Shown here: positions 1-56,144 of the stretch, piece by piece
Layout of the letters: every line of letters begins with the position of its first letter
How positions within the stretch are numbered: the first letter of the stretch is position 1
Virus record (IMG/VR): IMGVR_UViG_3300045957_000043
Coordinates: 1 to 56,144 of that record
DNA: 56,144 nucleotides
Direction: 5' to 3' (one strand)
Origin: a virus
Program-made: the position numbers and the translations under genes
The notes under the pieces: generated by a model
Databases searched by the model: none
What the model was told of the DNA's origin: nothing
Seen by the model: only the letters and a program-made list of their open reading frames with translations

Positions 1-65
1 AGCAAGTGTTCTCCCGGCACGCCGCTATCAGCGCAGCAAACCAGATACTAACCGCCATCGGATAA
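1..65 (+). CDS. 3' end of the DUF7192-like gene that starts at 55370 (gene split by the window ends)
   Basis: The reading frame that runs off the right end leaves one base over. Joined to base 1 it continues in phase through 20 sense codons to TAA at 63-65. The combined gene is 840 bases, 279 residues plus stop, a sensible length for the family recognised in the right-hand part. The evidence is frame continuity and the shared leader motifs on both sides. The sequence itself cannot prove the join, and this stretch is short enough to be open by chance. Confidence 0.6.
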   Translation, partial: QVFSRHAAISAANQILTAIG

Positions 66-87
66 CGCCGCGTGTAGGTCGCGCGAA

Positions 88-118
88 CCTGCCCTAGATC
101 GGTCTAGCCTAGGGCAGG
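88..118. terminator. Inverted repeat after the DUF7192-like gene
   Basis: CCTGCCCTAG (88-97) and CTAGGGCAGG (109-118) form a perfect 10-bp stem with an 11-base loop. CGCGC at 80-84 and GCGCG at 121-125 can extend the base. There is no T-tract, so it may be a factor-dependent terminator, an RNA processing or attenuation site, or an operator. It lies between two genes of the same rightward operon. Confidence 0.45.
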
Positions 119-159
119 CTGCGCGGCTTACTTGTGCCACCAATCTGTCACTACATTAT

Positions 160-170
160 GAAAGGCTAGA
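160..170 (+). promoter_or_regulatory. GAAAGGCTAGA leader, copy 1
   Basis: Identical 11-mer just upstream of the ATG at 175. AAAGG serves as the Shine-Dalgarno core with 9 bases to the start. CTAGA is conserved in every copy and is not explained by ribosome binding alone. Confidence 0.8.
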
Positions 171-174
171 TAAG

Positions 175-453
175 ATGAAACCCGAAGTCGAGACTTGCGC
201 AAACCTGTCGATGGACATCGGAAACTCACTCGCGCGTCTCATTGTGGAAGTGTGCGAAACTCACGACTTAGACGCTGGCGAAACGCACAGCGTCCTGCTT
301 GCTGTCTTCAATATGTTGCTTTCGAAAGCGGCGGCGCTAGCTGTAACTACCGACAGCGCAGAAGCTGTTAGCGATCTTACGCTGTCGTTCGGGAATCTAC
401 TGCAGCGCACAGTGACTAGCGAAATCGCACGGCAACGCATGTGCGCCAACTAA
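175..453 (+). CDS. Small early protein of unknown function
   Basis: 92 residues, starting at ATG behind a GAAAGGCTAGA leader. The protein is mostly helical in character, with hydrophobic heptad-like stretches (VLLAVFNMLL around residue 42) and a central Ala-rich segment. There is no signal peptide, Cys pattern or recognised domain. It is first in the run of small genes that follows the DUF7192-like gene. I do not recognise the family, and no function is assigned. Confidence 0.75.
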   Translation: MKPEVETCANLSMDIGNSLARLIVEVCETHDLDAGETHSVLLAVFNMLLSKAAALAVTTDSAEAVSDLTLSFGNLLQRTVTSEIARQRMCAN

Positions 454-493
454 CCGTCAATCAGATAAAAGAGCAGGCATCGCGATGCCTGCA

Positions 494-504
494 GAAAGGC
501 TAGA
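494..504 (+). promoter_or_regulatory. GAAAGGCTAGA leader, copy 2
   Basis: Exact copy of the 11-mer, ending 5 bases before the ATG at 510. Confidence 0.8.
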
Positions 505-509
505 AACCC

Positions 510-623
510 ATGTTTACGGAACGTGACGCGATCTGTGTAGTTCTGATTCTGCTGGTCGGCGGTCTCGCCGAACTGTACCGGGTGCACTGTCAGCTAGAGG
601 AGCTTTGGCGCGATGACGAGTAA
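510..623 (+). CDS. 37-residue single-pass membrane peptide
   Basis: Very short gene supported by the leader motif and by an 11-base overlap with the next gene's start (ATG at 613). After a charged start (FTERD) there is one hydrophobic stretch, ICVVLILLVGGLAEL, then a charged tail (QLEELWRDDE). This suggests an inner-membrane anchor with a cytoplasmic acidic tail. Small phage membrane peptides of this shape often act in superinfection or host modulation, but nothing here shows that. Confidence 0.6.
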   Translation: MFTERDAICVVLILLVGGLAELYRVHCQLEELWRDDE

Positions 624-813
624 CGTAGTCGGAGCTATACGGTATGCCGTACTCGAAAGCGATGAGTCTCTAAGATCGCTCGCCAGAAAAGCAGGCGTTA
701 ACGTTAGCGTAGTCTCGCGATTCGCATGTGGTCGCGATATTTCTGTCGATAACTTAACTAAGCTTGCCCGCGCGGTCGGGTGTGCAATCGCTATCGAAAG
801 GCTAGAAAGATGA
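613..813 (+). CDS. Small HTH (XRE/Cro-like) DNA-binding protein
   Basis: 66 residues forming a compact helix-turn-helix. Residues about 19-45 (LRSLARKAGVNVSVVSRFAC) fit the XRE pattern of helix, turn and recognition helix, followed by DNLTKLARAVG typical of the fourth helix. Length matches a minimal Cro/repressor domain with no effector part. It overlaps the upstream membrane peptide, and its TGA overlaps the next ATG at 810, so the genes are probably translationally coupled. A likely early regulator; the palindromes at 53772-53814 are plausible targets (inference). Confidence 0.8.
   Translation: MTSNVVGAIRYAVLESDESLRSLARKAGVNVSVVSRFACGRDISVDNLTKLARAVGCAIAIERLER
796..806 (+). promoter_or_regulatory. 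GAAAGGCTAGA leader, copy 3 (inside the HTH gene end)
   Basis: This exact copy lies within the last codons of the HTH gene, read there as Glu-Arg-Leu-Glu, and precedes the ATG at 810 by 3 bases. The 11-mer is kept even though the codon frame differs from the other copies, so selection acts on the nucleotides. Confidence 0.8.
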
Positions 814-881
814 GCGTCACAGCTTGGCTACTGTTGTCGATGATTGTAGTTGTCACTTCGATGTGTTTTTTGAAAGGCTAG
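810..881 (+). CDS. 23-residue hydrophobic peptide
   Basis: ATG at 810 overlaps the upstream TGA (ATGA) and follows a GAAAGGCTAGA leader. The product is one hydrophobic helix (AWLLLSMIVVVTSMCF) ending Leu-Lys-Gly. Its TAG stop is part of the next leader copy. It is too short for family recognition. Support comes from the leader, the coupling and the membrane-helix composition. Confidence 0.5.
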   Translation: MSVTAWLLLSMIVVVTSMCFLKG

Positions 882-882
882 A
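872..882 (+). promoter_or_regulatory. GAAAGGCTAGA leader, copy 4
   Basis: Exact copy. The TAG inside it terminates the 23-residue peptide, and the ATG of the next gene follows at 885. Confidence 0.8.
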
Positions 883-884
883 TT

Positions 885-1145
885 ATGAACGACAGATACC
901 CAACTCATAAGCCGTTTACCGACCCGGCTTGGTCAGCAGACATGCTCAGGGACTACGAAAGCAACGGTGGCGAAATCTACGTCTCGCGGGTCGACTGGTG
1001 CACCTCAACCGGGCGTCGAATCAGCCACGATATCGAAGCCCCCACGGAAGCTATCGCGAGACTACAGACTAGGCGTTTAACCGGACTTGGCGCCAACCGT
1101 GGCTATGAAGTTTTTGCACAAGATCACCCCACTAAGAAAGGCTAG
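885..1145 (+). CDS. Early protein of unknown function, 86 residues
   Basis: ATG at 885 is 2 bases past the leader. Soluble protein with a tyrosine/tryptophan-rich N-terminus and the segment EIYVSRVDWCTSTGRRISH around residue 31, probably a small alpha/beta fold. It ends Lys-Lys-Gly-TAG, with the stop inside the next leader copy. No family is recognised. Confidence 0.75.
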   Translation: MNDRYPTHKPFTDPAWSADMLRDYESNGGEIYVSRVDWCTSTGRRISHDIEAPTEAIARLQTRRLTGLGANRGYEVFAQDHPTKKG

Positions 1146-1146
1146 A
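1136..1146 (+). promoter_or_regulatory. GAAAGGCTAGA leader, copy 5
   Basis: Exact copy. Its TAG ends the upstream gene and the next ATG is at 1156. Spacing is longer than in the other copies (9 bases after the motif). Confidence 0.75.
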
Positions 1147-1155
1147 TAGAAGATC

Positions 1156-1419
1156 ATGAAATTCAAACCCGGAACCCTAGTAGCAACGCGCGGAGCGATT
1201 GCAGAATTCTCCCAGAAAGAACTGCAGCGCAGCGTACTGCGCCATTTGCAGGCTGATTGGGGCGATACATGCCCGGAAGACGCGGAGCTTAACGACCGCG
1301 CGTTAGCCGACGGCGGTCGAATCCTGTCGGTATACGCTTTCCCAGAATCGCGCAGATTGTGGATTATCACGGAAGCCGACCGATCGGCGACTACGTGTTT
1401 ACTGCCGGAAGAATATTAA
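1156..1419 (+). CDS. Early protein of unknown function, 87 residues
   Basis: Begins MKFKPGTLVATRGAI, which resembles small beta-barrel-like phage proteins that open with a K-x-G-x-x-V segment. It then has a charged helical middle and ends CLLPEEY. The TAA stop overlaps the next ATG (TAATG), indicating coupling. No catalytic motif is visible and the family is not recognised. Confidence 0.75.
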   Translation: MKFKPGTLVATRGAIAEFSQKELQRSVLRHLQADWGDTCPEDAELNDRALADGGRILSVYAFPESRRLWIITEADRSATTCLLPEEY

Positions 1420-1613
1420 TGGACCGCCACGAATTCTTTACGTTGGAGGCCGAAATCAGTGAACTGTCCGAGAAGATCCGCGTGGCGCAGCATAGTCTTG
1501 TCCGCAACGGTCTACCTAGTTTTCGGCTCAAGCATGATTGTCTCGGCACAATGAAAGTTAACATCGACGTGCTTATCGCGCGGTTAAACTCGCTACGAGA
1601 TCAGATGCGATAA
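1419..1613 (+). CDS. Short coiled-coil protein
   Basis: 64 residues from ATG 1419, chosen because it overlaps the upstream stop by one base; an upstream in-frame start at 1359 would overlap the previous gene by 60 bases. The segment LEAEISELSEKIRVAQHSLV and the C-terminal VNIDVLIARLNSLRDQM both have heptad-like spacing, suggesting a helical hairpin. It is the last gene before a hairpin and is probably an accessory early protein of unknown role. Confidence 0.7.
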   Translation: MDRHEFFTLEAEISELSEKIRVAQHSLVRNGLPSFRLKHDCLGTMKVNIDVLIARLNSLRDQMR

Positions 1614-1624
1614 GCAAGGCGAGA

Positions 1625-1659
1625 CTACACCCGGTGCGAAGCTGTTGCACTGGGTGTAG
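1625..1659 (+). terminator. Hairpin closing the early operon
   Basis: CTACACCCGGTGC (1625-1637) pairs with GCACTGGGTGTAG (1647-1659), 12 of 13 positions, with a 9-base loop, starting 11 bases after the last early stop codon. No clear U-run follows, so intrinsic termination may be weak. Confidence 0.5.
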
Positions 1660-1700
1660 CCGGTCTGTCTAATTATCACAGCTACACACTACACACAGGG

Positions 1701-1976
1701 GTGAAAAAGCGATACCAAGTTTACGTGGACAGAGGCAACGGTCTAGAGCTTGACGGTTGTTGGGGCAGCGAAGAAGCGACCAGCAACAACCGCAAAGAAT
1801 GCGAATTTTTCGCGCGGGGATCGCATCGTGACTACCTCGACTGCGCGTGGGTAGTCTACGACGAAAAAGCACGGGAAGAGGTCTACCGAATTGAATCGAA
1901 GCCGGCACCGACCGCCCTGGGAATTCCGTTGCCGTTGCCGTCGCGACTAGGAACAACAGCCCCGCAGCGGCGCTAA
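1701..1976 (+). CDS. Hypothetical protein with charged/aromatic core
   Basis: 91 residues from GTG at 1701, beyond the hairpin. Codon use is even, and residues 1-60 (YQVYVDRGNGLELDGCW... AWVVYDEKAREEVYRIE) look like a small alpha/beta domain. The tail is Pro/Arg rich and may be disordered. Its stop overlaps that of the leftward gene ending at 1973 (convergent ends). It lacks the GAAAGGCTAGA leader, so it may be separately expressed. No family is recognised. Confidence 0.55.
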   Translation: MKKRYQVYVDRGNGLELDGCWGSEEATSNNRKECEFFARGSHRDYLDCAWVVYDEKAREEVYRIESKPAPTALGIPLPLPSRLGTTAPQRR

Positions 1977-2320
1977 ACTTGCTCACCTAGGTACCGTCCG
2001 TGTGTAGTCTCGCCTGTGATGTGGTCTTTCGTGTAGATACCACGGGGTGAGCAATGATAGGTTTTAACCTGCTGGTCTAGGTTTAGGTTTTCAGACTGCC
2101 ATACTCTAACGCGGAGTATCCGCAACGCTGTAACCAAGACTTGCTTTGCAGACTTTGCTCTACACTGCAGGTTGTTTAGTTCTACGCGCGTTTGTGTCGG
2201 GTTGTGCGTGAGCACAAACTCAAAGCTTGGCGAGTTAACCAGCCCGCCGCCTGCTTGCGGGCCGGTACGCTTGACGTACTCGACCGAAACGTCTTTTAGA
2301 AACGTCTTTAGATCGGTCAT
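1973..2320 (-). CDS. Last gene of the DUF6745 cassette, unknown function
   Basis: 115 residues from ATG 2320, preceded by AGGT at suitable spacing and separated by 9 bases from the upstream stop at 2330. The middle (FEFVLTHNPTQTRVELNNLQ) and end (YHCSPRGIYTKDHITGETTHGRYL) suggest a small beta-rich domain. No motif is recognised. Position at the end of the cassette implies it works with the DUF6745 and QL-repeat proteins or with the 132-residue protein before it. Confidence 0.7.
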   Translation of the reverse strand: MTDLKTFLKDVSVEYVKRTGPQAGGGLVNSPSFEFVLTHNPTQTRVELNNLQCRAKSAKQVLVTALRILRVRVWQSENLNLDQQVKTYHCSPRGIYTKDHITGETTHGRYLGEQV

Positions 2321-2329
2321 AGTACCTCG

Positions 2330-2728
2330 TCAATCCCTTGCGCGGCGAAGCTCGTCCGCAAACGCCCGCTCGTAAGTAATTCCGTAGCACCCTGGGCCGA
2401 GCAGCCAATCACCGTGTTCCGGGTGGGTTACGGTCACCGGTTCGGTCACACGCAGGCACGGCCCGGTAAGAGCGCCGTTAGATCGCGTGAAATATTCGAC
2501 GCGATCGTGGCTCAGAATGTGACGGCTGCCCTTTGTGGTCCCCGGCGCAAGTTGTAACTGCACTAAAGCGGGTTTTCCTTCTGGTTCAGCGAGTTTGTGA
2601 ATTAACACGTCGCCTTGCCGCACGTACTCACCGACAGACGCGGCTACGGGAAACTCCTGTAGATCGTCGCAGCGGATTGCTTCGAGGCTTTCGCGAATAG
2701 ATTTAAAAACTTGGGCTGCACTTGGCAT
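2330..2728 (-). CDS. DUF6745-neighbourhood beta protein (GDVL...HPEHG type)
   Basis: 132 residues with an AGGAGA Shine-Dalgarno before ATG 2728. The sequence shows RQGDVLIHKL (about residue 37), then TKGSRHIL, LTGPCLRV, VTHPEHGDWLLGPGCYGITYER. From memory this layout (GDVLL, GEATGHaH, HEEH, LpPGxYxVxxQREY) matches a small, widely found protein often encoded beside DUF6745 genes. The first histidine motif is altered here (TKGSRH), while the HPEHG and PGxYxIxYER parts are intact. Probably a cupin-like or beta-sandwich fold of unknown biochemical role. Its presence supports reading this region as a conserved cassette. Confidence 0.7.
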   Translation of the reverse strand: MPSAAQVFKSIRESLEAIRCDDLQEFPVAASVGEYVRQGDVLIHKLAEPEGKPALVQLQLAPGTTKGSRHILSHDRVEYFTRSNGALTGPCLRVTEPVTVTHPEHGDWLLGPGCYGITYERAFADELRRARD

Positions 2729-2743
2729 GGGTTTCTCTCCTGG

Positions 2744-2941
2744 TTAAATGGTACCCAGATCGTTTCGTAACTGGCTGTCTAGCTGACTGCGGAGCTGGTT
2801 GTGGAGCTGGCTGCGGAGCTGGTTGTGGAGCTGGCTGTAGAGCTGGCTGTAGAGCTGGCTGTGGAGCTGGCTTTCGAGCTGGCTGTAGAGCTGGCTGTAG
2901 AGCTGGCTGTGGAGCTGGTTGTGGAGCTGGGTGCCTATCAT
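2744..2941 (-). CDS. Free-standing QL tetrapeptide-repeat protein 1
   Basis: 65 residues built almost entirely of (S/N)-Q-L-x tetrads, with x being His, Tyr, Glu, Arg or Asp. There are about 14 tetrads and Leu falls exactly every fourth residue. Start ATG 2941 overlaps the DUF6745 stop (ATGA), which fixes this frame among the several that the 12-base repeat leaves open. In DUF6745 family proteins elsewhere, equivalent QL repeats lie inside the protein, so this looks like that segment encoded separately. A continuous amphipathic helix with a slowly drifting Leu stripe is expected. Function is unknown. Confidence 0.7.
   Translation of the reverse strand: MIGTQLHNQLHSQLYSQLYSQLESQLHSQLYSQLYSQLHNQLRSQLHNQLRSQLDSQLRNDLGTI
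2780..2932. repeat. 12-bp tandem repeat (GAGCTGGCTGTA-like), locus 1
   Basis: Degenerate 12-base unit, GAGCTGG(C/T)TG(T/C)(A/G)G on the plus strand, repeated head to tail. Because 12 is a multiple of 3, every frame stays open. This creates spurious Val-Glu-Leu-Ala, Gly-Ala-Gly-Cys and Pro-Gln-Pro-Ala readings beside the real QL frame. Such arrays are prone to slippage. Confidence 0.85.
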
Positions 2942-3750
2942 GATGCACCGACGCACTTTCCGTCTGGCGCGTTTCGCACCCAAGACTGAGCCTCGCCGCA
3001 GGTCGAGACGCCTTGCGGTACTTCCAAGAAGTACACACGGGCGGTCGACGGGCACCCGCAGACCAGCACCCGAATTCCTTCGCACTCAAACAATGCTTCT
3101 TCAGTCGCCTCGATGTCATTCCGGCGCCGGTCTAAAACTTTCGCGCGGGTGGCTTTCAGAAACTTGTCCCAGCCGTACCGCTCGATCGCAATCCGGCGGA
3201 CCTCTTCGCTGTCTTCGGCTCTGATCTGCGCCACGGTTAGCGTCTCAGGTCGCATAACGATCTGCTCGGTGACACGAACCCCCGAAATCGAGTACACTCC
3301 CCAGCCGTCCCTGAATCGCACAGATGGCCCTGTATCGCAATGCAGCTCGCCAGCCTGCCAGTGTACCTCTACCGGCCTCCGAGAGACTACGGGGCTGTCT
3401 GAGAGGGCTACAAACGGACATTTCCAGCACCACTGATCAAAAGCCTCTAAAGTCTCCGAATCGAACTCTACGCCGACCAACTCGGCGCCGCGATACCACC
3501 CCGCCCACGCGGACCACCACCAGGACGCATAGTAGGGCACGTCGCCGGCGAGCCGCATCGCCGCGAGCGGCGAATCAGCCACGCGAACTTTCGGGCGGGG
3601 GTGGCCGAACCTCGCCCACATATCGCCCAGAGCTTCCGCAATCTCCGCGTCGGTGTACTGCTCGGTCTGCCTCGCGAGCCACGGGTCTTTGAAGCGTTCA
3701 ACTTGTGCCCACTGGCGGGAGGTTAACGACTCGATTCGTTGGCTGACCAT
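2938..3750 (-). CDS. DUF6745 domain protein
   Basis: 270 residues; ATG 3750 has AGGAGA upstream. The N-terminal 70 residues end in DSPLAAMRLA, the point where family members normally enter their QL repeat. Here the sequence jumps straight to YYASWWWSAWAGWYRG. The C-terminal part carries the family signature: RRPVEVHWQAGELHCDTGPSV, RDGWGVYSISGVRV, EEVRRIAIERYGWDKFL, then the TARVYFLEVP strand. This is established as a domain of unknown function from family memory. It is unusual here because the QL segment is absent and is supplied by separate genes on both sides. It is coupled to QL protein 1 by an ATGA overlap. Confidence 0.85.
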   Translation of the reverse strand: MVSQRIESLTSRQWAQVERFKDPWLARQTEQYTDAEIAEALGDMWARFGHPRPKVRVADSPLAAMRLAGDVPYYASWWWSAWAGWYRGAELVGVEFDSETLEAFDQWCWKCPFVALSDSPVVSRRPVEVHWQAGELHCDTGPSVRFRDGWGVYSISGVRVTEQIVMRPETLTVAQIRAEDSEEVRRIAIERYGWDKFLKATRAKVLDRRRNDIEATEEALFECEGIRVLVCGCPSTARVYFLEVPQGVSTCGEAQSWVRNAPDGKCVGAS

Positions 3751-3772
3751 TCTGAAGTCTCCTGTAGATCGG

Positions 3773-3931
3773 TTAGTAGCTGATTGTGAAGCTGTCGTCG
3801 AGCCGGGTGCAAAACCTAAAGTCGCCGATGGGTCGGGTACCCTCCGAAACTGACGACCGGAGAAGACCGGTGAGATGCTGGGTAAACTGCTCGTGAAGCT
3901 GTTTTTCCAGATAGCGGGGCGAGATCACCAT
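3773..3931 (-). CDS. 52-residue cassette protein
   Basis: ATG 3931 has a strong GGGAGG 8 bases upstream, inside the end of QL protein 2, whose TGA it overlaps by 7 bases. The product (ISPRYLEKQLHEQFTQHLTG... DFRFCTRLDDSFTISY) is charged and not repetitive, though its N-terminus still contains KQL and EQF spacings like a decayed QL repeat. It may be a former linker between repeat and domain. No family is recognised. Confidence 0.6.
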   Translation of the reverse strand: MVISPRYLEKQLHEQFTQHLTGLLRSSVSEGTRPIGDFRFCTRLDDSFTISY

Positions 3932-4143
3932 TGCAAGTCCTCCCGGAGTTGGCTGTCGAGCTGGTTGCCGAGTTCGCTTTCGAGCTGGTTGCCGAGCTGG
4001 CTGCGGAGCTGGCTGTGGAGCTGGCTGTAGAGCTGGCTGTAGAGCTGGCTGCGGAGCTGGCTGTGGAGCTGGCTGTAGAGCTGGCTGTAGAGCTGGCTTT
4101 CGAGCTGGCTGCAGAGCTGGTTGCTGAGCTGGTTCGCGTTCAT
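3925..4143 (-). CDS. Free-standing QL tetrapeptide-repeat protein 2
   Basis: 72 residues starting at ATG 4143 with GAGGG 8 bases upstream; a TTG at 4161 is less likely. It consists of about 16 S-Q-L-x tetrads with x = Tyr, His, Arg, Cys, Gly or Glu, flanked by a short MNAN start and an REDLQW end. It is close to QL protein 1 in sequence and nucleotide repeat, implying duplication. First gene of the leftward cassette; the promoter should lie just right of 4143. Confidence 0.7.
   Translation of the reverse strand: MNANQLSNQLCSQLESQLYSQLYSQLHSQLRSQLYSQLYSQLHSQLRSQLGNQLESELGNQLDSQLREDLQW
3950..4130. repeat. 12-bp tandem repeat, locus 2
   Basis: Same unit as at 2780-2932, here about 15 copies with GAGCTGGCTGTA and GAGCTGGCTGCG variants. 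The two arrays flank the DUF6745 gene in the same orientation, so recombination between them would delete it. Confidence 0.85.
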
Positions 4144-4316
4144 AGTCAAGACCCTCTTCAAGCTGACTGCGGACCATACTACCGCCAGCCTATCAGAACG
4201 TCAATAGACGTCCGTCCATTTTCTTAGACTCTCGCAGGGGGTTTTACTCGCGACGAACCACGGGCGGTTCCCGCCGTGTTCGCAGGGGGTTGAAAGTCAG
4301 AAAACGCGCTAAAGGC

Positions 4317-4340
4317 AAAAACCCCTCTTCTGGGAGGGGG
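4317..4340 (-). terminator. Rho-independent terminator
   Basis: On the minus strand CCCCTC, a 6-base loop and GAGGGG are followed by TTTTTGCCTTT. It lies downstream of the PrimPol gene and would end the leftward replication operon. The plus-strand side is followed by a mixed T/A-rich stretch and may also work. Confidence 0.65.
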
Positions 4341-4679
4341 TAGTCTTATTTTATTATATTTTTATATTAATTAATTAGTTATAGCTACTGACCCTTGGTC
4401 TCCCCCCACCCGTGGGGCCCCGTTTGGGGGATTGTGAGAGGGTGACACTTACAACAAATAATTAATTAATAAATTACCCGTCTGAGACGCAAAAAACACT
4501 TGTTTTATAGGGTCAATCAGGCTTCGGGTATTATTTTCGCCAGATGTGGAAACAAAGTCGAATTCGCGCGGCGATGACACAAACTGTCAAATGAAAAATA
4601 GGGAAAAAACTGGCCACGCTTCCGCAGTGAATTAGTTTCAACCCCGGCGCGAACTAATTAGTCTAAGAAACAGAACCCG

Positions 4680-4699
4680 GGGGGTATGCAAATACCCCC
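4680..4699 (+). other. GNRA-capped hairpin
   Basis: GGGGGTAT (4680-4687), GCAA, ATACCCCC (4692-4699): a perfect 8-bp stem closed on the plus strand by a GCAA tetraloop of the GNRA class. It has no T-run. Could be a structured RNA element, a plus-strand replication signal or a protein-binding palindrome. Confidence 0.6.
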
Positions 4700-4859
4700 G
4701 CCTGATTTTGGCCTTGAGGGGGCTTCACAGCCCAGCAGCCAGCAAGCCAAATCGCAACCATTTTCCATGCCGGAGGCTCGCTGGTGAGCGTCTATTAAAG
4801 TAGACCCGACCTCGGATCAGCGGTCGACTTCATGTCAAAGAGGGCGGTCCCGCCGGCAC

Positions 4860-7100
4860 TCAGATTGTGCTACGTGCGACCCACTGTTTCGGCGGCTTAA
4901 AGTCTGGCATGGCCAGCACCGTCGGGGGCCGCCCCGGTCCCGCTGCGGGCGTGAGATACGCAGCCACTTCCCCGCGTTCAAGCAGACGCAGGACCGCGTG
5001 TTTGATCTTCTTGTGGGCCAGCGTCGTGCTGCGATAAATCTGAGTGAGGCTCTTCGGCTCGTCGGCTAATTGCCGCAGGACGGCACTGGTGAGCTGCTCT
5101 TCGGCTCTGTCTTCGTCTGACGCGATCGTGGCTGCTTTGACGAGCATATCCTCGACAGCCTTCAGGCGGTCCACTACGACGCTGTGAGCGGCCTTAAGAT
5201 CGCATTCTTCGACCTGGAACCCCTGGTCTAGGTTTCCCCAGCTGCGGCTCAACGCGAACAGCAGCGCGAGTTTCTGGATGTGCAGCACCGCGCGAACCCA
5301 GATCGTAGCTCTTACGTTGTTGCCGGCTTCCCGGTCGTCCCGCACTCTGGAATCAATTGCGCGACGGTATTTGCTGAGCAGCTGCCGGCCTTTGGGGCTG
5401 TAGTGTATTGTGCGCGGCTGGTCTAATAGCAAAAGCTGCTTAGCGAACGCGAGTAAAGCTTCCGGGACGGGAATAAACCCGATACTCTCGTCAGCTAGGT
5501 CTACATGCGGGATCTCGAAGACTAAAATCCTGGAGAGAAACCCGTCGATAGATAGCCCTGTGTTTACAGCCGGCCAGAAAGTCTCGGGGGTACTTGCGCC
5601 CTGGACGATCACCCGGGGATTAGTGCACGAGACTTGTTTGCCGTCAGCGTAAGTCTTTCGCACGTGGTCGGTGCTGTACAGTTCCATGAGCGTAACAGGG
5701 AGCGCCGCTAGATGCTGGCTGTTTGAGTTCGCGCGGAGTTTGCCGCCGATCTCGTCGATCTGCAGGAGCACCCCTGGGACTTGCGCGGCGATTGCGACAG
5801 CAGCCTGCGCGCTGGCTACGTCGGTGTAGACTAAGCCGTTAGCGCCGGCTTCGAACATTAAGCTCTGTACGCTTTTGCGGGTGTGCTCTTTGCCACCCCC
5901 GGACGCGGCTAAATTCACAGTAAACAGCCTGAGATCAATCCGGTCTTGCTTGATCGTGCGGCAGCCGAGCGAAGCTAACGCTGTGATCGCTGCAGAGAAC
6001 GCGAACTGCTCGTGCGGCCTGGGCGCCGTCTGCATGTAGTAGTTCATGAACTCCGAGATAAACCCCGGCACCCAGAAATCCACGACCCCCTTGCCTGCTC
6101 CTGCTCCCGCTCCCGGCTCGGTGTTCCCGCTCGGTGGCGCGGGGAGCACTCCTGTAGGCTCGTAAATACAGTCTTCCGCTTTGGCCAGGGCTTGCAGGCT
6201 TCGGTGCATGTCGACTTGCTCGTTTAACGGCGGCTCTTCATGAAATAACTCACGGATAGTCCATTTACAGCTTGCATGGAGACAAGATCCCGTGAGCTTG
6301 CCGTCGGACTGCAGACACACCGAGCACGAGTTATCCCCGACGTGCCTCGGACTGGTATTCTGGGGATTATCTGAATACTCTTTGCAACAGTGAGCTTGCT
6401 TGAATTTCCAGATATAAGCCCCTGAGCCCCAGACTTCCCGTGAAGACTCGATGCCTAGTTCTTGGAGCTTGACTTCGCAGTACAAAGCTTGCTGGCGGAC
6501 CAGCTCGGGGTTACTAACTGCGGGTTCCTGGACTTCGCGCGGTTTATTCCCGGCGATCGCGTGCTGTGAGACCCACTCTAGAAACTCATCTACACATTGC
6601 GATGGGTGGCAGGATTCTGGAGTGCCCAGTAAATCTTCGTTTAAGTCAAACGGCTGATAGGTATTCGCGCAGAACCTACCGGAAGTATTCGCGTAGATTT
6701 CAAGAGTCACGCCACCCGGTAGCTCGTATTTGCCGGAATACTGGGTGTTAGTCTCTGTGTAGCCTAAGAAATGCAGTCCCTTGCCCGAGCAGCTGCGCTC
6801 GCAGAAAGTATCTTTCAGCAGCTCGCAGACCTGCCTGTATTTTGGGTTTAGCTCGCCGGAGTCTAGAAAGACATCTGAGTCTAGGTCTATTAAGACTAGT
6901 TTGTTTTCGCGGTTGCAGTAACACCCTGTGGCGCCACTACACTGTGGCTTAGTCTGAGAGTATTCCTGCGCGAGCTTGTACGAAGTTAAGCCTTGCGGGT
7001 AGCCTTTTGATGTTCCGGTTTTTGGGTTGATCGCGAGTTTGGGATTTTTCTTAGATACCGGCAGGTGACAGTCGAGTTCGCGTAGGTCAACAGCAAGCAT
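4860..7100 (-). CDS. Primase-polymerase / DUF3987 helicase-like replication protein
   Basis: 746 residues. Start ATG 7100 has AGAGGGG at good spacing; an in-frame ATG at 7169 lies across the terminator hairpin and is rejected. N-terminus resembles a PrimPol: LVLIDLDSD gives acidic D72/D74/D76, and SGKGLHFLG places His110. Next comes a Cys/His-rich patch (about residues 245-300, with CSVCL and SCLHASC) like a zinc-binding linker. The C-terminal half matches DUF3987: a P-loop AASGGGKEHTRK near 400, Walker B LLQIDEIGG near 447, then GASTPETFWP and DGFLSRILVFE. Expected to prime and unwind phage DNA. It is the last gene of the replication operon. Confidence 0.85.
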   Translation of the reverse strand: MLAVDLRELDCHLPVSKKNPKLAINPKTGTSKGYPQGLTSYKLAQEYSQTKPQCSGATGCYCNRENKLVLIDLDSDVFLDSGELNPKYRQVCELLKDTFCERSCSGKGLHFLGYTETNTQYSGKYELPGGVTLEIYANTSGRFCANTYQPFDLNEDLLGTPESCHPSQCVDEFLEWVSQHAIAGNKPREVQEPAVSNPELVRQQALYCEVKLQELGIESSREVWGSGAYIWKFKQAHCCKEYSDNPQNTSPRHVGDNSCSVCLQSDGKLTGSCLHASCKWTIRELFHEEPPLNEQVDMHRSLQALAKAEDCIYEPTGVLPAPPSGNTEPGAGAGAGKGVVDFWVPGFISEFMNYYMQTAPRPHEQFAFSAAITALASLGCRTIKQDRIDLRLFTVNLAASGGGKEHTRKSVQSLMFEAGANGLVYTDVASAQAAVAIAAQVPGVLLQIDEIGGKLRANSNSQHLAALPVTLMELYSTDHVRKTYADGKQVSCTNPRVIVQGASTPETFWPAVNTGLSIDGFLSRILVFEIPHVDLADESIGFIPVPEALLAFAKQLLLLDQPRTIHYSPKGRQLLSKYRRAIDSRVRDDREAGNNVRATIWVRAVLHIQKLALLFALSRSWGNLDQGFQVEECDLKAAHSVVVDRLKAVEDMLVKAATIASDEDRAEEQLTSAVLRQLADEPKSLTQIYRSTTLAHKKIKHAVLRLLERGEVAAYLTPAAGPGRPPTVLAMPDFKPPKQWVARSTI

Positions 7101-7122
7101 CGCAGCCCCTCTAAACAAAAAC

Positions 7123-7156
7123 AATGCCGCCTGCAAAACTGCTTGCAAGCGGCATT
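7123..7156 (-). terminator. Terminator upstream of the PrimPol gene
   Basis: AATGCCGC-TGCAA (7123-7136, one bulge) pairs with TTGCA-GCGGCATT (7143-7156). On the minus strand the stem is followed by GTTTTTGTTT. It separates the small genes at 7192-8294 from the PrimPol gene, which may allow differential expression. Confidence 0.7.
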
Positions 7157-7191
7157 TAAGTATACCCACCCTGTGATTAGGCAGTCACCGT

Positions 7192-7611
7192 CTACAAATC
7201 TGGACTGAACTCCAGGACGTGTTCCCAACAGGCAATTAGGTTCAGGCAACTCGGGGTCTTTTCGTACTGCTGCTTTTGGCCGACGATCGCCCAGTCGTGG
7301 GTGAACAAGTCAATAAACCGAGCGCCTGCATGGGGCCAGACGGGAACCTCTTCCGGCCAGTCCCAGTTCGAGCCGTAGACTCGATCTAGAAAGTATTTCG
7401 CCGCCTTCTCGTAATGAAACTCGGCGGGATGACCTTCGTCGAACGACTGTATTGCGAGGTAGAGCCACGCCGCGTGACAGCCGGGTGTGCCGCAATCGGG
7501 CTCTAGCTCTTCGCTGGCCATGTCGACGCCGGCTTCGCCGTACTGTTTGCGGTAGTTCCAGTCGAGATTGCCCAGCGCAGTTACGACTTTTTCAAGATAT
7601 TCGCGGTTCAC
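7192..7611 (-). CDS. Phage protein of the Cys-x-A-x-W type
   Basis: 139 residues from GTG 7611 (AAGGG upstream, inside the preceding gene's end). It contains PDCGTPGCHAAWLYLAIQSF around residue 40, like the small phage proteins whose core is a Cys motif followed by A-x-W and a helix. The rest is aromatic and acidic. It may be a distant relative of the three paralogs at 9828-11045, which carry RCAAGWLIDD. Function unknown. Confidence 0.7.
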   Translation of the reverse strand: MNREYLEKVVTALGNLDWNYRKQYGEAGVDMASEELEPDCGTPGCHAAWLYLAIQSFDEGHPAEFHYEKAAKYFLDRVYGSNWDWPEEVPVWPHAGARFIDLFTHDWAIVGQKQQYEKTPSCLNLIACWEHVLEFSPDL

Positions 7612-7756
7612 GTTCGAGCCCTTCAGGTTTGACTTTGCTTTTCACCAGCTTCGGTAAAAACATCGGCTGGTACTTACCTGACTGGGCTCGATACGGCGCG
7701 AGTGTAGTCCGAGTTGAGCCCCGTTTGCGTCTAACTAGTTCTCTTCCACGTTTCAT
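7592..7756 (-). CDS. 54-residue basic protein
   Basis: ATG 7756 with GGGAGTG 7 bases before it and 3 bases after the upstream stop. The product is strongly basic (MKRGRELVRRKRGSTRTT... KLVKSKVK), which suggests nucleic-acid binding. Its end overlaps the next start (GTG 7611) by 20 bases. No family is recognised. Confidence 0.55.
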   Translation of the reverse strand: MKRGRELVRRKRGSTRTTLAPYRAQSGKYQPMFLPKLVKSKVKPEGLEREPRIS

Positions 7757-7759
7757 GAT

Positions 7760-7972
7760 TCACACTCCCTTGCTCTTTCGCCGTAGTCCCCCTAGGGGAT
7801 CACTTGCCCAACCCGGTTTTTCTTTTTCTGCGGGGCTCTCGCCTTTACTGCTGTCGTACCTAGGATCTTCACTCCAGCCGCACTGCCAGCAACCCCACGG
7901 TCCATAGACGTAGCCCACGCCGACGTCGACTTCATCACGTTCGCATTCTTCGCCGCATTTTTCACAGTTCAT
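7760..7972 (-). CDS. Zinc-ribbon-like small protein
   Basis: 70 residues from ATG 7972 with GAGGAG upstream. N-terminal CEKCGEEC and a second pair, GCWQCGW, at about residue 27 make a likely four-Cys zinc site. A charged, proline-containing tail follows. Typical of small phage proteins of unknown role, possibly binding DNA, RNA or a host enzyme. Confidence 0.7.
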   Translation of the reverse strand: MNCEKCGEECERDEVDVGVGYVYGPWGCWQCGWSEDPRYDSSKGESPAEKEKPGWASDPLGGLRRKSKGV

Positions 7973-8013
7973 TGCAGCACTCCTCTACGAAACTCAAAGG
8001 CATCGGGCGACTT

Positions 8014-8124
8014 TCAAGCAACCGCTCGGCAGCTACCTTCCCCGGTAACAACCCGCTCTAGCTCGTAGTAAAGCGTATCTAGATTCAGTTCAGCACGTCG
8101 GTGTTTTGCGAGTTCGCTGGTCAC
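8014..8124 (-). CDS. 36-residue helical protein
   Basis: GTG 8124 overlaps the upstream TGA (GTGA) and has GAGG 7-8 bases before it. The product (ELAKHRRAELNLDTLYYELERVV) is a single charged helix. It is too short to classify. Overlap and ribosome site are the support. Confidence 0.5.
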   Translation of the reverse strand: MTSELAKHRRAELNLDTLYYELERVVTGEGSCRAVA

Positions 8125-8294
8125 TGCTCAGCCTCCCATTCGCAGCACGATTCGTCAGAGGCTAAATAGACTTTGCGGTTCCAGAAACCCTCGACCAACC
8201 GCGTGAGCAGCAGCTCGTCGGCGGCGGTTTCCGCCTGCAACGTGAGCATCTGAGGCCGCCGAGATTCCGCGTCCGCGACAAATAAAACTTTCAT
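8121..8294 (-). CDS. 57-residue hypothetical protein
   Basis: I place the start at ATG 8294 because AGGAG lies 8 bases upstream, giving a product that opens MKVLFVADAESRRP. An in-frame ATG at 8372 lacks a ribosome site. Hydrophobic beta start, helical middle, acidic C-terminus with Cys-Cys. No family is recognised. Confidence 0.6.
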   Translation of the reverse strand: MKVLFVADAESRRPQMLTLQAETAADELLLTRLVEGFWNRKVYLASDESCCEWEAEQ

Positions 8295-8427
8295 ACCCTG
8301 CACTCCTAGCTGGAAAGGAAAATAGTCCGCTGCCCCTTTGGACTGCAAAATAAACGGACACTCACCTTGCATGTGTTAGTAATTAAACCAACAGCCGCAG
8401 GGGCAGCGGCATATCGACACGACTAGT

Positions 8428-9831
8428 CTACCCTCGTCCTGTTTTCTGGACAAGCACTTTTTCGCGATATTTCTTGAGCGCGTCGAAAAGGGCTTTTTGC
8501 CCCGCAGCCTTCGCGGCCAGCCGCCCCAAAACCACTTCGTCAATCGTCAGCTCGGACACGATGCGGTGAATCCTGACCTGCTTTTGTTTCTGCCCCTGGC
8601 GGTAGATTCTGGCTTCAGCCTGCTGGACAGTCTCGGGCTTGTCGCTCAAGCCATACCAGATCACGTCGGCGCAGGCACCTTGCAGCCCGTCGACTCCGTG
8701 CGACATGGCAGCTGGCTGCGCGAGCAAGAGCTGGATTCCCCCTGCGCGAAACCGCTTGATCAGCTCTTGGGTTTGCTTGCTGTTGGTCTTGCCGTTGATC
8801 GCCGGGGCGTCTGGGAACCTTTTGTGCAAGCGCTCTAAGTCATGCCACGTCTGATACAGGCACAAAGCCGGTTTGCCTTGCAGCTCGCCGAGAATCTCGC
8901 TCACGGCGTCGGTCTTGGCGTCATGAATGTGCTCGCTCTCGCGGGTGTCGCTACCCGCTTGGGTGACGTACACGCCGCCGTTAGCGATCTGCCGGCACTT
9001 AGCGTAAGAACTCGTGGGTGAATTAAAATCGAGCGTGCCGTTTTCGAGTTCGGTAAAGACCGCGCGTTCTGCTTTCTCGTAGATCGCGCGGGCTTTTCTA
9101 GGTAACTGCACTATTACGTCTCGGTATACCCGATCAGGCATATCAAGATAGTCTTCTGCGGACATGCGCAGGACCATCGGCGCGATCTGCTTGTCGATCA
9201 GCTTCCTGCCGGCTTCGGTAATTACATATTCCGGGAACGGACCGCGCATGATCTTTTGGCAGAACTTAGCTTTGAATCGGTACTCTGTAGTGCAGAGCGA
9301 TTTGCCCTGGTCGACGAGCTTCATCTGCGGGCCGAGATCGTGATAAGAATTCGCAGCCGGCGTACCGGTCAAGATTACAGTCGGCGAGCCGTTACAGATT
9401 TTGCTGAGAGCTTTCTGCCGTTGCGAGTTCCAGCTTTTAAAACAGCTCGACTCGTCGACGATGACGAGATCGTATTTCGGGCGTGAGTCTTGTTTCGCAA
9501 GCCACCGCACGCCGTCGGTGTTGATTAAGTGCACTTCGCAGCCGTTGTTTAGGTACTTAGCCTTGTTGCTGCCGTGCAGAATACAGTAATCAAAGTTGTA
9601 ACCCCACTGCTCGATTTCTTTAGGCCAGACCAGCCCCATGACCCGGAGAGGCGCGCAGATTAAAACCTGCTGCCATGCGCCAAGTAAGTCTAAACTCGCG
9701 AGCGCTTCGAGCGTGACGACTGTTTTGCCTAAGCCTGGGTCCAGAAAGATCGCAGCGCCCTGGCCCGCCGTGAGTTTCTCTAGCAGGAACTTCACGGCTG
9801 TTTTCTGATACGGATGCAGCTCTAGCTTCAC
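8428..9831 (-). CDS. SNF2-family (DEAD-like, superfamily 2) DNA helicase
   Basis: 467 residues from GTG 9831, overlapping the upstream stop (GTGA). Helicase motifs appear in order: Q-like HPYQKTAVKFL at 6-16, motif I DPGLGKT at about 31-37, motif Ia ICAPLRVMG, motif II VIVDESS (about 125), motif III ILTGTP, and motif VI QAEARIYRQGQKQ near the C-terminus. This matches the compact phage SNF2 helicases that sit beside polymerase genes. It probably remodels or unwinds forks and recombination intermediates. A fragment of a second copy lies at 10501-10695. Confidence 0.9.
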   Translation of the reverse strand: MKLELHPYQKTAVKFLLEKLTAGQGAAIFLDPGLGKTVVTLEALASLDLLGAWQQVLICAPLRVMGLVWPKEIEQWGYNFDYCILHGSNKAKYLNNGCEVHLINTDGVRWLAKQDSRPKYDLVIVDESSCFKSWNSQRQKALSKICNGSPTVILTGTPAANSYHDLGPQMKLVDQGKSLCTTEYRFKAKFCQKIMRGPFPEYVITEAGRKLIDKQIAPMVLRMSAEDYLDMPDRVYRDVIVQLPRKARAIYEKAERAVFTELENGTLDFNSPTSSYAKCRQIANGGVYVTQAGSDTRESEHIHDAKTDAVSEILGELQGKPALCLYQTWHDLERLHKRFPDAPAINGKTNSKQTQELIKRFRAGGIQLLLAQPAAMSHGVDGLQGACADVIWYGLSDKPETVQQAEARIYRQGQKQKQVRIHRIVSELTIDEVVLGRLAAKAAGQKALFDALKKYREKVLVQKTGRG

Positions 9832-10193
9832 GGCTGTTGTACTGCCTCGAAGAGCGTCGTGTAGTTTCTTGCTTTGAGCTGCTCGTGTCGCCAGTACAGC
9901 TCCGCGCGGCTATTAAAGCTTTCGAGATCTCGGGATTCATCGTGAATGTGCTGCAAGTTAGAAACCAGATCGAGGTGCTTAGGCGGGATGAGGTTTAGCT
10001 CGCTGATTGCTTTGCCCTCGAATTCTGGCTTGTAGTCTTCGTCGTCGATCAGCCACCCCGCTGCGCAGCGTTTGCCGTTTTTCATTCGGTAAAAGCACGA
10101 GCCGCATTCAGTCTGGGATAACGAGCCCTGCTCGTTGAGCTTCTGCACTATGTAGTTAAACACTTCTTCGCGGGACCACTCGTTGAGATCCAT
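9828..10193 (-). CDS. Small phage protein, paralog C of three
   Basis: 121 residues from ATG 10193 (AGGAGAG upstream). Pattern: MDLNEWSREEVFNYIVQKLNEQG, a Cys pair (CGSCFYRMKNGKRCAAGWLIDDEDY), FEGKAISEL, then KHLDLVSNLQHIHDE. This is a common phage family with YRGPxGxxCAxGxLIxDxxY and LQxxHD motifs and no known activity. It directly precedes and overlaps the helicase. Confidence 0.75.
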   Translation of the reverse strand: MDLNEWSREEVFNYIVQKLNEQGSLSQTECGSCFYRMKNGKRCAAGWLIDDEDYKPEFEGKAISELNLIPPKHLDLVSNLQHIHDESRDLESFNSRAELYWRHEQLKARNYTTLFEAVQQP

Positions 10194-10534
10194 GCGTTCT
10201 CTCCTAGTCGGGTTTTCAGGTCGTTTGCTAACTCGTTAAAAAATTTCAAACCTCTGCGAATCGATAGGTCGTGTATCTCTTGAAGCCCGCTGACGAGATT
10301 GAGGTGCTTGCGGGGGATACATTTCGCGACCGTGGGATCAGTAACCGGTCTGCCTTCGAACTCAGGCTTGTAGTCTTTGTCGTCGATTAGCCAGCCCGCT
10401 GCGCAGCGTCTTGCGTGCGGTCCGCGATACATGCACACGCCCAGTAGAGCGTCATAGCACAGATCACCTTGCTCGTTGATCTTCTGAACAACGTAGTCGA
10501 CTACTTCCTTAGCAGTCCACGCTGAGATATCCAC
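10148..10534 (-). CDS. Small phage protein, paralog B of three
   Basis: 128 residues from GTG 10534 with AGGAGA 10 bases upstream. It shares VVDYVVQKINEQGDL, YRGPHARRCAAGWLIDDKDY, FEGRPVTD and HLNLVSGLQEIHD with the flanking paralogs. Its C-terminus overlaps the start of paralog C by 46 bases, so the last residues (ENAWISTSGPAKKCLTT) are probably not ancestral. Confidence 0.75.
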   Translation of the reverse strand: MDISAWTAKEVVDYVVQKINEQGDLCYDALLGVCMYRGPHARRCAAGWLIDDKDYKPEFEGRPVTDPTVAKCIPRKHLNLVSGLQEIHDLSIRRGLKFFNELANDLKTRLGENAWISTSGPAKKCLTT

Positions 10535-10695
10535 CGTGAGTTTTCTCCTGTTGTATGTCTACCGCCGCACTCTAGAGAGCCCAGCGTCTTGCCTGGGCCG
10601 GGGTCAAGAAGCAACCCCGCCCCGCGACCCTCGGTGATCCGTTCTAAGAGAAAAGCGACTGCTTGTTTTTGGTAGTTGTGCAGCATGGTTTCCAT
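10501..10695 (-). pseudogene. Remnant of a second SNF2 helicase copy (N-terminal fragment)
   Basis: The reading METMLHNYQKQAVAFLLERI... LLLDPGPGKTLGSLE aligns with the first 45 residues of the intact helicase (ELHPYQKTAVKFLLEKL... FLDPGLGKTVVTLE), including motif I. It then loses homology and stops. It follows paralog A just as the intact helicase follows paralog C. This is best explained as tandem duplication of a paralog-helicase unit followed by loss of most of one helicase. A translated 64-residue peptide is possible but would lack all later helicase motifs. Confidence 0.75.
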
Positions 10696-11045
10696 TCCAG
10701 GTTGAGTTCGCGAGCCAGACGTTCCGCGTTGAGGTTAAACCCAGCTACGCCTTTTCGAGTTATTGCCGCGTCGTCGTGCGCGTCTTGCAGCCTCCCGATT
10801 AAATCCCGATGGTGTTCCGGGAACACGGCATCGAGCGGCGGATCTGAAACGCACTTTCCTTCGTAACTCAGCTTGTAGTCTTCGTCGTCGATCAACCAAC
10901 CCGCTGCGCATCTCACCCCGTGCGGCCCGCGATAGCAACACGCGGCGCCAAGCTCGTCCTGTACAAACGACAGCGCGTTTTGCTCGTTGATCTTCTGCAC
11001 TACAAAGTCAAAAACGTGTTGCCATGTCCAGTTTGAGATATCCAT
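10644..11045 (-). CDS. Small phage protein, paralog A of three
   Basis: About 133 residues. Two adjacent ATGs (11048 and 11045) follow GGGAGG; the second gives the MDI start of the family and better spacing. It carries VFDFVVQKINEQ, YRGPHGVRCAAGWLIDDEDY, YEGKCVSD and LIGRLQDAHDD. Its last residues overlap the helicase remnant in another frame, so the C-terminus has probably been rewritten by the deletion. Confidence 0.75.
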   Translation of the reverse strand: MDISNWTWQHVFDFVVQKINEQNALSFVQDELGAACCYRGPHGVRCAAGWLIDDEDYKLSYEGKCVSDPPLDAVFPEHHRDLIGRLQDAHDDAAITRKGVAGFNLNAERLARELNLEWKPCCTTTKNKQSLFS

Positions 11046-11143
11046 CATTCACCCTCCCGCTGATTAGCTTCCGATAACGCTTCGGCTAAGGCTTCCTGCA
11101 GTCCGTGTTCTAATAGCATCCAGATATCTTCTTGATCCATCAT
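11045..11143 (-). CDS. 32-residue acidic helical peptide
   Basis: ATG ATG at 11143/11140 behind GGGGAGG. The product (MDQEDIWMLLEHGLQEALAEAL...) is one amphipathic acidic helix. It ends in TGA overlapping the next ATG. The leader (GGAGGGTGAATGATGGAT) is almost identical to that of paralog A, another trace of local duplication. Confidence 0.5.
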   Translation of the reverse strand: MMDQEDIWMLLEHGLQEALAEALSEANQREGE

Positions 11144-11164
11144 TCACCCTCCCCGCTGCGGTTG

Positions 11165-13255
11165 TTAATCTTTTCGATACCGAGTAGCCGTGAAGCCTGC
11201 TGCTTTGATCGGCCAACCTTGAGCCCATGCAGGCAACTCGCACAACAGCTGTTGGACTTGCTCAACAGAGACATTGAGGTCAGTCTCACAGCACGCTTCG
11301 TCGTGCACATGAAAAATCGTATTGATCCCGGCGCGCTCCAGGTTTAGTAAACCCTGCGCGAGAATATCCCGAGCGATAGCCTGGGTAGCGTTCTCGACCA
11401 GCAAGCCCGGATAGAGTCTCTTGGCGGAGCGATCGTTGGGGTTAAAGCAAGTCAAAACGTCGCGTTTGCCGATGGGAGTCTCGACTTGTTTCTTGATCTC
11501 CGGCTTAAAGTAATACAGCGATCTACCTGACGGCAGAGCCATGCGCAACCACTGGTAGCCGGCCTGCTCGTAGATATCAAACTTTATGAACTGGTTCACG
11601 TGCTGCGGCTCACCGGTTTGCACACACGCAAACGCCGCGTCGCCCATCGCGTACCAGAACTCAACGATCGGGCGGTTCGCGCGGCGATACACATCTACGA
11701 CGTAAGCCGCTGCGATCTGGTGGTCAGTGAGCTTGCCGGGTTTAGCGATGAGTGTAGTGCCGTGCTTCTGTAATGCAGTAAAGCTCTTCTCTCCGCCGGT
11801 TAACTCAGCCACTCGGTTCCACTTGTCGAGCTGTGCGGTTTTGCCTCGGATTACTTTCGTGCCGGGGATCTCAAGATCCTGGTTATCACCCCAAGCGTGC
11901 AGCATTTCAGCGAACTTCAAGAACCCACACGAATACTGCAAACTGAGCACGGCGACTTTAGAGACAAACCGTTCAGCTTTAGTAATCTCGTCTGCGGGTT
12001 TCTCGTAGAGCTTGGCGCCGAACTCGCAGTAAATATCTGCACCTGAATCAAACAGCTTGAGCATCTCAGTGTGCTGACTGAGTGCACAGACTACGACACC
12101 TTCAATCGAAGTGTAGTCACAAGCGATCAGCTGCTTGTTCTCGGGAGCTTTTACCATCGACCTGATGCACGAGCTTAAAGCGGCGGTTGTGTCGCCGTAT
12201 AGCATTTCGATCAGGTCGGGGTCTTCTTCGGGTAGCAGCTCGATCACGTCTTCGATTTGCTGCTGGTTTTTCAGCGACCCCCGCGTGAGATTCTGAAACT
12301 GCACGCCCCTGCCTGACCAGCGGCCCGTACCCGCACCGTAGAACATCATCGAGTTATGCACGCGCCCGCAGTACTCGCGGTCGAGCATTGCTTGGTATTT
12401 GCTCACACTCGCACGGGATAATTCCAGGCGCAGCTCTAACATCCGGCTGGCTTCGCTCGGCAAGTCCGGGTCCTTGAGTGCAGTCTCGACGACGGGTCTT
12501 GATAAATCTTCGAGCTGCACACCGTGGTGAATTTCTAGCCAGCCAAGAATGCGCTGCACTTGCCGACCTGTAGTGATCTCGCCGCTGGATAATTCAGCGA
12601 TCTCTTGCTCTAGTTTCTGTTTGTGCTTTTCGAGAAGGTTCACCGCGTGTCGGCAGGATTCTAGATCAACCGGGATGCCCCGGTTATTGATGACGTAATC
12701 TAATTGCCAGATAGTCTGCTCGCTCTCGGGGATCGCGGGCGTCGCTTTGTGGATCTCGCGTTCGACTTCTACGTCGATCTGGCAGTAGGCGTAGGTCTTC
12801 TCTAGCAGGTCCGGATTAAAGTTTCGCACGCCGTCTTTGTTGGGCTTGCAAACGTGCAGCATCGCGCGGTGCCCGATATCGTCTTTCTGCTGTGTGAGAT
12901 TAAGCGCAGCGCCGCAGTGCTTGAGGGCTCTAGGTAGTCCGCAAGCAGCAGCCCGGACTGCAGTGCATTCCCACTGTGAGATTGGTATTTCCGGCCAGCC
13001 GTGCACCGGCGCACAGTGATTATTTAAGACAGCTAGCTCAAAGCTTGCGTTGTAAGCGTGAAATTTGTAGTTCTCGGGCTCATAGAAAAAACCTGGCAGC
13101 GGATCTTCAGGGAGCCATAACTCTGCTGGTTTATCTCCGACAGCCCACGCCATGCAGAGCAAGTCAAACGACTCGCAGCTGGTGTAGCACTTCGTGCTTG
13201 TCTTGCGCAAGTCAGTCTCGCAGTAAGTTTCGAAATCAATAAACACGTTAGTCAT
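11165..13255 (-). CDS. Family A DNA polymerase with 3'-5' exonuclease domain
   Basis: 696 residues from ATG 13255 (AAGGTGG upstream; ATGA overlap with the HNH gene). The N-terminal DEDDy exonuclease is visible: FIDFETY (D7, E9), FHAYNASFELAVL, and YAYCQIDVEVE with the Y-x-x-x-D motif III. Polymerase motif A is DYTSIEG (Asp about 379). The finger region has KVAVLSLQYSCGF, and motif C is FHVHDEAC (H about 651, D, E). All catalytic carboxylates are present, so it should be the replicative polymerase. Length fits phage family A enzymes without a 5' nuclease. Confidence 0.95.
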   Translation of the reverse strand: MTNVFIDFETYCETDLRKTSTKCYTSCESFDLLCMAWAVGDKPAELWLPEDPLPGFFYEPENYKFHAYNASFELAVLNNHCAPVHGWPEIPISQWECTAVRAAACGLPRALKHCGAALNLTQQKDDIGHRAMLHVCKPNKDGVRNFNPDLLEKTYAYCQIDVEVEREIHKATPAIPESEQTIWQLDYVINNRGIPVDLESCRHAVNLLEKHKQKLEQEIAELSSGEITTGRQVQRILGWLEIHHGVQLEDLSRPVVETALKDPDLPSEASRMLELRLELSRASVSKYQAMLDREYCGRVHNSMMFYGAGTGRWSGRGVQFQNLTRGSLKNQQQIEDVIELLPEEDPDLIEMLYGDTTAALSSCIRSMVKAPENKQLIACDYTSIEGVVVCALSQHTEMLKLFDSGADIYCEFGAKLYEKPADEITKAERFVSKVAVLSLQYSCGFLKFAEMLHAWGDNQDLEIPGTKVIRGKTAQLDKWNRVAELTGGEKSFTALQKHGTTLIAKPGKLTDHQIAAAYVVDVYRRANRPIVEFWYAMGDAAFACVQTGEPQHVNQFIKFDIYEQAGYQWLRMALPSGRSLYYFKPEIKKQVETPIGKRDVLTCFNPNDRSAKRLYPGLLVENATQAIARDILAQGLLNLERAGINTIFHVHDEACCETDLNVSVEQVQQLLCELPAWAQGWPIKAAGFTATRYRKD

Positions 13256-13908
13256 ACTCTTGCCACCTTGCGCACGGGTATCGTTATGGCGTCTTCGGGA
13301 TGCCAGCCTCGATTGAGACGGCTGGTTATCGTGCGTCTGTGAATGCCCGTGATCTCGCCCCATTCGGTGATTGTTTTCGCAATACCGTTGACGGTTAGCA
13401 CATGGTTGTTGCGGCGGTTACGTGATTGCGTGATTCTGTCAGCCCAGCGGCAGTTTTCAGGCTCATAGTCGCTGTCGTTGTCGATCCGGTCCAGGCTGTA
13501 GTCGTTGCCCGGTCGCGGTCCCATGTCGTCGTAGAAATACTCGAAGCCTTCAAGCCAGCGGACACATACGCGAATACCCCGCGCGCCGTAGTCTTTGTAG
13601 TACGGGCTGCGAGGGTTGTAACATCGCTTTTTCATCGACGCCCACGCTTCGTATTCGGGGGTCCTGCACATCCCGTGTTGTAGGTTGCGAGAAGTTTTTG
13701 TCTCTCGGTCGTAGCAGCCGCAGCTCTTCGTGTTGCCGTTGCTGAGACTACCCGGATAGACAGCCGTGCGTTTTCCGCAGCGACACCTGCAGATAGCGAT
13801 CCGTGATCGGCACCAGCCTTTTTTGAGTCGTGCGTACGGGACAACCCGGTAGTAGAAAGCTTCGACGGTTAGCCGGCCAAAAACGTCGCCAAGATGGACT
13901 GCAGCCAC
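13252..13908 (-). CDS. HNH endonuclease with C-terminal HTH, probable homing type
   Basis: About 218 residues from GTG 13908; the start is uncertain, since the longer frame runs back into a terminator. The N-terminus has a Cys-rich ribbon (CRCRCGK... KSCGCYDRET). The core has the phage HNH signature HGMCRTPEYEAWASMKKRC, YYKDYGARGIRVC, YDDMGPRPGNDYSLDRIDND and YEPENCRWA. The end (KTITEWGEITGIHRRTITSRL) resembles a DNA-binding helix repeat. It sits between the ssDNA-binding and polymerase genes, a usual homing target, and may be selfish. Confidence 0.8.
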   Translation of the reverse strand: MAAVHLGDVFGRLTVEAFYYRVVPYARLKKGWCRSRIAICRCRCGKRTAVYPGSLSNGNTKSCGCYDRETKTSRNLQHGMCRTPEYEAWASMKKRCYNPRSPYYKDYGARGIRVCVRWLEGFEYFYDDMGPRPGNDYSLDRIDNDSDYEPENCRWADRITQSRNRRNNHVLTVNGIAKTITEWGEITGIHRRTITSRLNRGWHPEDAITIPVRKVARV

Positions 13909-13922
13909 GGGAACACCAGTTA

Positions 13923-13963
13923 AAGAAACCGCCCGCCGCGCGGGGGAACGCGACGGACGGCGG
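13923..13963 (-). terminator. G/C-rich hairpin with T-run before the HNH gene
   Basis: On the minus strand CCGCCGTCCGTCGCG, a short C-rich loop and CGCGCGGCGGGCGG are followed by TTTCTTT. It lies 26 bases past the stop of the DUF2815 gene. It would reduce read-through into the HNH and polymerase genes. Confidence 0.65.
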
Positions 13964-13988
13964 GGGAAAAGAAGCAAGAAAAGAGGGG

Positions 13989-14558
13989 TTACGCCAGCAT
14001 TTCGTCTTCGAGTTCTTCGTACTCTTCAGCATCCGCGAATGCCGACTCGGGATTGCCGCCGCCGCTTGAACCAAAAGCCGTGTCTTGCTTAACCAGCAGC
14101 ACTGAATTCAGTCCGAGCGAAACACCTTTACCGAGATAGTCATAGGCATACGATGAAGTTTCCACGCGGCACCAACACCCGGCGTAGATTTTGCCGTCGT
14201 CTTCTGTTAGGTCTTCAAATTGACCTTCGAATTTGCGCACGACGCGCACGGGTTTTTTGGAACTGAACTTCACGTATGTCCAGCCGTCTTCGTAGCCTTC
14301 TAGGTCGCTCTTTCGACCGCAGTCATGAAACGGCTGTCGGTTTTCAGCAAGGTTTTTGAGCGAGACTTTGCCGTTGAACGCTTCCTTGAGTTTTTCTTCG
14401 CAGGCTTTTCGCAGTACTGATAGATCAGCACTCGGTGGAAACAACAGAGTGCACTCGTATTTCGGCGCTGATGCGTTCCCGGTGTTTGGATCGACAAACA
14501 CGGTGGGTTTCCAGAGCGACGGAAACGACAGTCGGCCAACAGGCGTAACTAATGCCAT
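13989..14558 (-). CDS. DUF2815 single-stranded DNA-binding protein
   Basis: 189 residues from ATG 14558 with GAGGAG 8 bases upstream. The N-terminus (TPVGRLSFPSLWKPTVF) and central KYECTLLFP and AGCWCRVETSSYAYD match DUF2815, the phage SSB family with a gp2.5-like OB fold. The C-terminal tail is very acidic (EYEELEDEM), as in SSBs that recruit partners. It precedes the Cas4-like nuclease gene in the chromosome order, the usual arrangement. Confidence 0.9.
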   Translation of the reverse strand: MALVTPVGRLSFPSLWKPTVFVDPNTGNASAPKYECTLLFPPSADLSVLRKACEEKLKEAFNGKVSLKNLAENRQPFHDCGRKSDLEGYEDGWTYVKFSSKKPVRVVRKFEGQFEDLTEDDGKIYAGCWCRVETSSYAYDYLGKGVSLGLNSVLLVKQDTAFGSSGGGNPESAFADAEEYEELEDEMLA

Positions 14559-14560
14559 GA

Positions 14561-15697
14561 TTAACACTCCTCATAGTCTTGGAATACAGTCTCGGGGTCA
14601 GAAGCTTCGACAGCTTGACGGTGATCAGAGACCGGGGCTGCAACCAATCCGCGCGGCGGTCGACAGGTGAGATCGCTTAGGTCGATCTTCAGTCTCTGAT
14701 TCTCTTTGATTGCTTTCGCGACTTGCGTCGGCGACTGCAGTTTTTTAGTTGTCTTGTACAGATACTTAGCCGGGACTTTGCGCGACTTGAGTTCCTTAAC
14801 GAGATCCTCTTCGTCGAGCGCCCAAGTTGTACTCCCGAGCGACTCGACCACCTTATAGCCTTCGACTTCAGCGCCGTTTTGCATTGCATCGCACAGCTTT
14901 CTCGGCACCGAGTCGCATACTTTCTTAATCGCGACACGGGCTTCGTAGATATCAAGCCAGTCTTGAATCGGCCAGTTATCTACGTCGACGTGCTTGGATT
15001 TCTTAGCGAGAGCTAACAGCGCCGGACAATAGTTCCGCGAGTTGCAGAGACTACAGTGATCGCCTGTGATTAGCTCCACACTGAGCAACGACTCAACGAA
15101 ACGATCGCGGAACGCAATCAGTTCTCCGTAAGTAATATCAGCGTGCTTGATCTGCTGGTCGTCCCGCGAGTTTTGGTACGCGCGAGGCTGCACGACTGTC
15201 GCGCGGAACCGAACACCTTCAGGATCAGGCAGCTCTTCGATACCGAATTTCTCGGCGGCGAGTAGCAAGTACAGCATCAACTGCGGGTTGTCATGCACCG
15301 CAACAAACTGGCCAACGCCGTGCTTGTAGTCGACAACGTGCAGGACTAGCTCGCCGTCGTCATCTTCGTACACCAACAGGCAGTCGATTGTCCCGCCGAG
15401 CCCTTTGATATTTTGCGACTTGCATCGCACCTCAAATTCTTTGGTGATCAATAACGCCTGACTGCAGACGTGCTTGACGTACTTAACGTAGACGCTCACG
15501 CTTGCAAGCATTTCTTCGTCGAGTTCGTTACCCGGTACGGGCGCATCGACGAGCAACTTGTAAGCAAGCGCGTGGGCTTCGTGCCCCTCGCGGGTGAACT
15601 CGTTTTCGTCGTTATCCTTGGCCAACGTTAGATGCCCAGGACAGAGCAGTGTCAGCCAGCCGCTACTCGGCGAGATAGGAAAACCCCGATACTCCAT
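14561..15697 (-). CDS. DUF2800 Cas4/RecB-like nuclease
   Basis: 378 residues. N-terminal ISPSSGWLTLLCPG fits DUF2800. The PD-(D/E)xK core is seen as GGTIDCLLVYE followed by LHVVDYKHG (Asp and Lys of D-x-K). The cysteines of C-SLC-NSRNYC, with the upstream CPG Cys, are candidates for the Cas4-type iron-sulfur cluster. The C-terminal third is helical. Probably processes DNA ends in recombination-dependent replication with the adjacent SSB. Confidence 0.9.
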   Translation of the reverse strand: MEYRGFPISPSSGWLTLLCPGHLTLAKDNDENEFTREGHEAHALAYKLLVDAPVPGNELDEEMLASVSVYVKYVKHVCSQALLITKEFEVRCKSQNIKGLGGTIDCLLVYEDDDGELVLHVVDYKHGVGQFVAVHDNPQLMLYLLLAAEKFGIEELPDPEGVRFRATVVQPRAYQNSRDDQQIKHADITYGELIAFRDRFVESLLSVELITGDHCSLCNSRNYCPALLALAKKSKHVDVDNWPIQDWLDIYEARVAIKKVCDSVPRKLCDAMQNGAEVEGYKVVESLGSTTWALDEEDLVKELKSRKVPAKYLYKTTKKLQSPTQVAKAIKENQRLKIDLSDLTCRPPRGLVAAPVSDHRQAVEASDPETVFQDYEEC

Positions 15698-15703
15698 GTG
15701 TAG

Positions 15704-16039
15704 CTACTCCGAAACTAAGGCAAGTACCTTCTCGTAGAAGTCAGCTAACTGCTCGTCGGCAATTCCGCTGATTGACTTCGCGTCGTACTCGCCGAGAAGC
15801 TCAGCAAGCTGTGAGCGTTCGAGCCGCCCTCCGGTCAAGGCGTCTTTGCAAATTAGTACCAGCGAGTCGCGATCGGGTGCGGCGGCGGTTTGCGTTCGGG
15901 TTTTGGTTTCGGGTTTGGGTTTGCTGCTATCTCGCGACGGCGCGGTTTCTGCGTGAGATTCGAGCAACACGCGGCGGACGATATTGGCGAGCAAATCTTC
16001 GAGGTCGTCGATTTCGAGACGCACGTTTAGAACAGCCAT
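15704..16039 (-). CDS. Recombination-operon accessory protein, 111 residues
   Basis: Start ATG 16039 (AAGGAG 9 bases upstream); the frame stays open to 16144 but without a ribosome site. It has an N-terminal beta/helix segment (VRLEIDDLEDLLANIVRRVL), a Thr/Pro/Lys-rich linker, and a C-terminal domain (LICKDALTGGRLERSQLAEL... LADFYEKVLAL). The end resembles helical domains found beside phage recombination genes, but I cannot name the family. Confidence 0.65.
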   Translation of the reverse strand: MAVLNVRLEIDDLEDLLANIVRRVLLESHAETAPSRDSSKPKPETKTRTQTAAAPDRDSLVLICKDALTGGRLERSQLAELLGEYDAKSISGIADEQLADFYEKVLALVSE

Positions 16040-16140
16040 GTGTAGTAACTCCTTAACAAAACCAGCTGGCTGGGAATCAAGATGAGTCGCTTTTCTTTGC
16101 GACCAACTCGCCACATAGTAGGCGGGTAGTAAGCTACTAG

Positions 16141-16545
16141 TCAAGCACCCGTTTTCTTTTTTCCGCTAACGCGATAGCCAGCGTGTTCGAGCGACAGGCG
16201 GCAGATTTCGAGGAACTCCTCGATTTCTAAGTTGCGCTTCGCGAAATTCGCGTGTTTCGTAGTCAGCTGCAGATTTTCAAGCGTATTTTTTCCGCCTTTT
16301 TCCAGCGGTCGAACATGATCGACACTGCAGTTATCTGGGGTCAGCGGCACCCCCGTGATTGCACAGGAATATTCCTGGTTTTCGAGCAGCTCTTGCAACT
16401 GCAATCGGGTGACGCTGCAACCCCGTCGACCTAGAAGCCTGACTTTGGTCTCCATCACTCTCACCCACGGGTCTTGCTGCCTTTTTTCGTCACGGTTCAG
16501 CTTCTTTGCGAGGGCTGCTAATCGGTATTTCCAAGCGGTATCCAA
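16141..16545 (-). CDS. HNH endonuclease
   Basis: 134 residues from TTG 16545 (AGG upstream, weak); a shorter start at an internal ATG is possible. Core: SCAITGVPLTPDNCSVDHVRPLEKGG, with NTLENLQLTTKHANFAKRN, gives the D-H, N and H/K residues of the classic HNH site. The basic N-terminus (YRLAALAKKLNRDEKR) would bind DNA. It overlaps the zincin gene by 56 bases. May be a nicking or homing enzyme. Confidence 0.8.
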   Translation of the reverse strand: MDTAWKYRLAALAKKLNRDEKRQQDPWVRVMETKVRLLGRRGCSVTRLQLQELLENQEYSCAITGVPLTPDNCSVDHVRPLEKGGKNTLENLQLTTKHANFAKRNLEIEEFLEICRLSLEHAGYRVSGKKKTGA

Positions 16546-16792
16546 GTTCGAAGAGACCTGTTGCGACGGAGTTAGCGGTTTTTGTTACAAACTCTTCGGC
16601 AAACACGTCGAAGGCGCAGCCGTGCAGCATTTCGTGGATGAGGGTTTCGAGAAGCGAACACCCGGATAAGTCTTCGTTGACCAGAATTTCGGAACGTTCC
16701 GAGTCGCAAGAACCGTGAGCACCGTCCAAAAGACTTGCTGGGACGGCGCTGACGCGATAGAATTGTCCGTTAAGCCTAACTATGCACTGCAT
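16490..16792 (-). CDS. Small HExxH zinc-protease-like protein
   Basis: 100 residues with LETLIHEMLHGCAFDVFAEEFV: the HEMLH zincin helix near residue 53 and a downstream Glu that could be the third ligand (gluzincin/SprT-like layout). It then has TKTANSVATGLFELGY. This matches small phage zincins of unknown target. First gene of the leftward replication operon; its start codon lies inside a palindrome (16778-16796). Confidence 0.75.
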   Translation of the reverse strand: MQCIVRLNGQFYRVSAVPASLLDGAHGSCDSERSEILVNEDLSGCSLLETLIHEMLHGCAFDVFAEEFVTKTANSVATGLFELGYRLEIPISSPRKEAEP

Positions 16793-16796
16793 AGTT
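16778..16796. promoter_or_regulatory. Palindrome between divergent operons
   Basis: AACTATGCA-C-TGCATAGTT, perfect 9-bp arms around one base. It covers the start codon of the zincin gene and lies 31 bases before the rightward gene at 16827. A dimeric regulator could control both directions here. Part of it is coding, so chance symmetry is possible. Confidence 0.4.
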
Positions 16797-16826
16797 AATT
16801 GTATGGCAGTAAGAGGTTACTGATCT

Positions 16827-17453
16827 ATGAAGGTTTATGTGTGCGGAAAGATGCGAGGAGTGCCGCTCTTCAATCGCCCGCAGTTCGACCAGATCGAGCA
16901 CCGGCTGAAGCTACGCGGCTGGCTGGTTCGCACCCCGATCACGTCGGATCTAGAACTTGGGTTCGATCTGCACGGTGAGAACACCGACGGGAGTGTCGAG
17001 CCTGACCCTGAGCAGATGGTGGAGTTTCTGCGGGCCGACGTGGAGAACGTAATCTGGTGCGACGCGATCGCGCTTTTGCCGGACTGGGTGCAATCTCGCG
17101 GCGCCCAGATGGAATACTGGATGGCGCGATACCTAGGCCGGCAAGTCCTGGACGACCACGGTAACCCCCTCCCGTTGCCACCGACTGACCCCCTACAGCA
17201 AGACGTGCTAGAAGAGGCGTTATTGCTGACTTCTGGTGCGCGTCACGACCAATACGGTGCGCCGAACGCAGATTTTCAGCGGATTGCCGCGATGTGGACG
17301 ACGCTTTTTTCTCGGGAATTCTCGCCACACGAAGTCGCAATGGCGATGATCTGCCTGAAACTGTCTAGAATGACGCACAGTCCCCAAAAGCGGGACCACT
17401 GGGTCGACGTAGCGGGTTACTCGCGGTGTGGGTGGCTTTGTCTTGACGACTGA
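16827..17453 (+). CDS. DUF4406-DUF6378 fusion protein
   Basis: 208 residues. Residues 1-115 match DUF4406, a nucleoside 2-deoxyribosyltransferase-like Rossmann fold: YVCGKMRGVPLFNRPQFD, GWLVRTPI, DVENVIWCDAIALLPDW, SRGAQMEYWMA. Residues 125-205 match DUF6378: LLTSGARHDQYGAPNADFQRIA, then MAMICLKLSRMTHSPQKRDHWVDVAGY. Both halves are common as separate phage genes. Fused, they suggest one pathway, probably nucleotide metabolism or base modification (inference). Confidence 0.85.
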   Translation: MKVYVCGKMRGVPLFNRPQFDQIEHRLKLRGWLVRTPITSDLELGFDLHGENTDGSVEPDPEQMVEFLRADVENVIWCDAIALLPDWVQSRGAQMEYWMARYLGRQVLDDHGNPLPLPPTDPLQQDVLEEALLLTSGARHDQYGAPNADFQRIAAMWTTLFSREFSPHEVAMAMICLKLSRMTHSPQKRDHWVDVAGYSRCGWLCLDD

Positions 17454-17469
17454 TAGGTACGATGAATTT

Positions 17470-17658
17470 ATGGACATACGATACCCAGAGTCCAAAATTG
17501 CGGGTCGGACCGAATATCTGATCCTTAAAGCAGATACGTTCGGCGACGAGAAGCTATTGCATCGCCTTATCACCTGTTTTCAAGAAGGTGAGATGATCGT
17601 GGAGTCGCAAGACCGCGTGCTGACGTGGCGTTCAGAGCAAGTTCCGGAAACGGACTGA
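17470..17658 (+). CDS. 62-residue hypothetical protein
   Basis: Follows the fusion gene. ATG 17470 avoids the 26-base overlap that the in-frame GTG at 17428 would cause, but neither has a strong ribosome site. Charged small protein (YPESKIAGRTEYLIL... VESQDRVLTWRSEQ). No family is recognised. Confidence 0.5.
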   Translation: MDIRYPESKIAGRTEYLILKADTFGDEKLLHRLITCFQEGEMIVESQDRVLTWRSEQVPETD

Positions 17659-17662
17659 ATAG

Positions 17663-17791
17663 CTATTTAAACCGGTCGGCGAGTTCGCTGATTTCCGATA
17701 GCAGCTTTTTAAGCGGTGACAGTCCGAACAGAGCAACTGTCGCTGCGCCGATAAAGCCCCCAACAAGCCCGCCTAAAAACGCACCAAGCAT
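17663..17791 (-). CDS. 42-residue glycine-zipper membrane peptide
   Basis: ATG 17791 has GGAGG at 6-base spacing and overlaps the upstream stop (TGATG). It has a small-residue membrane helix (GAFLGGLVGGFIGAATVALF) and then an amphipathic KKLLSEISELADRF. Gly/Ala zippers favour oligomerisation, so it could be a small holin or pore-type protein. That is inference from composition only. Confidence 0.65.
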   Translation of the reverse strand: MLGAFLGGLVGGFIGAATVALFGLSPLKKLLSEISELADRFK

Positions 17792-18288
17792 CACAGGTCC
17801 TCCGCATCTACGTCGAGTTCTTTTTCTGTATTCAGAGCACTGAGCGCGTCGTGAACGTCCGTGATGGAGGCACCCTTGAGTGCGTTAATTTGTTTGTCGA
17901 TTGCTTCGACATCCGGCTCGGCCTGCATGTTTGCAAGGTCCTGCAAGATCTTTAGGTTAAGCACGTCAGCCTGCAGCAGCGACTTGAATGCGGCGACTTT
18001 AGTCTGAGGTCGCAGCTCGCCGGACAAAATCATATTTACGAGTTCAGTGACCAGCTCGCCTTTGATGTTTAGCGGCAGTGTCGGCCACTGTAGTGCCCCA
18101 GTGATTAATTTCGCGCGAGCCGTAATACTCTGTAGCGGGTACTGCTCGGATTCTGGGTTCTTGGCTAGCTCTTGCTTTTCCATTTCTCGACGAACGCGCA
18201 GTTCTTCTTCGCGCTCGGCAAGATTGCGGGCAAGCTCGTTGTTGGTAGCTTCAGATTCAGATTCAAATTCAAACTCGGATTCAAGCAT
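17791..18288 (-). CDS. Helical protein, possible small terminase-like or packaging accessory
   Basis: 165 residues. An acidic Glu/Ser-rich N-terminus and a charged coiled coil (ELARNLAEREEELRVRREMEK) lead into a helical core: ARAKLITGALQWPTLPLN, then VAAFKSLLQADVLNLKILQDL. The core resembles short phage proteins (IRxAIxxxWPIPxxxR... AAxxLLxADxLNL) sometimes annotated beside terminases. The family call is tentative. No Shine-Dalgarno is clear at ATG 18288. Confidence 0.5.
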   Translation of the reverse strand: MLESEFEFESESEATNNELARNLAEREEELRVRREMEKQELAKNPESEQYPLQSITARAKLITGALQWPTLPLNIKGELVTELVNMILSGELRPQTKVAAFKSLLQADVLNLKILQDLANMQAEPDVEAIDKQINALKGASITDVHDALSALNTEKELDVDAEDL

Positions 18289-18372
18289 AAACGGTCATCG
18301 GCCCCTGACTCCGACACCCGGAACGGCAGAGGCGATAGCTTGCCGACCGGGGCGGAGATTTATGTAGATTAG

Positions 18373-18804
18373 TTAGCCCAAGACTGCAGTGTATTCTCCG
18401 CACCAATGCCGGTCGCTTACGGCAAGGGGGTTCGGGAACCTATGGCAGATCCCGCTCCCGCTGTGGGACTGGTAAAAAGTACAAGACACACACGCGGGCT
18501 CCGCTACGGACTGATTTTCTTCAGGCTGGCTTGCTTCGGGCATTTGTTGCTGCTCCAGTTTTTCTAGGTCTTCGATTGTTTGGCGAAAAATGGGTTCGTC
18601 TCGCCACGGCGGTTTGGGTAGCCATTCTGGCCACCAGCGATTCGGGTCCGGTGTCGGCTCCGGCGACGGCCAGGGGATAATCCGCTGGATTTTACCCTGG
18701 ACGAGCCCGATACCGTGCCCGACCTTAAACCCAACAAACAAGCCTGCTGCCAGGATGAGCGCGCCCACAACTAGCGAGCCCCAGGCTCGTAAAGCCTCTA
18801 GCAA
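18373..18804 (-). CDS. Membrane-anchored protein with C-terminal Cys motif
   Basis: 143 residues from TTG 18804, supported by a near-perfect AGGAGGTGATC ribosome site. It has an N-terminal transmembrane helix (SLVVGALILAAGLFVGFKVG), a Pro/Trp-rich linker (WPSPEPTPDPNRWWPEWLPKP) and a C-terminal CVSCTFYQ...GICHRFPNP...WCGEY. That last pattern is common in small proteins with a presumed metal site. Probably an envelope-located accessory protein; function unknown. Confidence 0.75.
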   Translation of the reverse strand: MLEALRAWGSLVVGALILAAGLFVGFKVGHGIGLVQGKIQRIIPWPSPEPTPDPNRWWPEWLPKPPWRDEPIFRQTIEDLEKLEQQQMPEASQPEENQSVAEPACVSCTFYQSHSGSGICHRFPNPLAVSDRHWCGEYTAVLG

Positions 18805-18815
18805 CGGATCACCTC

Positions 18816-19178
18816 CTAACGGGTTTGTAAGCGATTCAGCCAGACCTTAATGGTATTAGCTGACGCTAAGCCCTGTAGCCGACCGATCTCTCTGCCGTGG
18901 CGATAGGCAGTCAATGTTGGTACAACCGACACTGGCGGACGAGCTATCTTGCGTAGTTCGATATGAGCCCATCGAATGTCCCGTCGTTGCCGATAGACTT
19001 TGTTAACGATAGGTGTCATTTTACCGCACGGTGGGCACGACTGAGCGTGCCAATACAGCACACTTAACTGAGCGGTATCGGCCCATTTGCGAATCCGCGC
19101 GTTTTCTGCGGAGAAGGCCGCTTGGCCAACGAAAAAAATTGCGAATACTACCGCCATTACCGCTAGATTTTTGAGCAT
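18816..19178 (-). CDS. Exported thioredoxin-like protein
   Basis: About 120 residues from ATG 19178. It has an N-terminal signal or anchor (LAVMAVVFAIFFVGQAAFSAE), then LSVLYWHAQSCPPCGKMTPIV with a C-P-P-C active site, and SVVPTLTAYRHGREIGRL with the cis-Pro of thioredoxin folds. It should act outside the inner membrane as a disulfide oxidoreductase. It may be relevant to the cysteine-rich virion or to host envelope redox (inference). No strong ribosome site is seen, so the start could differ. Confidence 0.8.
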   Translation of the reverse strand: MLKNLAVMAVVFAIFFVGQAAFSAENARIRKWADTAQLSVLYWHAQSCPPCGKMTPIVNKVYRQRRDIRWAHIELRKIARPPVSVVPTLTAYRHGREIGRLQGLASANTIKVWLNRLQTR

Positions 19179-19260
19179 TGCTAGCAACAATCGTCGTATA
19201 TAGTGGGGGTAAGATACCTGACTATTACATTGTAGGCTTTCTAAGAGAGAAAGGTTTAAC

Positions 19261-19641
19261 ATGCAGGTTAAGTTTGCTGACTACCCGTGGGTCGCCAGGG
19301 CTATTGCTAGTCGCGGCGGCAACTACAAATTTCCACCCGAGCGGTTTTCGGCGCGTCGTTTAGTGGAGTACCAAGGGCGGCTCATCTATGCTGCGTCGCA
19401 ACTCGAACTGATCGCTGATATGCTACAGAAATACGGCGTCGAAGCGGTTGATCTCGTCGGGGGAGACAACATCGAAAACGCCGTGAATCTTGTTGAGCGA
19501 ACTGTGGGGCTGATCGCGGATCAGTGCTCAGGGTATGCGATCCACTATAAGACGAAACAGTCGTTTGTTACTGACGAGCCCGGCGACGCCCCCAAAAGAA
19601 AACGGGGGCGCCCTAGAAAGAAACCGCACGACGAAGCTTAG
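19261..19641 (+). CDS. Hypothetical protein with AT-hook-like tail
   Basis: 126 residues from ATG 19261 (GAGAAAGG upstream). It has a folded N-terminus (FADYPWVARAIASRGG... RLVEYQGRLIYAASQLELI) and the C-terminal PKRKRGRPRKKP, whose KRGRPRK core is an AT-hook minor-groove motif. Transcribed divergently from the thioredoxin gene and convergent with the integrase, overlapping its stop by 4 bases. Possibly a nucleoid or regulatory protein. Confidence 0.7.
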   Translation: MQVKFADYPWVARAIASRGGNYKFPPERFSARRLVEYQGRLIYAASQLELIADMLQKYGVEAVDLVGGDNIENAVNLVERTVGLIADQCSGYAIHYKTKQSFVTDEPGDAPKRKRGRPRKKPHDEA

Positions 19642-20516
19642 ATAGGTTTAGGCGATTTCAGCGTTTCGGGGACAACCCGCGAAATAAGGTAGTGCTTTCG
19701 AAAAGTACTTTCGTTCGCGTGGCCCAGGTGAGTGCGGCCAGCTTCAATCCCGTATCTGCGGAATACATCTGTGCCGCTTCCGGCTCTTAGCCCGCCCAAG
19801 GTGTGACCAGGGAAACCGCCGGCTTGCTTAATAATCCGGGCAGCTTCGCCGAAAAAGTGGCGCTCGTCCCCTGGCAAGGGGAAAACTAACTCGCGAGCAG
19901 GAAGCTTGATCTTTTCGATGGCTCTGAGTGTATTCTCTGAGAACCGCCAGCAAATCGGGTTTCCGGTCTTCTCGCGCATGCGCACGACTACCCCGTCTTC
20001 CTGGATCTGGTCGAACCTAAGCGATCTCAAGTCTTTCGGGTGTGAACTGTCCCAAGTTGCGCGAATATACGCGACCCAGAAATCCCCGCGACAGATCCCA
20101 TTGCGCCTGTATTTTTTACTCAACCACTTCCGGTATCGCGGTAGCGGGTTTTCCAGTCGGTGAATCAGCTCTGAAGCTTCTTCCCAGGAAAACCCTTCAG
20201 TCGGTTTCGAGTCTTGACGGATCTTTACAGTGTTGTACCGCGACAGCTCTTCGGTGATCAGCTTTTGAGCCCTCGCGGCGTTGCACAACACACAGAGGAT
20301 AGTCTTGTAGAGCTTCCGTGTGCTGGAAGCGAGTCCGTCTGTTCTCAGCTGAACAAGATGCCGGTTGACCGCTTCCGGGTTCAGGTCTTCGACGGTTGCT
20401 TCCCGCCCTAGCGTGGCGCTGAATTTCTTCACCGTGAGATGCAGCGTTTTGACGTATTTCTTGCTGAGGTCTTCTCGTAACAGGATGTAGCTGTCGACAA
20501 AATCGCGAAGCAACAT
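19638..20516 (-). CDS. int: Tyrosine recombinase / integrase
   Basis: 292 residues from ATG 20516 with AGGAGAGG upstream. The N-terminal SAM-like core-binding domain (about 1-100: MLLRDFVDSYILLRE, LRTDGLASSTRKLYK) precedes the catalytic domain. Visible catalytic residues are R164 (HPKDLRSLRF), K183, H238 and R244 (HTLGGLR), H266 (LGH) and nucleophile Y276 (RKHYL). This supports site-specific integration. The region just upstream carries regular repeats that fit attP. Confidence 0.9.
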   Translation of the reverse strand: MLLRDFVDSYILLREDLSKKYVKTLHLTVKKFSATLGREATVEDLNPEAVNRHLVQLRTDGLASSTRKLYKTILCVLCNAARAQKLITEELSRYNTVKIRQDSKPTEGFSWEEASELIHRLENPLPRYRKWLSKKYRRNGICRGDFWVAYIRATWDSSHPKDLRSLRFDQIQEDGVVVRMREKTGNPICWRFSENTLRAIEKIKLPARELVFPLPGDERHFFGEAARIIKQAGGFPGHTLGGLRAGSGTDVFRRYGIEAGRTHLGHANESTFRKHYLISRVVPETLKSPKPI

Positions 20517-20552
20517 AGTGTCCTCTCCTAGTAAGCTGAACCAGCCAGAATC

Positions 20553-20790
20553 ATAGGCTGAACAAACACAAACGATAGGCTGCACGAAATGCAAACCTCA
20601 AACCGACGGGTCTATTATATTAGACTAAGCATCGGTAGGTCAATACCATCGGCCTACTATGCCAGCCTAGGTAATATAGGCCGCCAAGGGCATGTAACCA
20701 AAGTAGCGAATCGCTTCGGGCTGTCAACAAGCTAGGCTGCACAACCGCTAAAGAATAGGCAGAAGTATCGCCGAACCATAGGCTGCACAA
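20553..20790. other. Candidate attP with arm-type integrase sites
   Basis: Five copies of a 13-mer near ATAGGCTGCACAA: 20553 and 20575 on the left (22 apart), and 20732, 20755 (weak) and 20778 on the right (23 apart). Spacing of about two helical turns and placement on both sides of a central segment mirror integrase arm sites. The centre has the inverted repeats GTCTA-TTATAT-TAGAC (20610-20625) and GGCCTA...TAGGCC (20651-20656 and 20677-20682), either of which could mark the core. It lies directly upstream of int. No protein gene is credible from 20517 to 20919. Confidence 0.65.
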
Positions 20791-20919
20791 GTCGGTTTGC
20801 CAAGCAGGAGGCGAGCGGGTACACTGATCTTTAAGGCGGCGGGCTGTGCAGAGTTACTAGCCTTTCGATGTGCGGCCCGTTCGCCTCTCTTCTAGATTGC
20901 AACGAAAGGATCTCTACAC

Positions 20920-21222
20920 GTGGCCGAAAAGGACAAAACAGACCTCAGGTCTGATCTGCTGATGCAAGCGGTGCGCAATCTAATCCTGCGGTATCTGCGC
21001 GATCACCGAGGCGCCACCGCTTCGGAAATTATCGAACGCGCGGGGATCTGCAAGAGCCACTTTTACGCCATCATGGGCTCGACTAGCGGCTACTACCCGA
21101 CTATCAAAACGGTGCTGCTGCTTCTCAATGCAATCAACTGCGACCTGGAAATTGTTGAAAAGCTTCCGGCGGGGCTTCGCCGTGAGTCGAAAACTAGCAA
21201 GCAAATCAACTTTGAGTCCTAG
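20920..21222 (+). CDS. HTH transcriptional regulator
   Basis: 100 residues from GTG 20920 (AGGA 9 bases upstream). A helical N-terminus (LLMQAVRNLILRYLRDH) precedes a helix-turn-helix (TASEIIERAGICKSHFYAIM), then PTIKTVLLLLNAINCDLEIVE typical of an XRE-type fifth helix. The position, diverging from int across attP, fits a lysogeny or early switch regulator. Confidence 0.75.
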   Translation: MAEKDKTDLRSDLLMQAVRNLILRYLRDHRGATASEIIERAGICKSHFYAIMGSTSGYYPTIKTVLLLLNAINCDLEIVEKLPAGLRRESKTSKQINFES

Positions 21223-21235
21223 CTAGAAAAAATTT

Positions 21236-21252
21236 TTGGAAACGTATTCCAA
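21236..21252. promoter_or_regulatory. Inverted repeat TTGGAA-N5-TTCCAA
   Basis: Perfect 6-bp arms (21236-21241 and 21247-21252) around ACGTA, in the gap between the regulator and csrA, next to an AAAAAATTTTT run. Plausible operator for the upstream regulator. Confidence 0.35.
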
Positions 21253-21315
21253 TCTTCTGAACGGTAGGTTACTATGCACCCACCATGAGGAAGTCGCAGC
21301 TAAGGGAGCAGCGGG

Positions 21316-21510
21316 ATGCTAATTATCGAACGGAAAACGGATGAAGCGTTCTGGCTGCACACGGACGGCGGGCACGAAGCCCGAATCATTGTAACGCGGA
21401 TCAAAGGAAACCGTGTTCGCATTGGCATCGAGGCCGATATGTCAGTCCGAGTTTGCAGGGAAGAGCTTCGAGGGACCGGGACTGAGGTGCTGGATGGAGA
21501 AGCGACCTAG
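21316..21510 (+). CDS. csrA: CsrA/RsmA-type RNA-binding regulator
   Basis: 64 residues starting MLIIERKTDEAFWL, with ARIIVTRIKGNRVRIGIEADMSVRVCREEL. This follows the CsrA beta-strand order, including GNRVRIGI and V-x-V-x-R-E-E-L. Expected to form a dimer binding GGA-loop mRNAs, modulating translation of host or phage genes. ATG 21316 has AGGGAG 7 bases upstream. The N-terminal TRK is changed to ERK, but most signature residues are kept. Confidence 0.85.
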   Translation: MLIIERKTDEAFWLHTDGGHEARIIVTRIKGNRVRIGIEADMSVRVCREELRGTGTEVLDGEAT

Positions 21511-21554
21511 CTCGGCGGCGGCAGGGGACGTTGCCGCCGAGTTGCTTAATTCCT

Positions 21555-21905
21555 ATGCCGATCAACTCCCGAGCTAAAGGCGCCAGCGGCGAGCGCGAAC
21601 TGGCTAAAAAACTCACCGAGCTAGGCTTCCCGGCCCGGCGCGGGCAACAGTTTTCGGGGCTCGAAGGTAAAGACATCTGCACGGCGGTCGCCGGACTACA
21701 CATTGAGTGTAAACGAGTTGAACGACTCAATCTTCACAAGGCTGTCGACCAAGCGATACGAGACGCAGACGACAGTGAACTCCCGGTGGTGGTCCACCGC
21801 GCGAACGGCAAACCGTGGCTGTTTACTGCTCGCCTGGACGACCTCTTAGCCTTGTTGGAGCTGCTTGCGTGCTGGAAGACTTCGAACCCGACCGAGAAGA
21901 GTTGA
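21555..21905 (+). CDS. Holliday-junction-resolvase-like (PD-(D/E)xK) nuclease
   Basis: 116 residues from ATG 21555. SRAKGASGERELAKKLTELGF gives the conserved Glu. GRQ-like FSGLEGKDICTAVAGLHIECKRVE gives the Asp and the E-C-K catalytic set. NLHKAVDQAIRDADDSELPVVVHRANG is the usual helix and final strand. It matches compact phage Hjc-like resolvases. It probably resolves recombination or packaging intermediates. Confidence 0.8.
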   Translation: MPINSRAKGASGERELAKKLTELGFPARRGQQFSGLEGKDICTAVAGLHIECKRVERLNLHKAVDQAIRDADDSELPVVVHRANGKPWLFTARLDDLLALLELLACWKTSNPTEKS

Positions 21906-22216
21906 GGCGCCGCTTTCGCAACCGGATGGTTGAGGAAAAAGGCGCCGAGCTGATCGAGACAATCGCCATCGCCTTTTACGAGTTCGCGCTCGATCCTGAA
22001 GACTGGATGCAAGAAGACGAGTACCTTGACTGCGCGACAAGTGCCGCTATGTGGTGCTTGGTCAGCTTTCTTAACATGACCCTCTACGAGCTGCAGCAGC
22101 CCGCTCACCACGAGCCTGATCCTGAAAGCATCAGTGAAGTAAACCGAGAAATTCTGGAGCTATCTCGGCTACGAATGTCGCAAGTGTTAATGGATGCGGT
22201 CTCGAAAGACAATTAG
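21869..22216 (+). CDS. Helical protein, 115 residues
   Basis: Start GTG 21869 has GGAG 8 bases upstream and overlaps the resolvase end by 37 bases; upstream in-frame starts lack a site. All-helical, acidic (DPEDWMQEDEYLDCATSAAMWCLVSFLNMTLYELQ). No family is recognised. Confidence 0.6.
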   Translation: MLEDFEPDREELRRRFRNRMVEEKGAELIETIAIAFYEFALDPEDWMQEDEYLDCATSAAMWCLVSFLNMTLYELQQPAHHEPDPESISEVNREILELSRLRMSQVLMDAVSKDN

Positions 22217-22275
22217 TTAGTGGCCCTAGAATTACAGTGTAGAACCCAACCAAAACTCGTAGGTAAGGTAGCACT

Positions 22276-22530
22276 GTGCTTGATCTCTTTGTCGTTCTCG
22301 CGGTCGCCGTGGCTTGGGGGGTTTTTGTCTACTCGCGCAAAAAGCCCTTGGAAGGCGGCGTGCCGCCCGGCTCCGAGTCCGCGCAATATCGCGCGCCTTG
22401 CGACTTGTCGCGGGTGAAATGCCTGCTAGAGACACTCGACCCCGAAAAAGACGCGGAGTTGATCGAAGCGATCGTGCGGGCCAGAGTATTAGCCGAGTTA
22501 CCCCAGTCAGTTAGAGACAAACTGAAATGA
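22276..22530 (+). CDS. Single-pass membrane protein, 84 residues
   Basis: GTG 22276 behind GGTAAGG. N-terminal helix LFVVLAVAVAWGVFVYSRKK, then a soluble charged domain (VKCLLETLDPEKDAELIEAIV). Stop overlaps the next ATG (ATGA). Function unknown. Confidence 0.65.
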   Translation: MLDLFVVLAVAVAWGVFVYSRKKPLEGGVPPGSESAQYRAPCDLSRVKCLLETLDPEKDAELIEAIVRARVLAELPQSVRDKLK

Positions 22531-22997
22531 ACGATCGGATCGTTAGCGCAGGGACGGTGATCATCTTAGCACTGCTCGTACTGGTGCTCGGGCGGCGGCT
22601 AGTAAACCAGCTCCCAGGGATCGCACCGGATACTAAGCTTCCCGCGAATCTTCAGCCGATTTCGCAGCAAATCTACACTCATATCGGGGGGCAGCCTAAC
22701 GCCCAGCAGGATTGCCGGACGCTCGCGGCACTTTTTCAAGGCTATCAAAACTTGCTGGCAAGCGACGGCAAGGCAGCTCTCTATTACGTTGCTGACCGGG
22801 GCTCGCTCAAAGCCAGATTCGCGCAAATGGGCGAGCTAATCGTAGGGCCTGATTGGCAACTCGGGGAGCGGTATCCGGGGCTGGCGCCAGTGCTCGCCGA
22901 GTACTGTGCACCGATTGATGAATTCCCTGGAGGCCGCGCGCAAGCGGTGCAGCGTTGCCGTGAGCTAGTCGTGGTATTCAGCCACTTGGCTAACTAA
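22527..22997 (+). CDS. Membrane-anchored protein, 156 residues
   Basis: N-terminal anchor (IVSAGTVIILALLVLVLG) followed by a periplasm-like domain with two Cys pairs (QQDCRTL and EYCAPID, QRCREL). Coupled to the gene before it and 14 bases from the papain-like gene. These three may form an envelope module. Confidence 0.65.
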   Translation: MNDRIVSAGTVIILALLVLVLGRRLVNQLPGIAPDTKLPANLQPISQQIYTHIGGQPNAQQDCRTLAALFQGYQNLLASDGKAALYYVADRGSLKARFAQMGELIVGPDWQLGERYPGLAPVLAEYCAPIDEFPGGRAQAVQRCRELVVVFSHLAN

Positions 22998-23011
22998 TCA
23001 AGGGGCTTGGG

Positions 23012-24052
23012 ATGACGTTTTTGCGTTGGCTGCTTGTTTGCTGCGGACTGGTCTTTTTAACGGCTACAGCAGGCGTCTCCCAAGAGCCGGCAGCTGACTT
23101 TTCAGTTAACAAAGAAGGCTGGCGGTACGAGCCGGAAGTACTCGAAGCCGCTATCAAGCGGGTTCCCCGTAAGTTTTACGCGCAAGCCGCGATCCTCGCT
23201 GAAGACAGCGACGAACGCACGGTGCTACTGTACCGGTTTGTAGTGCAGGCTCGGGGACTGCCTGCTGGAACTACACTACCAACGCGCGACCAAGGCAACG
23301 TCGGTTCGTGTGTAGGTTACGCGACAGCCAACGCGGTTGATCATTTAAGTGCAGTCCAGATCTACTTGAAAGGGCTGCGCGAGCGATTCGAGGCAGCCAG
23401 CGCGCCGGCGCTTTACGGCATCGGGCGGCAACAGGCTGGTCAACTCGGCGGGTGGGACGGGAGCACCGGTGCCTGGAGCGTCGAGGGAATTCAGCAGCTC
23501 GGCGCGTTGTGGCAGCTAAGCTACGGCGAAGCGGATCTTAGCCGTGAACGACCCAGCGATGCAAAGAATTTCGCCTCGCGGGGGCTGCCGGCAAGCTTAC
23601 TAGAGATTGCACGGGAAACACCCGTGCAGGCGCACGTCGCGGTGCGCGACTGGAAACACGCTCGCGGGCTAATTCAGTCGGGCTTCCCGCTCATCGTGTG
23701 TTCGGACGTGGGCTTTGATAACGGCTCGCGGGGCACACAACGGGACAATCTCGGGTTTGCCTCCCCGCGCGGGTCGTGGATGCACGCGATGTGCTGTGTC
23801 GCTTACCGAGGGCCGGACACGGGGCGCGAAGGTTTTCTGATTTTGAATTCCTGGAACCCGCGTTATATCTCGGGGGAAAAGTGGCCTGAAGACCAACCAG
23901 AAGGGAGTTTTTGGGTCACGCCGGAGGTCCTCGGTAGAATGATTTCAAAGCGGGACACCTGGGGCATTTCAGCGTTAAAGGGTTTCCCTAAAAAGGAACT
24001 CACCCTTCTAGAAATTTTTGAAAACGCAGGTGGGGCGAGAACGGAGAACTAA
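23012..24052 (+). CDS. Exported papain-like cysteine peptidase
   Basis: 346 residues with a signal peptide (residues 1-24, LLVCCGLVFLTATAGVSQ). It has a C1-like active site: Q94-x-N-V-G-S-C100-V-G, H258 in GSWMHAM, and N279 in LILNSWN. Spacing suits papain family domains. It could cleave host envelope proteins, take part in lysis or entry, or be a lysogeny factor. The substrate is not evident. Confidence 0.8.
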   Translation: MTFLRWLLVCCGLVFLTATAGVSQEPAADFSVNKEGWRYEPEVLEAAIKRVPRKFYAQAAILAEDSDERTVLLYRFVVQARGLPAGTTLPTRDQGNVGSCVGYATANAVDHLSAVQIYLKGLRERFEAASAPALYGIGRQQAGQLGGWDGSTGAWSVEGIQQLGALWQLSYGEADLSRERPSDAKNFASRGLPASLLEIARETPVQAHVAVRDWKHARGLIQSGFPLIVCSDVGFDNGSRGTQRDNLGFASPRGSWMHAMCCVAYRGPDTGREGFLILNSWNPRYISGEKWPEDQPEGSFWVTPEVLGRMISKRDTWGISALKGFPKKELTLLEIFENAGGARTEN

Positions 24053-24054
24053 CG

Positions 24055-24264
24055 ATGTCACGCAGTATTGCTGTCGGGGTCGTACTCGGGGGTCTCGGCT
24101 TGGTCGCAGACACGGCGATCGAGCACCCACCAAAAGAAACCGGGCAGGCGGCTGTCGTCTTGACGGCGCCGGTTACGTCCCCGCATATTGCTCAGCAGCA
24201 GCAGCAGGAACAGCCTACGGGCGATCCGGGGTTTGAGTATTACGCTATCCACGATATGAAGTAA
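24055..24264 (+). CDS. 69-residue small exported or membrane protein
   Basis: ATG 24055, 2 bases after the protease stop. Hydrophobic N-terminus (IAVGVVLGGLGLVADTAI), then a Pro/Gln-rich stretch with five consecutive Gln. No family is recognised. Confidence 0.6.
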   Translation: MSRSIAVGVVLGGLGLVADTAIEHPPKETGQAAVVLTAPVTSPHIAQQQQQEQPTGDPGFEYYAIHDMK

Positions 24265-24269
24265 GTGTT

Positions 24270-24485
24270 ATGGGCTGAGGCTGCCGCAAAAAGAAAGCGC
24301 GTGCCGCTTTCGGAAAACCACTGAGCGTAAAAGTTGTTTCCGGCCTGCCTCAGCCGACTGTCATGAGGGGACCGGCGACTAATACGAACTATGGGCGCCG
24401 TCAAGACGGTGATGTCTTCACGGTGTTTGAAAAGGACGTGGAACCGCTCGTCAAAGACGAAACGGTCCGAATCGAAGTCGTGTAG
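24270..24485 (+). pseudogene. Small gene with in-frame UGA at codon 3 (MG*GCRKKK...)
   Basis: From ATG 24270 the codons read Met-Gly-TGA-Gly-Cys-Arg-Lys-Lys-Lys, and then the frame is open for 67 codons to TAG 24483. The body (KVVSGLPQPTVMRGP, NYGRRQDGDVFTVFEKDV) parallels the next gene (KVKFVDL, NYGFRKNGDVLKMFKTDF), so it is real coding sequence. Related phage proteins begin with paired cysteines, so the TGA stands where Cys (TGC) is expected. Explanations are point mutation or read error, internal start, or recoding. A hairpin GAAAGCG-CGTGC-CGCTTTC (24293-24311) lies 14 bases downstream. Confidence 0.6.
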
Positions 24486-24497
24486 GAACCCGATGCA

Positions 24498-24707
24498 ATG
24501 CCTTGTTCAAGTTGTCAGAAACGCCGCGAAGCGCGACTGCGAAATACTGAAATGGTCAAAGTGAAGTTTGTGGATCTACACCCTACAGGCGTGATCCTGC
24601 AGGTTGGCATGACGAACTACGGTTTTCGCAAAAACGGGGACGTTTTGAAAATGTTCAAAACCGACTTCGAGAAGCTGAAATCAGGAGCCGCCGAAATTGT
24701 TGAGTGA
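24498..24707 (+). CDS. Small Cys-motif protein, 69 residues
   Basis: ATG 24498 (AGGA upstream). It starts MPCSSCQKRREARLR, a C-x-x-C basic N-terminus, followed by a beta-rich part (MVKVKFVDLHPTGVILQVGMTNYG). Paralog of the interrupted gene before it. Small proteins of this layout are common in phage genomes without known role. Confidence 0.65.
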   Translation: MPCSSCQKRREARLRNTEMVKVKFVDLHPTGVILQVGMTNYGFRKNGDVLKMFKTDFEKLKSGAAEIVE

Positions 24708-25026
24708 GAGCCCCATCTGGCCGTTAGTCGTCGCGCTTGCCGTGTGGCGCGTCACGCACATGATCACTGATGAAGACGGACCGTTGCGCGTGTTGTGGTA
24801 TTTGCGCGAGGCTTTGGGAGGGAACCAGCCTGACCCATCGCCGGGGTCTGCTGGGGACTTAATCAGTTGCGCGTATTGTCTGTCGGTGTGGGTCGCGCTG
24901 GTGTTTGTACTCTTAATGCAGCTTAACCTGAGAGCTGTGAATATCGGTTTCGAAGTACTCGCGCTGAGTGCCGTCTCGGTCTTCGCGACGACACTGCATA
25001 ACTACGTCAACGACCAGCTAAGCTAG
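24697..25026 (+). CDS. DUF1360 membrane protein
   Basis: 109 residues from TTG 24697 with AGGAG 9 bases upstream, overlapping the preceding gene. ALAVWRVTHMITDEDGP, LREALGG, then LISCAYCLSVWVALVFVLL is the DUF1360 layout (W-R-x-T-x-x-x-x-x-E-D-x-P and C-x-x-C-x-S-x-W). It has three hydrophobic segments. Known from phage and sporulation contexts; function unknown. Last rightward gene before the virion block. Confidence 0.8.
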   Translation: MLSESPIWPLVVALAVWRVTHMITDEDGPLRVLWYLREALGGNQPDPSPGSAGDLISCAYCLSVWVALVFVLLMQLNLRAVNIGFEVLALSAVSVFATTLHNYVNDQLS

Positions 25027-25032
25027 AGGGGG

Positions 25033-26229
25033 CTAGGTGTAGGTGACGCAGCTACCGGGGTAGTCAGGGTGACCAGTTCCGATATTGCGGATGTCGTATT
25101 TCCCAAATGACGGGAACGTAGCGTCGTTGCAGTCTGAGTACGATTCGATTTCGAATGCGAAGCACACACCGTCAGCCGGCACGTAGCCCGGCTGCGCCGT
25201 GACTTCGGCAAGGATCGCACTGACGTTAATCGGCACGTAAGTCTGTGTCGGACCACCAAAGGGAGCCCAGCTGTTAGACGGCTGAGCAGTGAGCGTAACA
25301 GACGCGGTGCTCAAAGCCCCGAGACTTAGCGACCCGACAGGCGTTCCGGCGTGACCCCGGATACGGAGCACCATCGTATCGCAATTCCCTAGGGAGTCTT
25401 CCATTGCCTGCAGATGCAGCACACCGGAAGTCGTGTTCGCGGGGATATCCGGCGAGCAAATCAACGGAGTTCTTTGGTTGCCGTTAGTCGGGTCGTGTCC
25501 GACATTCGGTCCTGCCGTCTGCGGTTGTACAGCCCAAGTGGATTCACCCTCGACGCGAGCCAGAATCGTGTTGTTGCAGCTCCCTGCTGGGTTTTCGCAA
25601 CACGTTTCATACGGAATCCAGACGCAGGAGCCGTCTGCGCCGTGGGAAAGTACTTGTTGCTGCGAAGCGATGTACCCAGGAAGTTGCCCAAGCTGCTCGC
25701 ACACGTCACTCTCGCCGCCGCAGAAGTCAGCTTCCCACCGCGCGGAGTTTGCGTTCCAGGTAGCGCAGATACGGTCTGCGCTCAGCGGCGCGGCGTCCTC
25801 CTCTGCCGGGCAGTTGCCGTCCAAGCAGGGAATGAAAATCTCATACGGCTGGTCAGACCGCTCGGTCCACAGTCCAGTACACGGCTCAGCTTCAGCCCAA
25901 AGCGCATAAATACTCGGAGTCGATGACGAGTAGGTCGCGTCGCCACACGTGACGGTTTTGCAAGTGAGTAGATTCTGCGTCGCGTCTGCGGGAATCCCGA
26001 ACGTACCGGCTGCCTCTTCAACTTCCAGATCAGTCATCGGACGAAAGCACTGTCGCTTGGGCAAACCCGTGATCGAGATGTTAGTCTTCTCGCCAACGGT
26101 TTTGATGTTCAGCGGCGGTGTTACTGATAAGCTCTCGCGGAGTTTCGCCGCGATCGCCTTGATCGCACTACCGGAGAGCTTATTCGTGCGCGTCGTGTCG
26201 CTGACTGCAGGTTTCTTGCGGAACACCAT
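25033..26229 (-). CDS. Cys-rich virion-type protein, 398 residues
   Basis: Lies at the distal end of the tail module, coupled to the gene before it (TAATG). 18 cysteines are spread as C-x-x-C and C-C pairs (LTCKTVTCGD, DFCGGESDVCEQ, ETCCENPAGSC). The C-terminal part reads like a beta-sandwich (VGSLSLGALSTASVTLTAQPS). Probably a distal tail or baseplate protein, from position. No homolog is recognised. Confidence 0.7.
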   Translation of the reverse strand: MVFRKKPAVSDTTRTNKLSGSAIKAIAAKLRESLSVTPPLNIKTVGEKTNISITGLPKRQCFRPMTDLEVEEAAGTFGIPADATQNLLTCKTVTCGDATYSSSTPSIYALWAEAEPCTGLWTERSDQPYEIFIPCLDGNCPAEEDAAPLSADRICATWNANSARWEADFCGGESDVCEQLGQLPGYIASQQQVLSHGADGSCVWIPYETCCENPAGSCNNTILARVEGESTWAVQPQTAGPNVGHDPTNGNQRTPLICSPDIPANTTSGVLHLQAMEDSLGNCDTMVLRIRGHAGTPVGSLSLGALSTASVTLTAQPSNSWAPFGGPTQTYVPINVSAILAEVTAQPGYVPADGVCFAFEIESYSDCNDATFPSFGKYDIRNIGTGHPDYPGSCVTYT

Positions 26230-27470
26230 TAAGGGTTAACCACCCAGCTGCTACCAGGAATCTGGTCGGATCGTTCTTCTGAGACGTTCGGAAACACTTG
26301 CGAGATACCGCAGAATGTTACCGTTGCAGTCCCTAAAGGTACAGTTGCAAAATCAAGCGACAAGAGATTCGCGAAGCTCGTCGAGGGGTAGGGCTTCTGC
26401 TCGCACTCGACGCTCTGGATTTCCAAAAAGTGACAGCCGATTTCGCAAGAGGTGTTCGGCTCCCAAGTACCGCCGGCGTCGATGCACGCTTGCTCGGTCA
26501 TCTGTGCAGTGCTGGTATCCGGTAGTGTACACGTGCCTATTGGGTTTTCGCTGCCTTCGCCAAGTGGATTACGCCGCCACGCACGGTTCCAGGCGCCGAC
26601 AACGCCGCTACACGCGCAACCGGCGGCGAGCGTTTCAAACGGGCACTTAGGTACAGTCTTGACGACGAAAATAAACTCAACATCGTAGGTCGGAGTGCAG
26701 TACCAAGTCGGTCGCTCGGTGATCTCCGCGTCAGCCAGCAATACAGACTCGCACGGGAGATTATCAAACATCGGCTCGCTGTTGACGTGGCCCACAGCAT
26801 TGCGGATGGTGTCGTGCGGCACATACGGCAGGTTCGACCAGCGAACCCGGTAAGTCGTTGTGTTGATCGCGATCGCCGGGTTGATATCTTCGTCCGTGAG
26901 GACTTGACCGTCGACGATGTACTCGAAGGACCTACCGGGGAGCGTCTGCACGTCGAGTTCGTTTTCTGTTTCGACCTCGATAAACGTGCAGTTCGCGATC
27001 GCAGGCAGAATCGGCGCGCAATCATCCGGCAGGCATTCGCTGCGCATCCAGATCGGCCAATTCGCAAAGTTCTTGTGCCGGTAGTTGACTGTAATCTCGA
27101 CAAAGCCTTCACCAACTAGCGGCGCGGTCATTAAGTGCGGCACACCGCACGCGGTAGAGACCGTCGTGCAGCAGTTCTGTAGCGGCTGAATCGTGAAGTC
27201 TTCAGGGTAAAGCGTTGAAGTCCCGCCACAGAGATCAGTCGGGCAGAATAAAGCCAGCGGCTTGGGTTCGGCAGCACAGTGTACTGTGCAGTCTTCGTAC
27301 TGCCAGATGCCGAAAATCTCAGTGATAAAGCTTGTAGCATAAAACGCCGGGCCGATGTATTTCATTACCGCCGTGGCGCCGTCTGGATTCTGCGTGAGTA
27401 CCGGGTAGCCCGCCTCGACTTGATAGCCGAACGCAAGATTCCCGATTCGCGAGCAGTCGTTGATCGTCAT
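26229..27470 (-). CDS. Cys-rich distal tail protein, 413 residues
   Basis: Immediately after the tape measure gene, the usual place for a distal tail protein. 22 cysteines, with pairs such as LFCPTDLC, QNCC, AGCACSG and TSCEIGC. Beta-rich throughout, with the segment TTTYRVRWSNLPYV. GGGGGC lies upstream of ATG 27470. The role is inferred from order only. Confidence 0.7.
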   Translation of the reverse strand: MTINDCSRIGNLAFGYQVEAGYPVLTQNPDGATAVMKYIGPAFYATSFITEIFGIWQYEDCTVHCAAEPKPLALFCPTDLCGGTSTLYPEDFTIQPLQNCCTTVSTACGVPHLMTAPLVGEGFVEITVNYRHKNFANWPIWMRSECLPDDCAPILPAIANCTFIEVETENELDVQTLPGRSFEYIVDGQVLTDEDINPAIAINTTTYRVRWSNLPYVPHDTIRNAVGHVNSEPMFDNLPCESVLLADAEITERPTWYCTPTYDVEFIFVVKTVPKCPFETLAAGCACSGVVGAWNRAWRRNPLGEGSENPIGTCTLPDTSTAQMTEQACIDAGGTWEPNTSCEIGCHFLEIQSVECEQKPYPSTSFANLLSLDFATVPLGTATVTFCGISQVFPNVSEERSDQIPGSSWVVNP

Positions 27471-27471
27471 G

Positions 27472-30400
27472 TTAGACTAAGCCCCCTAGTTGATCAGGCG
27501 CGCGGCGCGCAAATTCAATGCCTTGCGCAAGAGCAGAAAGCTCCCGCTGAATCGCCGCGATGCCGTTGGCAGTGCGTTCTTGCTGCTGGAGCATTTTGGT
27601 TTCTGTAGTCACGGACTGCTGTAGCTGATTGCGAAAGTCAATGATTCCGAAAATCTGTGAGCGAACTTGCTGTGCGACGCTGTTGATGTCCGGCTCGGGC
27701 GCCGGTGCGCCTTGCTGCTGGCTGCGCTGCTGTTCGCGCTCCTGCTGAGCTTTTAGGCGGGCTTCCTCTTCAGCTTTGATAATCTTCTCGCGTTCGGCGA
27801 GTTCTTTTCGGTAAGCATCCGCACGGCGGTCCAGCTCGCCCTCTGCGATCCTGAGCTGCAGTTCGTTAGACACGGCATCCCCGAAGAACGTTAGCAGTTG
27901 ATCTTCGAACCCGCCGAGTAACTGGGCAGCGATCTCCGGCGCGCGGAACGGGTTACGGATCGCGTCGGTGATCCTTGCGATTACTCTGAAAGTGTTGTCC
28001 GCGAGTGCTTTCGCAAAGTTGATCGCGACACCGACCAGCTCGTAGCCAAAAGCTTTCGCGCGATACACCGCGATGTTAAACACCAGCTCGAAGTTATCCG
28101 CTAAGAACGTGATACCCTCGATCAAGCTATCGAAATTCTCGATACGAAACGCACGCTTGAGCCTTGTTTCGAGTTCTTCAAGGGCTGGCAGGGCTACCGC
28201 GCTAAGCCTGCGGAAACCCTCAGTCAACCGGATAATTGCGACGCCGTTGATGACCGACAGAATGCTAACGAGCCGCTGCCCCGCAGCGACGATCGGTGCG
28301 AAAAACTCAGCCGCGCGTCCGCTTTGGACAAACTCTTTGATGCGGTCGATCACGAGAGTAACCGACGTGGCTACGCTCTCAACGAACCGCGCGAATGCGG
28401 GGTTCTCACGGAGAAACCCGATTGCCTTGCCGATCTCCAGGCCGATCGTGCGGAATACACCTAAGAAGTTAGCGGCAACCTGCCGTCGCAATAGAGTAAA
28501 CTGATTGCCGAGTGTAGTAACGACACCGCTAAGTGATTCAGCCTGCAGTACAGCCTGCTCGAAAAACTCACTAAACGCCTGATCGCCTACGGCTTTAATA
28601 AACTCGCGGGCAGAAATCTCGTTATTGCGAAGAGCCTCTGTCAGAGCCTCCCCAGATTTACCGATTGCGCGTTCGACCAAGCCGATCGCACCGGGGAGAC
28701 CCTCGGTGAGCTGGTTGTTAAGTTCTTCGCTACGCAGTACACCCTTCGAGATCACTTGCTCATAGGCTCGAAACACGCGGTTCAGGTCGCTGGTTTCGAC
28801 ATTCAGGACGCGGGCGGCGGCAGCTGTGCCCCGGAAGAGCTGGAAAATTTCGTCTTGCGGAACACCTGAGTTCTTCGCGGCGGCTGAGATTTTACCGTAG
28901 AGATTCTCGATCTCGTCCAGCGGCACTGCCAGTTGCAAAGCCAACGCCTGGATTCTTTGTAGCTCTGCCTGGGAATCTGCCCCGAATGCAAAGCTAAACC
29001 TCAGCCTGATATCTTCGAGCCGCTGTGCAGTCTGGAATAACGCACGAGTTGCTAAGCCGCCGACTGCCGCTGCAATGAGCGGGAGATTCGCAACTAGATT
29101 GCGAATGCCTCGGGCCAGAGCGATCGTCGGACCTAGCGCGAACGTAACCGCACGAGTGAACGCGCGAAATGCAGTTCTGGCTACGAAGAGTAACGCTTGG
29201 CCTAGTGCACGGGTTGCGGCGACTAAAGCCTGTAGCCCCACCAAACCGCCGACTACCAACGAGCCGATACCCACTCCCGCTAGACTTGCAGCTGAACCGA
29301 CAAGCCCTAGGTTCTGAAACACCCGGACGGCAGACAGTCCGACACGGCCCAGCGCTGCCGCGTAGTTACCGATTCTGCCGCTGGCTGCGCCTAAGTCGAA
29401 GCCGAGCTGACGGATACTCGTGAGTGTAGTCTGGGCCTGCCGTGCTCGTGCGCCCTCGATCGTGGCGAGTCTCGTAGTGACCTGCAGCTGCAGCCGCAAG
29501 ATTCGCAAGCGTTGCTCGGATGTGATGTTTTGCTGCTCTAGTTGAGCCTGCACCCGTCGTTGGATCAGCGTTAGCCGCAGTCGTTCGTCGACGGCACCTT
29601 TAGCCCGCAAGACTTCTTCTCTTTGCTGGTTAAGCCGTTGTCGCTGGTCACGGGCTTGACCGCGACTGATTTCACGTTCCCGCTGCGCGTCTCGTTGGCG
29701 GCGCACCGCGCGGGCTCGGCGGTCACGGGCGGCTTGCTGCACTTGCGTGCGGTTGGTCACCCGTAACAGCCGAGCTTCCGGTGATGTGTCCTCGCGGGCA
29801 ATGCGCTGACGCTCTTTCGCGGCTTCCCGCAGGGCGCGTTGCTCTCTTGCGCGAATGAGGCTTCTTGCTTTTGCGTTACGCTTGAGCTGTTCCAGTTCAG
29901 TCCGCGCAGTGACTCGGGCCAGCCGAGCTTCGATCGAAGTTCCGGTGCGACGCAGTTCGCGCTGTTGTTCTCTTTCGCGTCGTCGACGGAGCGATCTAGC
30001 TCGTGCATCGCGGCGGACCTGCTCGATCTCGGCGCGCTGGGCTAATCTCGCTCGTCTGCCTTCCAGGCTGGTAGACTGCAGCAAGGCTCGCTGCCGTTCA
30101 CGCTCAGCGCGCTGAACTTCACGAGCTTGACGCCGTAGTGTAGCCAGTTCCTCGCGGGCAATCTGGTCGCTGACTTTCTTGCGGCGCGCAGCAAATAGCC
30201 TTCGAGCCAAGATTCTTCGAGCTAGAATTTGCTCTTCAGTTCTCGCGGCAATCCGCTCTCGGCGAGCTTCGAGGGTGTCGGCCCTGACTTCAGTAGGCTG
30301 GCGTGATCTACCAACGCGCGTTGTAGAGCTAGATTCCTGCCGGGCCTTTTGGACAGCGCTAGATAAAGCTGCAGCTCCCGTCGCGGCGACGGTAATCTTC

Positions 30401-30507
30401 TGCTTGCCGAGCCGCTTGCTGATCTTCTCCAGCTCGCGGAGCTGCTTGAAGACTTCTTCTAAGCCTTGCGCGCGAACCGTGATGAAAGTCGATAGCAGCT
30501 CAAACAT
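27472..30507 (-). CDS. Tail tape measure protein
   Basis: 1011 residues from ATG 30507 (GGGAGG upstream), the longest gene. Residues about 80-330 are an Arg/Glu-rich coiled coil. Hydrophobic segments follow (about 390-490). A tape-measure signature block comes next: LEDIRLRFSFAFGA, LALQLAVPLDEIENLYGKIS, SEELNNQLTEGLPGAIGLVERA and EISAREFIKAVG. The C-terminus is helical with a Gln-rich linker. It sets tail length; at roughly 1.5 angstrom per residue a tail near 150 nm would be expected (general rule). Confidence 0.9.
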   Translation of the reverse strand: MFELLSTFITVRAQGLEEVFKQLRELEKISKRLGKQKITVAATGAAALSSAVQKARQESSSTTRVGRSRQPTEVRADTLEARRERIAARTEEQILARRILARRLFAARRKKVSDQIAREELATLRRQAREVQRAERERQRALLQSTSLEGRRARLAQRAEIEQVRRDARARSLRRRREREQQRELRRTGTSIEARLARVTARTELEQLKRNAKARSLIRAREQRALREAAKERQRIAREDTSPEARLLRVTNRTQVQQAARDRRARAVRRQRDAQREREISRGQARDQRQRLNQQREEVLRAKGAVDERLRLTLIQRRVQAQLEQQNITSEQRLRILRLQLQVTTRLATIEGARARQAQTTLTSIRQLGFDLGAASGRIGNYAAALGRVGLSAVRVFQNLGLVGSAASLAGVGIGSLVVGGLVGLQALVAATRALGQALLFVARTAFRAFTRAVTFALGPTIALARGIRNLVANLPLIAAAVGGLATRALFQTAQRLEDIRLRFSFAFGADSQAELQRIQALALQLAVPLDEIENLYGKISAAAKNSGVPQDEIFQLFRGTAAAARVLNVETSDLNRVFRAYEQVISKGVLRSEELNNQLTEGLPGAIGLVERAIGKSGEALTEALRNNEISAREFIKAVGDQAFSEFFEQAVLQAESLSGVVTTLGNQFTLLRRQVAANFLGVFRTIGLEIGKAIGFLRENPAFARFVESVATSVTLVIDRIKEFVQSGRAAEFFAPIVAAGQRLVSILSVINGVAIIRLTEGFRRLSAVALPALEELETRLKRAFRIENFDSLIEGITFLADNFELVFNIAVYRAKAFGYELVGVAINFAKALADNTFRVIARITDAIRNPFRAPEIAAQLLGGFEDQLLTFFGDAVSNELQLRIAEGELDRRADAYRKELAEREKIIKAEEEARLKAQQEREQQRSQQQGAPAPEPDINSVAQQVRSQIFGIIDFRNQLQQSVTTETKMLQQQERTANGIAAIQRELSALAQGIEFARRAPDQLGGLV

Positions 30508-30739
30508 GCTTGCCTCCCTTATGCAGCTGGGCGAATCCGGCAAACTTTCGCATTAGAGCTGCTTGCGCGTCTTTGATTTCTGCCTCGGAGGGTTTTTCTC
30601 GGTAGCCGAACATCAACAACCGATCGTAGTCACTCATCGAGCGAATGTAGTCCAAGGTCCATCCGGTTTCGCGGGCTAAGCCTGCGTAAGCTTCTTCGAG
30701 TGTCACCCGCTGCGTTCCTTCGCCGCTGGGCGGGATTAG
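30500..30739 (-). CDS. Tail assembly chaperone, T extension made by -1 frameshift
   Basis: A frame of 68 residues (from GTG 30706: TLEEAYAGLARETGWTLDYIRSMSDYDRLLMFGY) runs open upstream for 11 more codons to the slippery site at 30739-30745. Tape-measure chaperones of the G/GT type encode the T part exactly this way. The fusion would be about 227 residues. The W-T-x-x-Y-I-R motif is typical of T domains. Whether the GTG is also used alone cannot be told. Confidence 0.85.
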   Translation of the reverse strand, partial: LIPPSGEGTQRVTLEEAYAGLARETGWTLDYIRSMSDYDRLLMFGYREKPSEAEIKDAQAALMRKFAGFAQLHKGGKHV

Positions 30740-31182
30740 TTTTTTGCTGCTTGGTGCGCCTCGTCTGCTACGCTCATTACGATTGTGAATAGCTTGTCGA
30801 GATTCCCGTAGGCGTTCATGACTTGCTTGGCTTCTTCTACAGTGTCAATCTCACGGACTGCACACTGCAGTAAAATCGCAAGCGCTTCAGTGTCGCCCTT
30901 TACGAGTAAATCAAAAGCGTCTTCAGCGCCGAGCTGCGTATCTTTTCGTGAGTCAGCTAGAATCGCTTCAGCAAAACTACGCTGGGCCGCTTCGGGGAGC
31001 GACCCAGCGTAATCAGCGAAGTCCTTGATTGCTTCCTGTCTCGCTTGGCGGTGCCGGTATTTGAGCAGCGCGACTAGCTTGTCTAGTGCGTACTCGCTGA
31101 GCACGTTACCGCCTAAGTGATACGTGCGATCTTCGCCGTCGATCGTAACTTTGAAGTACTCGCCTTTTGGTGCCCCACTCAT
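30736..31182 (-). CDS. Tail assembly chaperone (G product)
   Basis: 148 residues from ATG 31182 (GGAGAGA upstream). It has an N-terminal beta-rich region with FKVTIDGEDRTYHLGG, then helices (LDKLVALLKYRHRQARQEAIKD, DTVEEAKQVMNAYGNLDKLF). It lies directly before the tape measure and ends at the slippery site. Expected to coat the tape measure protein during tail assembly. Confidence 0.85.
   Translation of the reverse strand: MSGAPKGEYFKVTIDGEDRTYHLGGNVLSEYALDKLVALLKYRHRQARQEAIKDFADYAGSLPEAAQRSFAEAILADSRKDTQLGAEDAFDLLVKGDTEALAILLQCAVREIDTVEEAKQVMNAYGNLDKLFTIVMSVADEAHQAAKN
30739..30745 (-). promoter_or_regulatory. Programmed -1 frameshift slippery heptamer A-AAA-AAC
   Basis: Reads GCA-AAA-AAC-TAA in the zero frame at the very end of the 148-residue chaperone gene. 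It is a perfect X-XXY-YYZ heptamer in phase, and the -1 frame joins the T frame without a stop. Downstream CCCGCCCAGCGGCG could form a stimulatory structure. Confidence 0.85.
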
Positions 31183-31207
31183 CTACTCTCTCCAAAAAAG
31201 GTTCGTG

Positions 31208-31873
31208 TTAGTTGTCCGAAGGCTTCGGTGCGGCTTTCAGGCCGGCTGCCACGAGCGGCGCGGGTGTAACACCGTCCGTACCGCCAACCGCGACACAAGT
31301 ACCGGAGTTGTCACCGATCACGTCGCTCTTGCTATACGGGAGGTACGGGCCGTTAGTGACATCAATCAGCCACTCGGCTGTCGAGACATCCTGACCTTCG
31401 TTCGTGGCGCCGAAGCCCGGAGGCGAGACCTGACCGTACAGGTAAATGCCTGCTTCGTTGGTCGTGTAGCCGCCGTCGATCAGCGTTGACATATCGGTGA
31501 CTGATGGCAACCAGCCCTGACCGCCGCAACCAGCTTTCAGATACCCAGGGTCAAAACCCAAGAAGAACCAAGTCGTCGCACCGACGCTCGGGTATCGCGG
31601 GTCGTCTAGGATATGGCAGTACAGCCAATCATCGCCGCACAGTGTGTTGGTGACAGTAACCTGCCACTGCAGTTGGTCAGCGCAGAACTTAATCGCCTGC
31701 CGACAAGTCGAGCTGGTTTGCTTTCGCGGGGCTTCCTGGCGGTTGGGATCGAGTTCCCAAGAATCAACGTGTTCCAGGAACGTCCAAGCAGTTACGTCGG
31801 TGTTGTCTGCCGGGTTGGTCGTGGCGACAAATACCGAGAAAATGCCTGGGCACAAGCATGAATCAGTAGCCAT
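31208..31873 (-). CDS. Probable major tail tube protein
   Basis: 221 residues from ATG 31873 with GGA upstream. It lies just before the chaperones, the standard place for the tube protein. Sequence is beta-rich with Gly/Thr/Ser repeats (VFVATTNPADNTDVTAWTF, GIYLYGQVSPPGFGATN) and 9 cysteines. Assigned by gene order and composition; no signature motif is seen. Confidence 0.65.
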   Translation of the reverse strand: MATDSCLCPGIFSVFVATTNPADNTDVTAWTFLEHVDSWELDPNRQEAPRKQTSSTCRQAIKFCADQLQWQVTVTNTLCGDDWLYCHILDDPRYPSVGATTWFFLGFDPGYLKAGCGGQGWLPSVTDMSTLIDGGYTTNEAGIYLYGQVSPPGFGATNEGQDVSTAEWLIDVTNGPYLPYSKSDVIGDNSGTCVAVGGTDGVTPAPLVAAGLKAAPKPSDN

Positions 31874-31938
31874 ATTGGTGTTTTCCTCGTTGCCCCACAA
31901 CAAAGTATCTAGCTAGGTACTATCTGTATTCTAGGCAC

Positions 31939-32391
31939 TTAACACAGGGGTTCGACGACCCAGAACACGAGCGTCGCCTGCGTCATCCAAAGGCATTCTG
32001 CAGCCTGGACGCTACGCGGGCGCCCGGAGAGCCGGTTGTAGCAAGCTGGGCCGAGATTCGTCATCAAACAGCGTTCAGCTTGCAGTCTTGCGCGGGTATC
32101 CTGCACGATCGCTTGCCCGGCATGACTTGAAGTCGTGAACACGCGCAGCCTCACGGCAACCTGATAACGCACAGCCGTGAAGCCGATTCGCTGCCCGGCG
32201 GGTGCGTTTTGCTCTTCGAGCACAGCATACGGCACACGGGGGCTGTTATTGCTTGCTTGCGAATCACACTTGCGCGCAAGGCCCCCGGTGTAGACTTCTG
32301 CCGCGCCGGCGAGACTTACCTGCTCGGCAATTAAGTCTTCCAGAGTGCAGTCCGTGAGGTCTTCAGTGCTGGGAGTACAGGCAAACGTCAT
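31939..32391 (-). CDS. Tail terminator / completion-like protein
   Basis: 150 residues from ATG 32391, overlapping the upstream TGA (ATGA). Middle strands (GFTAVRYQVAVRLRVFTTSS) and SHAGQAIVQDTRARLQ fit the alpha/beta tail terminator fold. Placed between the gp10-like protein and tube protein as in HK97-type phages. Six Cys. Moderate confidence. Confidence 0.6.
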   Translation of the reverse strand: MTFACTPSTEDLTDCTLEDLIAEQVSLAGAAEVYTGGLARKCDSQASNNSPRVPYAVLEEQNAPAGQRIGFTAVRYQVAVRLRVFTTSSHAGQAIVQDTRARLQAERCLMTNLGPACYNRLSGRPRSVQAAECLWMTQATLVFWVVEPLC

Positions 32392-32774
32392 GCAGTGAGA
32401 TCCTCTACAATCTGCGCGCGGATCTGATCGAGATCCTCGAAAAAGCTATCGTAAATCCCTAGGCGGTTTTGTAGTTCCGCGAGCCACTCCAGGTGCGTGC
32501 CACCACGAGTTTTGTGCGGAGGTCTCTGGATTCCTTGGTCCGGGCCGGGCATTCCTGCGCGCCCTTCGAGCTTGTTATTCGGGTTCACTGCCGAGAAGAT
32601 CGAATCCCGGCCTTGCCCGGTTCGCACAGCCGGGTACTCGCCTTCGTTTGAACTGGGGGGCCAAAACTTGGCCCCAACTTTTTCGCGGTAGCCGTCGGCA
32701 ATCTCGTCGACGGCGATTTCGACGGCTATCGCGAGGCGGTCTTCGATAGCTTTCTGTACTTGGGCGAGCGTCAT
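32388..32774 (-). CDS. HK97 gp10-like neck / tail completion protein
   Basis: 128 residues. N-terminal helix, then GEYPAVRTGQGRDSIFSAV, matching the P-x-x-x-T-G-x-L-R-x-S-I motif of gp10-type proteins. ATGA overlaps occur at both ends. Probably part of the head-to-tail connector. Confidence 0.75.
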   Translation of the reverse strand: MTLAQVQKAIEDRLAIAVEIAVDEIADGYREKVGAKFWPPSSNEGEYPAVRTGQGRDSIFSAVNPNNKLEGRAGMPGPDQGIQRPPHKTRGGTHLEWLAELQNRLGIYDSFFEDLDQIRAQIVEDLTA

Positions 32775-33373
32775 ACCCGGTCCTCCCAGCCGAAGGGTGC
32801 TTCTCTCGCCACAACTTGAGCCAGTTGCTTAACGTCACATCGGGTCTCGATTGAGTCGACCACGTAGGTAGTTTCTTCGCACTGTACAAAGTCTCCGGGA
32901 CGCACGTTGATGTTCGCGCCGAAGCAGATTTTCACGGTGCTAGTGCATACTTCGGCGTCGTTTACGATCTGAGTTTCGAGCTTCTCTTCGCAGATAGAAA
33001 TCGGCACGTCGGTCGCCAAGTCGGTTGCGAAGACTTCTGTGGGGCAGTCTTCACCAGGAGCACGATACACCCGGACTACTGTAGCTAAACAGTCCGGGCA
33101 ATCGAGCACTGGTCTTGCTAAAGAAAGCACGAGAGTGCACGCCGCGAACTGGACACTTGAGATCAGATAACTAATCTCGTCGTGGATTGCCGTGTCCCCG
33201 ATTCGCGGGGGGTTCTCTTCAGTGTAGTCGCAGCTCGTGAAGACCGCTTCGATGAAGCTGCACGGCTGGGTTTCGCTTTTGGTGACTTGGTACTCATAGA
33301 GAAACCCTTCGACCTGGACTTCTGTGCCCGTGCACTCGGTGATCGTGAGTTCCTGCGTGCAGTAGCAGCTCAT
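32771..33373 (-). CDS. Cys-rich head-tail connector protein
   Basis: 200 residues from ATG 33373 (ATGA overlap with 33370). It has two similar halves, each with ...PRIGDTAIHDEISYLISSVQ and ...VRPGDFVQCEETTYVVDSIE, an internal duplication of a beta-strand unit. 14 cysteines. Gene order suggests a head-closure or connector protein. Confidence 0.65.
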   Translation of the reverse strand: MSCYCTQELTITECTGTEVQVEGFLYEYQVTKSETQPCSFIEAVFTSCDYTEENPPRIGDTAIHDEISYLISSVQFAACTLVLSLARPVLDCPDCLATVVRVYRAPGEDCPTEVFATDLATDVPISICEEKLETQIVNDAEVCTSTVKICFGANINVRPGDFVQCEETTYVVDSIETRCDVKQLAQVVAREAPFGWEDRV

Positions 33374-33810
33374 GGGTTGCAGCAATCTCCGGTAGTGCTC
33401 GCCTCTTCAGTGCTGCCAAAGCAGCTGCACTGGTGGAGATGAAACCGCTCCCGGACGACATACGTGCCGCAGCCGTCGCACACGACCCGTGCAGGCTCAC
33501 ACTGCGGGGCGCCGCAGCGGTCAGACCAAATCGTCTGAAAAATCACGTCGCCTGTATCTTCTCGCTCGCAAATCTCGAACGTGAGCTGCACGAGCTGCCG
33601 CAACTGGGCAATCAGCTGGCTGGGGTCAGCAAACCGCACATCACCGATCGAAACCGGCTTGCAGAGTGCCGAGCTGCTACACATGAGCTTCGCGATCTGA
33701 TCGAGGGCCAACGCGCGGATCACGCAAGCTTGCTCGCAGCCGCAGCCCGAGATCAGGTTAATGTTGTCTAAACACTCTTCGAGCGTCGGCGTGGTGCAGT
33801 CATGAGCCAT
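33370..33810 (-). CDS. Very Cys-rich connector protein
   Basis: 146 residues with 16 cysteines (about 11 percent), in patterns such as SGCGCEQAC, RCGAPQCEPARVVCDGC and HLHQCSCFG. The helical N-terminal half (VIRALALDQIAKLM, LIAQLRQLVQLTFEIC) resembles head-tail adaptor proteins. The C-terminal half (CGAPQC...CDGC...HLHQC) could bind zinc. First gene of the leftward tail module. Confidence 0.65.
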   Translation of the reverse strand: MAHDCTTPTLEECLDNINLISGCGCEQACVIRALALDQIAKLMCSSSALCKPVSIGDVRFADPSQLIAQLRQLVQLTFEICEREDTGDVIFQTIWSDRCGAPQCEPARVVCDGCGTYVVRERFHLHQCSCFGSTEEASTTGDCCNP

Positions 33811-33833
33811 GAATCGCTCGCTTGGGTTTTCTA

Positions 33834-33898
33834 GGGAAAAAAGCAGGGTGAGCCGCCGCCTTCACGGTGGGGCGGACGCTACAGCGACAGCCCACCCT
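33834..33898 (-). terminator. Terminator-like hairpin upstream of the connector gene
   Basis: AGGGTG-GC pairs with GC-CACCCT (33890-33898 with 33845-33853), with an internal G/C hairpin between. On the minus strand it is followed by GCTTTTTT. It would stop leftward transcription coming from the capsid/fibre block and implies a new promoter nearer to 33811. Confidence 0.5.
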
Positions 33899-33955
33899 AT
33901 TAGTATTTTAGGCTTGGCTTGTCCGTGCCCCAGGACTTGAGTAGACTAGGCTACT

Positions 33956-34147
33956 ATGAACCGAGTTTCCGAGCCGCAGCTTGAACACCAGATACAAACC
34001 ATCGAATCGCGTCTGCACGCAAGTTTGGTCCCTAGCGGGTTTAGAGAGACCGTTGTTGCCGAAAGACTTCTTAACAGCCTGATGCAAGCGGCTTACCCTG
34101 TCCACAAAGAACTGCAAGCCCTGTTGGTCGATCATGCTAACGAGTAG
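33956..34147 (+). CDS. Small leader gene of the methylase unit
   Basis: 63 residues from ATG 33956 (EPQLEHQIQTIESRLHASLV... LNSLMQAAYPVHKELQALL), helical and coiled-coil-like. It overlaps the methylase start by 14 bases. No clear ribosome site. It may mainly couple translation to the methylase. Confidence 0.5.
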   Translation: MNRVSEPQLEHQIQTIESRLHASLVPSGFRETVVAERLLNSLMQAAYPVHKELQALLVDHANE

Positions 34148-34934
34148 CAAACCCCTAAAGTGGCACGGCGGCAAACACTATCTCGCTCGCAAAATCATTG
34201 AGCTAATGCCCTCACACGTCCACTACGTGGAGCCGTTTTTCGGTGGTGGGAGTGTCCTTTTCGCGAAACCCTACGAAGGCGTCAGCGAAGTGATCAACGA
34301 CCGCAACGACGAGCTGGCTAACTTCTGGCTGGTTTTGAGCGACCCGGATCTGTTTGCTGACTTTCACCGCCGTGTGAGCGTTCTGGGCATGTCCGAAACC
34401 CTCTGGAAAACTGCCTGGGAGGGGTCTCCCGTGAAGCGAGCGGTTGCGTTCTTTGTGAAGTATCGGCAGAGCCGGCAAGGGCTTGGCAAAGACTTTGCAA
34501 CGCTGTCTCGCAATCGCACGCGGCGCGGGATGAACGAACAGGCTTCTAGCTGGCTCTCAGCAGTCGAAGGGCTGCCGGAAGTGCATTCCAGATTGCAACG
34601 AGTTGTCGTGCTCAACCGCGATGCCCTTAACGTGATCCACCAACAAGACGGTGAGCAAACGCTCTTCTACCTCGACCCCCCGTATTTGCACGAAACCCGT
34701 GTAACAACTAACGAATACGGCGAGCACGAGATGGTCCGCGAGGACCACGAAAAGCTACTAGAGCTGCTTCTCCAAGTGCGGGGTAAATTCCTGCTTTCAG
34801 GCTACCCGAGCGAGCTGTACGCTCAGTTTGCGACTGAAGGCAACTGGCGGCGGGTCGACTTTGAGATCGACAACAAGGCCAGCTCACGAGCCCGCAAGCC
34901 CCGCGTCACCGAGTGTGTCTGGCTAAACTACTGA
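34134..34934 (+). CDS. dam: DNA N6-adenine methyltransferase, D12/Dam class
   Basis: 266 residues. N-terminal PLKWHGGKHYLARKI and YVEPFFGGGSVLF form the S-adenosylmethionine site. LFYLDPPYLHE is the catalytic D-P-P-Y motif near residue 180. The order of motifs matches Dam-type enzymes. Target is probably GATC by family, but specificity is not visible. It may protect phage DNA from host restriction or mark packaged DNA. It is the only rightward unit inside the virion block. Confidence 0.9.
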   Translation: MLTSSKPLKWHGGKHYLARKIIELMPSHVHYVEPFFGGGSVLFAKPYEGVSEVINDRNDELANFWLVLSDPDLFADFHRRVSVLGMSETLWKTAWEGSPVKRAVAFFVKYRQSRQGLGKDFATLSRNRTRRGMNEQASSWLSAVEGLPEVHSRLQRVVVLNRDALNVIHQQDGEQTLFYLDPPYLHETRVTTNEYGEHEMVREDHEKLLELLLQVRGKFLLSGYPSELYAQFATEGNWRRVDFEIDNKASSRARKPRVTECVWLNY

Positions 34935-35460
34935 CGCGCAAGATTGCGGCGACGGGGATCACAGCGGCTTTGGTGAAGTCACCTGGACCGCCGTAGACGA
35001 GCCCGACCAGCTTACCCTCGAAATAGACCGGCCCGCCGCTGTGACCGGGCTGGCTGGCGAAACCGCACTGGTAGTTGCCCGAGTTGAAGAACAGCTCGAC
35101 GCTGCCTTGCTTGGTGGCGAATTCTCCGCGCGGAAACCCTTCGCTGGTAACCCGGTCACTGGGTAAAGGGGTATTACCGATAGCTACAGGCGTCAGCGTC
35201 GCAGCGGACTTTAATACTGCCACGTCTAGTTTCTTGTCTATTTGCAACACGACTGCAGTGTAGTGCGTGTTTATTGTTGCTTCGGGCTTTTCGCCCGCAG
35301 CCCACCCGTGCGCGCAGGTTGCAATCAGCTGCTCGCCGTCAAGCGTGCCGATACAGACGCCGGTCAAGACGCCGGCGTCTGGGGTTTCGATCTTGCACAC
35401 GTGCGGGCTTTGCCCAAAAGCCTGACAGGCCATGAGGAGAATAAAAACAAAGCACCGCAT
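34906..35460 (-). CDS. Exported trypsin-like serine protease
   Basis: 184 residues with a signal peptide (CFVFILLMACQAFGQ). Catalytic triad visible: H51 in ATCAH, D79 in KKLDVAVL, S141 in GHSGGP. Length covers a single chymotrypsin-fold domain. Its 3' end overlaps the methylase 3' end (convergent). Unusual for a phage. May act on the host surface during release or entry. Confidence 0.85.
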   Translation of the reverse strand: MRCFVFILLMACQAFGQSPHVCKIETPDAGVLTGVCIGTLDGEQLIATCAHGWAAGEKPEATINTHYTAVVLQIDKKLDVAVLKSAATLTPVAIGNTPLPSDRVTSEGFPRGEFATKQGSVELFFNSGNYQCGFASQPGHSGGPVYFEGKLVGLVYGGPGDFTKAAVIPVAAILRVSSLARHTR

Positions 35461-35478
35461 CGGTGGTCCTCGCTTTTC

Positions 35479-35838
35479 TTAGGAAGCGATCACTTCCAAC
35501 CACCGCTGGTTGAATTTCTTGATAGCTCGGATCTGCTTTTCCCAGATTTTCACCGTCTCGCGAAACGACAATTCAGAGACCATCCCGTCGGTGATCCCTT
35601 CCGAAGCCATATCGACCTGCACCACAGACAAGTCGTCATCACTTAACCCGTGAAATTCGATACCGGCCTTAAACACAACGTCGCCGGATTCAGTGACCAC
35701 CTGCGAGACCCAGACTTCACCCGTGGTCGGGTCTGCCTCGACCTCCATCGCCATCGCCCAGGTCTTCGAGTCAAAATCAACAGGCGATTTTCTGTTGATC
35801 TTTTGTTTGACCTTCTGAGTTTTCTCTTTTTTCAACAT
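35479..35838 (-). CDS. Hypothetical protein, 119 residues
   Basis: The second ATG (35838) has GAAGG at 9 bases, better than ATG 35847. Basic N-terminus (KKEKTQKVKQKINRK), then a beta-rich middle (AMAMEVEADPTTGEVWVSQVV) and a Trp-containing helix. It overlaps the preceding gene by about 62 bases. No family is recognised. Confidence 0.6.
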   Translation of the reverse strand: MLKKEKTQKVKQKINRKSPVDFDSKTWAMAMEVEADPTTGEVWVSQVVTESGDVVFKAGIEFHGLSDDDLSVVQVDMASEGITDGMVSELSFRETVKIWEKQIRAIKKFNQRWLEVIAS

Positions 35839-36118
35839 CTGAAACATCCTTCTCTAAAAAGTGTGTAGTCACACGACCGTCTTTCTTGCGAACAACAATC
35901 CGTTTTGCACCCAGATCGCGTAGTTGGCGGACTAGTACTCTAGCCTCTGAGGCTGTCGGCGCTTTGGTAACGCCGACTAGCTCAACGCATTCGCCGTCCG
36001 TCCAGACGACAGTTGCGCACCACTGATACTTGCGGGGCGGGCGACAGCCTTCATCAGAGTTGAGAGAATCAAAGATACGGATCACGCCCACCAGCGGCTC
36101 GTACGCTGCTTGCGACAT
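35777..36118 (-). CDS. Hypothetical protein, 113 residues
   Basis: ATG 36118 has GGGG about 9 bases upstream. Strands (YQWCATVVWTDGECVELVGVT) and LVRQLRDLGAKRIVVRKKDGRVTTHFL suggest a small alpha/beta domain with a lysine/glutamate tail. No family is recognised. Confidence 0.65.
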   Translation of the reverse strand: MSQAAYEPLVGVIRIFDSLNSDEGCRPPRKYQWCATVVWTDGECVELVGVTKAPTASEARVLVRQLRDLGAKRIVVRKKDGRVTTHFLEKDVSDVEKRENSEGQTKDQQKIAC

Positions 36119-36137
36119 GACAATGGCCCCTAATTGC

Positions 36138-36986
36138 TTATTCGACTCGCTCTTCAGCCGTGCGAATATTACTTTGGTCAGCGATTATCGCTAGACCCTC
36201 CGAAAAAGTGGCCCCTTTAATCGCGGCGATTCTCGCGCAGTTCGCGACTTGCAGGGGTCTGATTGAAGCATTGGATACCCATGCACCATAGCTGTCAACC
36301 GTGCCGACGACTTCGCCGGTCTCTGCAATGATCACTTGGTTGTCTCGAAAAGCAAGCGACGGGCGATCTGTGCAAGCTTCCTCACGCCAGCCGAACGGAT
36401 ATCTCCGTGCGATCTCCAGCGAATCCCAAGCACCTAGCGTTCGCAAGGGTTGGCCGAAACTAAACGTAGGCTCCATCAGGTTTGTTCGCCCACCGGTTGG
36501 CGCGTGTGACAAACCGATTGCGTGCATCGCTTCATGCAAAAACACATTTGCAAAGTCGTCTGTTGTCCAGGCTTCTTCGTTGTCAATCTCGATCCGCCCG
36601 ACAACGCCGCCGACGTTTAGCTCTTCGCCGCGAGCCGGCTGCCATGCTTGGCCGAGCACTCCGAGCCTGCCGTCAAGCCGTTTAAAGACTACACGGATAT
36701 TACCGTTCACGCTGACTTCTCGGAAACTCAAGTCTCCGTGTAGAGTGATTAACGCGAAAGCCCTGTGTATCCCCGCGTAGGCATCTTCCTGTGATAGCAC
36801 CCCGTTTAGTCCTGCGAAGTTCACGCTCCAGGTGATCACTGGGTTCGTGTCGTTCACAAACCACCTGAGCCCCTGACCAGGCGCTTCAGCCGTGGCCGTC
36901 GCCGCGAGTACGCTTTGCGTCGCCCATTGTTTTTCAGAGGGTTTTGCACAGCAGTCGACAGCTTGTCCGGGGTTTCGTTTAGCCAC
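36138..36986 (-). CDS. Matrixin-type zinc metalloprotease
   Basis: 282 residues from GTG 36986 (GGAG 8 bases upstream, overlapping the glycosidase stop by 8 bases). HEAMHAIGLSH gives the full matrixin site H151, E152, H155, H161. LMEP (Met171) is the Met-turn. The propeptide-like N-terminus contains a CC pair that might act as a cysteine switch. The C-terminal 80 residues form an extra beta domain. Possibly virion-borne, for degrading surface matrix. Confidence 0.85.
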   Translation of the reverse strand: MAKRNPGQAVDCCAKPSEKQWATQSVLAATATAEAPGQGLRWFVNDTNPVITWSVNFAGLNGVLSQEDAYAGIHRAFALITLHGDLSFREVSVNGNIRVVFKRLDGRLGVLGQAWQPARGEELNVGGVVGRIEIDNEEAWTTDDFANVFLHEAMHAIGLSHAPTGGRTNLMEPTFSFGQPLRTLGAWDSLEIARRYPFGWREEACTDRPSLAFRDNQVIIAETGEVVGTVDSYGAWVSNASIRPLQVANCARIAAIKGATFSEGLAIIADQSNIRTAEERVE

Positions 36987-38358
36987 AGAAGTACTCCACA
37001 GATTCAGTCCAGCGAGGATACCCCGGTGAATCGAGTTCGTGCGACTTGAAGCCGAACGCATCGTCAGTACCGCAGCGGCGATACAAGGTGTGGTAGCCAG
37101 GGAAGTTAGCCGCGATATAAGTCAGCCAGTCCGCCCAGAACGCGCCGGCTTCTGGTCCGTTACTGATTGCAGCTAAGTTTGTGTCAATCGGCCCGTTGTC
37201 GTTTCGGTTAAGCGAAAAGCCAGTCTCGTAGAACCAAATCGGCAAGCCTGAGCTAGATGCGTAACCCTGCCACGTCGCCAAGTGCGGCAGCACTCTCGTG
37301 TCGCGGTCGTCTTCGCACGCGGTGATCGCTTCAGCTGGCGTCGACGTGGCTGTCGCGGTATTTGTCGCCCAGGTCTGACCAAAATACGGCGCGACCGCCA
37401 TTGCATCCAGAAACGTTCCGGGTCGCGTGCGACCTGACACGGCTTGGTTGTAGGTATTCGGCACGCTGAGCCAAGCACCCCACACACCGTAGATATCTAC
37501 GCCCGGCATCGTCGTCTTGAAAATCTCGGCGGTCCTGTCGCTGCGGTCCCAGCTGTAAGCAGCAATGCGGGCTGTGTCGCCGGCGCCAGCGTAGCCCGAC
37601 GCGGCAGCGGTATTCGTGCTCCAGTTTGCCGCAAACGAAGAGTTCCAGTTTTCGTTACCCCACTCAACGATCAACGGTGTAGTCGGGCCGGCAGCCGCGT
37701 ATTCGTTCGCGACTTCCTGGATAATCGTGTCGTTCCATGTGCAGTGGATGTTAATCCACGGTACAGTCCCAGTCTGGTTCGAGATGTCTACGATGTCAGC
37801 CGGCGTGATCATTCGCCGAATGAACTGGTTCGCGCCCGTGGGCGTCGGGTAGAAAACCCATCGCTGGCTAGCAACTGAAGTACGCGGCTGAAAGTTAGTA
37901 AAGTGCGCGTTCATGTACCGCACGACACAGGCGTTCTGCACGTCGGCAAGAAAAGTCGGCGTCCAGTTGTCGGGGTCGCCGTCGCGCTTCAGACTAAACC
38001 CGGCTAGATCCCCGTCGAATTGCCAGTTAACGGTAGTGCTGCCTGCAGTAATCGTCTTTGTTGCGCCATTAGTTGAAGTGCCGGTGCCCGACCAAGTAGC
38101 TGTATAGTCGCCAGCTGGCCACGTGCGGCCCTGTCGCGCCTCGATATTGAGTTGGGTCGGCCCGGTAACCGGATAGCCAGTCGTCGGGTCGGTCGTCGCG
38201 GCGCCGATCGTGTGATAGAACTGCGAGTACTTGCCGAAGTCGTAGTGGATTCTTGAGGCAGAAAACGCGCCGGGTTCGGCGACGTTGAAACCTAGCTTGA
38301 ACTCGGGGTCTGGATCAGGGGGCGGATCGCCCGCACAGATCGGTTGGATGAACGCCAT
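36979..38358 (-). CDS. Glycoside-hydrolase-like virion enzyme (clan GH-A type)
   Basis: 459 residues. LIVEWGNENWN near residue 230 carries the N-E acid/base pair, and IWFYETGF near 372 places a second Glu as nucleophile, as in (beta/alpha)8 GH-A enzymes (GH39/GH79-like). The N-terminus has a beta domain (TATWSGTGTSTNGATKTI). No signal peptide, so it is probably a tail-associated depolymerase. Substrate unknown. Confidence 0.8.
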   Translation of the reverse strand: MAFIQPICAGDPPPDPDPEFKLGFNVAEPGAFSASRIHYDFGKYSQFYHTIGAATTDPTTGYPVTGPTQLNIEARQGRTWPAGDYTATWSGTGTSTNGATKTITAGSTTVNWQFDGDLAGFSLKRDGDPDNWTPTFLADVQNACVVRYMNAHFTNFQPRTSVASQRWVFYPTPTGANQFIRRMITPADIVDISNQTGTVPWINIHCTWNDTIIQEVANEYAAAGPTTPLIVEWGNENWNSSFAANWSTNTAAASGYAGAGDTARIAAYSWDRSDRTAEIFKTTMPGVDIYGVWGAWLSVPNTYNQAVSGRTRPGTFLDAMAVAPYFGQTWATNTATATSTPAEAITACEDDRDTRVLPHLATWQGYASSSGLPIWFYETGFSLNRNDNGPIDTNLAAISNGPEAGAFWADWLTYIAANFPGYHTLYRRCGTDDAFGFKSHELDSPGYPRWTESVEYFCG

Positions 38359-38451
38359 TTATTTAACCCACCAGTACCATCGTTTCCAAACCCGCCAGCC
38401 AAGCCACCCCACAGCCAAACCAGCAACCAAATAGGCCCAATGCCAGTACAC
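38359..38451 (-). CDS. 30-residue tryptophan-rich membrane peptide
   Basis: GTG 38451 lies 2 bases after the upstream stop, and the TAA at 38359 touches the glycosidase start. Eight of 30 residues are Trp (YWHWAYLVAGLAVGWLGWRVWKRWYWWVK). One membrane helix with a basic/aromatic tail. Ribosome site is weak (TAGG). Could be a small holin or lysis peptide, or a non-coding gap. Confidence 0.45.
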   Translation of the reverse strand: MYWHWAYLVAGLAVGWLGWRVWKRWYWWVK

Positions 38452-38453
38452 GG

Positions 38454-38789
38454 CTAGCAGCCTAGGCTACCTGAAGCTACCAGCGTGTCGCTCGCGGCGG
38501 GCGCGCCGCCGGCCCTGATAAACACGCTGTAGCACATGCACCCCGGCAACGCCGGTAAGTCGATTGAGTACCAAGACTCGTCGCCTGAGAGCGGCGTGCC
38601 GGTCTCTTCAGTCAACAGAGCTGAACTGTAGTTAGCCCGGCTCGGGTCACTGTAGCTACCGTCGAGCTGGCTCGTGTTGAAGTTGTAGTGCTGACTGCCA
38701 TCGCACAGACCCGCGATAGCGTAAAGATTCTGTCCAGCAGCCGCGCGGGTCGCAACAGTCGAGCATTTTGTAATTTCTGCGTTGTGCAT
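38454..38789 (-). CDS. Small virion-type protein, 111 residues
   Basis: ATG 38789 behind AAAAGGTAAG. Beta-rich, Ser/Gly/Ala-rich (SQHYNFNTSQLDGSYSDPS) with 5 cysteines. Placed between the beta-helix fibre and the glycosidase. Probably a fibre accessory or chaperone-like protein. Confidence 0.6.
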   Translation of the reverse strand: MHNAEITKCSTVATRAAAGQNLYAIAGLCDGSQHYNFNTSQLDGSYSDPSRANYSSALLTEETGTPLSGDESWYSIDLPALPGCMCYSVFIRAGGAPAASDTLVASGSLGC

Positions 38790-38802
38790 GACTTACCTTT
38801 TC

Positions 38803-40476
38803 TTAGAATTCCGCGATCCACTCGCCGCCGCCGGTAGTTGACCAGTGCCAGGAACGTACTTCGGTTGCTGAACTAGGAGACAGACCGCCCGAGTCAGCCC
38901 ACTGAGCATTTTGGATTGTCATGCAGGGCTCGCCCGCGAAGCTCGGCGCGTAGTGCGGCGCGCCGCCGAAGCTCGGGTGAGCTTGGTTACCGGTAAGCGT
39001 CGCGTCATGGCACTTTGCCAGCGGGTTTTCGCCGACCGAAGTCAGTGCGAGATTGCCTTCCGGCGTATCGCTCTTAGAGTGCGTGCCAGACCCGTGTAGA
39101 GACCCGGCAATGGTATTGCTGTTATCGAATCGCAACTTGCCTTTTTCGTTCGGGAAATCAGCCGCGATTAAGACCTGAGTCGGTCCAGCGCCGTCGGGGT
39201 TAAACCGACACTTGTCACACTCCAGTGACCCGGAGACTGCAAAAGCACCGATGGTATTCGGGTCGGACAAACCGTCTCCCGCAATCGCCCGCGACGTATA
39301 GTACAGTTCTGAGCCTTCGAGAGAAATGTCTTCATAGAAGCCCAGCACCGCCCAGCTCGTAGTGATGTCGACGCCGAGCTTCGAGCCGACAATCCGCACG
39401 CGAGGGCGCCCGGTGCGGCTGATGTGATTCAAGATGCCCTGGATGTAGCTGTCGTGGATCTCCAAAAAGCTTACAGTGCCTTCGATCATGATCCCCGAAC
39501 CGGCAGTCGTAGAGGTTTGAGGCCGCAACAGCGTGCAGCCTCGCACTGAAGCGTGTACTACGTCCTGGAGTTTAATCAGCGCGCTGCTCTCGGTGCCCGC
39601 GACAAGCTGCGCCGGGACTGCACCGAGATTAAACACGCAGTGTGAAATATCAGCATGTCGGTATGTCAAACCGGATGAGCCTCGATTGAAGTTAATCCCG
39701 CCAGTCGGGCCAAAACTCGTCGCGGTAGTCTTAGTGAACATGCACCCGGTGATCGACACGGAGTTCAAGTCTGGCCCACCGTTAATTACACCCCAGGACA
39801 GGATATCGGTAAACGTCGAGCCCTTAACACTCGTCGACCAGCCTTGGTTGTTCACCCCGTAGCTGCCCATCTTATAGAAGTCACACGCGGCGACCGTAAC
39901 CGCTTCGCAGTTTGAGTCGATCGTGATCCCGGCTGCGTCAACGTACCGCTGCACCGAGCCGCCGCCAGCAGGCGCGATCGTACCTGCGTGACGACGGAAC
40001 AAGCAGTTCTCGACCCTCACGGCGTGTGAGTTCTCGATTTTCAGGAGCGAAGCATTCGCAGTGTTGTTGGGGTTCGTCTGGTTGAAGTCCGCAGGGACCG
40101 TGAGTGTAGTCGGCGCGTCGAATTCAACTTCGCCGTCGAGAATACAGTCTACGAGCTTTGAGCGATTAGCTCCTGCGAGCGTGACTAGAGCTAAGTAGTT
40201 CTGACCCGGTGCTCTGGTGATCAGCCCTTTTTTAAGCGTCACGTCGGGCTGGCTGATCGTGATCGAGGCGCCAGCGGGTGACTCGTATTCCGCGTACTCG
40301 TCGCAGACAACCGTGTCGTACTGCACAGCGTCCGTCGCGGCTTGGTTGAGCGCAGCCCAGTTCGCGGCGGGCGTTTCAGAGCCCGGCGTGTACACTTCAT
40401 AAGTTCCGTCAGCACTGTACCGGACGACCTGCCCGACAGCTTGCCCGACGGATTGAGTAGGATCGAGATTATGCAC
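38803..40476 (-). CDS. Right-handed beta-helix tailspike-like protein
   Basis: 557 residues from GTG 40476 (GGAGA upstream); the open frame extends further but overlaps the membrane gene. Repeated short strands with N/C/G turns (VRVENCLFRRHAG, VTVAACDFYKMGSYGV, VSITGCMFTKTTAT, ADISHCVFNLG, ASVRGCTLLRP) are typical of pectate-lyase-like parallel beta helices. The C-terminus forms a separate cap. Likely receptor-binding or depolymerase tailspike. Confidence 0.8.
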   Translation of the reverse strand: MHNLDPTQSVGQAVGQVVRYSADGTYEVYTPGSETPAANWAALNQAATDAVQYDTVVCDEYAEYESPAGASITISQPDVTLKKGLITRAPGQNYLALVTLAGANRSKLVDCILDGEVEFDAPTTLTVPADFNQTNPNNTANASLLKIENSHAVRVENCLFRRHAGTIAPAGGGSVQRYVDAAGITIDSNCEAVTVAACDFYKMGSYGVNNQGWSTSVKGSTFTDILSWGVINGGPDLNSVSITGCMFTKTTATSFGPTGGINFNRGSSGLTYRHADISHCVFNLGAVPAQLVAGTESSALIKLQDVVHASVRGCTLLRPQTSTTAGSGIMIEGTVSFLEIHDSYIQGILNHISRTGRPRVRIVGSKLGVDITTSWAVLGFYEDISLEGSELYYTSRAIAGDGLSDPNTIGAFAVSGSLECDKCRFNPDGAGPTQVLIAADFPNEKGKLRFDNSNTIAGSLHGSGTHSKSDTPEGNLALTSVGENPLAKCHDATLTGNQAHPSFGGAPHYAPSFAGEPCMTIQNAQWADSGGLSPSSATEVRSWHWSTTGGGEWIAEF

Positions 40477-40696
40477 GTTCTCTGCTTCTCCAGTTCTCGA
40501 TCGCCCAGCTCGCCGTCGCACAAGCCACTGTAAGGCCGAGATACGTAAGAGCGAGCGATTTTGCTTTGTCAACTTCACACGGTCCGGTGTAGAGCCCTGC
40601 CGGGGGCTGCGGTACTTCAGGCACAAAGGCGTAAAAGCCGCCGAAAGCTAGGCTCAGCCCCACGAAAAAGGCAGTGATCGGCGATACTTTAATCAT
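40469..40696 (-). CDS. Two-helix membrane protein, holin candidate
   Basis: 75 residues from ATG 40696 (GGAGT upstream). Helices at about 7-26 (ITAFFVGLSLAFGGFYAFV) and 48-66 (ALTYLGLTVACATASWAI), ending with charged NWRSRERA. Size and topology fit a class II holin, but no lysin is adjacent. Confidence 0.6.
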   Translation of the reverse strand: MIKVSPITAFFVGLSLAFGGFYAFVPEVPQPPAGLYTGPCEVDKAKSLALTYLGLTVACATASWAIENWRSRERA

Positions 40697-40740
40697 AGGT
40701 ATCTACTCCGTTGCTGCCGGAATGCGATCCCAACCATAGG

Positions 40741-42132
40741 CTAAATCTGCTTCATCCAGAATTCGTCAATCTCGCACGACGGGCCGGTACTCGGCTGTGT
40801 AATCATCAGCAAACCGTGCTTGTAGTTGTTCTGATAAAAAGTTGTCAAAGTATCCGTGGCCGTGCTCACGCCGTCTACGAACACCTCGAAAGCTAGACCG
40901 TTAAATTCGATTTCGTAAAGATGGGGGACAGAATCGTCGTTGCCCAGATCGTGAACCGATTGCACAGTCGAACTCCGCATTAAAATGCCTTCGTTCGTCG
41001 TGCCGGTGTACCTGATGTAGTACCGCCAATGGTTGGTCGTACTCGTGCTGTCTTCGTTTCGGAAGACGAAACCCGCCATCGAACTGTTAGTGACGATTCC
41101 GGTCCCACCGAGTCCGTCATTAACCGTTTTTATGACAGCGCCGAGCCTCATGTCTTTGTCCCCGAGCACGTCGTGACAAGGGACAGTCACCTGCTGTCGT
41201 AGCCACGTCGTGTGTGCGGGCTTGACAAGCTTGTTGCTTAGCACCTGAATTTCAGTTCCCGCGCCTGAAGATTCCCACCACCGTGGTGCGCCTGGGACGT
41301 AATTTTCGTCAACAGTCGGGTATCGAGCGGCTGCCGCGACCAGCACCCCGTCTGCAGCAGTAAACGTGTCGCGGTAATAGTAATCGCTGACGATTGGGAC
41401 ATCATATGTGGCGAGCAATGCGTTGTACTGTGCATCGCTGATCCGTTGCCTTGACAGGCACAAATCAAGCACTGGGCTGCTGCCGTACTGCAACGTCCCT
41501 GAACCGGACCGCGTGTAAATCCCGCAGACACGTCCGACATTCGGCTCAGTGTCAGTAGCTTTCTGCACACCGTCGGCATACAGCGTCCACCGCGAAGCAA
41601 CCACTTCAAGTTCGAAGCGGTACGTCCCCGCCGCTAAGCCAAGCGGGTAAGCCGTAACGCTGTCCGCGACGGTGCCGTTCGTCGTGTAATGCCTTACGAC
41701 GAAATACACTTCCTCCGTAGTCTCGACATAAACGAAGCAGCCTTCAGTGTGATAGCCTGGGTCACCGAAGCGACGCCTCCAGCGAAAGCCCGTTCGCTGA
41801 GCACCTGAAGCGGTGGCGTCCGAGATCGAGACAGTCCAAGTTCCAACGACCTGGATTCGCGCGGTCAAAACATACGTTGAAGTCGGCAGCTCGATTTCTG
41901 TACGACCGGCAGAAAAACCAAACACCTGTTCGTTAACTAGCGTCCCGTTCCACGTCTTGTTATAGATCCCCATGTATCGCGTGTTGAGCCGCGAAAAGTC
42001 TGGGTCATGTACTTGGCTCCCCGTTCGGCTGTCGCCTGCCGCGATATCCTGGTGATTCGTATCGCGAAACGTGTCGAACAGGTAGATATTCGCATACTGC
42101 CAGAATGCAGCCCCGGCGCCTGAAGTTCCCAT
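40741..42132 (-). CDS. Concanavalin/LamG-like tail fibre protein
   Basis: 463 residues from ATG 42132 (AAGGA upstream). It has two related jelly-roll blocks: TYRFELEVVASRWTLYADGVQKATD and PHLYEIEFNGLAFEVFVDGVSTATD, each with a W/F-x-x-x-x-D-G-V strand pair typical of LamG folds. It probably binds carbohydrate on the host surface. Confidence 0.75.
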   Translation of the reverse strand: MGTSGAGAAFWQYANIYLFDTFRDTNHQDIAAGDSRTGSQVHDPDFSRLNTRYMGIYNKTWNGTLVNEQVFGFSAGRTEIELPTSTYVLTARIQVVGTWTVSISDATASGAQRTGFRWRRRFGDPGYHTEGCFVYVETTEEVYFVVRHYTTNGTVADSVTAYPLGLAAGTYRFELEVVASRWTLYADGVQKATDTEPNVGRVCGIYTRSGSGTLQYGSSPVLDLCLSRQRISDAQYNALLATYDVPIVSDYYYRDTFTAADGVLVAAAARYPTVDENYVPGAPRWWESSGAGTEIQVLSNKLVKPAHTTWLRQQVTVPCHDVLGDKDMRLGAVIKTVNDGLGGTGIVTNSSMAGFVFRNEDSTSTTNHWRYYIRYTGTTNEGILMRSSTVQSVHDLGNDDSVPHLYEIEFNGLAFEVFVDGVSTATDTLTTFYQNNYKHGLLMITQPSTGPSCEIDEFWMKQI

Positions 42133-42213
42133 GAGTGTTTAGTTCCTTGTGTCGCTGGGGCTGTTTTGTTTGACTGCACTACGCTTACTTAACTAGCTAA
42201 ATAGCCTGCTAGA

Positions 42214-45030
42214 TTAAGGCCAGACCGGTGCTTTGTGTCCTTCACGCACACTGCACTGGATCGTGCCGTCGTACTCCACTCGCCAGCTCAGCACTACGCC
42301 TTTGGTGTTGTCATTAGTCAAGATCCAAGCCGGCACGTTCGGTGCGGTGTCCGCGTCCGGGCCGAAGTCCCAGAGGCTACCCCAAGCCGGCGGGAAACTT
42401 GAGCCTTGCACAAACACTTGTCCGCTGTCGCCCGGCGAAGCGTTCGTGAGATTCGCGACAGTTCTCCCGCCAGCCAAGAGTTGGGGCAAAAACGCTTGTG
42501 GGCCAAGCGACACGTCGTACACAATGCTCGTCTGTGTACGGTCCAAAACCTGATAGCTCGGTCCTGCCGCGACGCCGCCCGTATCACAACACAACTGCGT
42601 GACAGTCAGGCTACCGCTAACAGAGTCAATGCAAGTGTGATACTTGAGCGACAGAGCACCCGGAGACGTGTAAATCAAAATGTCGCCAGACTGTTGCGGC
42701 GAAGCATTTGCCGCGTACCAAACCAGAATCTCGTTGTTAGTCGGAGCTTCTGGATCGCCGAACGATAAACCGCCGCCCGAGTTATCAATCGTGTAGCACT
42801 TGTCTTTCGGCAGCGAGTGATACTCGCCGGCATCATCCGTGTAGCCGAGAATATTCCCGTTCGCCCCCGTGTTATCCGAAACGAGCGTGAACTCGCTTGC
42901 GGTTGTGCTCCACGTCGCGGGGTCAACAAACGGACCGGCAGCGGCTTGGTTAACGCAGCAAGCATCGAGTCCTGTTGTTTGGATCAAGCTGGCATTGCCG
43001 TCGTCGTCCACGAAGTACCGATAGGTAGTCCCGTCGCCGTGGTCGTACTCAAGGACTGTTGGCCCGGAAATATTCTGTGCAGTCACATAGCTTTCGGCTT
43101 CTGTGACAACCAGCGGACTTGTGAAGCTACCGCCGGGGACCGTAGCGATCGGCGAGAGACAGCCTTGGATCGCTGCGCAGATATCAACCGTGACTGTAGT
43201 GCCGTCACCGTCGTTATGCACAATGGTGCCGTCGGCTAAGCCGTTTGCGCCGGTGTTGTCTGTGAGTACAGAAACACTACCGGTATCTACACCTGTAGTC
43301 TGAATCAGGCTCGCGTTACCGTCGTCATCCACGAAGTACCGATAAGTAGTCCCGTCGCCGTGATCGTACTCAAGGACTGTTGGCCCGGAAATATTCTGTG
43401 CAGTGACGTAGCTCTCGGCTTCTGTCACGACAAGCGGACTCGTGAACGTGCCGCCGGGGACCGTAGCGATCGGCGAGAGGCAGCCCTGGATTGCCGCACA
43501 CACGTCTACCGTGACTGTAGTCCCGTCACCGTCGTTGTGCACAAACGTGCCGTCGGCTAAGCCGTTCGCACCAGTGTTGTCGGTAAATACACTGACGGCG
43601 CCCGAGCTGATACCTGTAGTTTGGATTAGGCTCGCGTTACCGTCGTCATCCACGAAGTACCGATAAGTAGTCCCGTCGCCGTGATCGTACTCAAGCACCG
43701 TCGGTCCAGAGATACTCTGGGCCACGACGTAGCTCTCGGCTTCTGTCACGACAAGCGGACTCGTGAACGTGCCGCCGGGAACTGTTTCGATCGGTGACAG
43801 GCAGCCTTGGATCGCCGCGCAAATGTCGATGGTGACCGTAGTCCCGTCGCCGTCGTTATGCACAATCGTGCCGTCGGCTAAGCCAGTCACGCCAGTGTTG
43901 TCGGTCACTACAGACACCGCGCCGGCGCCGCCGCCTACCGGGACAGAACCGACACAGCTCTCGGTCATGACCGTGATATTCAGGTTCACGCCGTCACCGG
44001 CAGCGGTCACGACTTGATCAGAAATCGAGCTACCTGCAGGCAGAATCTCGCCGTCCAAGATGCTCGTCATGTCGAGCCGCGTCTGGCCAGCCGGCAAAAT
44101 CCACGGGTCTGCTGGGTTGACTACGCCACCAGGACCAGGAAGCAGCGTCGCCGAGCCGGGGCTCGTACCCGCCGCGATCCACATGAGGTGGAACTCGATA
44201 TCGCTCGCCGAAGTGCCCGTAACTTCCGCCCAAGCGCCCACAATGGTCTCTGAGGTGTTCGGGTTGACCATCGTGGAGTCAGAAGGCGTCGGTACTGAAC
44301 CCGAATCAACCGTCACGCTGCCGACTTTACCGACGGTGGTTTTCGTCCGCATACACACGCCGGGCAGCGGGTGCTCAACGCCGTTTTCGTCGACGTAGCC
44401 TACAAGGTACTGCACGGTGTCGTCGGGATTCTCGTAGAAGACGAACGTGTGGTTCGCAGACGGATTGGCCGCTGTAGCGCCCGCCGGCCAAGTGGTGGGG
44501 TCGTTAACGTCAACTAGCCCGCCGACAGTTGCTTCGATAGTGAAGTCGCAGCAGTTCTCGCCCGGCACTCGTAGTACCGTGACGTTGCCGTCATCATCTA
44601 CACCGTAGCGATATAGCCCGCCAGAACCGTCGGTGTAATCGATAAATGTCGGGCCAGAAGGCGAGCCTGCAGCTGCGTACACCGCAGCCAGATCGAGCGG
44701 GTCAACCAGACTCCCGGTCGTTACTGTAGCGATCGGGTCAAGGCAGCCTTGGATCGCCGCGCAAATGTCGATGGTGACCGTAGTCCCGCCGCCGTCGTTA
44801 TGCACGATCGTGCCGTCAGCTAAGCCGTTTGCCCCGGTGTTGTCCGTAACTACACTAGTAGCTCCCGTCGCCGTGATCGTCACGCTCAACGGGTCACCGT
44901 TAGTCTGCTGCAGCGTTAGCAGGCCCGTTTCGCTGGTGTAAACTAGGTCTGTGTTGCAACAGCCGTCGCCGCCTCCCCCGCAAGAATGCGCAACGTAACT
45001 ACTGCCGGGGGGAATTTGTGAGCCTGCCAT
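42214..45030 (-). CDS. Repeat-containing tail fibre/structural protein
   Basis: 938 residues from ATG 45030 (GGAG upstream). The module TDNTGANGLADGT, VHNDGDGTTVT-DICAAIQGC, ISGPT-LEYDHGDGTTYRYFVDDDGN occurs about four times. Three copies are nearly identical at 107 residues (321 bases) and one is more diverged toward the N-terminus. Gly/Asp/Thr-rich, so a repetitive beta structure is expected. The last part (SYQVLDRTQTSIVYDVSLG) differs and may be the tip. Likely elongated fibre. Confidence 0.75.
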   Translation of the reverse strand: MAGSQIPPGSSYVAHSCGGGGDGCCNTDLVYTSETGLLTLQQTNGDPLSVTITATGATSVVTDNTGANGLADGTIVHNDGGGTTVTIDICAAIQGCLDPIATVTTGSLVDPLDLAAVYAAAGSPSGPTFIDYTDGSGGLYRYGVDDDGNVTVLRVPGENCCDFTIEATVGGLVDVNDPTTWPAGATAANPSANHTFVFYENPDDTVQYLVGYVDENGVEHPLPGVCMRTKTTVGKVGSVTVDSGSVPTPSDSTMVNPNTSETIVGAWAEVTGTSASDIEFHLMWIAAGTSPGSATLLPGPGGVVNPADPWILPAGQTRLDMTSILDGEILPAGSSISDQVVTAAGDGVNLNITVMTESCVGSVPVGGGAGAVSVVTDNTGVTGLADGTIVHNDGDGTTVTIDICAAIQGCLSPIETVPGGTFTSPLVVTEAESYVVAQSISGPTVLEYDHGDGTTYRYFVDDDGNASLIQTTGISSGAVSVFTDNTGANGLADGTFVHNDGDGTTVTVDVCAAIQGCLSPIATVPGGTFTSPLVVTEAESYVTAQNISGPTVLEYDHGDGTTYRYFVDDDGNASLIQTTGVDTGSVSVLTDNTGANGLADGTIVHNDGDGTTVTVDICAAIQGCLSPIATVPGGSFTSPLVVTEAESYVTAQNISGPTVLEYDHGDGTTYRYFVDDDGNASLIQTTGLDACCVNQAAAGPFVDPATWSTTASEFTLVSDNTGANGNILGYTDDAGEYHSLPKDKCYTIDNSGGGLSFGDPEAPTNNEILVWYAANASPQQSGDILIYTSPGALSLKYHTCIDSVSGSLTVTQLCCDTGGVAAGPSYQVLDRTQTSIVYDVSLGPQAFLPQLLAGGRTVANLTNASPGDSGQVFVQGSSFPPAWGSLWDFGPDADTAPNVPAWILTNDNTKGVVLSWRVEYDGTIQCSVREGHKAPVWP
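42971..43933. repeat. Three 321-bp tandem repeats within the fibre gene
   Basis: Units begin at 42971, 43292 and 43613, each opening CCTGT(T/A)GT(T/C)TG(G/A)AT. Landmark CACGAAGTACC recurs at exactly 321-base spacing (43009, 43330, 43651). Third-base differences show the copies are not brand new, while long identical runs suggest gene conversion. Confidence 0.85.
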
Positions 45031-45054
45031 TTACTACACTCCAGTGGTTTGTTT

Positions 45055-45483
45055 TTAGCCGACGAGTTCAGCTGTCAACGGATCGGGGCCGTTCTTGACG
45101 TTCCAGCTGCTACGGGTGCGTTTGCGGAATTCAGAAATAACCTGGGTCGCTTGGTTCCTCTGATCGAAGTCCGACCAGACCGTATACCCCACAGGTTCGC
45201 CGTCTCCGCCGAGATATCGCTTGTCGCGGACGACCCACTTGTGCTTCCCAGCGGATCGGCGTTCGGCTTCGATGCGTGCAAGAATCTTGCCTGCTTTGTG
45301 TTGGTGCTCTTCGAGCGTCGCCATCTGACCCCCGATCGACGCCACGCGCAAGTTTTGAATTTCAAGCTGCTCTTCCAGCTGTTGAATTCTATCTTCGAGT
45401 TGTTTTTGCTTTCCGCTTGCACGGGCGCCAGAAACAAGGGTGTTAGTTTCGTTGGAGACTGTAGTTTCAGTGGTTTTTGCCAT
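45055..45483 (-). CDS. Coiled-coil virion protein, 142 residues
   Basis: ATG 45483 with GAGGG upstream. The N-terminal coiled coil (QKQLEDRIQQLEEQLEIQNLRV... GGQMATLEEHQHKAGKIL) precedes a small charged domain (WVVRDKRYLGGDGEPVGYTVWSD). It lies between the capsid and fibre genes. Role unknown; perhaps a linker or decoration protein. Confidence 0.7.
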   Translation of the reverse strand: MAKTTETTVSNETNTLVSGARASGKQKQLEDRIQQLEEQLEIQNLRVASIGGQMATLEEHQHKAGKILARIEAERRSAGKHKWVVRDKRYLGGDGEPVGYTVWSDFDQRNQATQVISEFRKRTRSSWNVKNGPDPLTAELVG

Positions 45484-45511
45484 AGTTTCATACCCTCATC
45501 TGATTAGACAA

Positions 45512-45539
45512 ACAGGCTCAGATTTTACCCTGAGCCTGT
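45512..45539 (-). terminator. Terminator after the capsid gene
   Basis: ACAGGCTCAG (45512-45521) and CTGAGCCTGT (45530-45539) are a perfect 10-bp stem with an 8-base loop. On the minus strand it is followed by TTGTCT. It ends the leftward packaging/capsid transcript. Confidence 0.7.
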
Positions 45540-45577
45540 CTACTCTTTATCGTCGTAGTCACACCCCACGACGAGCG

Positions 45578-47134
45578 TTATTCAGTCGGGATTGCAGTCC
45601 CGTCCGCGTCAAGCGTGTTGTCGAACGCTCGCACCAAAACCGTCAGCCAAGGACGCAATGGAGTGAACGCCGCCATCCGCTCGTAACGACGCGCGAACGT
45701 AATCCCGCGATCAAAGTAAGCCCACGTGTTCGTTCCGCCGAACTCGCGGGTTGATACGTCGAAGTCGACCACTTGGCCGAACGTCGAAGTGAAGCTCTTG
45801 CTGACCAAGTACGTGTTCTCTGCCCACAACTCTGCGGTGCGGAGTGCAAGGTCCGGGTCTGCGATCCTGTCAGCAACCGTACCGTTGCCGTCGCCGTCGT
45901 AGCAGTTCAGGTAGAAGTCAACCAGGATGTTCCACATCCATCGCGACCACTTCACAACCGGGCTCCAGCCGTCACGCGATGACATATTGACGCGCCGTTC
46001 TGCATTGCAGCCGTTGTACGTGCCGCAAGTCGTCAGCAAGTGCGAGCCGATCGCACGTTGGTACTGCTCAGCTTTGCACCTTCGAGTCATCATCACTTGG
46101 TACTCGCCACCGCAGTCAACCGGCATTCCGGTCATCGGGTCGCAAGCGCCCTCGAAGACTTGCTCGATCGCGCAGTACGGCGGGCAAGTGCAGTCCGTCC
46201 AAGCCAAATCAGGGTCTTGCAGGACGTTCACCCAGGGGCCGTTATCCGCAGCCGTCAACCACATGGATTCGTATGTTACGTTGTCGTACGTGTACGGATA
46301 CTGATTGCAGCCCGTCTCGCAGCTCAACGCATCAAACGCCCAGCGGATAAAGTTCCGCTCGTCAATGATGTCAAACCATTGGCGGCGACGGTCGATTTCG
46401 CGGCGCATTTCGGCGTCTGCATCCAAGCAGGCGATATTCCGGTGTAGCGCGAATGCAAAGTGAATGTAGCAGGGCCGTCCAGGCTCCCAGCAACGTTCTT
46501 TGCCCAGCCCGTAAAACTGCGCCGGGTCGTCTTCGTTCGTGTCGTTGCAACAGAACTCAGGCGGCATATCCAGCGGCATTTCGCAAATCTTGCGGTCGAC
46601 ATACCGCGAGCACGGCATATCCAATCGCGAATAGCAGTCTTGAGTTGCCGTAGCAGCCGGCGGACAAGTGAAGTCCGACATAATCCGGGTCTTGCAACGC
46701 TCTCGGAAGCTATCAACGTAGCTCGCGGTGATCGGCACAATCCCGTCGCTTTCGGCCAAGATTCGATCCAGGTCGTTCGCGATCGAGATGTCGTAGCTCG
46801 GCGTGTGATGACGCATATGCGTCGTCACCAGCTTGTCGAACACCTTATCAAACTTCGTGGTTTTACACGCTTTGTCGGCTTCCTCGATGAGCTGTTCGCT
46901 GCGCGCGTTGCTCAAGCCGGGGCGACCTTCATAAAAAGCGTTGTACATCGCGTCGGGCATCAACTGCTCGAACACCATGTTATAGTCAACGTCATTGATG
47001 TTGTACGTGCCTTCCGCACAAGCATCTTTGAGTTCATCAAAGGCTTCGTTCAGGGTCTCATCGTTGACTTGACCCTTCGCTGCCTTCTCGAACTCCTCCG
47101 TCAGGAAGTCGTTAATGTTCTTCTTTTTGGGCAT
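45578..47134 (-). CDS. Probable major capsid protein, cysteine-rich
   Basis: 518 residues from ATG 47134 (AGGAGA upstream). Called from position: terminase, portal, protease-scaffold, a small protein, then this gene, ending at a strong terminator. N-terminal helical region (FLTEEFEKAAKG... AFDELKDACA) could be a delta-domain. 23 cysteines, many in short pairs (CCND, LSCETGC, TDCTCPPYC, TTCGTYNGC), which is extraordinary for an HK97-fold protein. No family match is recognised. Confidence 0.7.
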   Translation of the reverse strand: MPKKKNINDFLTEEFEKAAKGQVNDETLNEAFDELKDACAEGTYNINDVDYNMVFEQLMPDAMYNAFYEGRPGLSNARSEQLIEEADKACKTTKFDKVFDKLVTTHMRHHTPSYDISIANDLDRILAESDGIVPITASYVDSFRERCKTRIMSDFTCPPAATATQDCYSRLDMPCSRYVDRKICEMPLDMPPEFCCNDTNEDDPAQFYGLGKERCWEPGRPCYIHFAFALHRNIACLDADAEMRREIDRRRQWFDIIDERNFIRWAFDALSCETGCNQYPYTYDNVTYESMWLTAADNGPWVNVLQDPDLAWTDCTCPPYCAIEQVFEGACDPMTGMPVDCGGEYQVMMTRRCKAEQYQRAIGSHLLTTCGTYNGCNAERRVNMSSRDGWSPVVKWSRWMWNILVDFYLNCYDGDGNGTVADRIADPDLALRTAELWAENTYLVSKSFTSTFGQVVDFDVSTREFGGTNTWAYFDRGITFARRYERMAAFTPLRPWLTVLVRAFDNTLDADGTAIPTE

Positions 47135-47146
47135 CAGTGAGTTCTC

Positions 47147-47710
47147 CTAGCAGCGCCCGGCGTCGAAGGCGAGCAAGATGCAACGCTTCGTAGGCCGGGT
47201 GATCGAATTCAAGAGGGTCGGGCTCACATCAGCCGGGGCAGCCGGGTCAGGCGGGCACGACAACCGTTGCTGACAGTTACACGCACACTCTTCGACTGCT
47301 TCGAGAATGCCAGTACCGTTCGCAACAACAATTGTGTTGCTAACGAACGTGACTGCATTGACCGTCTCAGTCGCAAAAGTGTATTTCTCGCCCGGAATGC
47401 TCGCTACCGGAGTAGCGGTCTGCATTTCCACCCAACCGCAGCTGGCGATCTGTACCGTATGGCACTCGCCAGCTTCAAAGGTTTCAACGGTGAAACCAAC
47501 AAAGTTATCGACCGCCAAGCTAAGCGTTACCGCCGAGCTAAACGGGCGAACCGCGCTGGTCACGGGATCTTGGAACATGGGCGTTCCGCCAAGCGGAATC
47601 CCAAATGCCGGGTCAACCAAGTACTTGCGCAGACTGCAGGGTCCGCAAGTCCGGCGGATCTTGTTGCAAGTCAAATTGCAACTGCCGTCGTCAAGGCATT
47701 TCAGGCTCAT
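47147..47710 (-). CDS. Cys-rich head protein, possible decoration/stabilisation protein
   Basis: 187 residues from ATG 47710 (AGGAG upstream). Cysteines cluster at both ends (KCLDDGSCNLTC, RRTCGPC; EECACNCQQRLSC), with a beta-rich middle (SAVTLSLAVDNFVGFTVETF). 13 cysteines. The place between protease and capsid genes suits a decoration protein, as in many HK97-like phages. Confidence 0.65.
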   Translation of the reverse strand: MSLKCLDDGSCNLTCNKIRRTCGPCSLRKYLVDPAFGIPLGGTPMFQDPVTSAVRPFSSAVTLSLAVDNFVGFTVETFEAGECHTVQIASCGWVEMQTATPVASIPGEKYTFATETVNAVTFVSNTIVVANGTGILEAVEECACNCQQRLSCPPDPAAPADVSPTLLNSITRPTKRCILLAFDAGRC

Positions 47711-47721
47711 GGATTTAACTC

Positions 47722-48687
47722 CTACAGTTCGCGTCGGGAGAGTTTCTTACGTGGCTTCTTGCCATTGGCGGAGTAGCTCGTACCCGACTTGCTCTTCGGG
47801 GCCCCTGCGGGGTCGCCTTCAGCACTCTCGGGAGCCATTCGCTTCAAAATTCGCAGATAACGATCGTCGTCATACAGCTCAAGCAAGTCTTCCATCAGGT
47901 CTTCTTCGACCAGGAAGCCGTCGCCGCAAATCTCCTTCGCGCTCTCGGTGATCTTCTCCCGGCGAGCGTGGTCCTGCTCGGCCTGCTTGTATTGGTTCAG
48001 CTCAGCTTGAAGGTCGTCTAAAGCCTTCTTCAAGTCGGCTTTTTCGGCGATCAGGTTTTCAACCTTCTCGGCCTTTTCGTCGCGCTGTTGAGTCGCGCAG
48101 GCGCAGGCGGCTTCTTCAAGTTGCTCGCAGAGCACTGGGAAGGTCGCCTTCAGCTCCTCTTTAGTTTTGATTTCCATGATTTCCTCGTGGCTTTCAAACA
48201 AACTGCTGTTGGTGCCTCCCCGGTACACCGCAGCGACACCCAAGAACTTAGGGTCGTCGGTGATATCCTCAATCAGGGTGACCCCGCCCTTTTTGGATTC
48301 CTTCCAGCGGCCCACTTCGTGAGACAGCGGAATGTTCTGGGGGAACTTTTCCGCATCGACGAGAATCTTTTTGGTCAGCGGGTCGGCTTCGTTCAAGAAC
48401 CAGTCGTAACGGCTACAGGCTTCCTTCGAGCCGAGCTTTTCAGCTCGCCCGTTGCGAAGTTGCCCGTTTTGGCAGTGGTAGTCACGGTGTTTGCGGTCGT
48501 GACCGCCGCGCACTGTCACCGGCACGTTTTCGAACACACGACTCGACTTTTCGATTGCCTTGTCGGTGTATTCCCGGTTGTTGTTCGAGACCTTGCCCGT
48601 GACCTTGACCCCGTGGATAACGTGATTCTCGTGGTCGACTTTGACTTCAGATAAGTCAAACGACTCGACTAACAGGTTAGCTGGCAA
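47722..48687 (-). CDS. Prohead protease fused to scaffold
   Basis: 321 residues from TTG 48687 (GAGAG 8 bases upstream). The N-terminal 170 residues resemble a capsid maturation protease: IHGVKVTGKVSNNNREYTDKAIEKSSRVFENVPV, then RGGHDRK and LSHEVGRW. The C-terminal half is a scaffold-like coiled coil (KVENLIAEKADLKKALDDLQAELNQYKQ) and a basic tail. Protease-scaffold fusions are known in tailed phages. The catalytic Ser is not certain. Confidence 0.75.
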   Translation of the reverse strand: MPANLLVESFDLSEVKVDHENHVIHGVKVTGKVSNNNREYTDKAIEKSSRVFENVPVTVRGGHDRKHRDYHCQNGQLRNGRAEKLGSKEACSRYDWFLNEADPLTKKILVDAEKFPQNIPLSHEVGRWKESKKGGVTLIEDITDDPKFLGVAAVYRGGTNSSLFESHEEIMEIKTKEELKATFPVLCEQLEEAACACATQQRDEKAEKVENLIAEKADLKKALDDLQAELNQYKQAEQDHARREKITESAKEICGDGFLVEEDLMEDLLELYDDDRYLRILKRMAPESAEGDPAGAPKSKSGTSYSANGKKPRKKLSRREL

Positions 48688-48722
48688 GGTTTAGACTCTC
48701 GTAAAAAGAACAGGGGGCATCC

Positions 48723-50261
48723 TTAATCTGATTCTACGCCTGGGTCTGTAGTGCTAGTCCCTGCTGGGTACAGTTCACGGTGGCGACTGATCTCAGACTG
48801 CATTTGGTTGTAGTCCACGTTGAGCCTACGCGCGGCTTCCTGAACCGAGATAATCGCGGGGTGATCTGCAGTCTCACTAGCCAGCGAGATTACCATCTGG
48901 GCTTCTTTCGTCTTGTCGTTTTGCTCGGTCAACGGGAAGCTAGGTCGGATGATCACTTTCGCGCGGGCGTCTTTGATCGAATCCGGCTGCCAGCCCAAAA
49001 TTGCGGCGATACCTATCCATTGCAGCTCTTGCTCATAGAACCACATGGTTGTTTGCTCGCGCAAAACCCGCCGGCTAAACGGCCCGGTTGCCGAGACTAA
49101 ACTGCTCCGGTTTCCGGTGTTCGCATCCCCGAACATGAACTCCGGGATCTGCCGGATCGAGCCGATCGACCGTTGTAGCGCCTGGATCACCTCGATGTAG
49201 TTTCGGGCGTTCACTTTGAAGCCGTGCATCTCCACATCAATGTTTTTCAAGTGATGCTCTAAAGGATCTCGCCCCCTGGTGGACATTTGGCTATTCAGCT
49301 CTTCAGCGCGCCTTCCGATCACGTTTTGGACCGCCGCGCGGCGATTCGTCTTCGCGTGCTTATGGACTACCGCGTACTTGCTTTGCTTGATAGCTAACTC
49401 AGCCATCGACTGGGTGACTTCCTGGAGCAGCGCAACCACACAGCCGACCGCCAGAAACGGCGGGACTCCCCTCGGGTCGTTCACGTCGACCACGTTTTTT
49501 CCGTGCTGCACTTGGCTAGCCGGGACGTACTCAAACTCGTCACTCTCACCCGTCTGCGAGATTCGGTGCCAGTACCCTACAGGCATCGCGGCATCACCGG
49601 GCATTGCCACGATACCGAATTCCCCTGGGACTACATTCTCTTCGAGTAGTGACGCCACGAAAGACGGTACGGGGCTGATCACTTGCCGGGGGTCAGTCGG
49701 CTGCCGCACGTCCATCGGTTCCATGAATCTCACGTGGAACTCGCCGTTCACGTAAAACCACCGGCGGAAGAACTCCCCGTCTCGCACATACCGGCGGTAC
49801 GTCTCTTCCTGCATGAAGTACCAGCCCCGGAGGTTCCCGAGATGCACGTTTTCGACTAAGTACTGGTGAGCAGTACGAACGGCTTTCAGGCGTTCTTCCC
49901 TGAACGGATCAGTAGAGTCTCGGTTGGCGACCGTGTATTTCCAGCCGTTCGCCACCGTGTAGCTAAGCATCGCTTCGGTCGCCGCGATGATATTCGGGTC
50001 GCGAGCCAGTTTGAAACTTGCCTCTTGCATGGTATCCAGTGACCCTTGGTCACCGCTTTTGTACGGGAGGTGCTTGCCGTCCTGCAGTCCTTCTCTAGTC
50101 AAGAAATCAAACTCATCGCGGACTGTCTGCAGTCTACCTAAGCAGTCCTGTAGTCCGCGCACGTCGGCTTCAAGCAGCCCGAATTCAGTAAACTCCTCAA
50201 CGGCTTCGGTAAGCACATTGGGTTTAGTCTCGGGCTCAGCAAGAGCAGTAGTAGATTCAGT
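48723..50261 (-). CDS. Portal protein
   Basis: About 512 residues from ATG 50261, overlapping the terminase stop region; GTG 50282 is an alternative. Portal-like features include YFMQEETYRRYVRDGEFFRRWF, ASQVQHGKNVVDVNDPRGVPPFLAVG, AELAIKQSKYAVVHK, and RQIPEFMFGDANTGNRSSLV. Size and place after terminase fit. It forms the DNA entry ring. Confidence 0.85.
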   Translation of the reverse strand, partial: TESTTALAEPETKPNVLTEAVEEFTEFGLLEADVRGLQDCLGRLQTVRDEFDFLTREGLQDGKHLPYKSGDQGSLDTMQEASFKLARDPNIIAATEAMLSYTVANGWKYTVANRDSTDPFREERLKAVRTAHQYLVENVHLGNLRGWYFMQEETYRRYVRDGEFFRRWFYVNGEFHVRFMEPMDVRQPTDPRQVISPVPSFVASLLEENVVPGEFGIVAMPGDAAMPVGYWHRISQTGESDEFEYVPASQVQHGKNVVDVNDPRGVPPFLAVGCVVALLQEVTQSMAELAIKQSKYAVVHKHAKTNRRAAVQNVIGRRAEELNSQMSTRGRDPLEHHLKNIDVEMHGFKVNARNYIEVIQALQRSIGSIRQIPEFMFGDANTGNRSSLVSATGPFSRRVLREQTTMWFYEQELQWIGIAAILGWQPDSIKDARAKVIIRPSFPLTEQNDKTKEAQMVISLASETADHPAIISVQEAARRLNVDYNQMQSEISRHRELYPAGTSTTDPGVESD

Positions 50262-50265
50262 CATT

Positions 50266-51741
50266 TCAGTACACAATCTCACTCAGGAGGAAAGTAGCGA
50301 CCTCAAGAGCGTCTGGTCCGTCGTCATGTGCCGTCCGCGAGGGAAACGCGCGGAGCTGGCGTACAGTAAGCCCAGTGCCCCGGCTCCTGACAAACTTGAT
50401 ATCTCGGTTACGAATAAACGCATCTAGCCCTTCGGTAATCCGGTCTTCTTTGCTGCGCGGCGCGTCGCGCAAGACGTTATCAACTTCCATGATCTGACAG
50501 TTGATGCCTTGCTCGTGAAATACATCATCCGCAGTCGCGCCGATCAAAAACTGCATCGCGTTTGATTCGATGCCCACAACGTCGGGAACCCTGGGGAGCT
50601 TTTTAGTGCAGAACCGCGCAAGGCGCTGTACTGTCTCGAACGGGCCGTCTTTCTCTAGGTCAGCTTCACAGTAAAGCTGCCCCGTGCGGTCAGAGCCCAA
50701 GGCTACAACCGCACTGTAGTCGCCGTCTCTTAAAGCCCTTCCGGTCGCGGGGTCGACTGCTACAACCAACCATTCAATCTGGCTTGGCCACTTATCAACC
50801 CACTGCGACTCACTAAATAAGCTCCCCTCCCAGAGCAGCCCGTCCTGCGTGATCGGTCTCTGTTGGTAGGTCGCGTTCCACGCAAACCGGCTCAGCAAAT
50901 CGCGGCGGTTTTCGAGATACTCAAGCGGCAGAATTCCAGGGCAAAGGCTTTCACCCTTGCGCATGATCAGCTCGTTGTTGTGGTAGACATCGTCTTCCGC
51001 GAGCGCGGGAAGAATCAGCTTGCGCCACTTGATATGACCGCCTTCGTTCTCCTGGTCAAGCAGTCTCCCTAAGTGGTCTTCCGAGTGCCATCTTGTTCCG
51101 ACTGAGACAAGTTTAGTTTTCAGCTCGTCGTTGTCTTGCACGCGCTGCAGGAGCGTCATGTCAATCCAAGCCCAAATCTTGTCTCGGACTTTCTCGCTCA
51201 AAGCCTCTTCCGTGTCTTTGATCAAGTCATCCAAGATAATCAGATGACACTTCTGCCCCGTGATCCCGCCGCCCCAGCCAATGCAGTTGAAGCTACCCTC
51301 ATGCCCTTCAATGCCCCAGGACTCGTTCGCAGTTCGCTTCTTGGATAGCTTCAGGTTGAACAAATCCCCCGCGTTGTGCCTGAACACCTCTTTGCACTGC
51401 GCGCCGAACCGATTCGCCGTCGGTTGGTTGTACGTCACGATATACACGTTCTCGTCTGGGTGCATCGCAAAGTATCGCGTCGCACCATACAGCATCGTGC
51501 TCATCGTTTTACCCACACGCGGTGGGCAATTAATCATCAGGTACGGGTGCTCCCCCGAGAATACTTTCTCCAGCTCGGTATCTAGCAGCTTCGTGTGCCA
51601 GTACGGCTTAAAGAAGCTCGGCTTGTGGTTTAACATCCAGGCAAACGTCGAAACGCTACACAGGCTTCTCCTTGTCGCAATCGGCAAGTCCCGAAAGCTC
51701 TTCGCGCCCGAAATATGCTCCCGGATCGTCTCAATCGCCAT
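50266..51741 (-). CDS. terL: Terminase large subunit
   Basis: 491 residues from ATG 51741. ATPase Walker A NCPPRVGKTM (about 71-80), with adenine-side helix, Walker B CHLIILDDLIKD near 168, and motif C SVGTRWH. The RNase H-like nuclease domain starts VVAVDPATG near 330, with further acidic residues (VVGIESNAMQF, DGPDALEVATF). This powers DNA packaging. No classical small subunit is recognised nearby. Confidence 0.92.
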   Translation of the reverse strand: MAIETIREHISGAKSFRDLPIATRRSLCSVSTFAWMLNHKPSFFKPYWHTKLLDTELEKVFSGEHPYLMINCPPRVGKTMSTMLYGATRYFAMHPDENVYIVTYNQPTANRFGAQCKEVFRHNAGDLFNLKLSKKRTANESWGIEGHEGSFNCIGWGGGITGQKCHLIILDDLIKDTEEALSEKVRDKIWAWIDMTLLQRVQDNDELKTKLVSVGTRWHSEDHLGRLLDQENEGGHIKWRKLILPALAEDDVYHNNELIMRKGESLCPGILPLEYLENRRDLLSRFAWNATYQQRPITQDGLLWEGSLFSESQWVDKWPSQIEWLVVAVDPATGRALRDGDYSAVVALGSDRTGQLYCEADLEKDGPFETVQRLARFCTKKLPRVPDVVGIESNAMQFLIGATADDVFHEQGINCQIMEVDNVLRDAPRSKEDRITEGLDAFIRNRDIKFVRSRGTGLTVRQLRAFPSRTAHDDGPDALEVATFLLSEIVY

Positions 51742-52006
51742 GCTGTTCCCGCCGCGCTGCTTCTTGCTCTTTGCTGGTCTGCCGCCGGCGCTCCCGGTTA
51801 CGTTCAGCCAGCGTCGAGGCTGAGTATTCTTTCCGAACTAAAACAAAACCAGTTTTAGGCTCCCAGTTGCGCAGGTCGCTATTCAAAGTGAAGTGCCGCT
51901 CAAAACACAGCAGGCAGAGCCCATTCTTGTAGTCCCCAAGCCGCAAGCAGTGCTCAGCACTACACGTAGTAATCTCGACTGACTCTTGTTTTTCAGTCGA
52001 ACGCAT
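51731..52006 (-). CDS. Zinc-finger-like protein upstream of terminase
   Basis: 91 residues from ATG 52006 (GAGG close upstream), overlapping both neighbours. TTCSAEHCLRLGDYKNGLCLLCFERHF gives a C-x4-C-x11-C-x2-C metal site. The C-terminus is a charged helix (LAERNRERRRQTSKEQEAARRE). It could assist DNA recognition in packaging, replacing a small terminase (inference from position). Confidence 0.65.
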   Translation of the reverse strand: MRSTEKQESVEITTCSAEHCLRLGDYKNGLCLLCFERHFTLNSDLRNWEPKTGFVLVRKEYSASTLAERNRERRRQTSKEQEAARREQHGD

Positions 52007-52214
52007 GGACCTCGACCGTTGCATAAACGCCGCCAATCCCAAGTTCGTACACGTGCAGCTCGTACGGGTACAAGCAACCCGCATGACTAAGATTCGTCAG
52101 CCGCACAGCCTCAGAGTCGATCAGGAACACATGCTGCTTCCCCCTGAGCCGGCTTGTATCCACGATCTTCTCTAACCCGTGCGGCAGATTCTCAATCGAG
52201 ATGAGCTTGTTCAC
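51993..52214 (-). CDS. Hypothetical protein, 73 residues
   Basis: GTG 52214, weak ribosome site. Compact alpha/beta (LIDSEAVRLTNLSHAGCLYPYELHVYELG). Overlaps the zinc-finger gene by 14 bases. No family is recognised. Confidence 0.55.
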   Translation of the reverse strand: MNKLISIENLPHGLEKIVDTSRLRGKQHVFLIDSEAVRLTNLSHAGCLYPYELHVYELGIGGVYATVEVHAFD

Positions 52215-52223
52215 ACTCGAATT

Positions 52224-52484
52224 CTAGGGTGACCGCCGCATGGTACGGGCCTGAACCGCAGCTGGTTTAGGGGTGGCATGGCCCTGGACGAAGTGGACCA
52301 CGTGTTCCTGGCCATCAGGCGTCTTTTCCACAATCCGCAGTCGGGGGCACGGGTACTTCTCCAGCATTCCGGCGACGTACCCAAGACAGAAATTCCGCGT
52401 TTCCCCGAGCGTTGTGTAGACCGGCGACCAGTTCCCCCCGACGTGATACTGCATTTCCACGCGGTAAGTATTTCTCTTGCGCAC
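52224..52484 (-). CDS. Hypothetical protein, 86 residues
   Basis: GTG 52484 behind AGAGGCGG. Beta-hairpin-rich small domain (TYRVEMQYHVGGNWSPVYTTLGE... LRIVEKTPDGQEHVV). A second open frame in the same stretch lacks this pattern and is judged a shadow. No family is recognised. Confidence 0.6.
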   Translation of the reverse strand: MRKRNTYRVEMQYHVGGNWSPVYTTLGETRNFCLGYVAGMLEKYPCPRLRIVEKTPDGQEHVVHFVQGHATPKPAAVQARTMRRSP

Positions 52485-52495
52485 AAAGGCCGCCT

Positions 52496-52594
52496 CTAAA
52501 GCAGAAATCTACCTAGTAAATATCCTCCGATCGCAGCGACTACCACCCAGAACGTGAATATCGCTGCGATGATCCTCTCCAACCCGTCAAACAC
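52496..52594 (-). CDS. 32-residue membrane peptide
   Basis: GTG 52594 has AAAGGA 8 bases upstream and lies 2 bases after the previous stop. One helix: LERIIAAIFTFWVVVAAIGGYLLGRF. It is similar in shape to its upstream neighbour, especially the G-Y-L-L-G-(K/R) end, so the two may be paralogs. Confidence 0.55.
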   Translation of the reverse strand: MFDGLERIIAAIFTFWVVVAAIGGYLLGRFLL

Positions 52595-52596
52595 AG

Positions 52597-52701
52597 CTAC
52601 AGTCCTTTCCCGAGCAAATAGCCGATCAGCCCCGACACTGCAGCCACAGCACCGAGGATCAACACCAAAATCCTCGCAACGCCTCTCGTCACTTCTCGCA
52701 C
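52597..52701 (-). CDS. 34-residue membrane peptide
   Basis: GTG 52701 has GAGG 7 bases upstream and overlaps the end of the zinc-finger gene before it. One helix: VARILVLILGAVAAVSGLIGYLLGKG. Small tandem membrane peptides could be holins or envelope modulators. No direct evidence. Confidence 0.55.
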   Translation of the reverse strand: MREVTRGVARILVLILGAVAAVSGLIGYLLGKGL

Positions 52702-52871
52702 GGTGGGTCCTCTATAGTCGCCTGGAACAACAGCCTCATCGCCGCCAGCTCGCCCTTGTAAAGAACTCGACACTCGGGAGCAAATAGCACGTGGCGGGCT
52801 AAGCCTTCGTCACCGAGACAAAGCTGGCCGCAAGCCCGACACCGTATTCTCGGCTTCTTATCTCTAATCAC
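52689..52871 (-). CDS. C2HC-like zinc-finger protein, 60 residues
   Basis: GTG 52871 overlaps the preceding stop. RCRACGQLCLGDEGLARHVLFAPEC matches C-x-x-C-x(n)-H-x(n)-C, a short zinc finger, with basic N-terminus (RDKKPRIR). Probably nucleic-acid binding. Confidence 0.65.
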   Translation of the reverse strand: MIRDKKPRIRCRACGQLCLGDEGLARHVLFAPECRVLYKGELAAMRLLFQATIEDPPCEK

Positions 52872-53076
52872 CTGAAAACGGAAACGCCTCTTGGGGATCT
52901 AAAGCCGATGTAGCGATCTGGCGGATATCGCGGAGCGCCAGTTTGTTCGCACGGGGGGAGTCAGCTGCAGTTTGCGCACGGTTTGCGATCTCTGAGAGTG
53001 CAGTCTGCATTCGCTCAAAGAGATACTCCCGGCAGTCGCAAGCTTTGTAGTGAGTTACGCAGCGTTTCACGGGCAC
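52864..53076 (-). CDS. Small helical protein, 70 residues
   Basis: GTG 53076 (second GTG 53070 has a better spaced GGAAG). N-terminal CVTHYKACDCREYLFERMQ has three Cys and a His, followed by helices. First reliable gene of the leftward packaging operon. No family is recognised. Confidence 0.55.
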   Translation of the reverse strand: MPVKRCVTHYKACDCREYLFERMQTALSEIANRAQTAADSPRANKLALRDIRQIATSALDPQEAFPFSGD

Positions 53077-53314
53077 TTCCGCACTGTTCTAAAGCTACTT
53101 CCGCAAAGCTAAAGCTAAGACTAAAGCTAAGACTAAAGCTAAGGCTAAAGCTAAAGCTAAAGCTAAAGCTAAAGCTAAAGCTAAAGCTAAAGCTAAAGCT
53201 AAAGCTAAAGCTAACTGGCTCGCTACCCGACACAGCAAACGTGTAGCCTGCGGGGCTGTTGGGGGTACACGCATAGTACCCTACTAGTGCAGTCTGGGCA
53301 ACGCAACACAACAC
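53015..53314 (-). CDS. Possible secreted Ser-Phe repeat protein
   Basis: GTG 53314 has AAGG 8 bases upstream, within a palindrome. The frame gives a signal-like start (LCCVAQTALVGYYACTPNSPAGYTFAV), then about 18 Ser-Phe/Ser-Leu dipeptides encoded by a hexamer repeat, then a short tail overlapping the next gene. Other frames are also open through the repeat, so the coding call is weak. If real, alternating Ser/Phe would make an amyloid-like amphipathic beta strand. Confidence 0.35.
   Translation of the reverse strand: MLCCVAQTALVGYYACTPNSPAGYTFAVSGSEPVSFSFSFSFSFSFSFSFSFSFSFSLSFSLSFSLSFSFAEVALEQCGSARETLRNSLQSLRLPGVSL
53105..53214. repeat. Hexamer microsatellite (AAAGCT)n
   Basis: About 18 hexamers, mostly AAAGCT, with interspersed AAGACT and AAGGCT variants at the left end. 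Reads Lys-Leu on the plus strand and Ser-Phe on the minus. Superficially telomere-like in period, but internal to the molecule. Confidence 0.85.
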
Positions 53315-53315
53315 A

Positions 53316-53337
53316 TTAAAGACCTTCAGGTCTTTAA
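53316..53337. promoter_or_regulatory. AAAGACCT palindrome, copy 1
   Basis: TTAAAGACCT-TC-AGGTCTTTAA, perfect 10-bp arms. Shares ACATTAAAGACCT(T/G)CAGGTCTTT with the copy at 53706. Operator or transcript stem. Confidence 0.5.
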
Positions 53338-53510
53338 TTAGAGCACTACCTTTGTGTAGTCTACTTTCTTGGACCGCAAACCGGTTTCCGGTTTTGAAAA
53401 AATTTTTTGAGGTCGCTCGCTCCCTGCCGGCCTCGGTCGCGGGTCCCATCCGCCGTGGAGGGACCCTACGTCGTCAACCACTACGCAGCAAGCCGCGTAG
53501 CCCGCCTAAC

Positions 53511-53571
53511 AGCCGCGCAGCCTAACTGGCTGTCAGACGGCTGTCAGACAGCGCTGTTAGCCTGCGCGGCT
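53511..53571. repeat. 16-bp inverted repeat with direct repeats in the spacer
   Basis: AGCCGCGCAGCCTAAC (53511-53526) and GTTAGCCTGCGCGGCT (53556-53571) pair at 15 of 16 positions. The 29-base spacer holds two CTGTCAGAC direct repeats. CTGCGCGGCT also occurs at 119-128. May be an origin-type or regulator-binding element. Confidence 0.5.
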
Positions 53572-53641
53572 ATACGGGCCTCTGGCGCGAAACACCCCGT
53601 CCCCCTAATTTTAGACGCTGCATGTCTACTAGTCGTATACC

Positions 53642-53666
53642 TGCAGCCTATCGGCAATAGGCTGCA
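53642..53666. other. Hairpin TGCAGCCTA / TAGGCTGCA
   Basis: Perfect 9-bp arms (53642-53650, 53658-53666) around TCGGCAA. The arm TAGGCTGCA equals the core of the integrase arm-type repeats near 20553-20790, so the integrase might also bind here. Confidence 0.45.
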
Positions 53667-53691
53667 AAACCCCTTGTTTTATAGGGGTTTT
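53666..53691. terminator. Terminator-like inverted repeat
   Basis: AAAACCCCT (53666-53674) and AGGGGTTTT (53683-53691) with an 8-base loop. The T-run follows the stem on either strand. The loop and flank share CTTGTTTTATAGGG with the gap at about 4499-4512. Confidence 0.55.
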
Positions 53692-53705
53692 CGCGTGTTT
53701 ACATT

Positions 53706-53723
53706 AAAGACCTGCAGGTCTTT
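53706..53723. promoter_or_regulatory. AAAGACCT palindrome, copy 2
   Basis: AAAGACCTGCAGGTCTTT, a perfect 18-base palindrome, 390 bases from copy 1. Confidence 0.5.
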
Positions 53724-53771
53724 TATTCAGGTGTCGCAATCGCATGGTGCAGTGCAGCAACACTACAAAAC

Positions 53772-53814
53772 GCTAAACTTTTTTGAGCCCAAAGTTTAGC
53801 CTAGGCTAAACTTT
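53772..53814. promoter_or_regulatory. Operator cluster with GCTAAACTTT half-sites
   Basis: AAAGTTTAGCCT-AGGCTAAACTTT (53791-53814) is a perfect 24-base palindrome, and a third half-site GCTAAACTTT lies at 53772-53781. It sits about 170 bases before the first early gene. A dimeric repressor such as one of the two HTH proteins is a plausible ligand. Confidence 0.6.
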
Positions 53815-53969
53815 GCAGCCGGCGTAACTTGTTTGCCTGCAACGTGTTACAACTATCCCGAATTATTTTGCTGGATATTAGTCTATTCTTCTGGACATGC
53901 GGCCGATAGTGATTACAATCAGCAACTGTGTTGCGACGGTGCAACACGCAAGCGACCTACCACACGAAC

Positions 53970-53980
53970 GAAAGGCTAGA
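53970..53980 (+). promoter_or_regulatory. GAAAGGCTAGA leader, copy 6
   Basis: Exact copy 2 bases before the ATG of the AAA+ ATPase gene, at the other end of the window from copies 1-5. Confidence 0.8.
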
Positions 53981-53982
53981 CC

Positions 53983-55335
53983 ATGACTCTCGAAACCAAC
54001 TTGGAAACAACCCCTTCCCGCAAACGCGCGCAATACGACAATCAATGCCAAGAGTGCGGCAAACCAATCACGAAAAACGTGGACTGGATTGTCCCCGGTC
54101 GCTATCCAGGGCGCAAGCGCTTGAAATGGATTCACGAACGATGCAGGACACCGGCGAATGATCCGCAACGCACGGAAAAACTGGAATTGCGCGTCGATGA
54201 GACCTACGAAACGCGCGGCGCTGGTCGCGTGACGATCACTGTACATGAACCCTGCAACGCTTACCCGTGGATCGCGGGGGACGGGCGCAGCTACGACGCG
54301 AAGGGCTTTTATTACAACCCCGAATCGCCAAATGAAAACGATATCGTGTCGCGCGTCGAACCGCAGTCGGAACCGCAGTCGGAACCGCAGTCCGAACCAC
54401 GGTCCGAACCTCGCAAAACTGGAAACCCGTTTGCGTTTAACGTCCAAGAATTGAACTCTTCGATCGCGCATCTTAGCGCAGTGTCCCACGCTATCGCAGA
54501 ATTGCAATCTCGCGTTGTCGATCTTGAGGCTAACGGCGTGTCTGGCGGCGGCGCAACGCGCATCGTGGTTGAACGCCAAGACGCGCCCGAACTAGAGTTG
54601 AACGAAACCGCGCACGAATGCCTGCAGGACGTGGTTGACCTCGCCTCGCAACGTATTCCTACGCTGCTCGTCGGTCCGACTGGATCAGGAAAAACTTATC
54701 TAGCGCGCCAGCTGTCGCAAGTGCTGGAGTCGCGCAAATTCGGCTCGCTAAGCCTATCTGCCGGCGTAACCGAATCAAAACTAGTCGGTCGCTGCCTGCC
54801 TGATCACACTGGCGGGTTTACGTTCCGCGCAACTGAATTTCTAGATATTTTCGAACACGGTGGGGTTTTCCTCTTTGATGAAGTCGACGCCGCAGATCCG
54901 AACGTGTTGCTTGCTGTGAACTCAGCTATCGCTAACGGGTTCCTTCACCTTCCCGATCGACACGAAAATCCTGTCGCTGAAAAACACGCCGATTGCGTTT
55001 TGATTGCGGCGGCTAACACGTTTATGACTGGACCAGACGCCGCGTTTAGCGGTCGCGACCAGCAAGACGCCGCGTTTATAGACCGGTTCTCAGTCGGAAA
55101 AGTTTGGGTGGATTATTCGCGCGATATCGAGACCGCAATTTGCCCTAGCGAGCGGTTGCGTGAACGATTTTGGGCAATCCGCGAGAAAACGCGCGAGCAC
55201 AACATCCGCCGACCGGTTTCGACGCGCACACTGCAGTCAGCCTACCGCATGCAGATTCAAGGTTGGTCAATCGAGAAAATCATCGACGGGTTCACGCGCG
55301 GCTGGACTGACGACGAAAAGCGAAAATGCTTGTAG
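53983..55335 (+). CDS. MoxR/CobS-type AAA+ ATPase with N-terminal zinc motif
   Basis: 450 residues. N-terminal CQECGKPI (C22, C25) with WIHERC (C54) forms a small zinc-like domain. A linker of Ser-Glu-Pro-Gln repeats follows (about 124-140). AAA+ core: Walker A GPTGSGKTYLA near 231, GVTESKLVGRCLPDHTGGF, Walker B GVFLFDEVDAADPN near 298, sensor-like IAAANTFMTGPDAAFSGRDQQDAAFIDRF. This is the CobS-like pattern widespread in phages. It normally works with a VWA- or CobT-like partner, here perhaps the DUF7192-like product downstream. Confidence 0.85.
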   Translation: MTLETNLETTPSRKRAQYDNQCQECGKPITKNVDWIVPGRYPGRKRLKWIHERCRTPANDPQRTEKLELRVDETYETRGAGRVTITVHEPCNAYPWIAGDGRSYDAKGFYYNPESPNENDIVSRVEPQSEPQSEPQSEPRSEPRKTGNPFAFNVQELNSSIAHLSAVSHAIAELQSRVVDLEANGVSGGGATRIVVERQDAPELELNETAHECLQDVVDLASQRIPTLLVGPTGSGKTYLARQLSQVLESRKFGSLSLSAGVTESKLVGRCLPDHTGGFTFRATEFLDIFEHGGVFLFDEVDAADPNVLLAVNSAIANGFLHLPDRHENPVAEKHADCVLIAAANTFMTGPDAAFSGRDQQDAAFIDRFSVGKVWVDYSRDIETAICPSERLRERFWAIREKTREHNIRRPVSTRTLQSAYRMQIQGWSIEKIIDGFTRGWTDDEKRKCL

Positions 55336-55356
55336 TCTCAACTCAACTCAACTCAC

Positions 55357-55367
55357 GAAAGGCTAGA
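55357..55367 (+). promoter_or_regulatory. GAAAGGCTAGA leader, copy 7
   Basis: Exact copy 2 bases before the ATG at 55370, preceded by an ACTCA direct repeat (CTCAACTCAACTCAACTCA). Confidence 0.8.
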
Positions 55368-55369
55368 CT

Positions 55370-56144
55370 ATGACAGCAACAACAACCGGCAACGCGGGTC
55401 AGTTTCGGCACGTTTCCGACAACCAGTACCACTATCGGTTTAACTCAGTCGACGAAATGCTGAACGCGGCGCGTGACGTGCGCTATATGTCACACTCGGA
55501 CTGCATCGACGAACAACGCGCAGGCTTTCTAGGCCGTGCGTTTAGCCCGTGGACGTGGGACGAACTCTACCGGCAGATTGATATCGCAGAAGATGCGGAA
55601 TCGCAGGTCAACAGAATGGTCGCCGACCTGCGCCAGCAAGTTAGCCCGCCAACTACGCGCCGGCGTCGCCGCAAGTTTTCAGAGGATGACGGCAACGATA
55701 TCTGTTGGGATAGACTTCGAAATGGTGGCGCATGGTGGGAAACGCGCGAGCGTAAACAGACCAACAGCATCGCGGTCGTCACGCTAGTCTATAACGTCGC
55801 TAGTGGTTTCCGCATCGACGCTAACGACATCCAATGGCGTACCGCTGCGGCGGTCGCGATCGCGCAACTGCTCGCCGAGGCTAGCTACACTGTGCGGTTG
55901 GTTGCAGCTAGTTCGCAAAGCAGCGCGTACTGCTGCCGATCTGCGCTGCTCACCGAATGCCTAGTGAAACACGAGCGTGAACCGCTAGACGTGCGGCGGG
56001 TTGCGAATATGGGCTCTGGTTGGGTTTATCGAACGGTATGGTGGCGTGTCCGGTTTACCGAAGATAAGCCTAGCAACGTCGACGACCAGCTAGGCACGCC
56101 ACGTGAGCTAACTGCGCAGGACAAGCAGCTGCTAGATACGGTCG
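55370..56144 (+). CDS. DUF7192-like protein, 5' part (continues at base 1)
   Basis: 258 codons and one base from ATG 55370 to the window end. N-terminal FNSVDEMLNAARDV, then AGFLGRAFSPWTWDELYRQI, a basic RRRRRK patch, DDGNDICWDRLRNGGAWW, and SIAVVTLVYNVASG followed by WRTAAAVAIAQLLAEASYTVRL. This fits, from memory, the DUF7192 layout (tagged-W domain, D-G-x-x-x-D, then a Rossmann/VWA-like half). It follows the MoxR ATPase by 34 bases, so the pair may act together. With bases 1-65 the protein would be 279 residues. Confidence 0.7.
   Translation, partial: MTATTTGNAGQFRHVSDNQYHYRFNSVDEMLNAARDVRYMSHSDCIDEQRAGFLGRAFSPWTWDELYRQIDIAEDAESQVNRMVADLRQQVSPPTTRRRRRKFSEDDGNDICWDRLRNGGAWWETRERKQTNSIAVVTLVYNVASGFRIDANDIQWRTAAAVAIAQLLAEASYTVRLVAASSQSSAYCCRSALLTECLVKHEREPLDVRRVANMGSGWVYRTVWWRVRFTEDKPSNVDDQLGTPRELTAQDKQLLDTV

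Follow-up and report, generated by a model that had tools for sequence, protein, structure and literature searches.

A phage DUF6745 module with separately encoded tetrad repeats and a hypervariable residue in the repeat unit

The tetrad-repeat arrays that accompany DUF6745 proteins in phages consist of a core that is kept nearly uniform within each array and a single residue, x, that is hypervariable; in several viruses these arrays are encoded as small separate genes rather than within the DUF6745 protein. One of these viruses is the subject of this analysis. The window, by which we mean the whole stretch of DNA analysed, is the 56,144-bp IMG/VR virus record IMGVR_UViG_3300045957_000043, and judged from its terminase, portal, tape measure, DNA polymerase, helicase and exonuclease genes its source is a tailed phage. 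Of the two results, the hypervariable x is the more interesting and the split the less so; selection for change at this residue points to recognition or conflict. Our preferred reading is a tentative one, to which we give somewhat less than an even chance: a split two-gene phage module in which the array would serve as a fast-evolving surface for binding, bringing DUF6745 and its partner to a changing target, with the arrays supplied in trans. DUF6745 is found in phages, plasmids and bacteria, yet its function is not known, and its repeated natural splitting offers an existing means of asking whether the array can be detached and act in trans.

The gene cassette of the window

The cassette is transcribed from the minus strand in the order QL-A, a 52-aa ORF, DUF6745, QL-B, a 132-aa gene and a 115-aa gene (Table 1). 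Two genes made of SQLx tetrads, QL-A and QL-B, can be read directly on either side of the DUF6745 gene in the same operon, one of them coupled through ATGA, as the sequence-only reading of this DNA had proposed. The start of QL-B overlaps the DUF6745 stop in a shared ATGA (2941-2938), and QL-A is preceded by a GAGGG Shine-Dalgarno-like site about 9 nt ahead of its ATG. The 12-bp arrays within the two genes reach Tandem Repeats Finder scores of 185-236, far above chance. The 52-aa ORF is coupled to QL-A through ATGGTGA and holds the degenerate tetrads EKQL HEQF TQHL TGLL; its sequence EKQLHEQFTQHLTGLL resembles decayed tetrads, and it is possible that the ORF is a decayed third QL gene, although a family search with it gave no match. 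Directly before QL-A, MVRSQLEEGLDYE is reminiscent of the end of a QL gene since lost, comparable to the LTEDLDDR ends seen in virus L070 (see below).

Table 1. Features of the window, with positions counted from its first letter
Feature	Position	Strand	Remarks
115-aa gene, downstream	1973-2320	-	Weak likeness to class-I release factor GGQ domain
132-aa partner gene	2330-2728	-	QGDV...GSRH...HPEHG...D family; conserved DUF6745 neighbour
QL-B, free-standing SQLx repeat gene, 65 aa	2744-2941	-	ATG 2941, stop 2744
12-bp tandem array within QL-B	2771-2930		Tandem Repeats Finder
DUF6745 gene, 270 aa, no internal repeat	2938-3750	-	PF20530; AGGAG before ATG
52-aa ORF between QL-A and DUF6745	3773-3931	-	Read directly
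QL-A, free-standing SQLx repeat gene, 72 aa	3925-4143	-	ATG 4143, stop 3925; end ...QLREDLQW
12-bp tandem array within QL-A	about 3945-4132		Tandem Repeats Finder
Stretch resembling a lost QL gene's tail	4141-4177	-	Directly before QL-A
Primase-like gene	4860-7169		Upstream of the DUF6745/QL cassette
D12-class adenine methyltransferase	34134-34934	+	Amid minus-strand genes
M10 (matrixin) peptidase	36138-37061		
938-aa ORF	42214-45030	-	321-bp tandem repeat, 2.9 copies (42971-43914)
Hexanucleotide AAAGCT, about 18 copies	53105-53214		Inside open frames, both strands

The DUF6745 protein of the window matches Pfam PF20530 over residues 108-258 with 70.2 bits (E 1.9e-19; curated cut-off 27 bits); LH-x-x-x-GPS/A and EQIVMRPE are conserved stretches of DUF6745. 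The chain runs ADSPLAAMRLAGDVPYYASWWW with the repeat absent, and at the junction SPLAAMRLAGDVPYYASWWW no array separates the DSPLA motif from the W-WW region, so that the passage from DSPLAAMRLA straight to YYASWWW, noted earlier, is borne out by the sequence. It is a member of the Pfam family, but unlike most phage members it has no internal array, its array being encoded by separate genes. Two viral proteins (L050 and L083) and gp38 of Mycobacterium phage prophiGD102-1 are like it in the N-terminal region, the DSPLA-type motif and the C-terminal domain and carry an SQLx or G/DQLx repeat of the same kind, but fused in one chain. A literature search found no paper that mentions DUF6745 or the repeat strings searched, and PADLOC, which covers known anti-phage defence models, returned no match for the DUF6745, partner or 115-aa proteins of the window.

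The sequence-only reading had named both the 132- and the 115-residue products as partners. The former stands as a conserved neighbour: with the window or L002 protein as query, a homologue was present beside DUF6745 in 13 of the 19 first viral loci, and the pair also occurs in Microcystis phage Ma-LMM01 (gp174/gp175) and in Streptomyces. Its conserved residues include QGD, G-[SA]-[RK]-H and H-P-x-H-G, as well as a C-terminal D. A QGDV/GHAH-type partner next to DUF6745 is a feature found here, outside Pfam's definition, and present in the window; the array is absent from most bacterial DUF6745/partner pairs. AlphaFold models the partner as a confident beta-rich fold (pLDDT 83) that has no match in the PDB, and in a viral fold library the model (md3671397ecd8) matched only uncharacterised proteins, including ones from Acidianus rod-shaped virus 2 and Sulfolobus islandicus filamentous virus 2. 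On plasmids of Streptomyces (L236, L239), DUF6745/partner pairs adjoin genes of the STM4014 and STM4015 families. The 115-aa protein does not qualify as a partner in the same way, since no homologue was found near DUF6745 in the other loci searched; its match to NCBIfam prfA is weak (E 0.0016), and where GGQ would stand it has GGG.

Position of the array in relatives and recurrence of the split

Viral contigs were searched with only the DUF6745 protein as query, which carries no bias towards repeats; this gave 19 loci, 18 of them assessable. A long period-4 array lies between the DSPLA-type motif and W-WW in 11 of the 18, one (L002) is split, and six show neither state. The middle of bacterial DUF6745 proteins is mostly non-repetitive, with other sequence at the array site, and tetrads were present in 4 of 69 ORFs from a Streptomyces-weighted set and in three of nine matching genomes among 297 drawn evenly from one phylum. 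The earlier statement that the repeat normally lies between the DSPLAA-type and W-W/Y regions is thus valid for phages and does not extend to the family as a whole. Nor is the repeat always S-Q-L-x, as the motif varies by lineage (SQLx, ANLx, AATx, GAVx, ASVx and QVx), with SSLx and G/DQLx added by phage records. Two SQLx DNA patterns, one for each serine codon type and both allowing synonymous variation, retrieved 73 and 119 viral stretches, and most arrays with varied x among them fall inside DUF6745 proteins, in frame. A profile search of genome contigs that used EQIVMRPE only gave no match, and a second one with a Streptomyces protein as query yielded mostly repeat-less relatives. The DUF6745 gene of a Nocardia farcinica plasmid (L234, 739-1929) has a DQVx array that shifts frame midway, from GPGVGPGG to DQVRAQVG, and is perhaps a broken copy.

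The 108 DUF6745 domains compared divide into 88 with internal arrays, 10 in the split state and 10 with neither; these proportions are biased to internal SQLx arrays, since the SQLx pattern had been used to retrieve many of the loci. On the tree of these domains, the split state needs at least four changes on the starred branches; the window has L002 as its sister, with modest support (84), and the L126 group, L070 and L149 are placed elsewhere. A change from internal to split would be the simpler reading of this unrooted tree. Repeat-less DUF6745 genes beside separate QL genes are found in the window, L002, L070 and L149, and in a group of near relatives that includes L126, L127, L133, L137, L143 and L227.

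Split viruses carry between 2 and about 11 free QL genes each, and these are often translationally coupled or evenly spaced. The roughly 11 genes of L002 are chained through GTGAATAG. The eight of L070 show successive 11-base overlaps, with GGAGG ahead of each start and the common ends MTDEFETQL...LTEDLDDR, and the five of L149 overlap by 14 bases, start with MKSTREQL or MKPIKEQL and end in NNETD or KDEID. ATGA overlaps link the QL genes of L137, which have a common start, MKQINIQL, and a common end, LIDNII. A further record of 26 kb, 3300021124_000029 (L145/L161/L182), holds five free QL genes with the start MKQI(N/D) or similar. The search for other genomes with split repeats, which the sequence-only reading had called for, has brought further split viruses to light; the split is not peculiar to the window but is a variant, arising repeatedly, of a phage module that has not been described before. 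Neither this recurrence nor the hypervariable residue had figured in that reading.

Coding of the repeat frames and diversity of residue x

An open frame alone is no evidence of coding, because the 12-bp unit leaves several frames open. S-Q-L is, however, spelled by 21 different DNA cores across 61 arrays from other viruses. This argues for the SQL frame as the coding one, as do the in-frame arrays inside DUF6745 proteins and the nature of the free genes, which have Shine-Dalgarno sites or coupled starts and lineage-specific termini. The free QL genes of the relatives are very probably translated, and those of the window likely so; the doubt raised at the outset, that the repeat frames might not be translated, runs against all of these features. 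QL-A and QL-B found no significant match in Pfam or among protein families. Assignment to DUF826, DUF668 or other families was rejected, the weak Pfam matches being all below cut-off and confined to short stretches, and PDB sequence matches to the arrays (23fj chain R; 6su9) consist of GQMP and MNGH runs, a chance likeness of low complexity. A tblastn search with a QL protein, in which the query was in the wrong frame and low complexity was masked, gave no match.

The same observations bear on two explanations that give the peptides little or no role. A selfish or neutral minisatellite could grow by slippage or unequal crossing-over with little function, the free QL genes being recombination fragments; the 12-bp units, the rapid change in copy number and gene number, and the scattering of QL genes within one record would all suit it. 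We nevertheless think it quite unlikely, given that the SQL protein pattern is kept across 21 DNA cores, that the genes have coupled starts, Shine-Dalgarno sites and common ends, and that diversity affects x alone and draws on few residue classes. Alternatively, the arrays could act as DNA or RNA, for example as an array of binding sites, a recombination substrate or a transcript structure, with the peptides as by-products. Core DNA is indeed near-identical within an array, synonymous sites included, but the cores differ freely at synonymous sites between viruses, most phage relatives have the array in frame within DUF6745, and it is the first two codon positions of a single residue that vary, all of which makes such a role very improbable.

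Diversity was measured as pairwise differences among units encoding SQLx, with the S, Q and L codons scored at their third positions and the x codon at positions 1 and 2 (x1 and x2). In 65 internal arrays the third-position mean is 0.014, exactly zero in 53 of the 65, against 0.635 at x1 and 0.418 at x2; the corresponding values for 23 free arrays are 0.046, 0.665 and 0.535. The signature is weaker in the window's own arrays than in relatives, with third-position values of 0.06 in QL-A and 0.19 in QL-B and x1 values of 0.69 and 0.71. From one array to another, these synonymous sites differ by 0.28-0.69, so no core codon is universally required, and the core is uniform within an array and not fixed to one sequence; since the search patterns allowed synonymous variation, the low core diversity was not built in. 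This uniformity presumably arises by recombination between units. The sites of a unit, all inside 12 bp, have a single history in common, and relaxed selection would therefore give a diversity at x similar to that at synonymous sites. The diversity at x is more than 20 times higher, which suggests that something selects for change at this residue. Most other cores tested (ANLx, SSLx, ASVx, G/DQLx) show the same pattern, G/D or A/D switching constituting a second variable residue; the GAVx array of L020 is looser and less clean.

The residues found at x are mainly aromatic, acidic, Arg or Gly. Where its codon ends in a pyrimidine, x is mostly Asp, Tyr, Arg or Gly, and where it ends in a purine mostly Trp, Glu, Arg or Gly, whereas Asn, His, Cys, Lys and Gln are rare although one mutation away. 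The counts in internal arrays are D 406 and Y 350 versus N 41 and H 47, G 154 and R 195 versus S 34 and C 12, and W 56 and E 37 versus K 7 and Q 0. No clear solenoid or helix period emerged when x was correlated with itself at successive lags in internal arrays (z ≤2.3).

The arrays also turn over rapidly. L061 and L077, whose flanks are 94-99% identical in DNA, have 38 and 30 tetrads with a different order of x. The free QL genes number five in L137 and two in L227, viruses with 96.5% identity over a 3.8-kb stretch that extends into the array region. The near-identical viruses of the L143 group also have identical arrays, so the change is fast without being hypermutation on the shortest time scale.

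A structural scaffold, of the kind put forward in the sequence-only reading, would account for some of these data: the tetrads would form amphipathic helical rods, or a multivalent sticker polymer of Tyr, Arg, Asp and Gly, giving a filament or condensate joined by DUF6745, and x would vary because many polar residues are tolerated there. The period of four with its strict Leu and the wide variation in array length among viruses agree with it, as do the two long helices that AlphaFold draws in the array of L050, although their pLDDT is only 40-70. The DUF6745 domain of that model is itself confident, and the DUF6745/array model found no fold match in the PDB at E ≤0.001. Residue x is rich in Gly, Asp and Tyr, with Ala, Lys and Glu nearly absent from internal SQLx arrays, which tells against the scaffold. 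Tolerance, moreover, predicts a diversity at x close to the synonymous level, far from the excess observed. We regard the scaffold as doubtful.

A changing binding surface and its likeness to known repeat systems

In the reading that we prefer, the module would comprise the DUF6745 protein and the 132-aa partner, with the array built in for most phage relatives and made in the window as small separate QL proteins from the same operon. Each unit would contribute three fixed residues (S-Q-L) and one hypervariable x; recombination between units would keep the fixed part uniform while selection diversifies x, and the array would bring the DUF6745/partner pair to a changing target, for instance a component of the host or of a rival phage. 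The split form would offer several interchangeable arrays in trans, which would dock at the site flanked by the DSPLA helix and the W-WW region. The idea of a changing binding surface comes from uniform units with few diversified residues, by analogy with PRDM9, and that of a changing target from the selection for change at x. That the free arrays could serve DUF6745 and its partner in trans is suggested by the usual internal place of the array, the free copies in the same operon and their translational coupling. Exposure of x and its contact with a target, docking of free arrays on DUF6745 and a role in conflict are what we infer from these patterns; docking is not assured, because in record 3300021124_000029 two of the five QL genes lie more than 10 kb from DUF6745. 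A bolder proposal, which we consider unlikely, is that the tetrad array represents a new class of modular recognition protein with one contact residue per unit and a small alphabet (aromatic, acidic, Arg, Gly), reprogrammed by phages through unit shuffling and mutation, the split form then being a library of free arrays that retargets a fixed DUF6745/partner effector. For a recognition array, a four-residue unit would be unusually small.

Several known systems invite comparison. From the substitution pattern alone, a target of a diversity-generating retroelement was rejected, as the core adenines (CAG, AGC) are invariant and x2 is almost only A or G. Pentapeptide-repeat proteins are built of the unit A[D/N]Lxx, and the tetrads resemble them in having short units with fixed small, polar and hydrophobic residues, the ANLx arrays looking similar by eye; the tetrad unit has four residues (12 bp) and not five, and QL-A, QL-B and the SQLx protein L050 had no Pfam match to that family. 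The pattern typical of PRDM9- or TALE-like arrays, in which unit variation is confined to few non-synonymous positions and the rest is homogenised, is clear in the relatives and weaker in the window. In PRDM9 finger arrays, variation is mostly non-synonymous and located at the DNA-contact codons (PMC3890296). The PRDM9 zinc-finger minisatellite and the tetrad arrays have no sequence, unit length or fold in common, and DNA recognition is established for PRDM9 only; what they share, as an evolutionary likeness and not as membership, are homogenised units, non-synonymous variation at few positions and a varying copy number (PMC3890296).

Follow-up and report, generated by a model that had tools for sequence, protein, structure and literature searches.

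A cysteine-rich shell, neck and tail in an uncultivated tailed phage: conserved residues that most likely lock the particle by disulfide bonds

The conserved cysteines in the virion proteins of an uncultivated tailed phage most likely lock its particle through disulfide bonds, judging from its genes and their relatives. The phage is IMG/VR virus record IMGVR_UViG_3300045957_000043, and the window, i.e. the whole stretch of DNA that was analysed, covers its positions 1 to 56,144 (56,144 nucleotides). Cysteine makes up 5.38% of eight shell, connector and tail proteins, compared with 0.72% of seven interior and assembly proteins and 2.50% of the replication and other proteins. The proteins were sorted into interior and exterior by their annotation once the counts had been seen; a sister clade then repeated the contrast, with 3.71% in the shell, connector and tail proteins and 0.40% in the interior and assembly counterparts.

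Cysteine-rich and cysteine-poor virion genes

The 518-residue protein with 23 cysteines at 45578..47134 (minus strand) is the major capsid protein (MCP), with an HK97 fold. Its AlphaFold model is of moderate confidence (pLDDT 56, pTM 0.57), and the top Foldseek matches of this model are HK97-fold capsids (best E 1e-4); with VIA, nearly all of the matches listed are phage capsids or encapsulins, with Z up to 10.1. An HMM made from 40 related Phage_capsid_4-type MCPs of the outgroup described below matches the protein at E 4e-7, while shuffled sequences give at least 0.45. The gene comes after the portal and protease genes, in synteny with the sister clade. Searches of the protein against Pfam and against the phage collection gave no match. 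Its cysteines are clustered, 21 of 23 falling within residues 140-415 (p 1e-4, for an interval picked after the positions had been seen).

Adjoining the capsid gene is that of a 187-residue protein with 13 cysteines (47147..47710, minus strand), a candidate capsid decoration (cement) protein. Its model, also of moderate confidence (pLDDT 57), has a beta core; decoration proteins or capsid entries from Pam3, P74-26, SHP/P21 and lambda match it best, at E about 0.02-0.08. As modelled, the candidate, which has Cys-rich tails at its N and C termini, would resemble decoration proteins of the lambda D type. Its gene's place beside that of the capsid agrees with such a role, and such a fold would place it on the outside of the capsid. 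One outgroup decoration protein, its homologue, matches PF09956 (Phage_cement_2); by sequence, the 187-residue protein is only marginally linked to the decoration proteins of the outgroup.

The neck candidates are a small head-tail connector of 146 residues with 16 cysteines (33370..33810), gpW-like in position and size only, and a head-tail connector with 14 cysteines (32771..33385), which has 204 residues in the longest ORF and 200 from an internal ATG. Most cysteines of the former sit in its N- and C-terminal regions. The tail candidates are a terminator (150 aa, 7 Cys, 31939..32391), a major tail (tube) protein (231 aa, 8 Cys, 31208..31903), a distal tail protein encoded directly after the tape measure gene (413 aa, 22 Cys, 26229..27470) and a tail or baseplate protein assigned by position only (398 aa, 18 Cys, 25033..26229). 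All six of these genes lie on the minus strand. PHROG and Pfam searches with the Cys-rich proteins gave no confident family, profile searches against solved structures with the small connector and the tube candidate gave nothing useful, and a homologue search with the 398-residue candidate found none.

A sequence-only reading of this DNA had counted 23 cysteines in 518 residues, 13 in 187, 16 in 146, 14 in 200, 22 in 413 and 18 in 398, and these counts hold when the genes are translated. Its capsid, connector and tail assignments find support in fold, synteny and homology. The tube candidate and its 150-residue neighbour, both Cys-rich, were not listed there. The description of the virion as Cys-rich fits the shell, neck and tail but not all of the particle. 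The tape measure protein (1023 aa, 27472..30543, minus strand; PHROG 2335, E 1e-25) has a single cysteine, and the portal protein (519 aa, 48723..50282, minus strand; PHROG 21, E 5e-13; PF05136) has three. Cys-poor as well are a head-tail candidate of 128 residues (32388-32774) and a 142-residue protein (45055-45483), both with none, and a 148-residue protein (30736-31182) with one. The terminase large subunit, TerL (491 aa, 50266..51741, minus strand; PHROG 38, E 6e-82), contains nine and the prohead protease or scaffold candidate (321 aa, 47722..48687, minus strand) six; one outgroup homologue of the latter has weak matches to head-maturation-protease PHROGs.

Some other genes were noticed by inspection of translations. 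A DNA adenine methylase-like gene on the plus strand (34134-34934) lies between the minus-strand head and tail genes. A papain-like (23012-24052) and a trypsin-like (34906-35460) protein candidate have N-terminal hydrophobic segments, and weak homologues of the former occur in the sister clade. The ORFs at 53015-53449 and 2703-4177 contain low-complexity repeats (SF-rich, PAPQPALQ-type) and may not be genes.

Compared with the base composition of their own codon positions, the six proteins counted in the earlier reading carry between 1.8 times (518 aa) and 3.6 times (204 aa) the expected cysteine, with z 2.8-5.1. The 150-residue protein reaches 2.4 times and the tube candidate only 1.3 times the nucleotide expectation; tape measure and portal fall below it. 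Across about 80 TerL-related IMG/VR loci, the 708 long ORFs have a median cysteine content of 0.66%, and no more than 1.8% of them reach 4%. The replication proteins, at 2.5%, are less enriched than the Cys-rich virion proteins, as had been claimed. Primase, polymerase and the gene at 14561-15697 have 1.7-2.1 times the nucleotide expectation, and 2.5% is itself raised against one Manatee Spring phage (polA 1.4%, helicase 0.9%, primase 0.25%). Part of the virion excess may therefore be lineage-wide.

The cysteines had also been described as often paired. The same six proteins together have 4 C-C, 7 C-x-C and 3 C-x-x-C motifs, where permuted sequences give 6.2, 6.4 and 6.2. If CxxC departs from chance at all, it is towards rarity, and the capsid, 413-residue and 398-residue proteins have none. 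As permutation gives no excess, the paired motif was dropped.

Conservation in a sister clade and gain from Cys-poor ancestors

Single-protein scans with the MCP and TerL gave no close relatives. The sister clade, IMG/VR phages including L216-L218, was reached by a second TerL alignment. These three have the head genes in the same order as the phage, and the identities are about 40% for the MCP (E 1e-111 or lower), 38-40% for the portal, 45% for the protease, 29-31% for the decoration protein and about 30% for the protein after the MCP. Further members were found, including two of 56.2 and 56.5 kb. The sister tail regions encode proteins related to the tape measure and to the 148-, 231-, 128-, 146- and 413-residue proteins, with 36-39% identity for the tube orthologues; counterparts of the 150- and 200-residue proteins were recognised mainly by position.

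The proposed survey of related phages for the same cysteines supports their conservation. Of 58 cysteines in the sister clade, the phage has kept 36 (62%), compared with 478 of 1612 other residues (30%; Fisher p 5e-7), and among the twenty residues cysteine ranks first in retention and histidine last (2/18). Retention is strong in the capsid (12/14), the small connector (7/8) and the decoration protein (5/7), with 4/6 in the tube, and weak in the 413-residue (3/11) and 200-residue (3/7) proteins; for the small connector, the tube and the 413-residue protein the comparison is with a single sister orthologue. In the sister clade, the small connector orthologues have 8-10 cysteines in 96-97 residues, the terminator counterpart has 5-6, the positional counterpart of the 200-204-residue connector has 7 at about 20% identity, and the tape measure orthologue has none in 1235 residues.

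Scans with TerL and portal alignments gave more distant relatives, in which the genes are ordered TerL-portal-protease-decoration-MCP. The capsid family of this outgroup turned up in 80 genome contigs, mostly MAGs and nearly all named as Planctomycetota in their titles, and one of the capsids matches PF25209 (Phage_capsid_4). These planctomycete proviral elements share with the phage a related MCP and the packaging and head gene order, but their capsids contain 0-4 cysteines in about 375-450 residues, against 23 in 518. Since all 80 outgroup MCPs have 0-4, the cysteines were most simply gained in the lineage of the phage and its sister clade. Outgroup decoration proteins mostly have 0-3. For the distal tail protein, sister relatives have 9-13 and outgroup homologues 0-1. 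In the capsid, 17 of 23 cysteines fall at columns common to the outgroup. In the decoration and distal tail proteins of the phage, cysteines are more closely spaced in insertions and tails peculiar to the lineage than they are in the core.

From these relatives, the host is probably a planctomycete bacterium. Searching 392 planctomycete genomes with the phage MCP gave weak partial matches only, and the clade MCP profile found no clade member in them, so the host assignment draws on the outgroup only. In the outgroup contigs (L097-L176), portal and protease genes often adjoin the capsid gene, and the element may be a gene transfer agent, a prophage or what is left of one after domestication. 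A related phage, L096, encodes a 351-residue tail-region protein with 17 cysteines (10174-11226), though its capsid protein has only 4.

Disulfides, metal or a Cys-rich proteome

The sequence-only reading had offered disulfides or metal. Of these, the disulfide part stands as the best explanation, from the conservation of the cysteines, their restriction to shell, neck and tail and the precedent of phage Milano, and the metal part is weakened. Cysteines binding zinc, iron or iron-sulfur, either to stabilise folds or to store metal in the particle, would agree with the many conserved positions and with the few CxxC pairs present in the 146-, 187- and 204-residue proteins, and some phages do carry Fe-S clusters in tail-tip proteins. 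However, CxxC falls short of expectation (3 against 6.2) and is missing from the capsid, 413- and 398-residue proteins, the capsid cysteines are scattered along the chain, and the poor retention of histidine makes mixed Cys/His sites unlikely. Metal binding is thus improbable, and disulfides are preferred because the cysteines are conserved and confined to shell, neck and tail while CxxC is short and histidine unconserved.

The richness could also be a side effect of the phage lineage or the host having a Cys-rich proteome, through codon or amino-acid usage or relaxed constraint, leaving mostly free thiols. The non-virion proteins, at 2.5%, are indeed about twice or more as rich as the corresponding Manatee Spring phage genes. 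A general bias is however hard to reconcile with an about sevenfold difference among the virion proteins of one genome, found for the same genes in two lineages, with contents of up to 3.6 times the nucleotide expectation in some genes but less than expected for tape measure and portal, and with cysteine positions being the most conserved; we regard this explanation as rather unlikely. It was further suggested that an exported thioredoxin-like protein may be connected with the virion cysteines. The candidate (18816..19262, minus strand) matches PF00085 (E 1.3e-6) and has a CPPC motif and an N-terminal hydrophobic segment, as expected of a membrane-anchored or exported protein, and with its aid intra-chain disulfides only might be made at an oxidising site. 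The link is unsupported, as a search of four sister records, which have the same Cys pattern, gave no thioredoxin domain. To our knowledge, moreover, structural proteins of tailed phages carry no signal peptides, and their assembly is cytoplasmic. We consider the intra-chain explanation very improbable.

We suggest that disulfides lock the particle as follows. In both the phage and its sister clade, many cysteines would have been gained by the virion proteins that make up the shell (capsid and decoration protein), neck and tail. On leaving the reducing cytoplasm these would oxidise to disulfides within and between subunits, and the resulting virion would be covalently locked and robust both mechanically and chemically. 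The Cys-rich termini of the decoration protein and the small connector are probably cross-linking arms to neighbouring subunits. The totals in the capsid (23) and decoration (13) proteins are odd, so at least one cysteine in each would be unpaired or inter-chain. Oxidation state, bond partners, timing, benefit and the opening of the particle are what we infer here. It can be speculated, as a tentative and rather doubtful extension, that a single disulfide network, denser than that of Milano, joins capsid, decoration protein, neck and tail tube, that it was gained in one lineage of phages of planctomycetes, and that reduction at or inside the host opens it.

If disulfides are confirmed, this would be a second, apparently unrelated phage lineage with a disulfide-armoured virion. 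Such armour would then count as a general way of stabilising particles, and one would have to ask how they open on infection. The combination of a Cys-loaded shell and tail with a Cys-poor portal and tape measure is a testable signature in the sequence, for which other phages can be screened.

Comparison with phages Milano and T1

Among the papers searched, we found no planctomycete phage and no other phage with a Cys-rich siphovirus particle. In T1, a siphophage, inter-ring disulfides are reported along the tail tube (PMC11945409). T1 and the phage described here share a non-contractile tail and a tube protein with cysteines, which form disulfides in T1 (PMC11945409); the cysteines here load the shell, neck and tail, whereas in T1 the reported bonds run along the tube.

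The closest likeness in working is to Milano, a myophage of Agrobacterium with sheath and collar, which has 1.4% cysteine overall and 2.1-2.4% in structural proteins (PMC10491603, PMC10811340). Cryo-EM and mass spectrometry revealed extensive inter-chain disulfides that cross-link neck, collar, capsid and tail, and the particles are weakened and fragile with DTT (PMC10491603, PMC10811340). In Milano and its relatives 7-7-1 and OLIVR4, as in our phage, the structural proteins are Cys-enriched over the rest of the proteome, the enrichment is conserved in the clade, and capsid, decoration or linking proteins, neck and tail are all involved (for Milano: PMC10491603, PMC10811340). The Milano capsid is one of many HK97-fold structural matches to the capsid model in Foldseek, and the particle is likened to Milano in its working, not claimed as related by descent. 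Milano has proven disulfides, while the phage described here is known from its genes alone, with a siphophage-type gene set and 5.4% cysteine in eight proteins. This density is about twice that of Milano, a rough figure, since eight selected proteins are compared with all Milano structural proteins.
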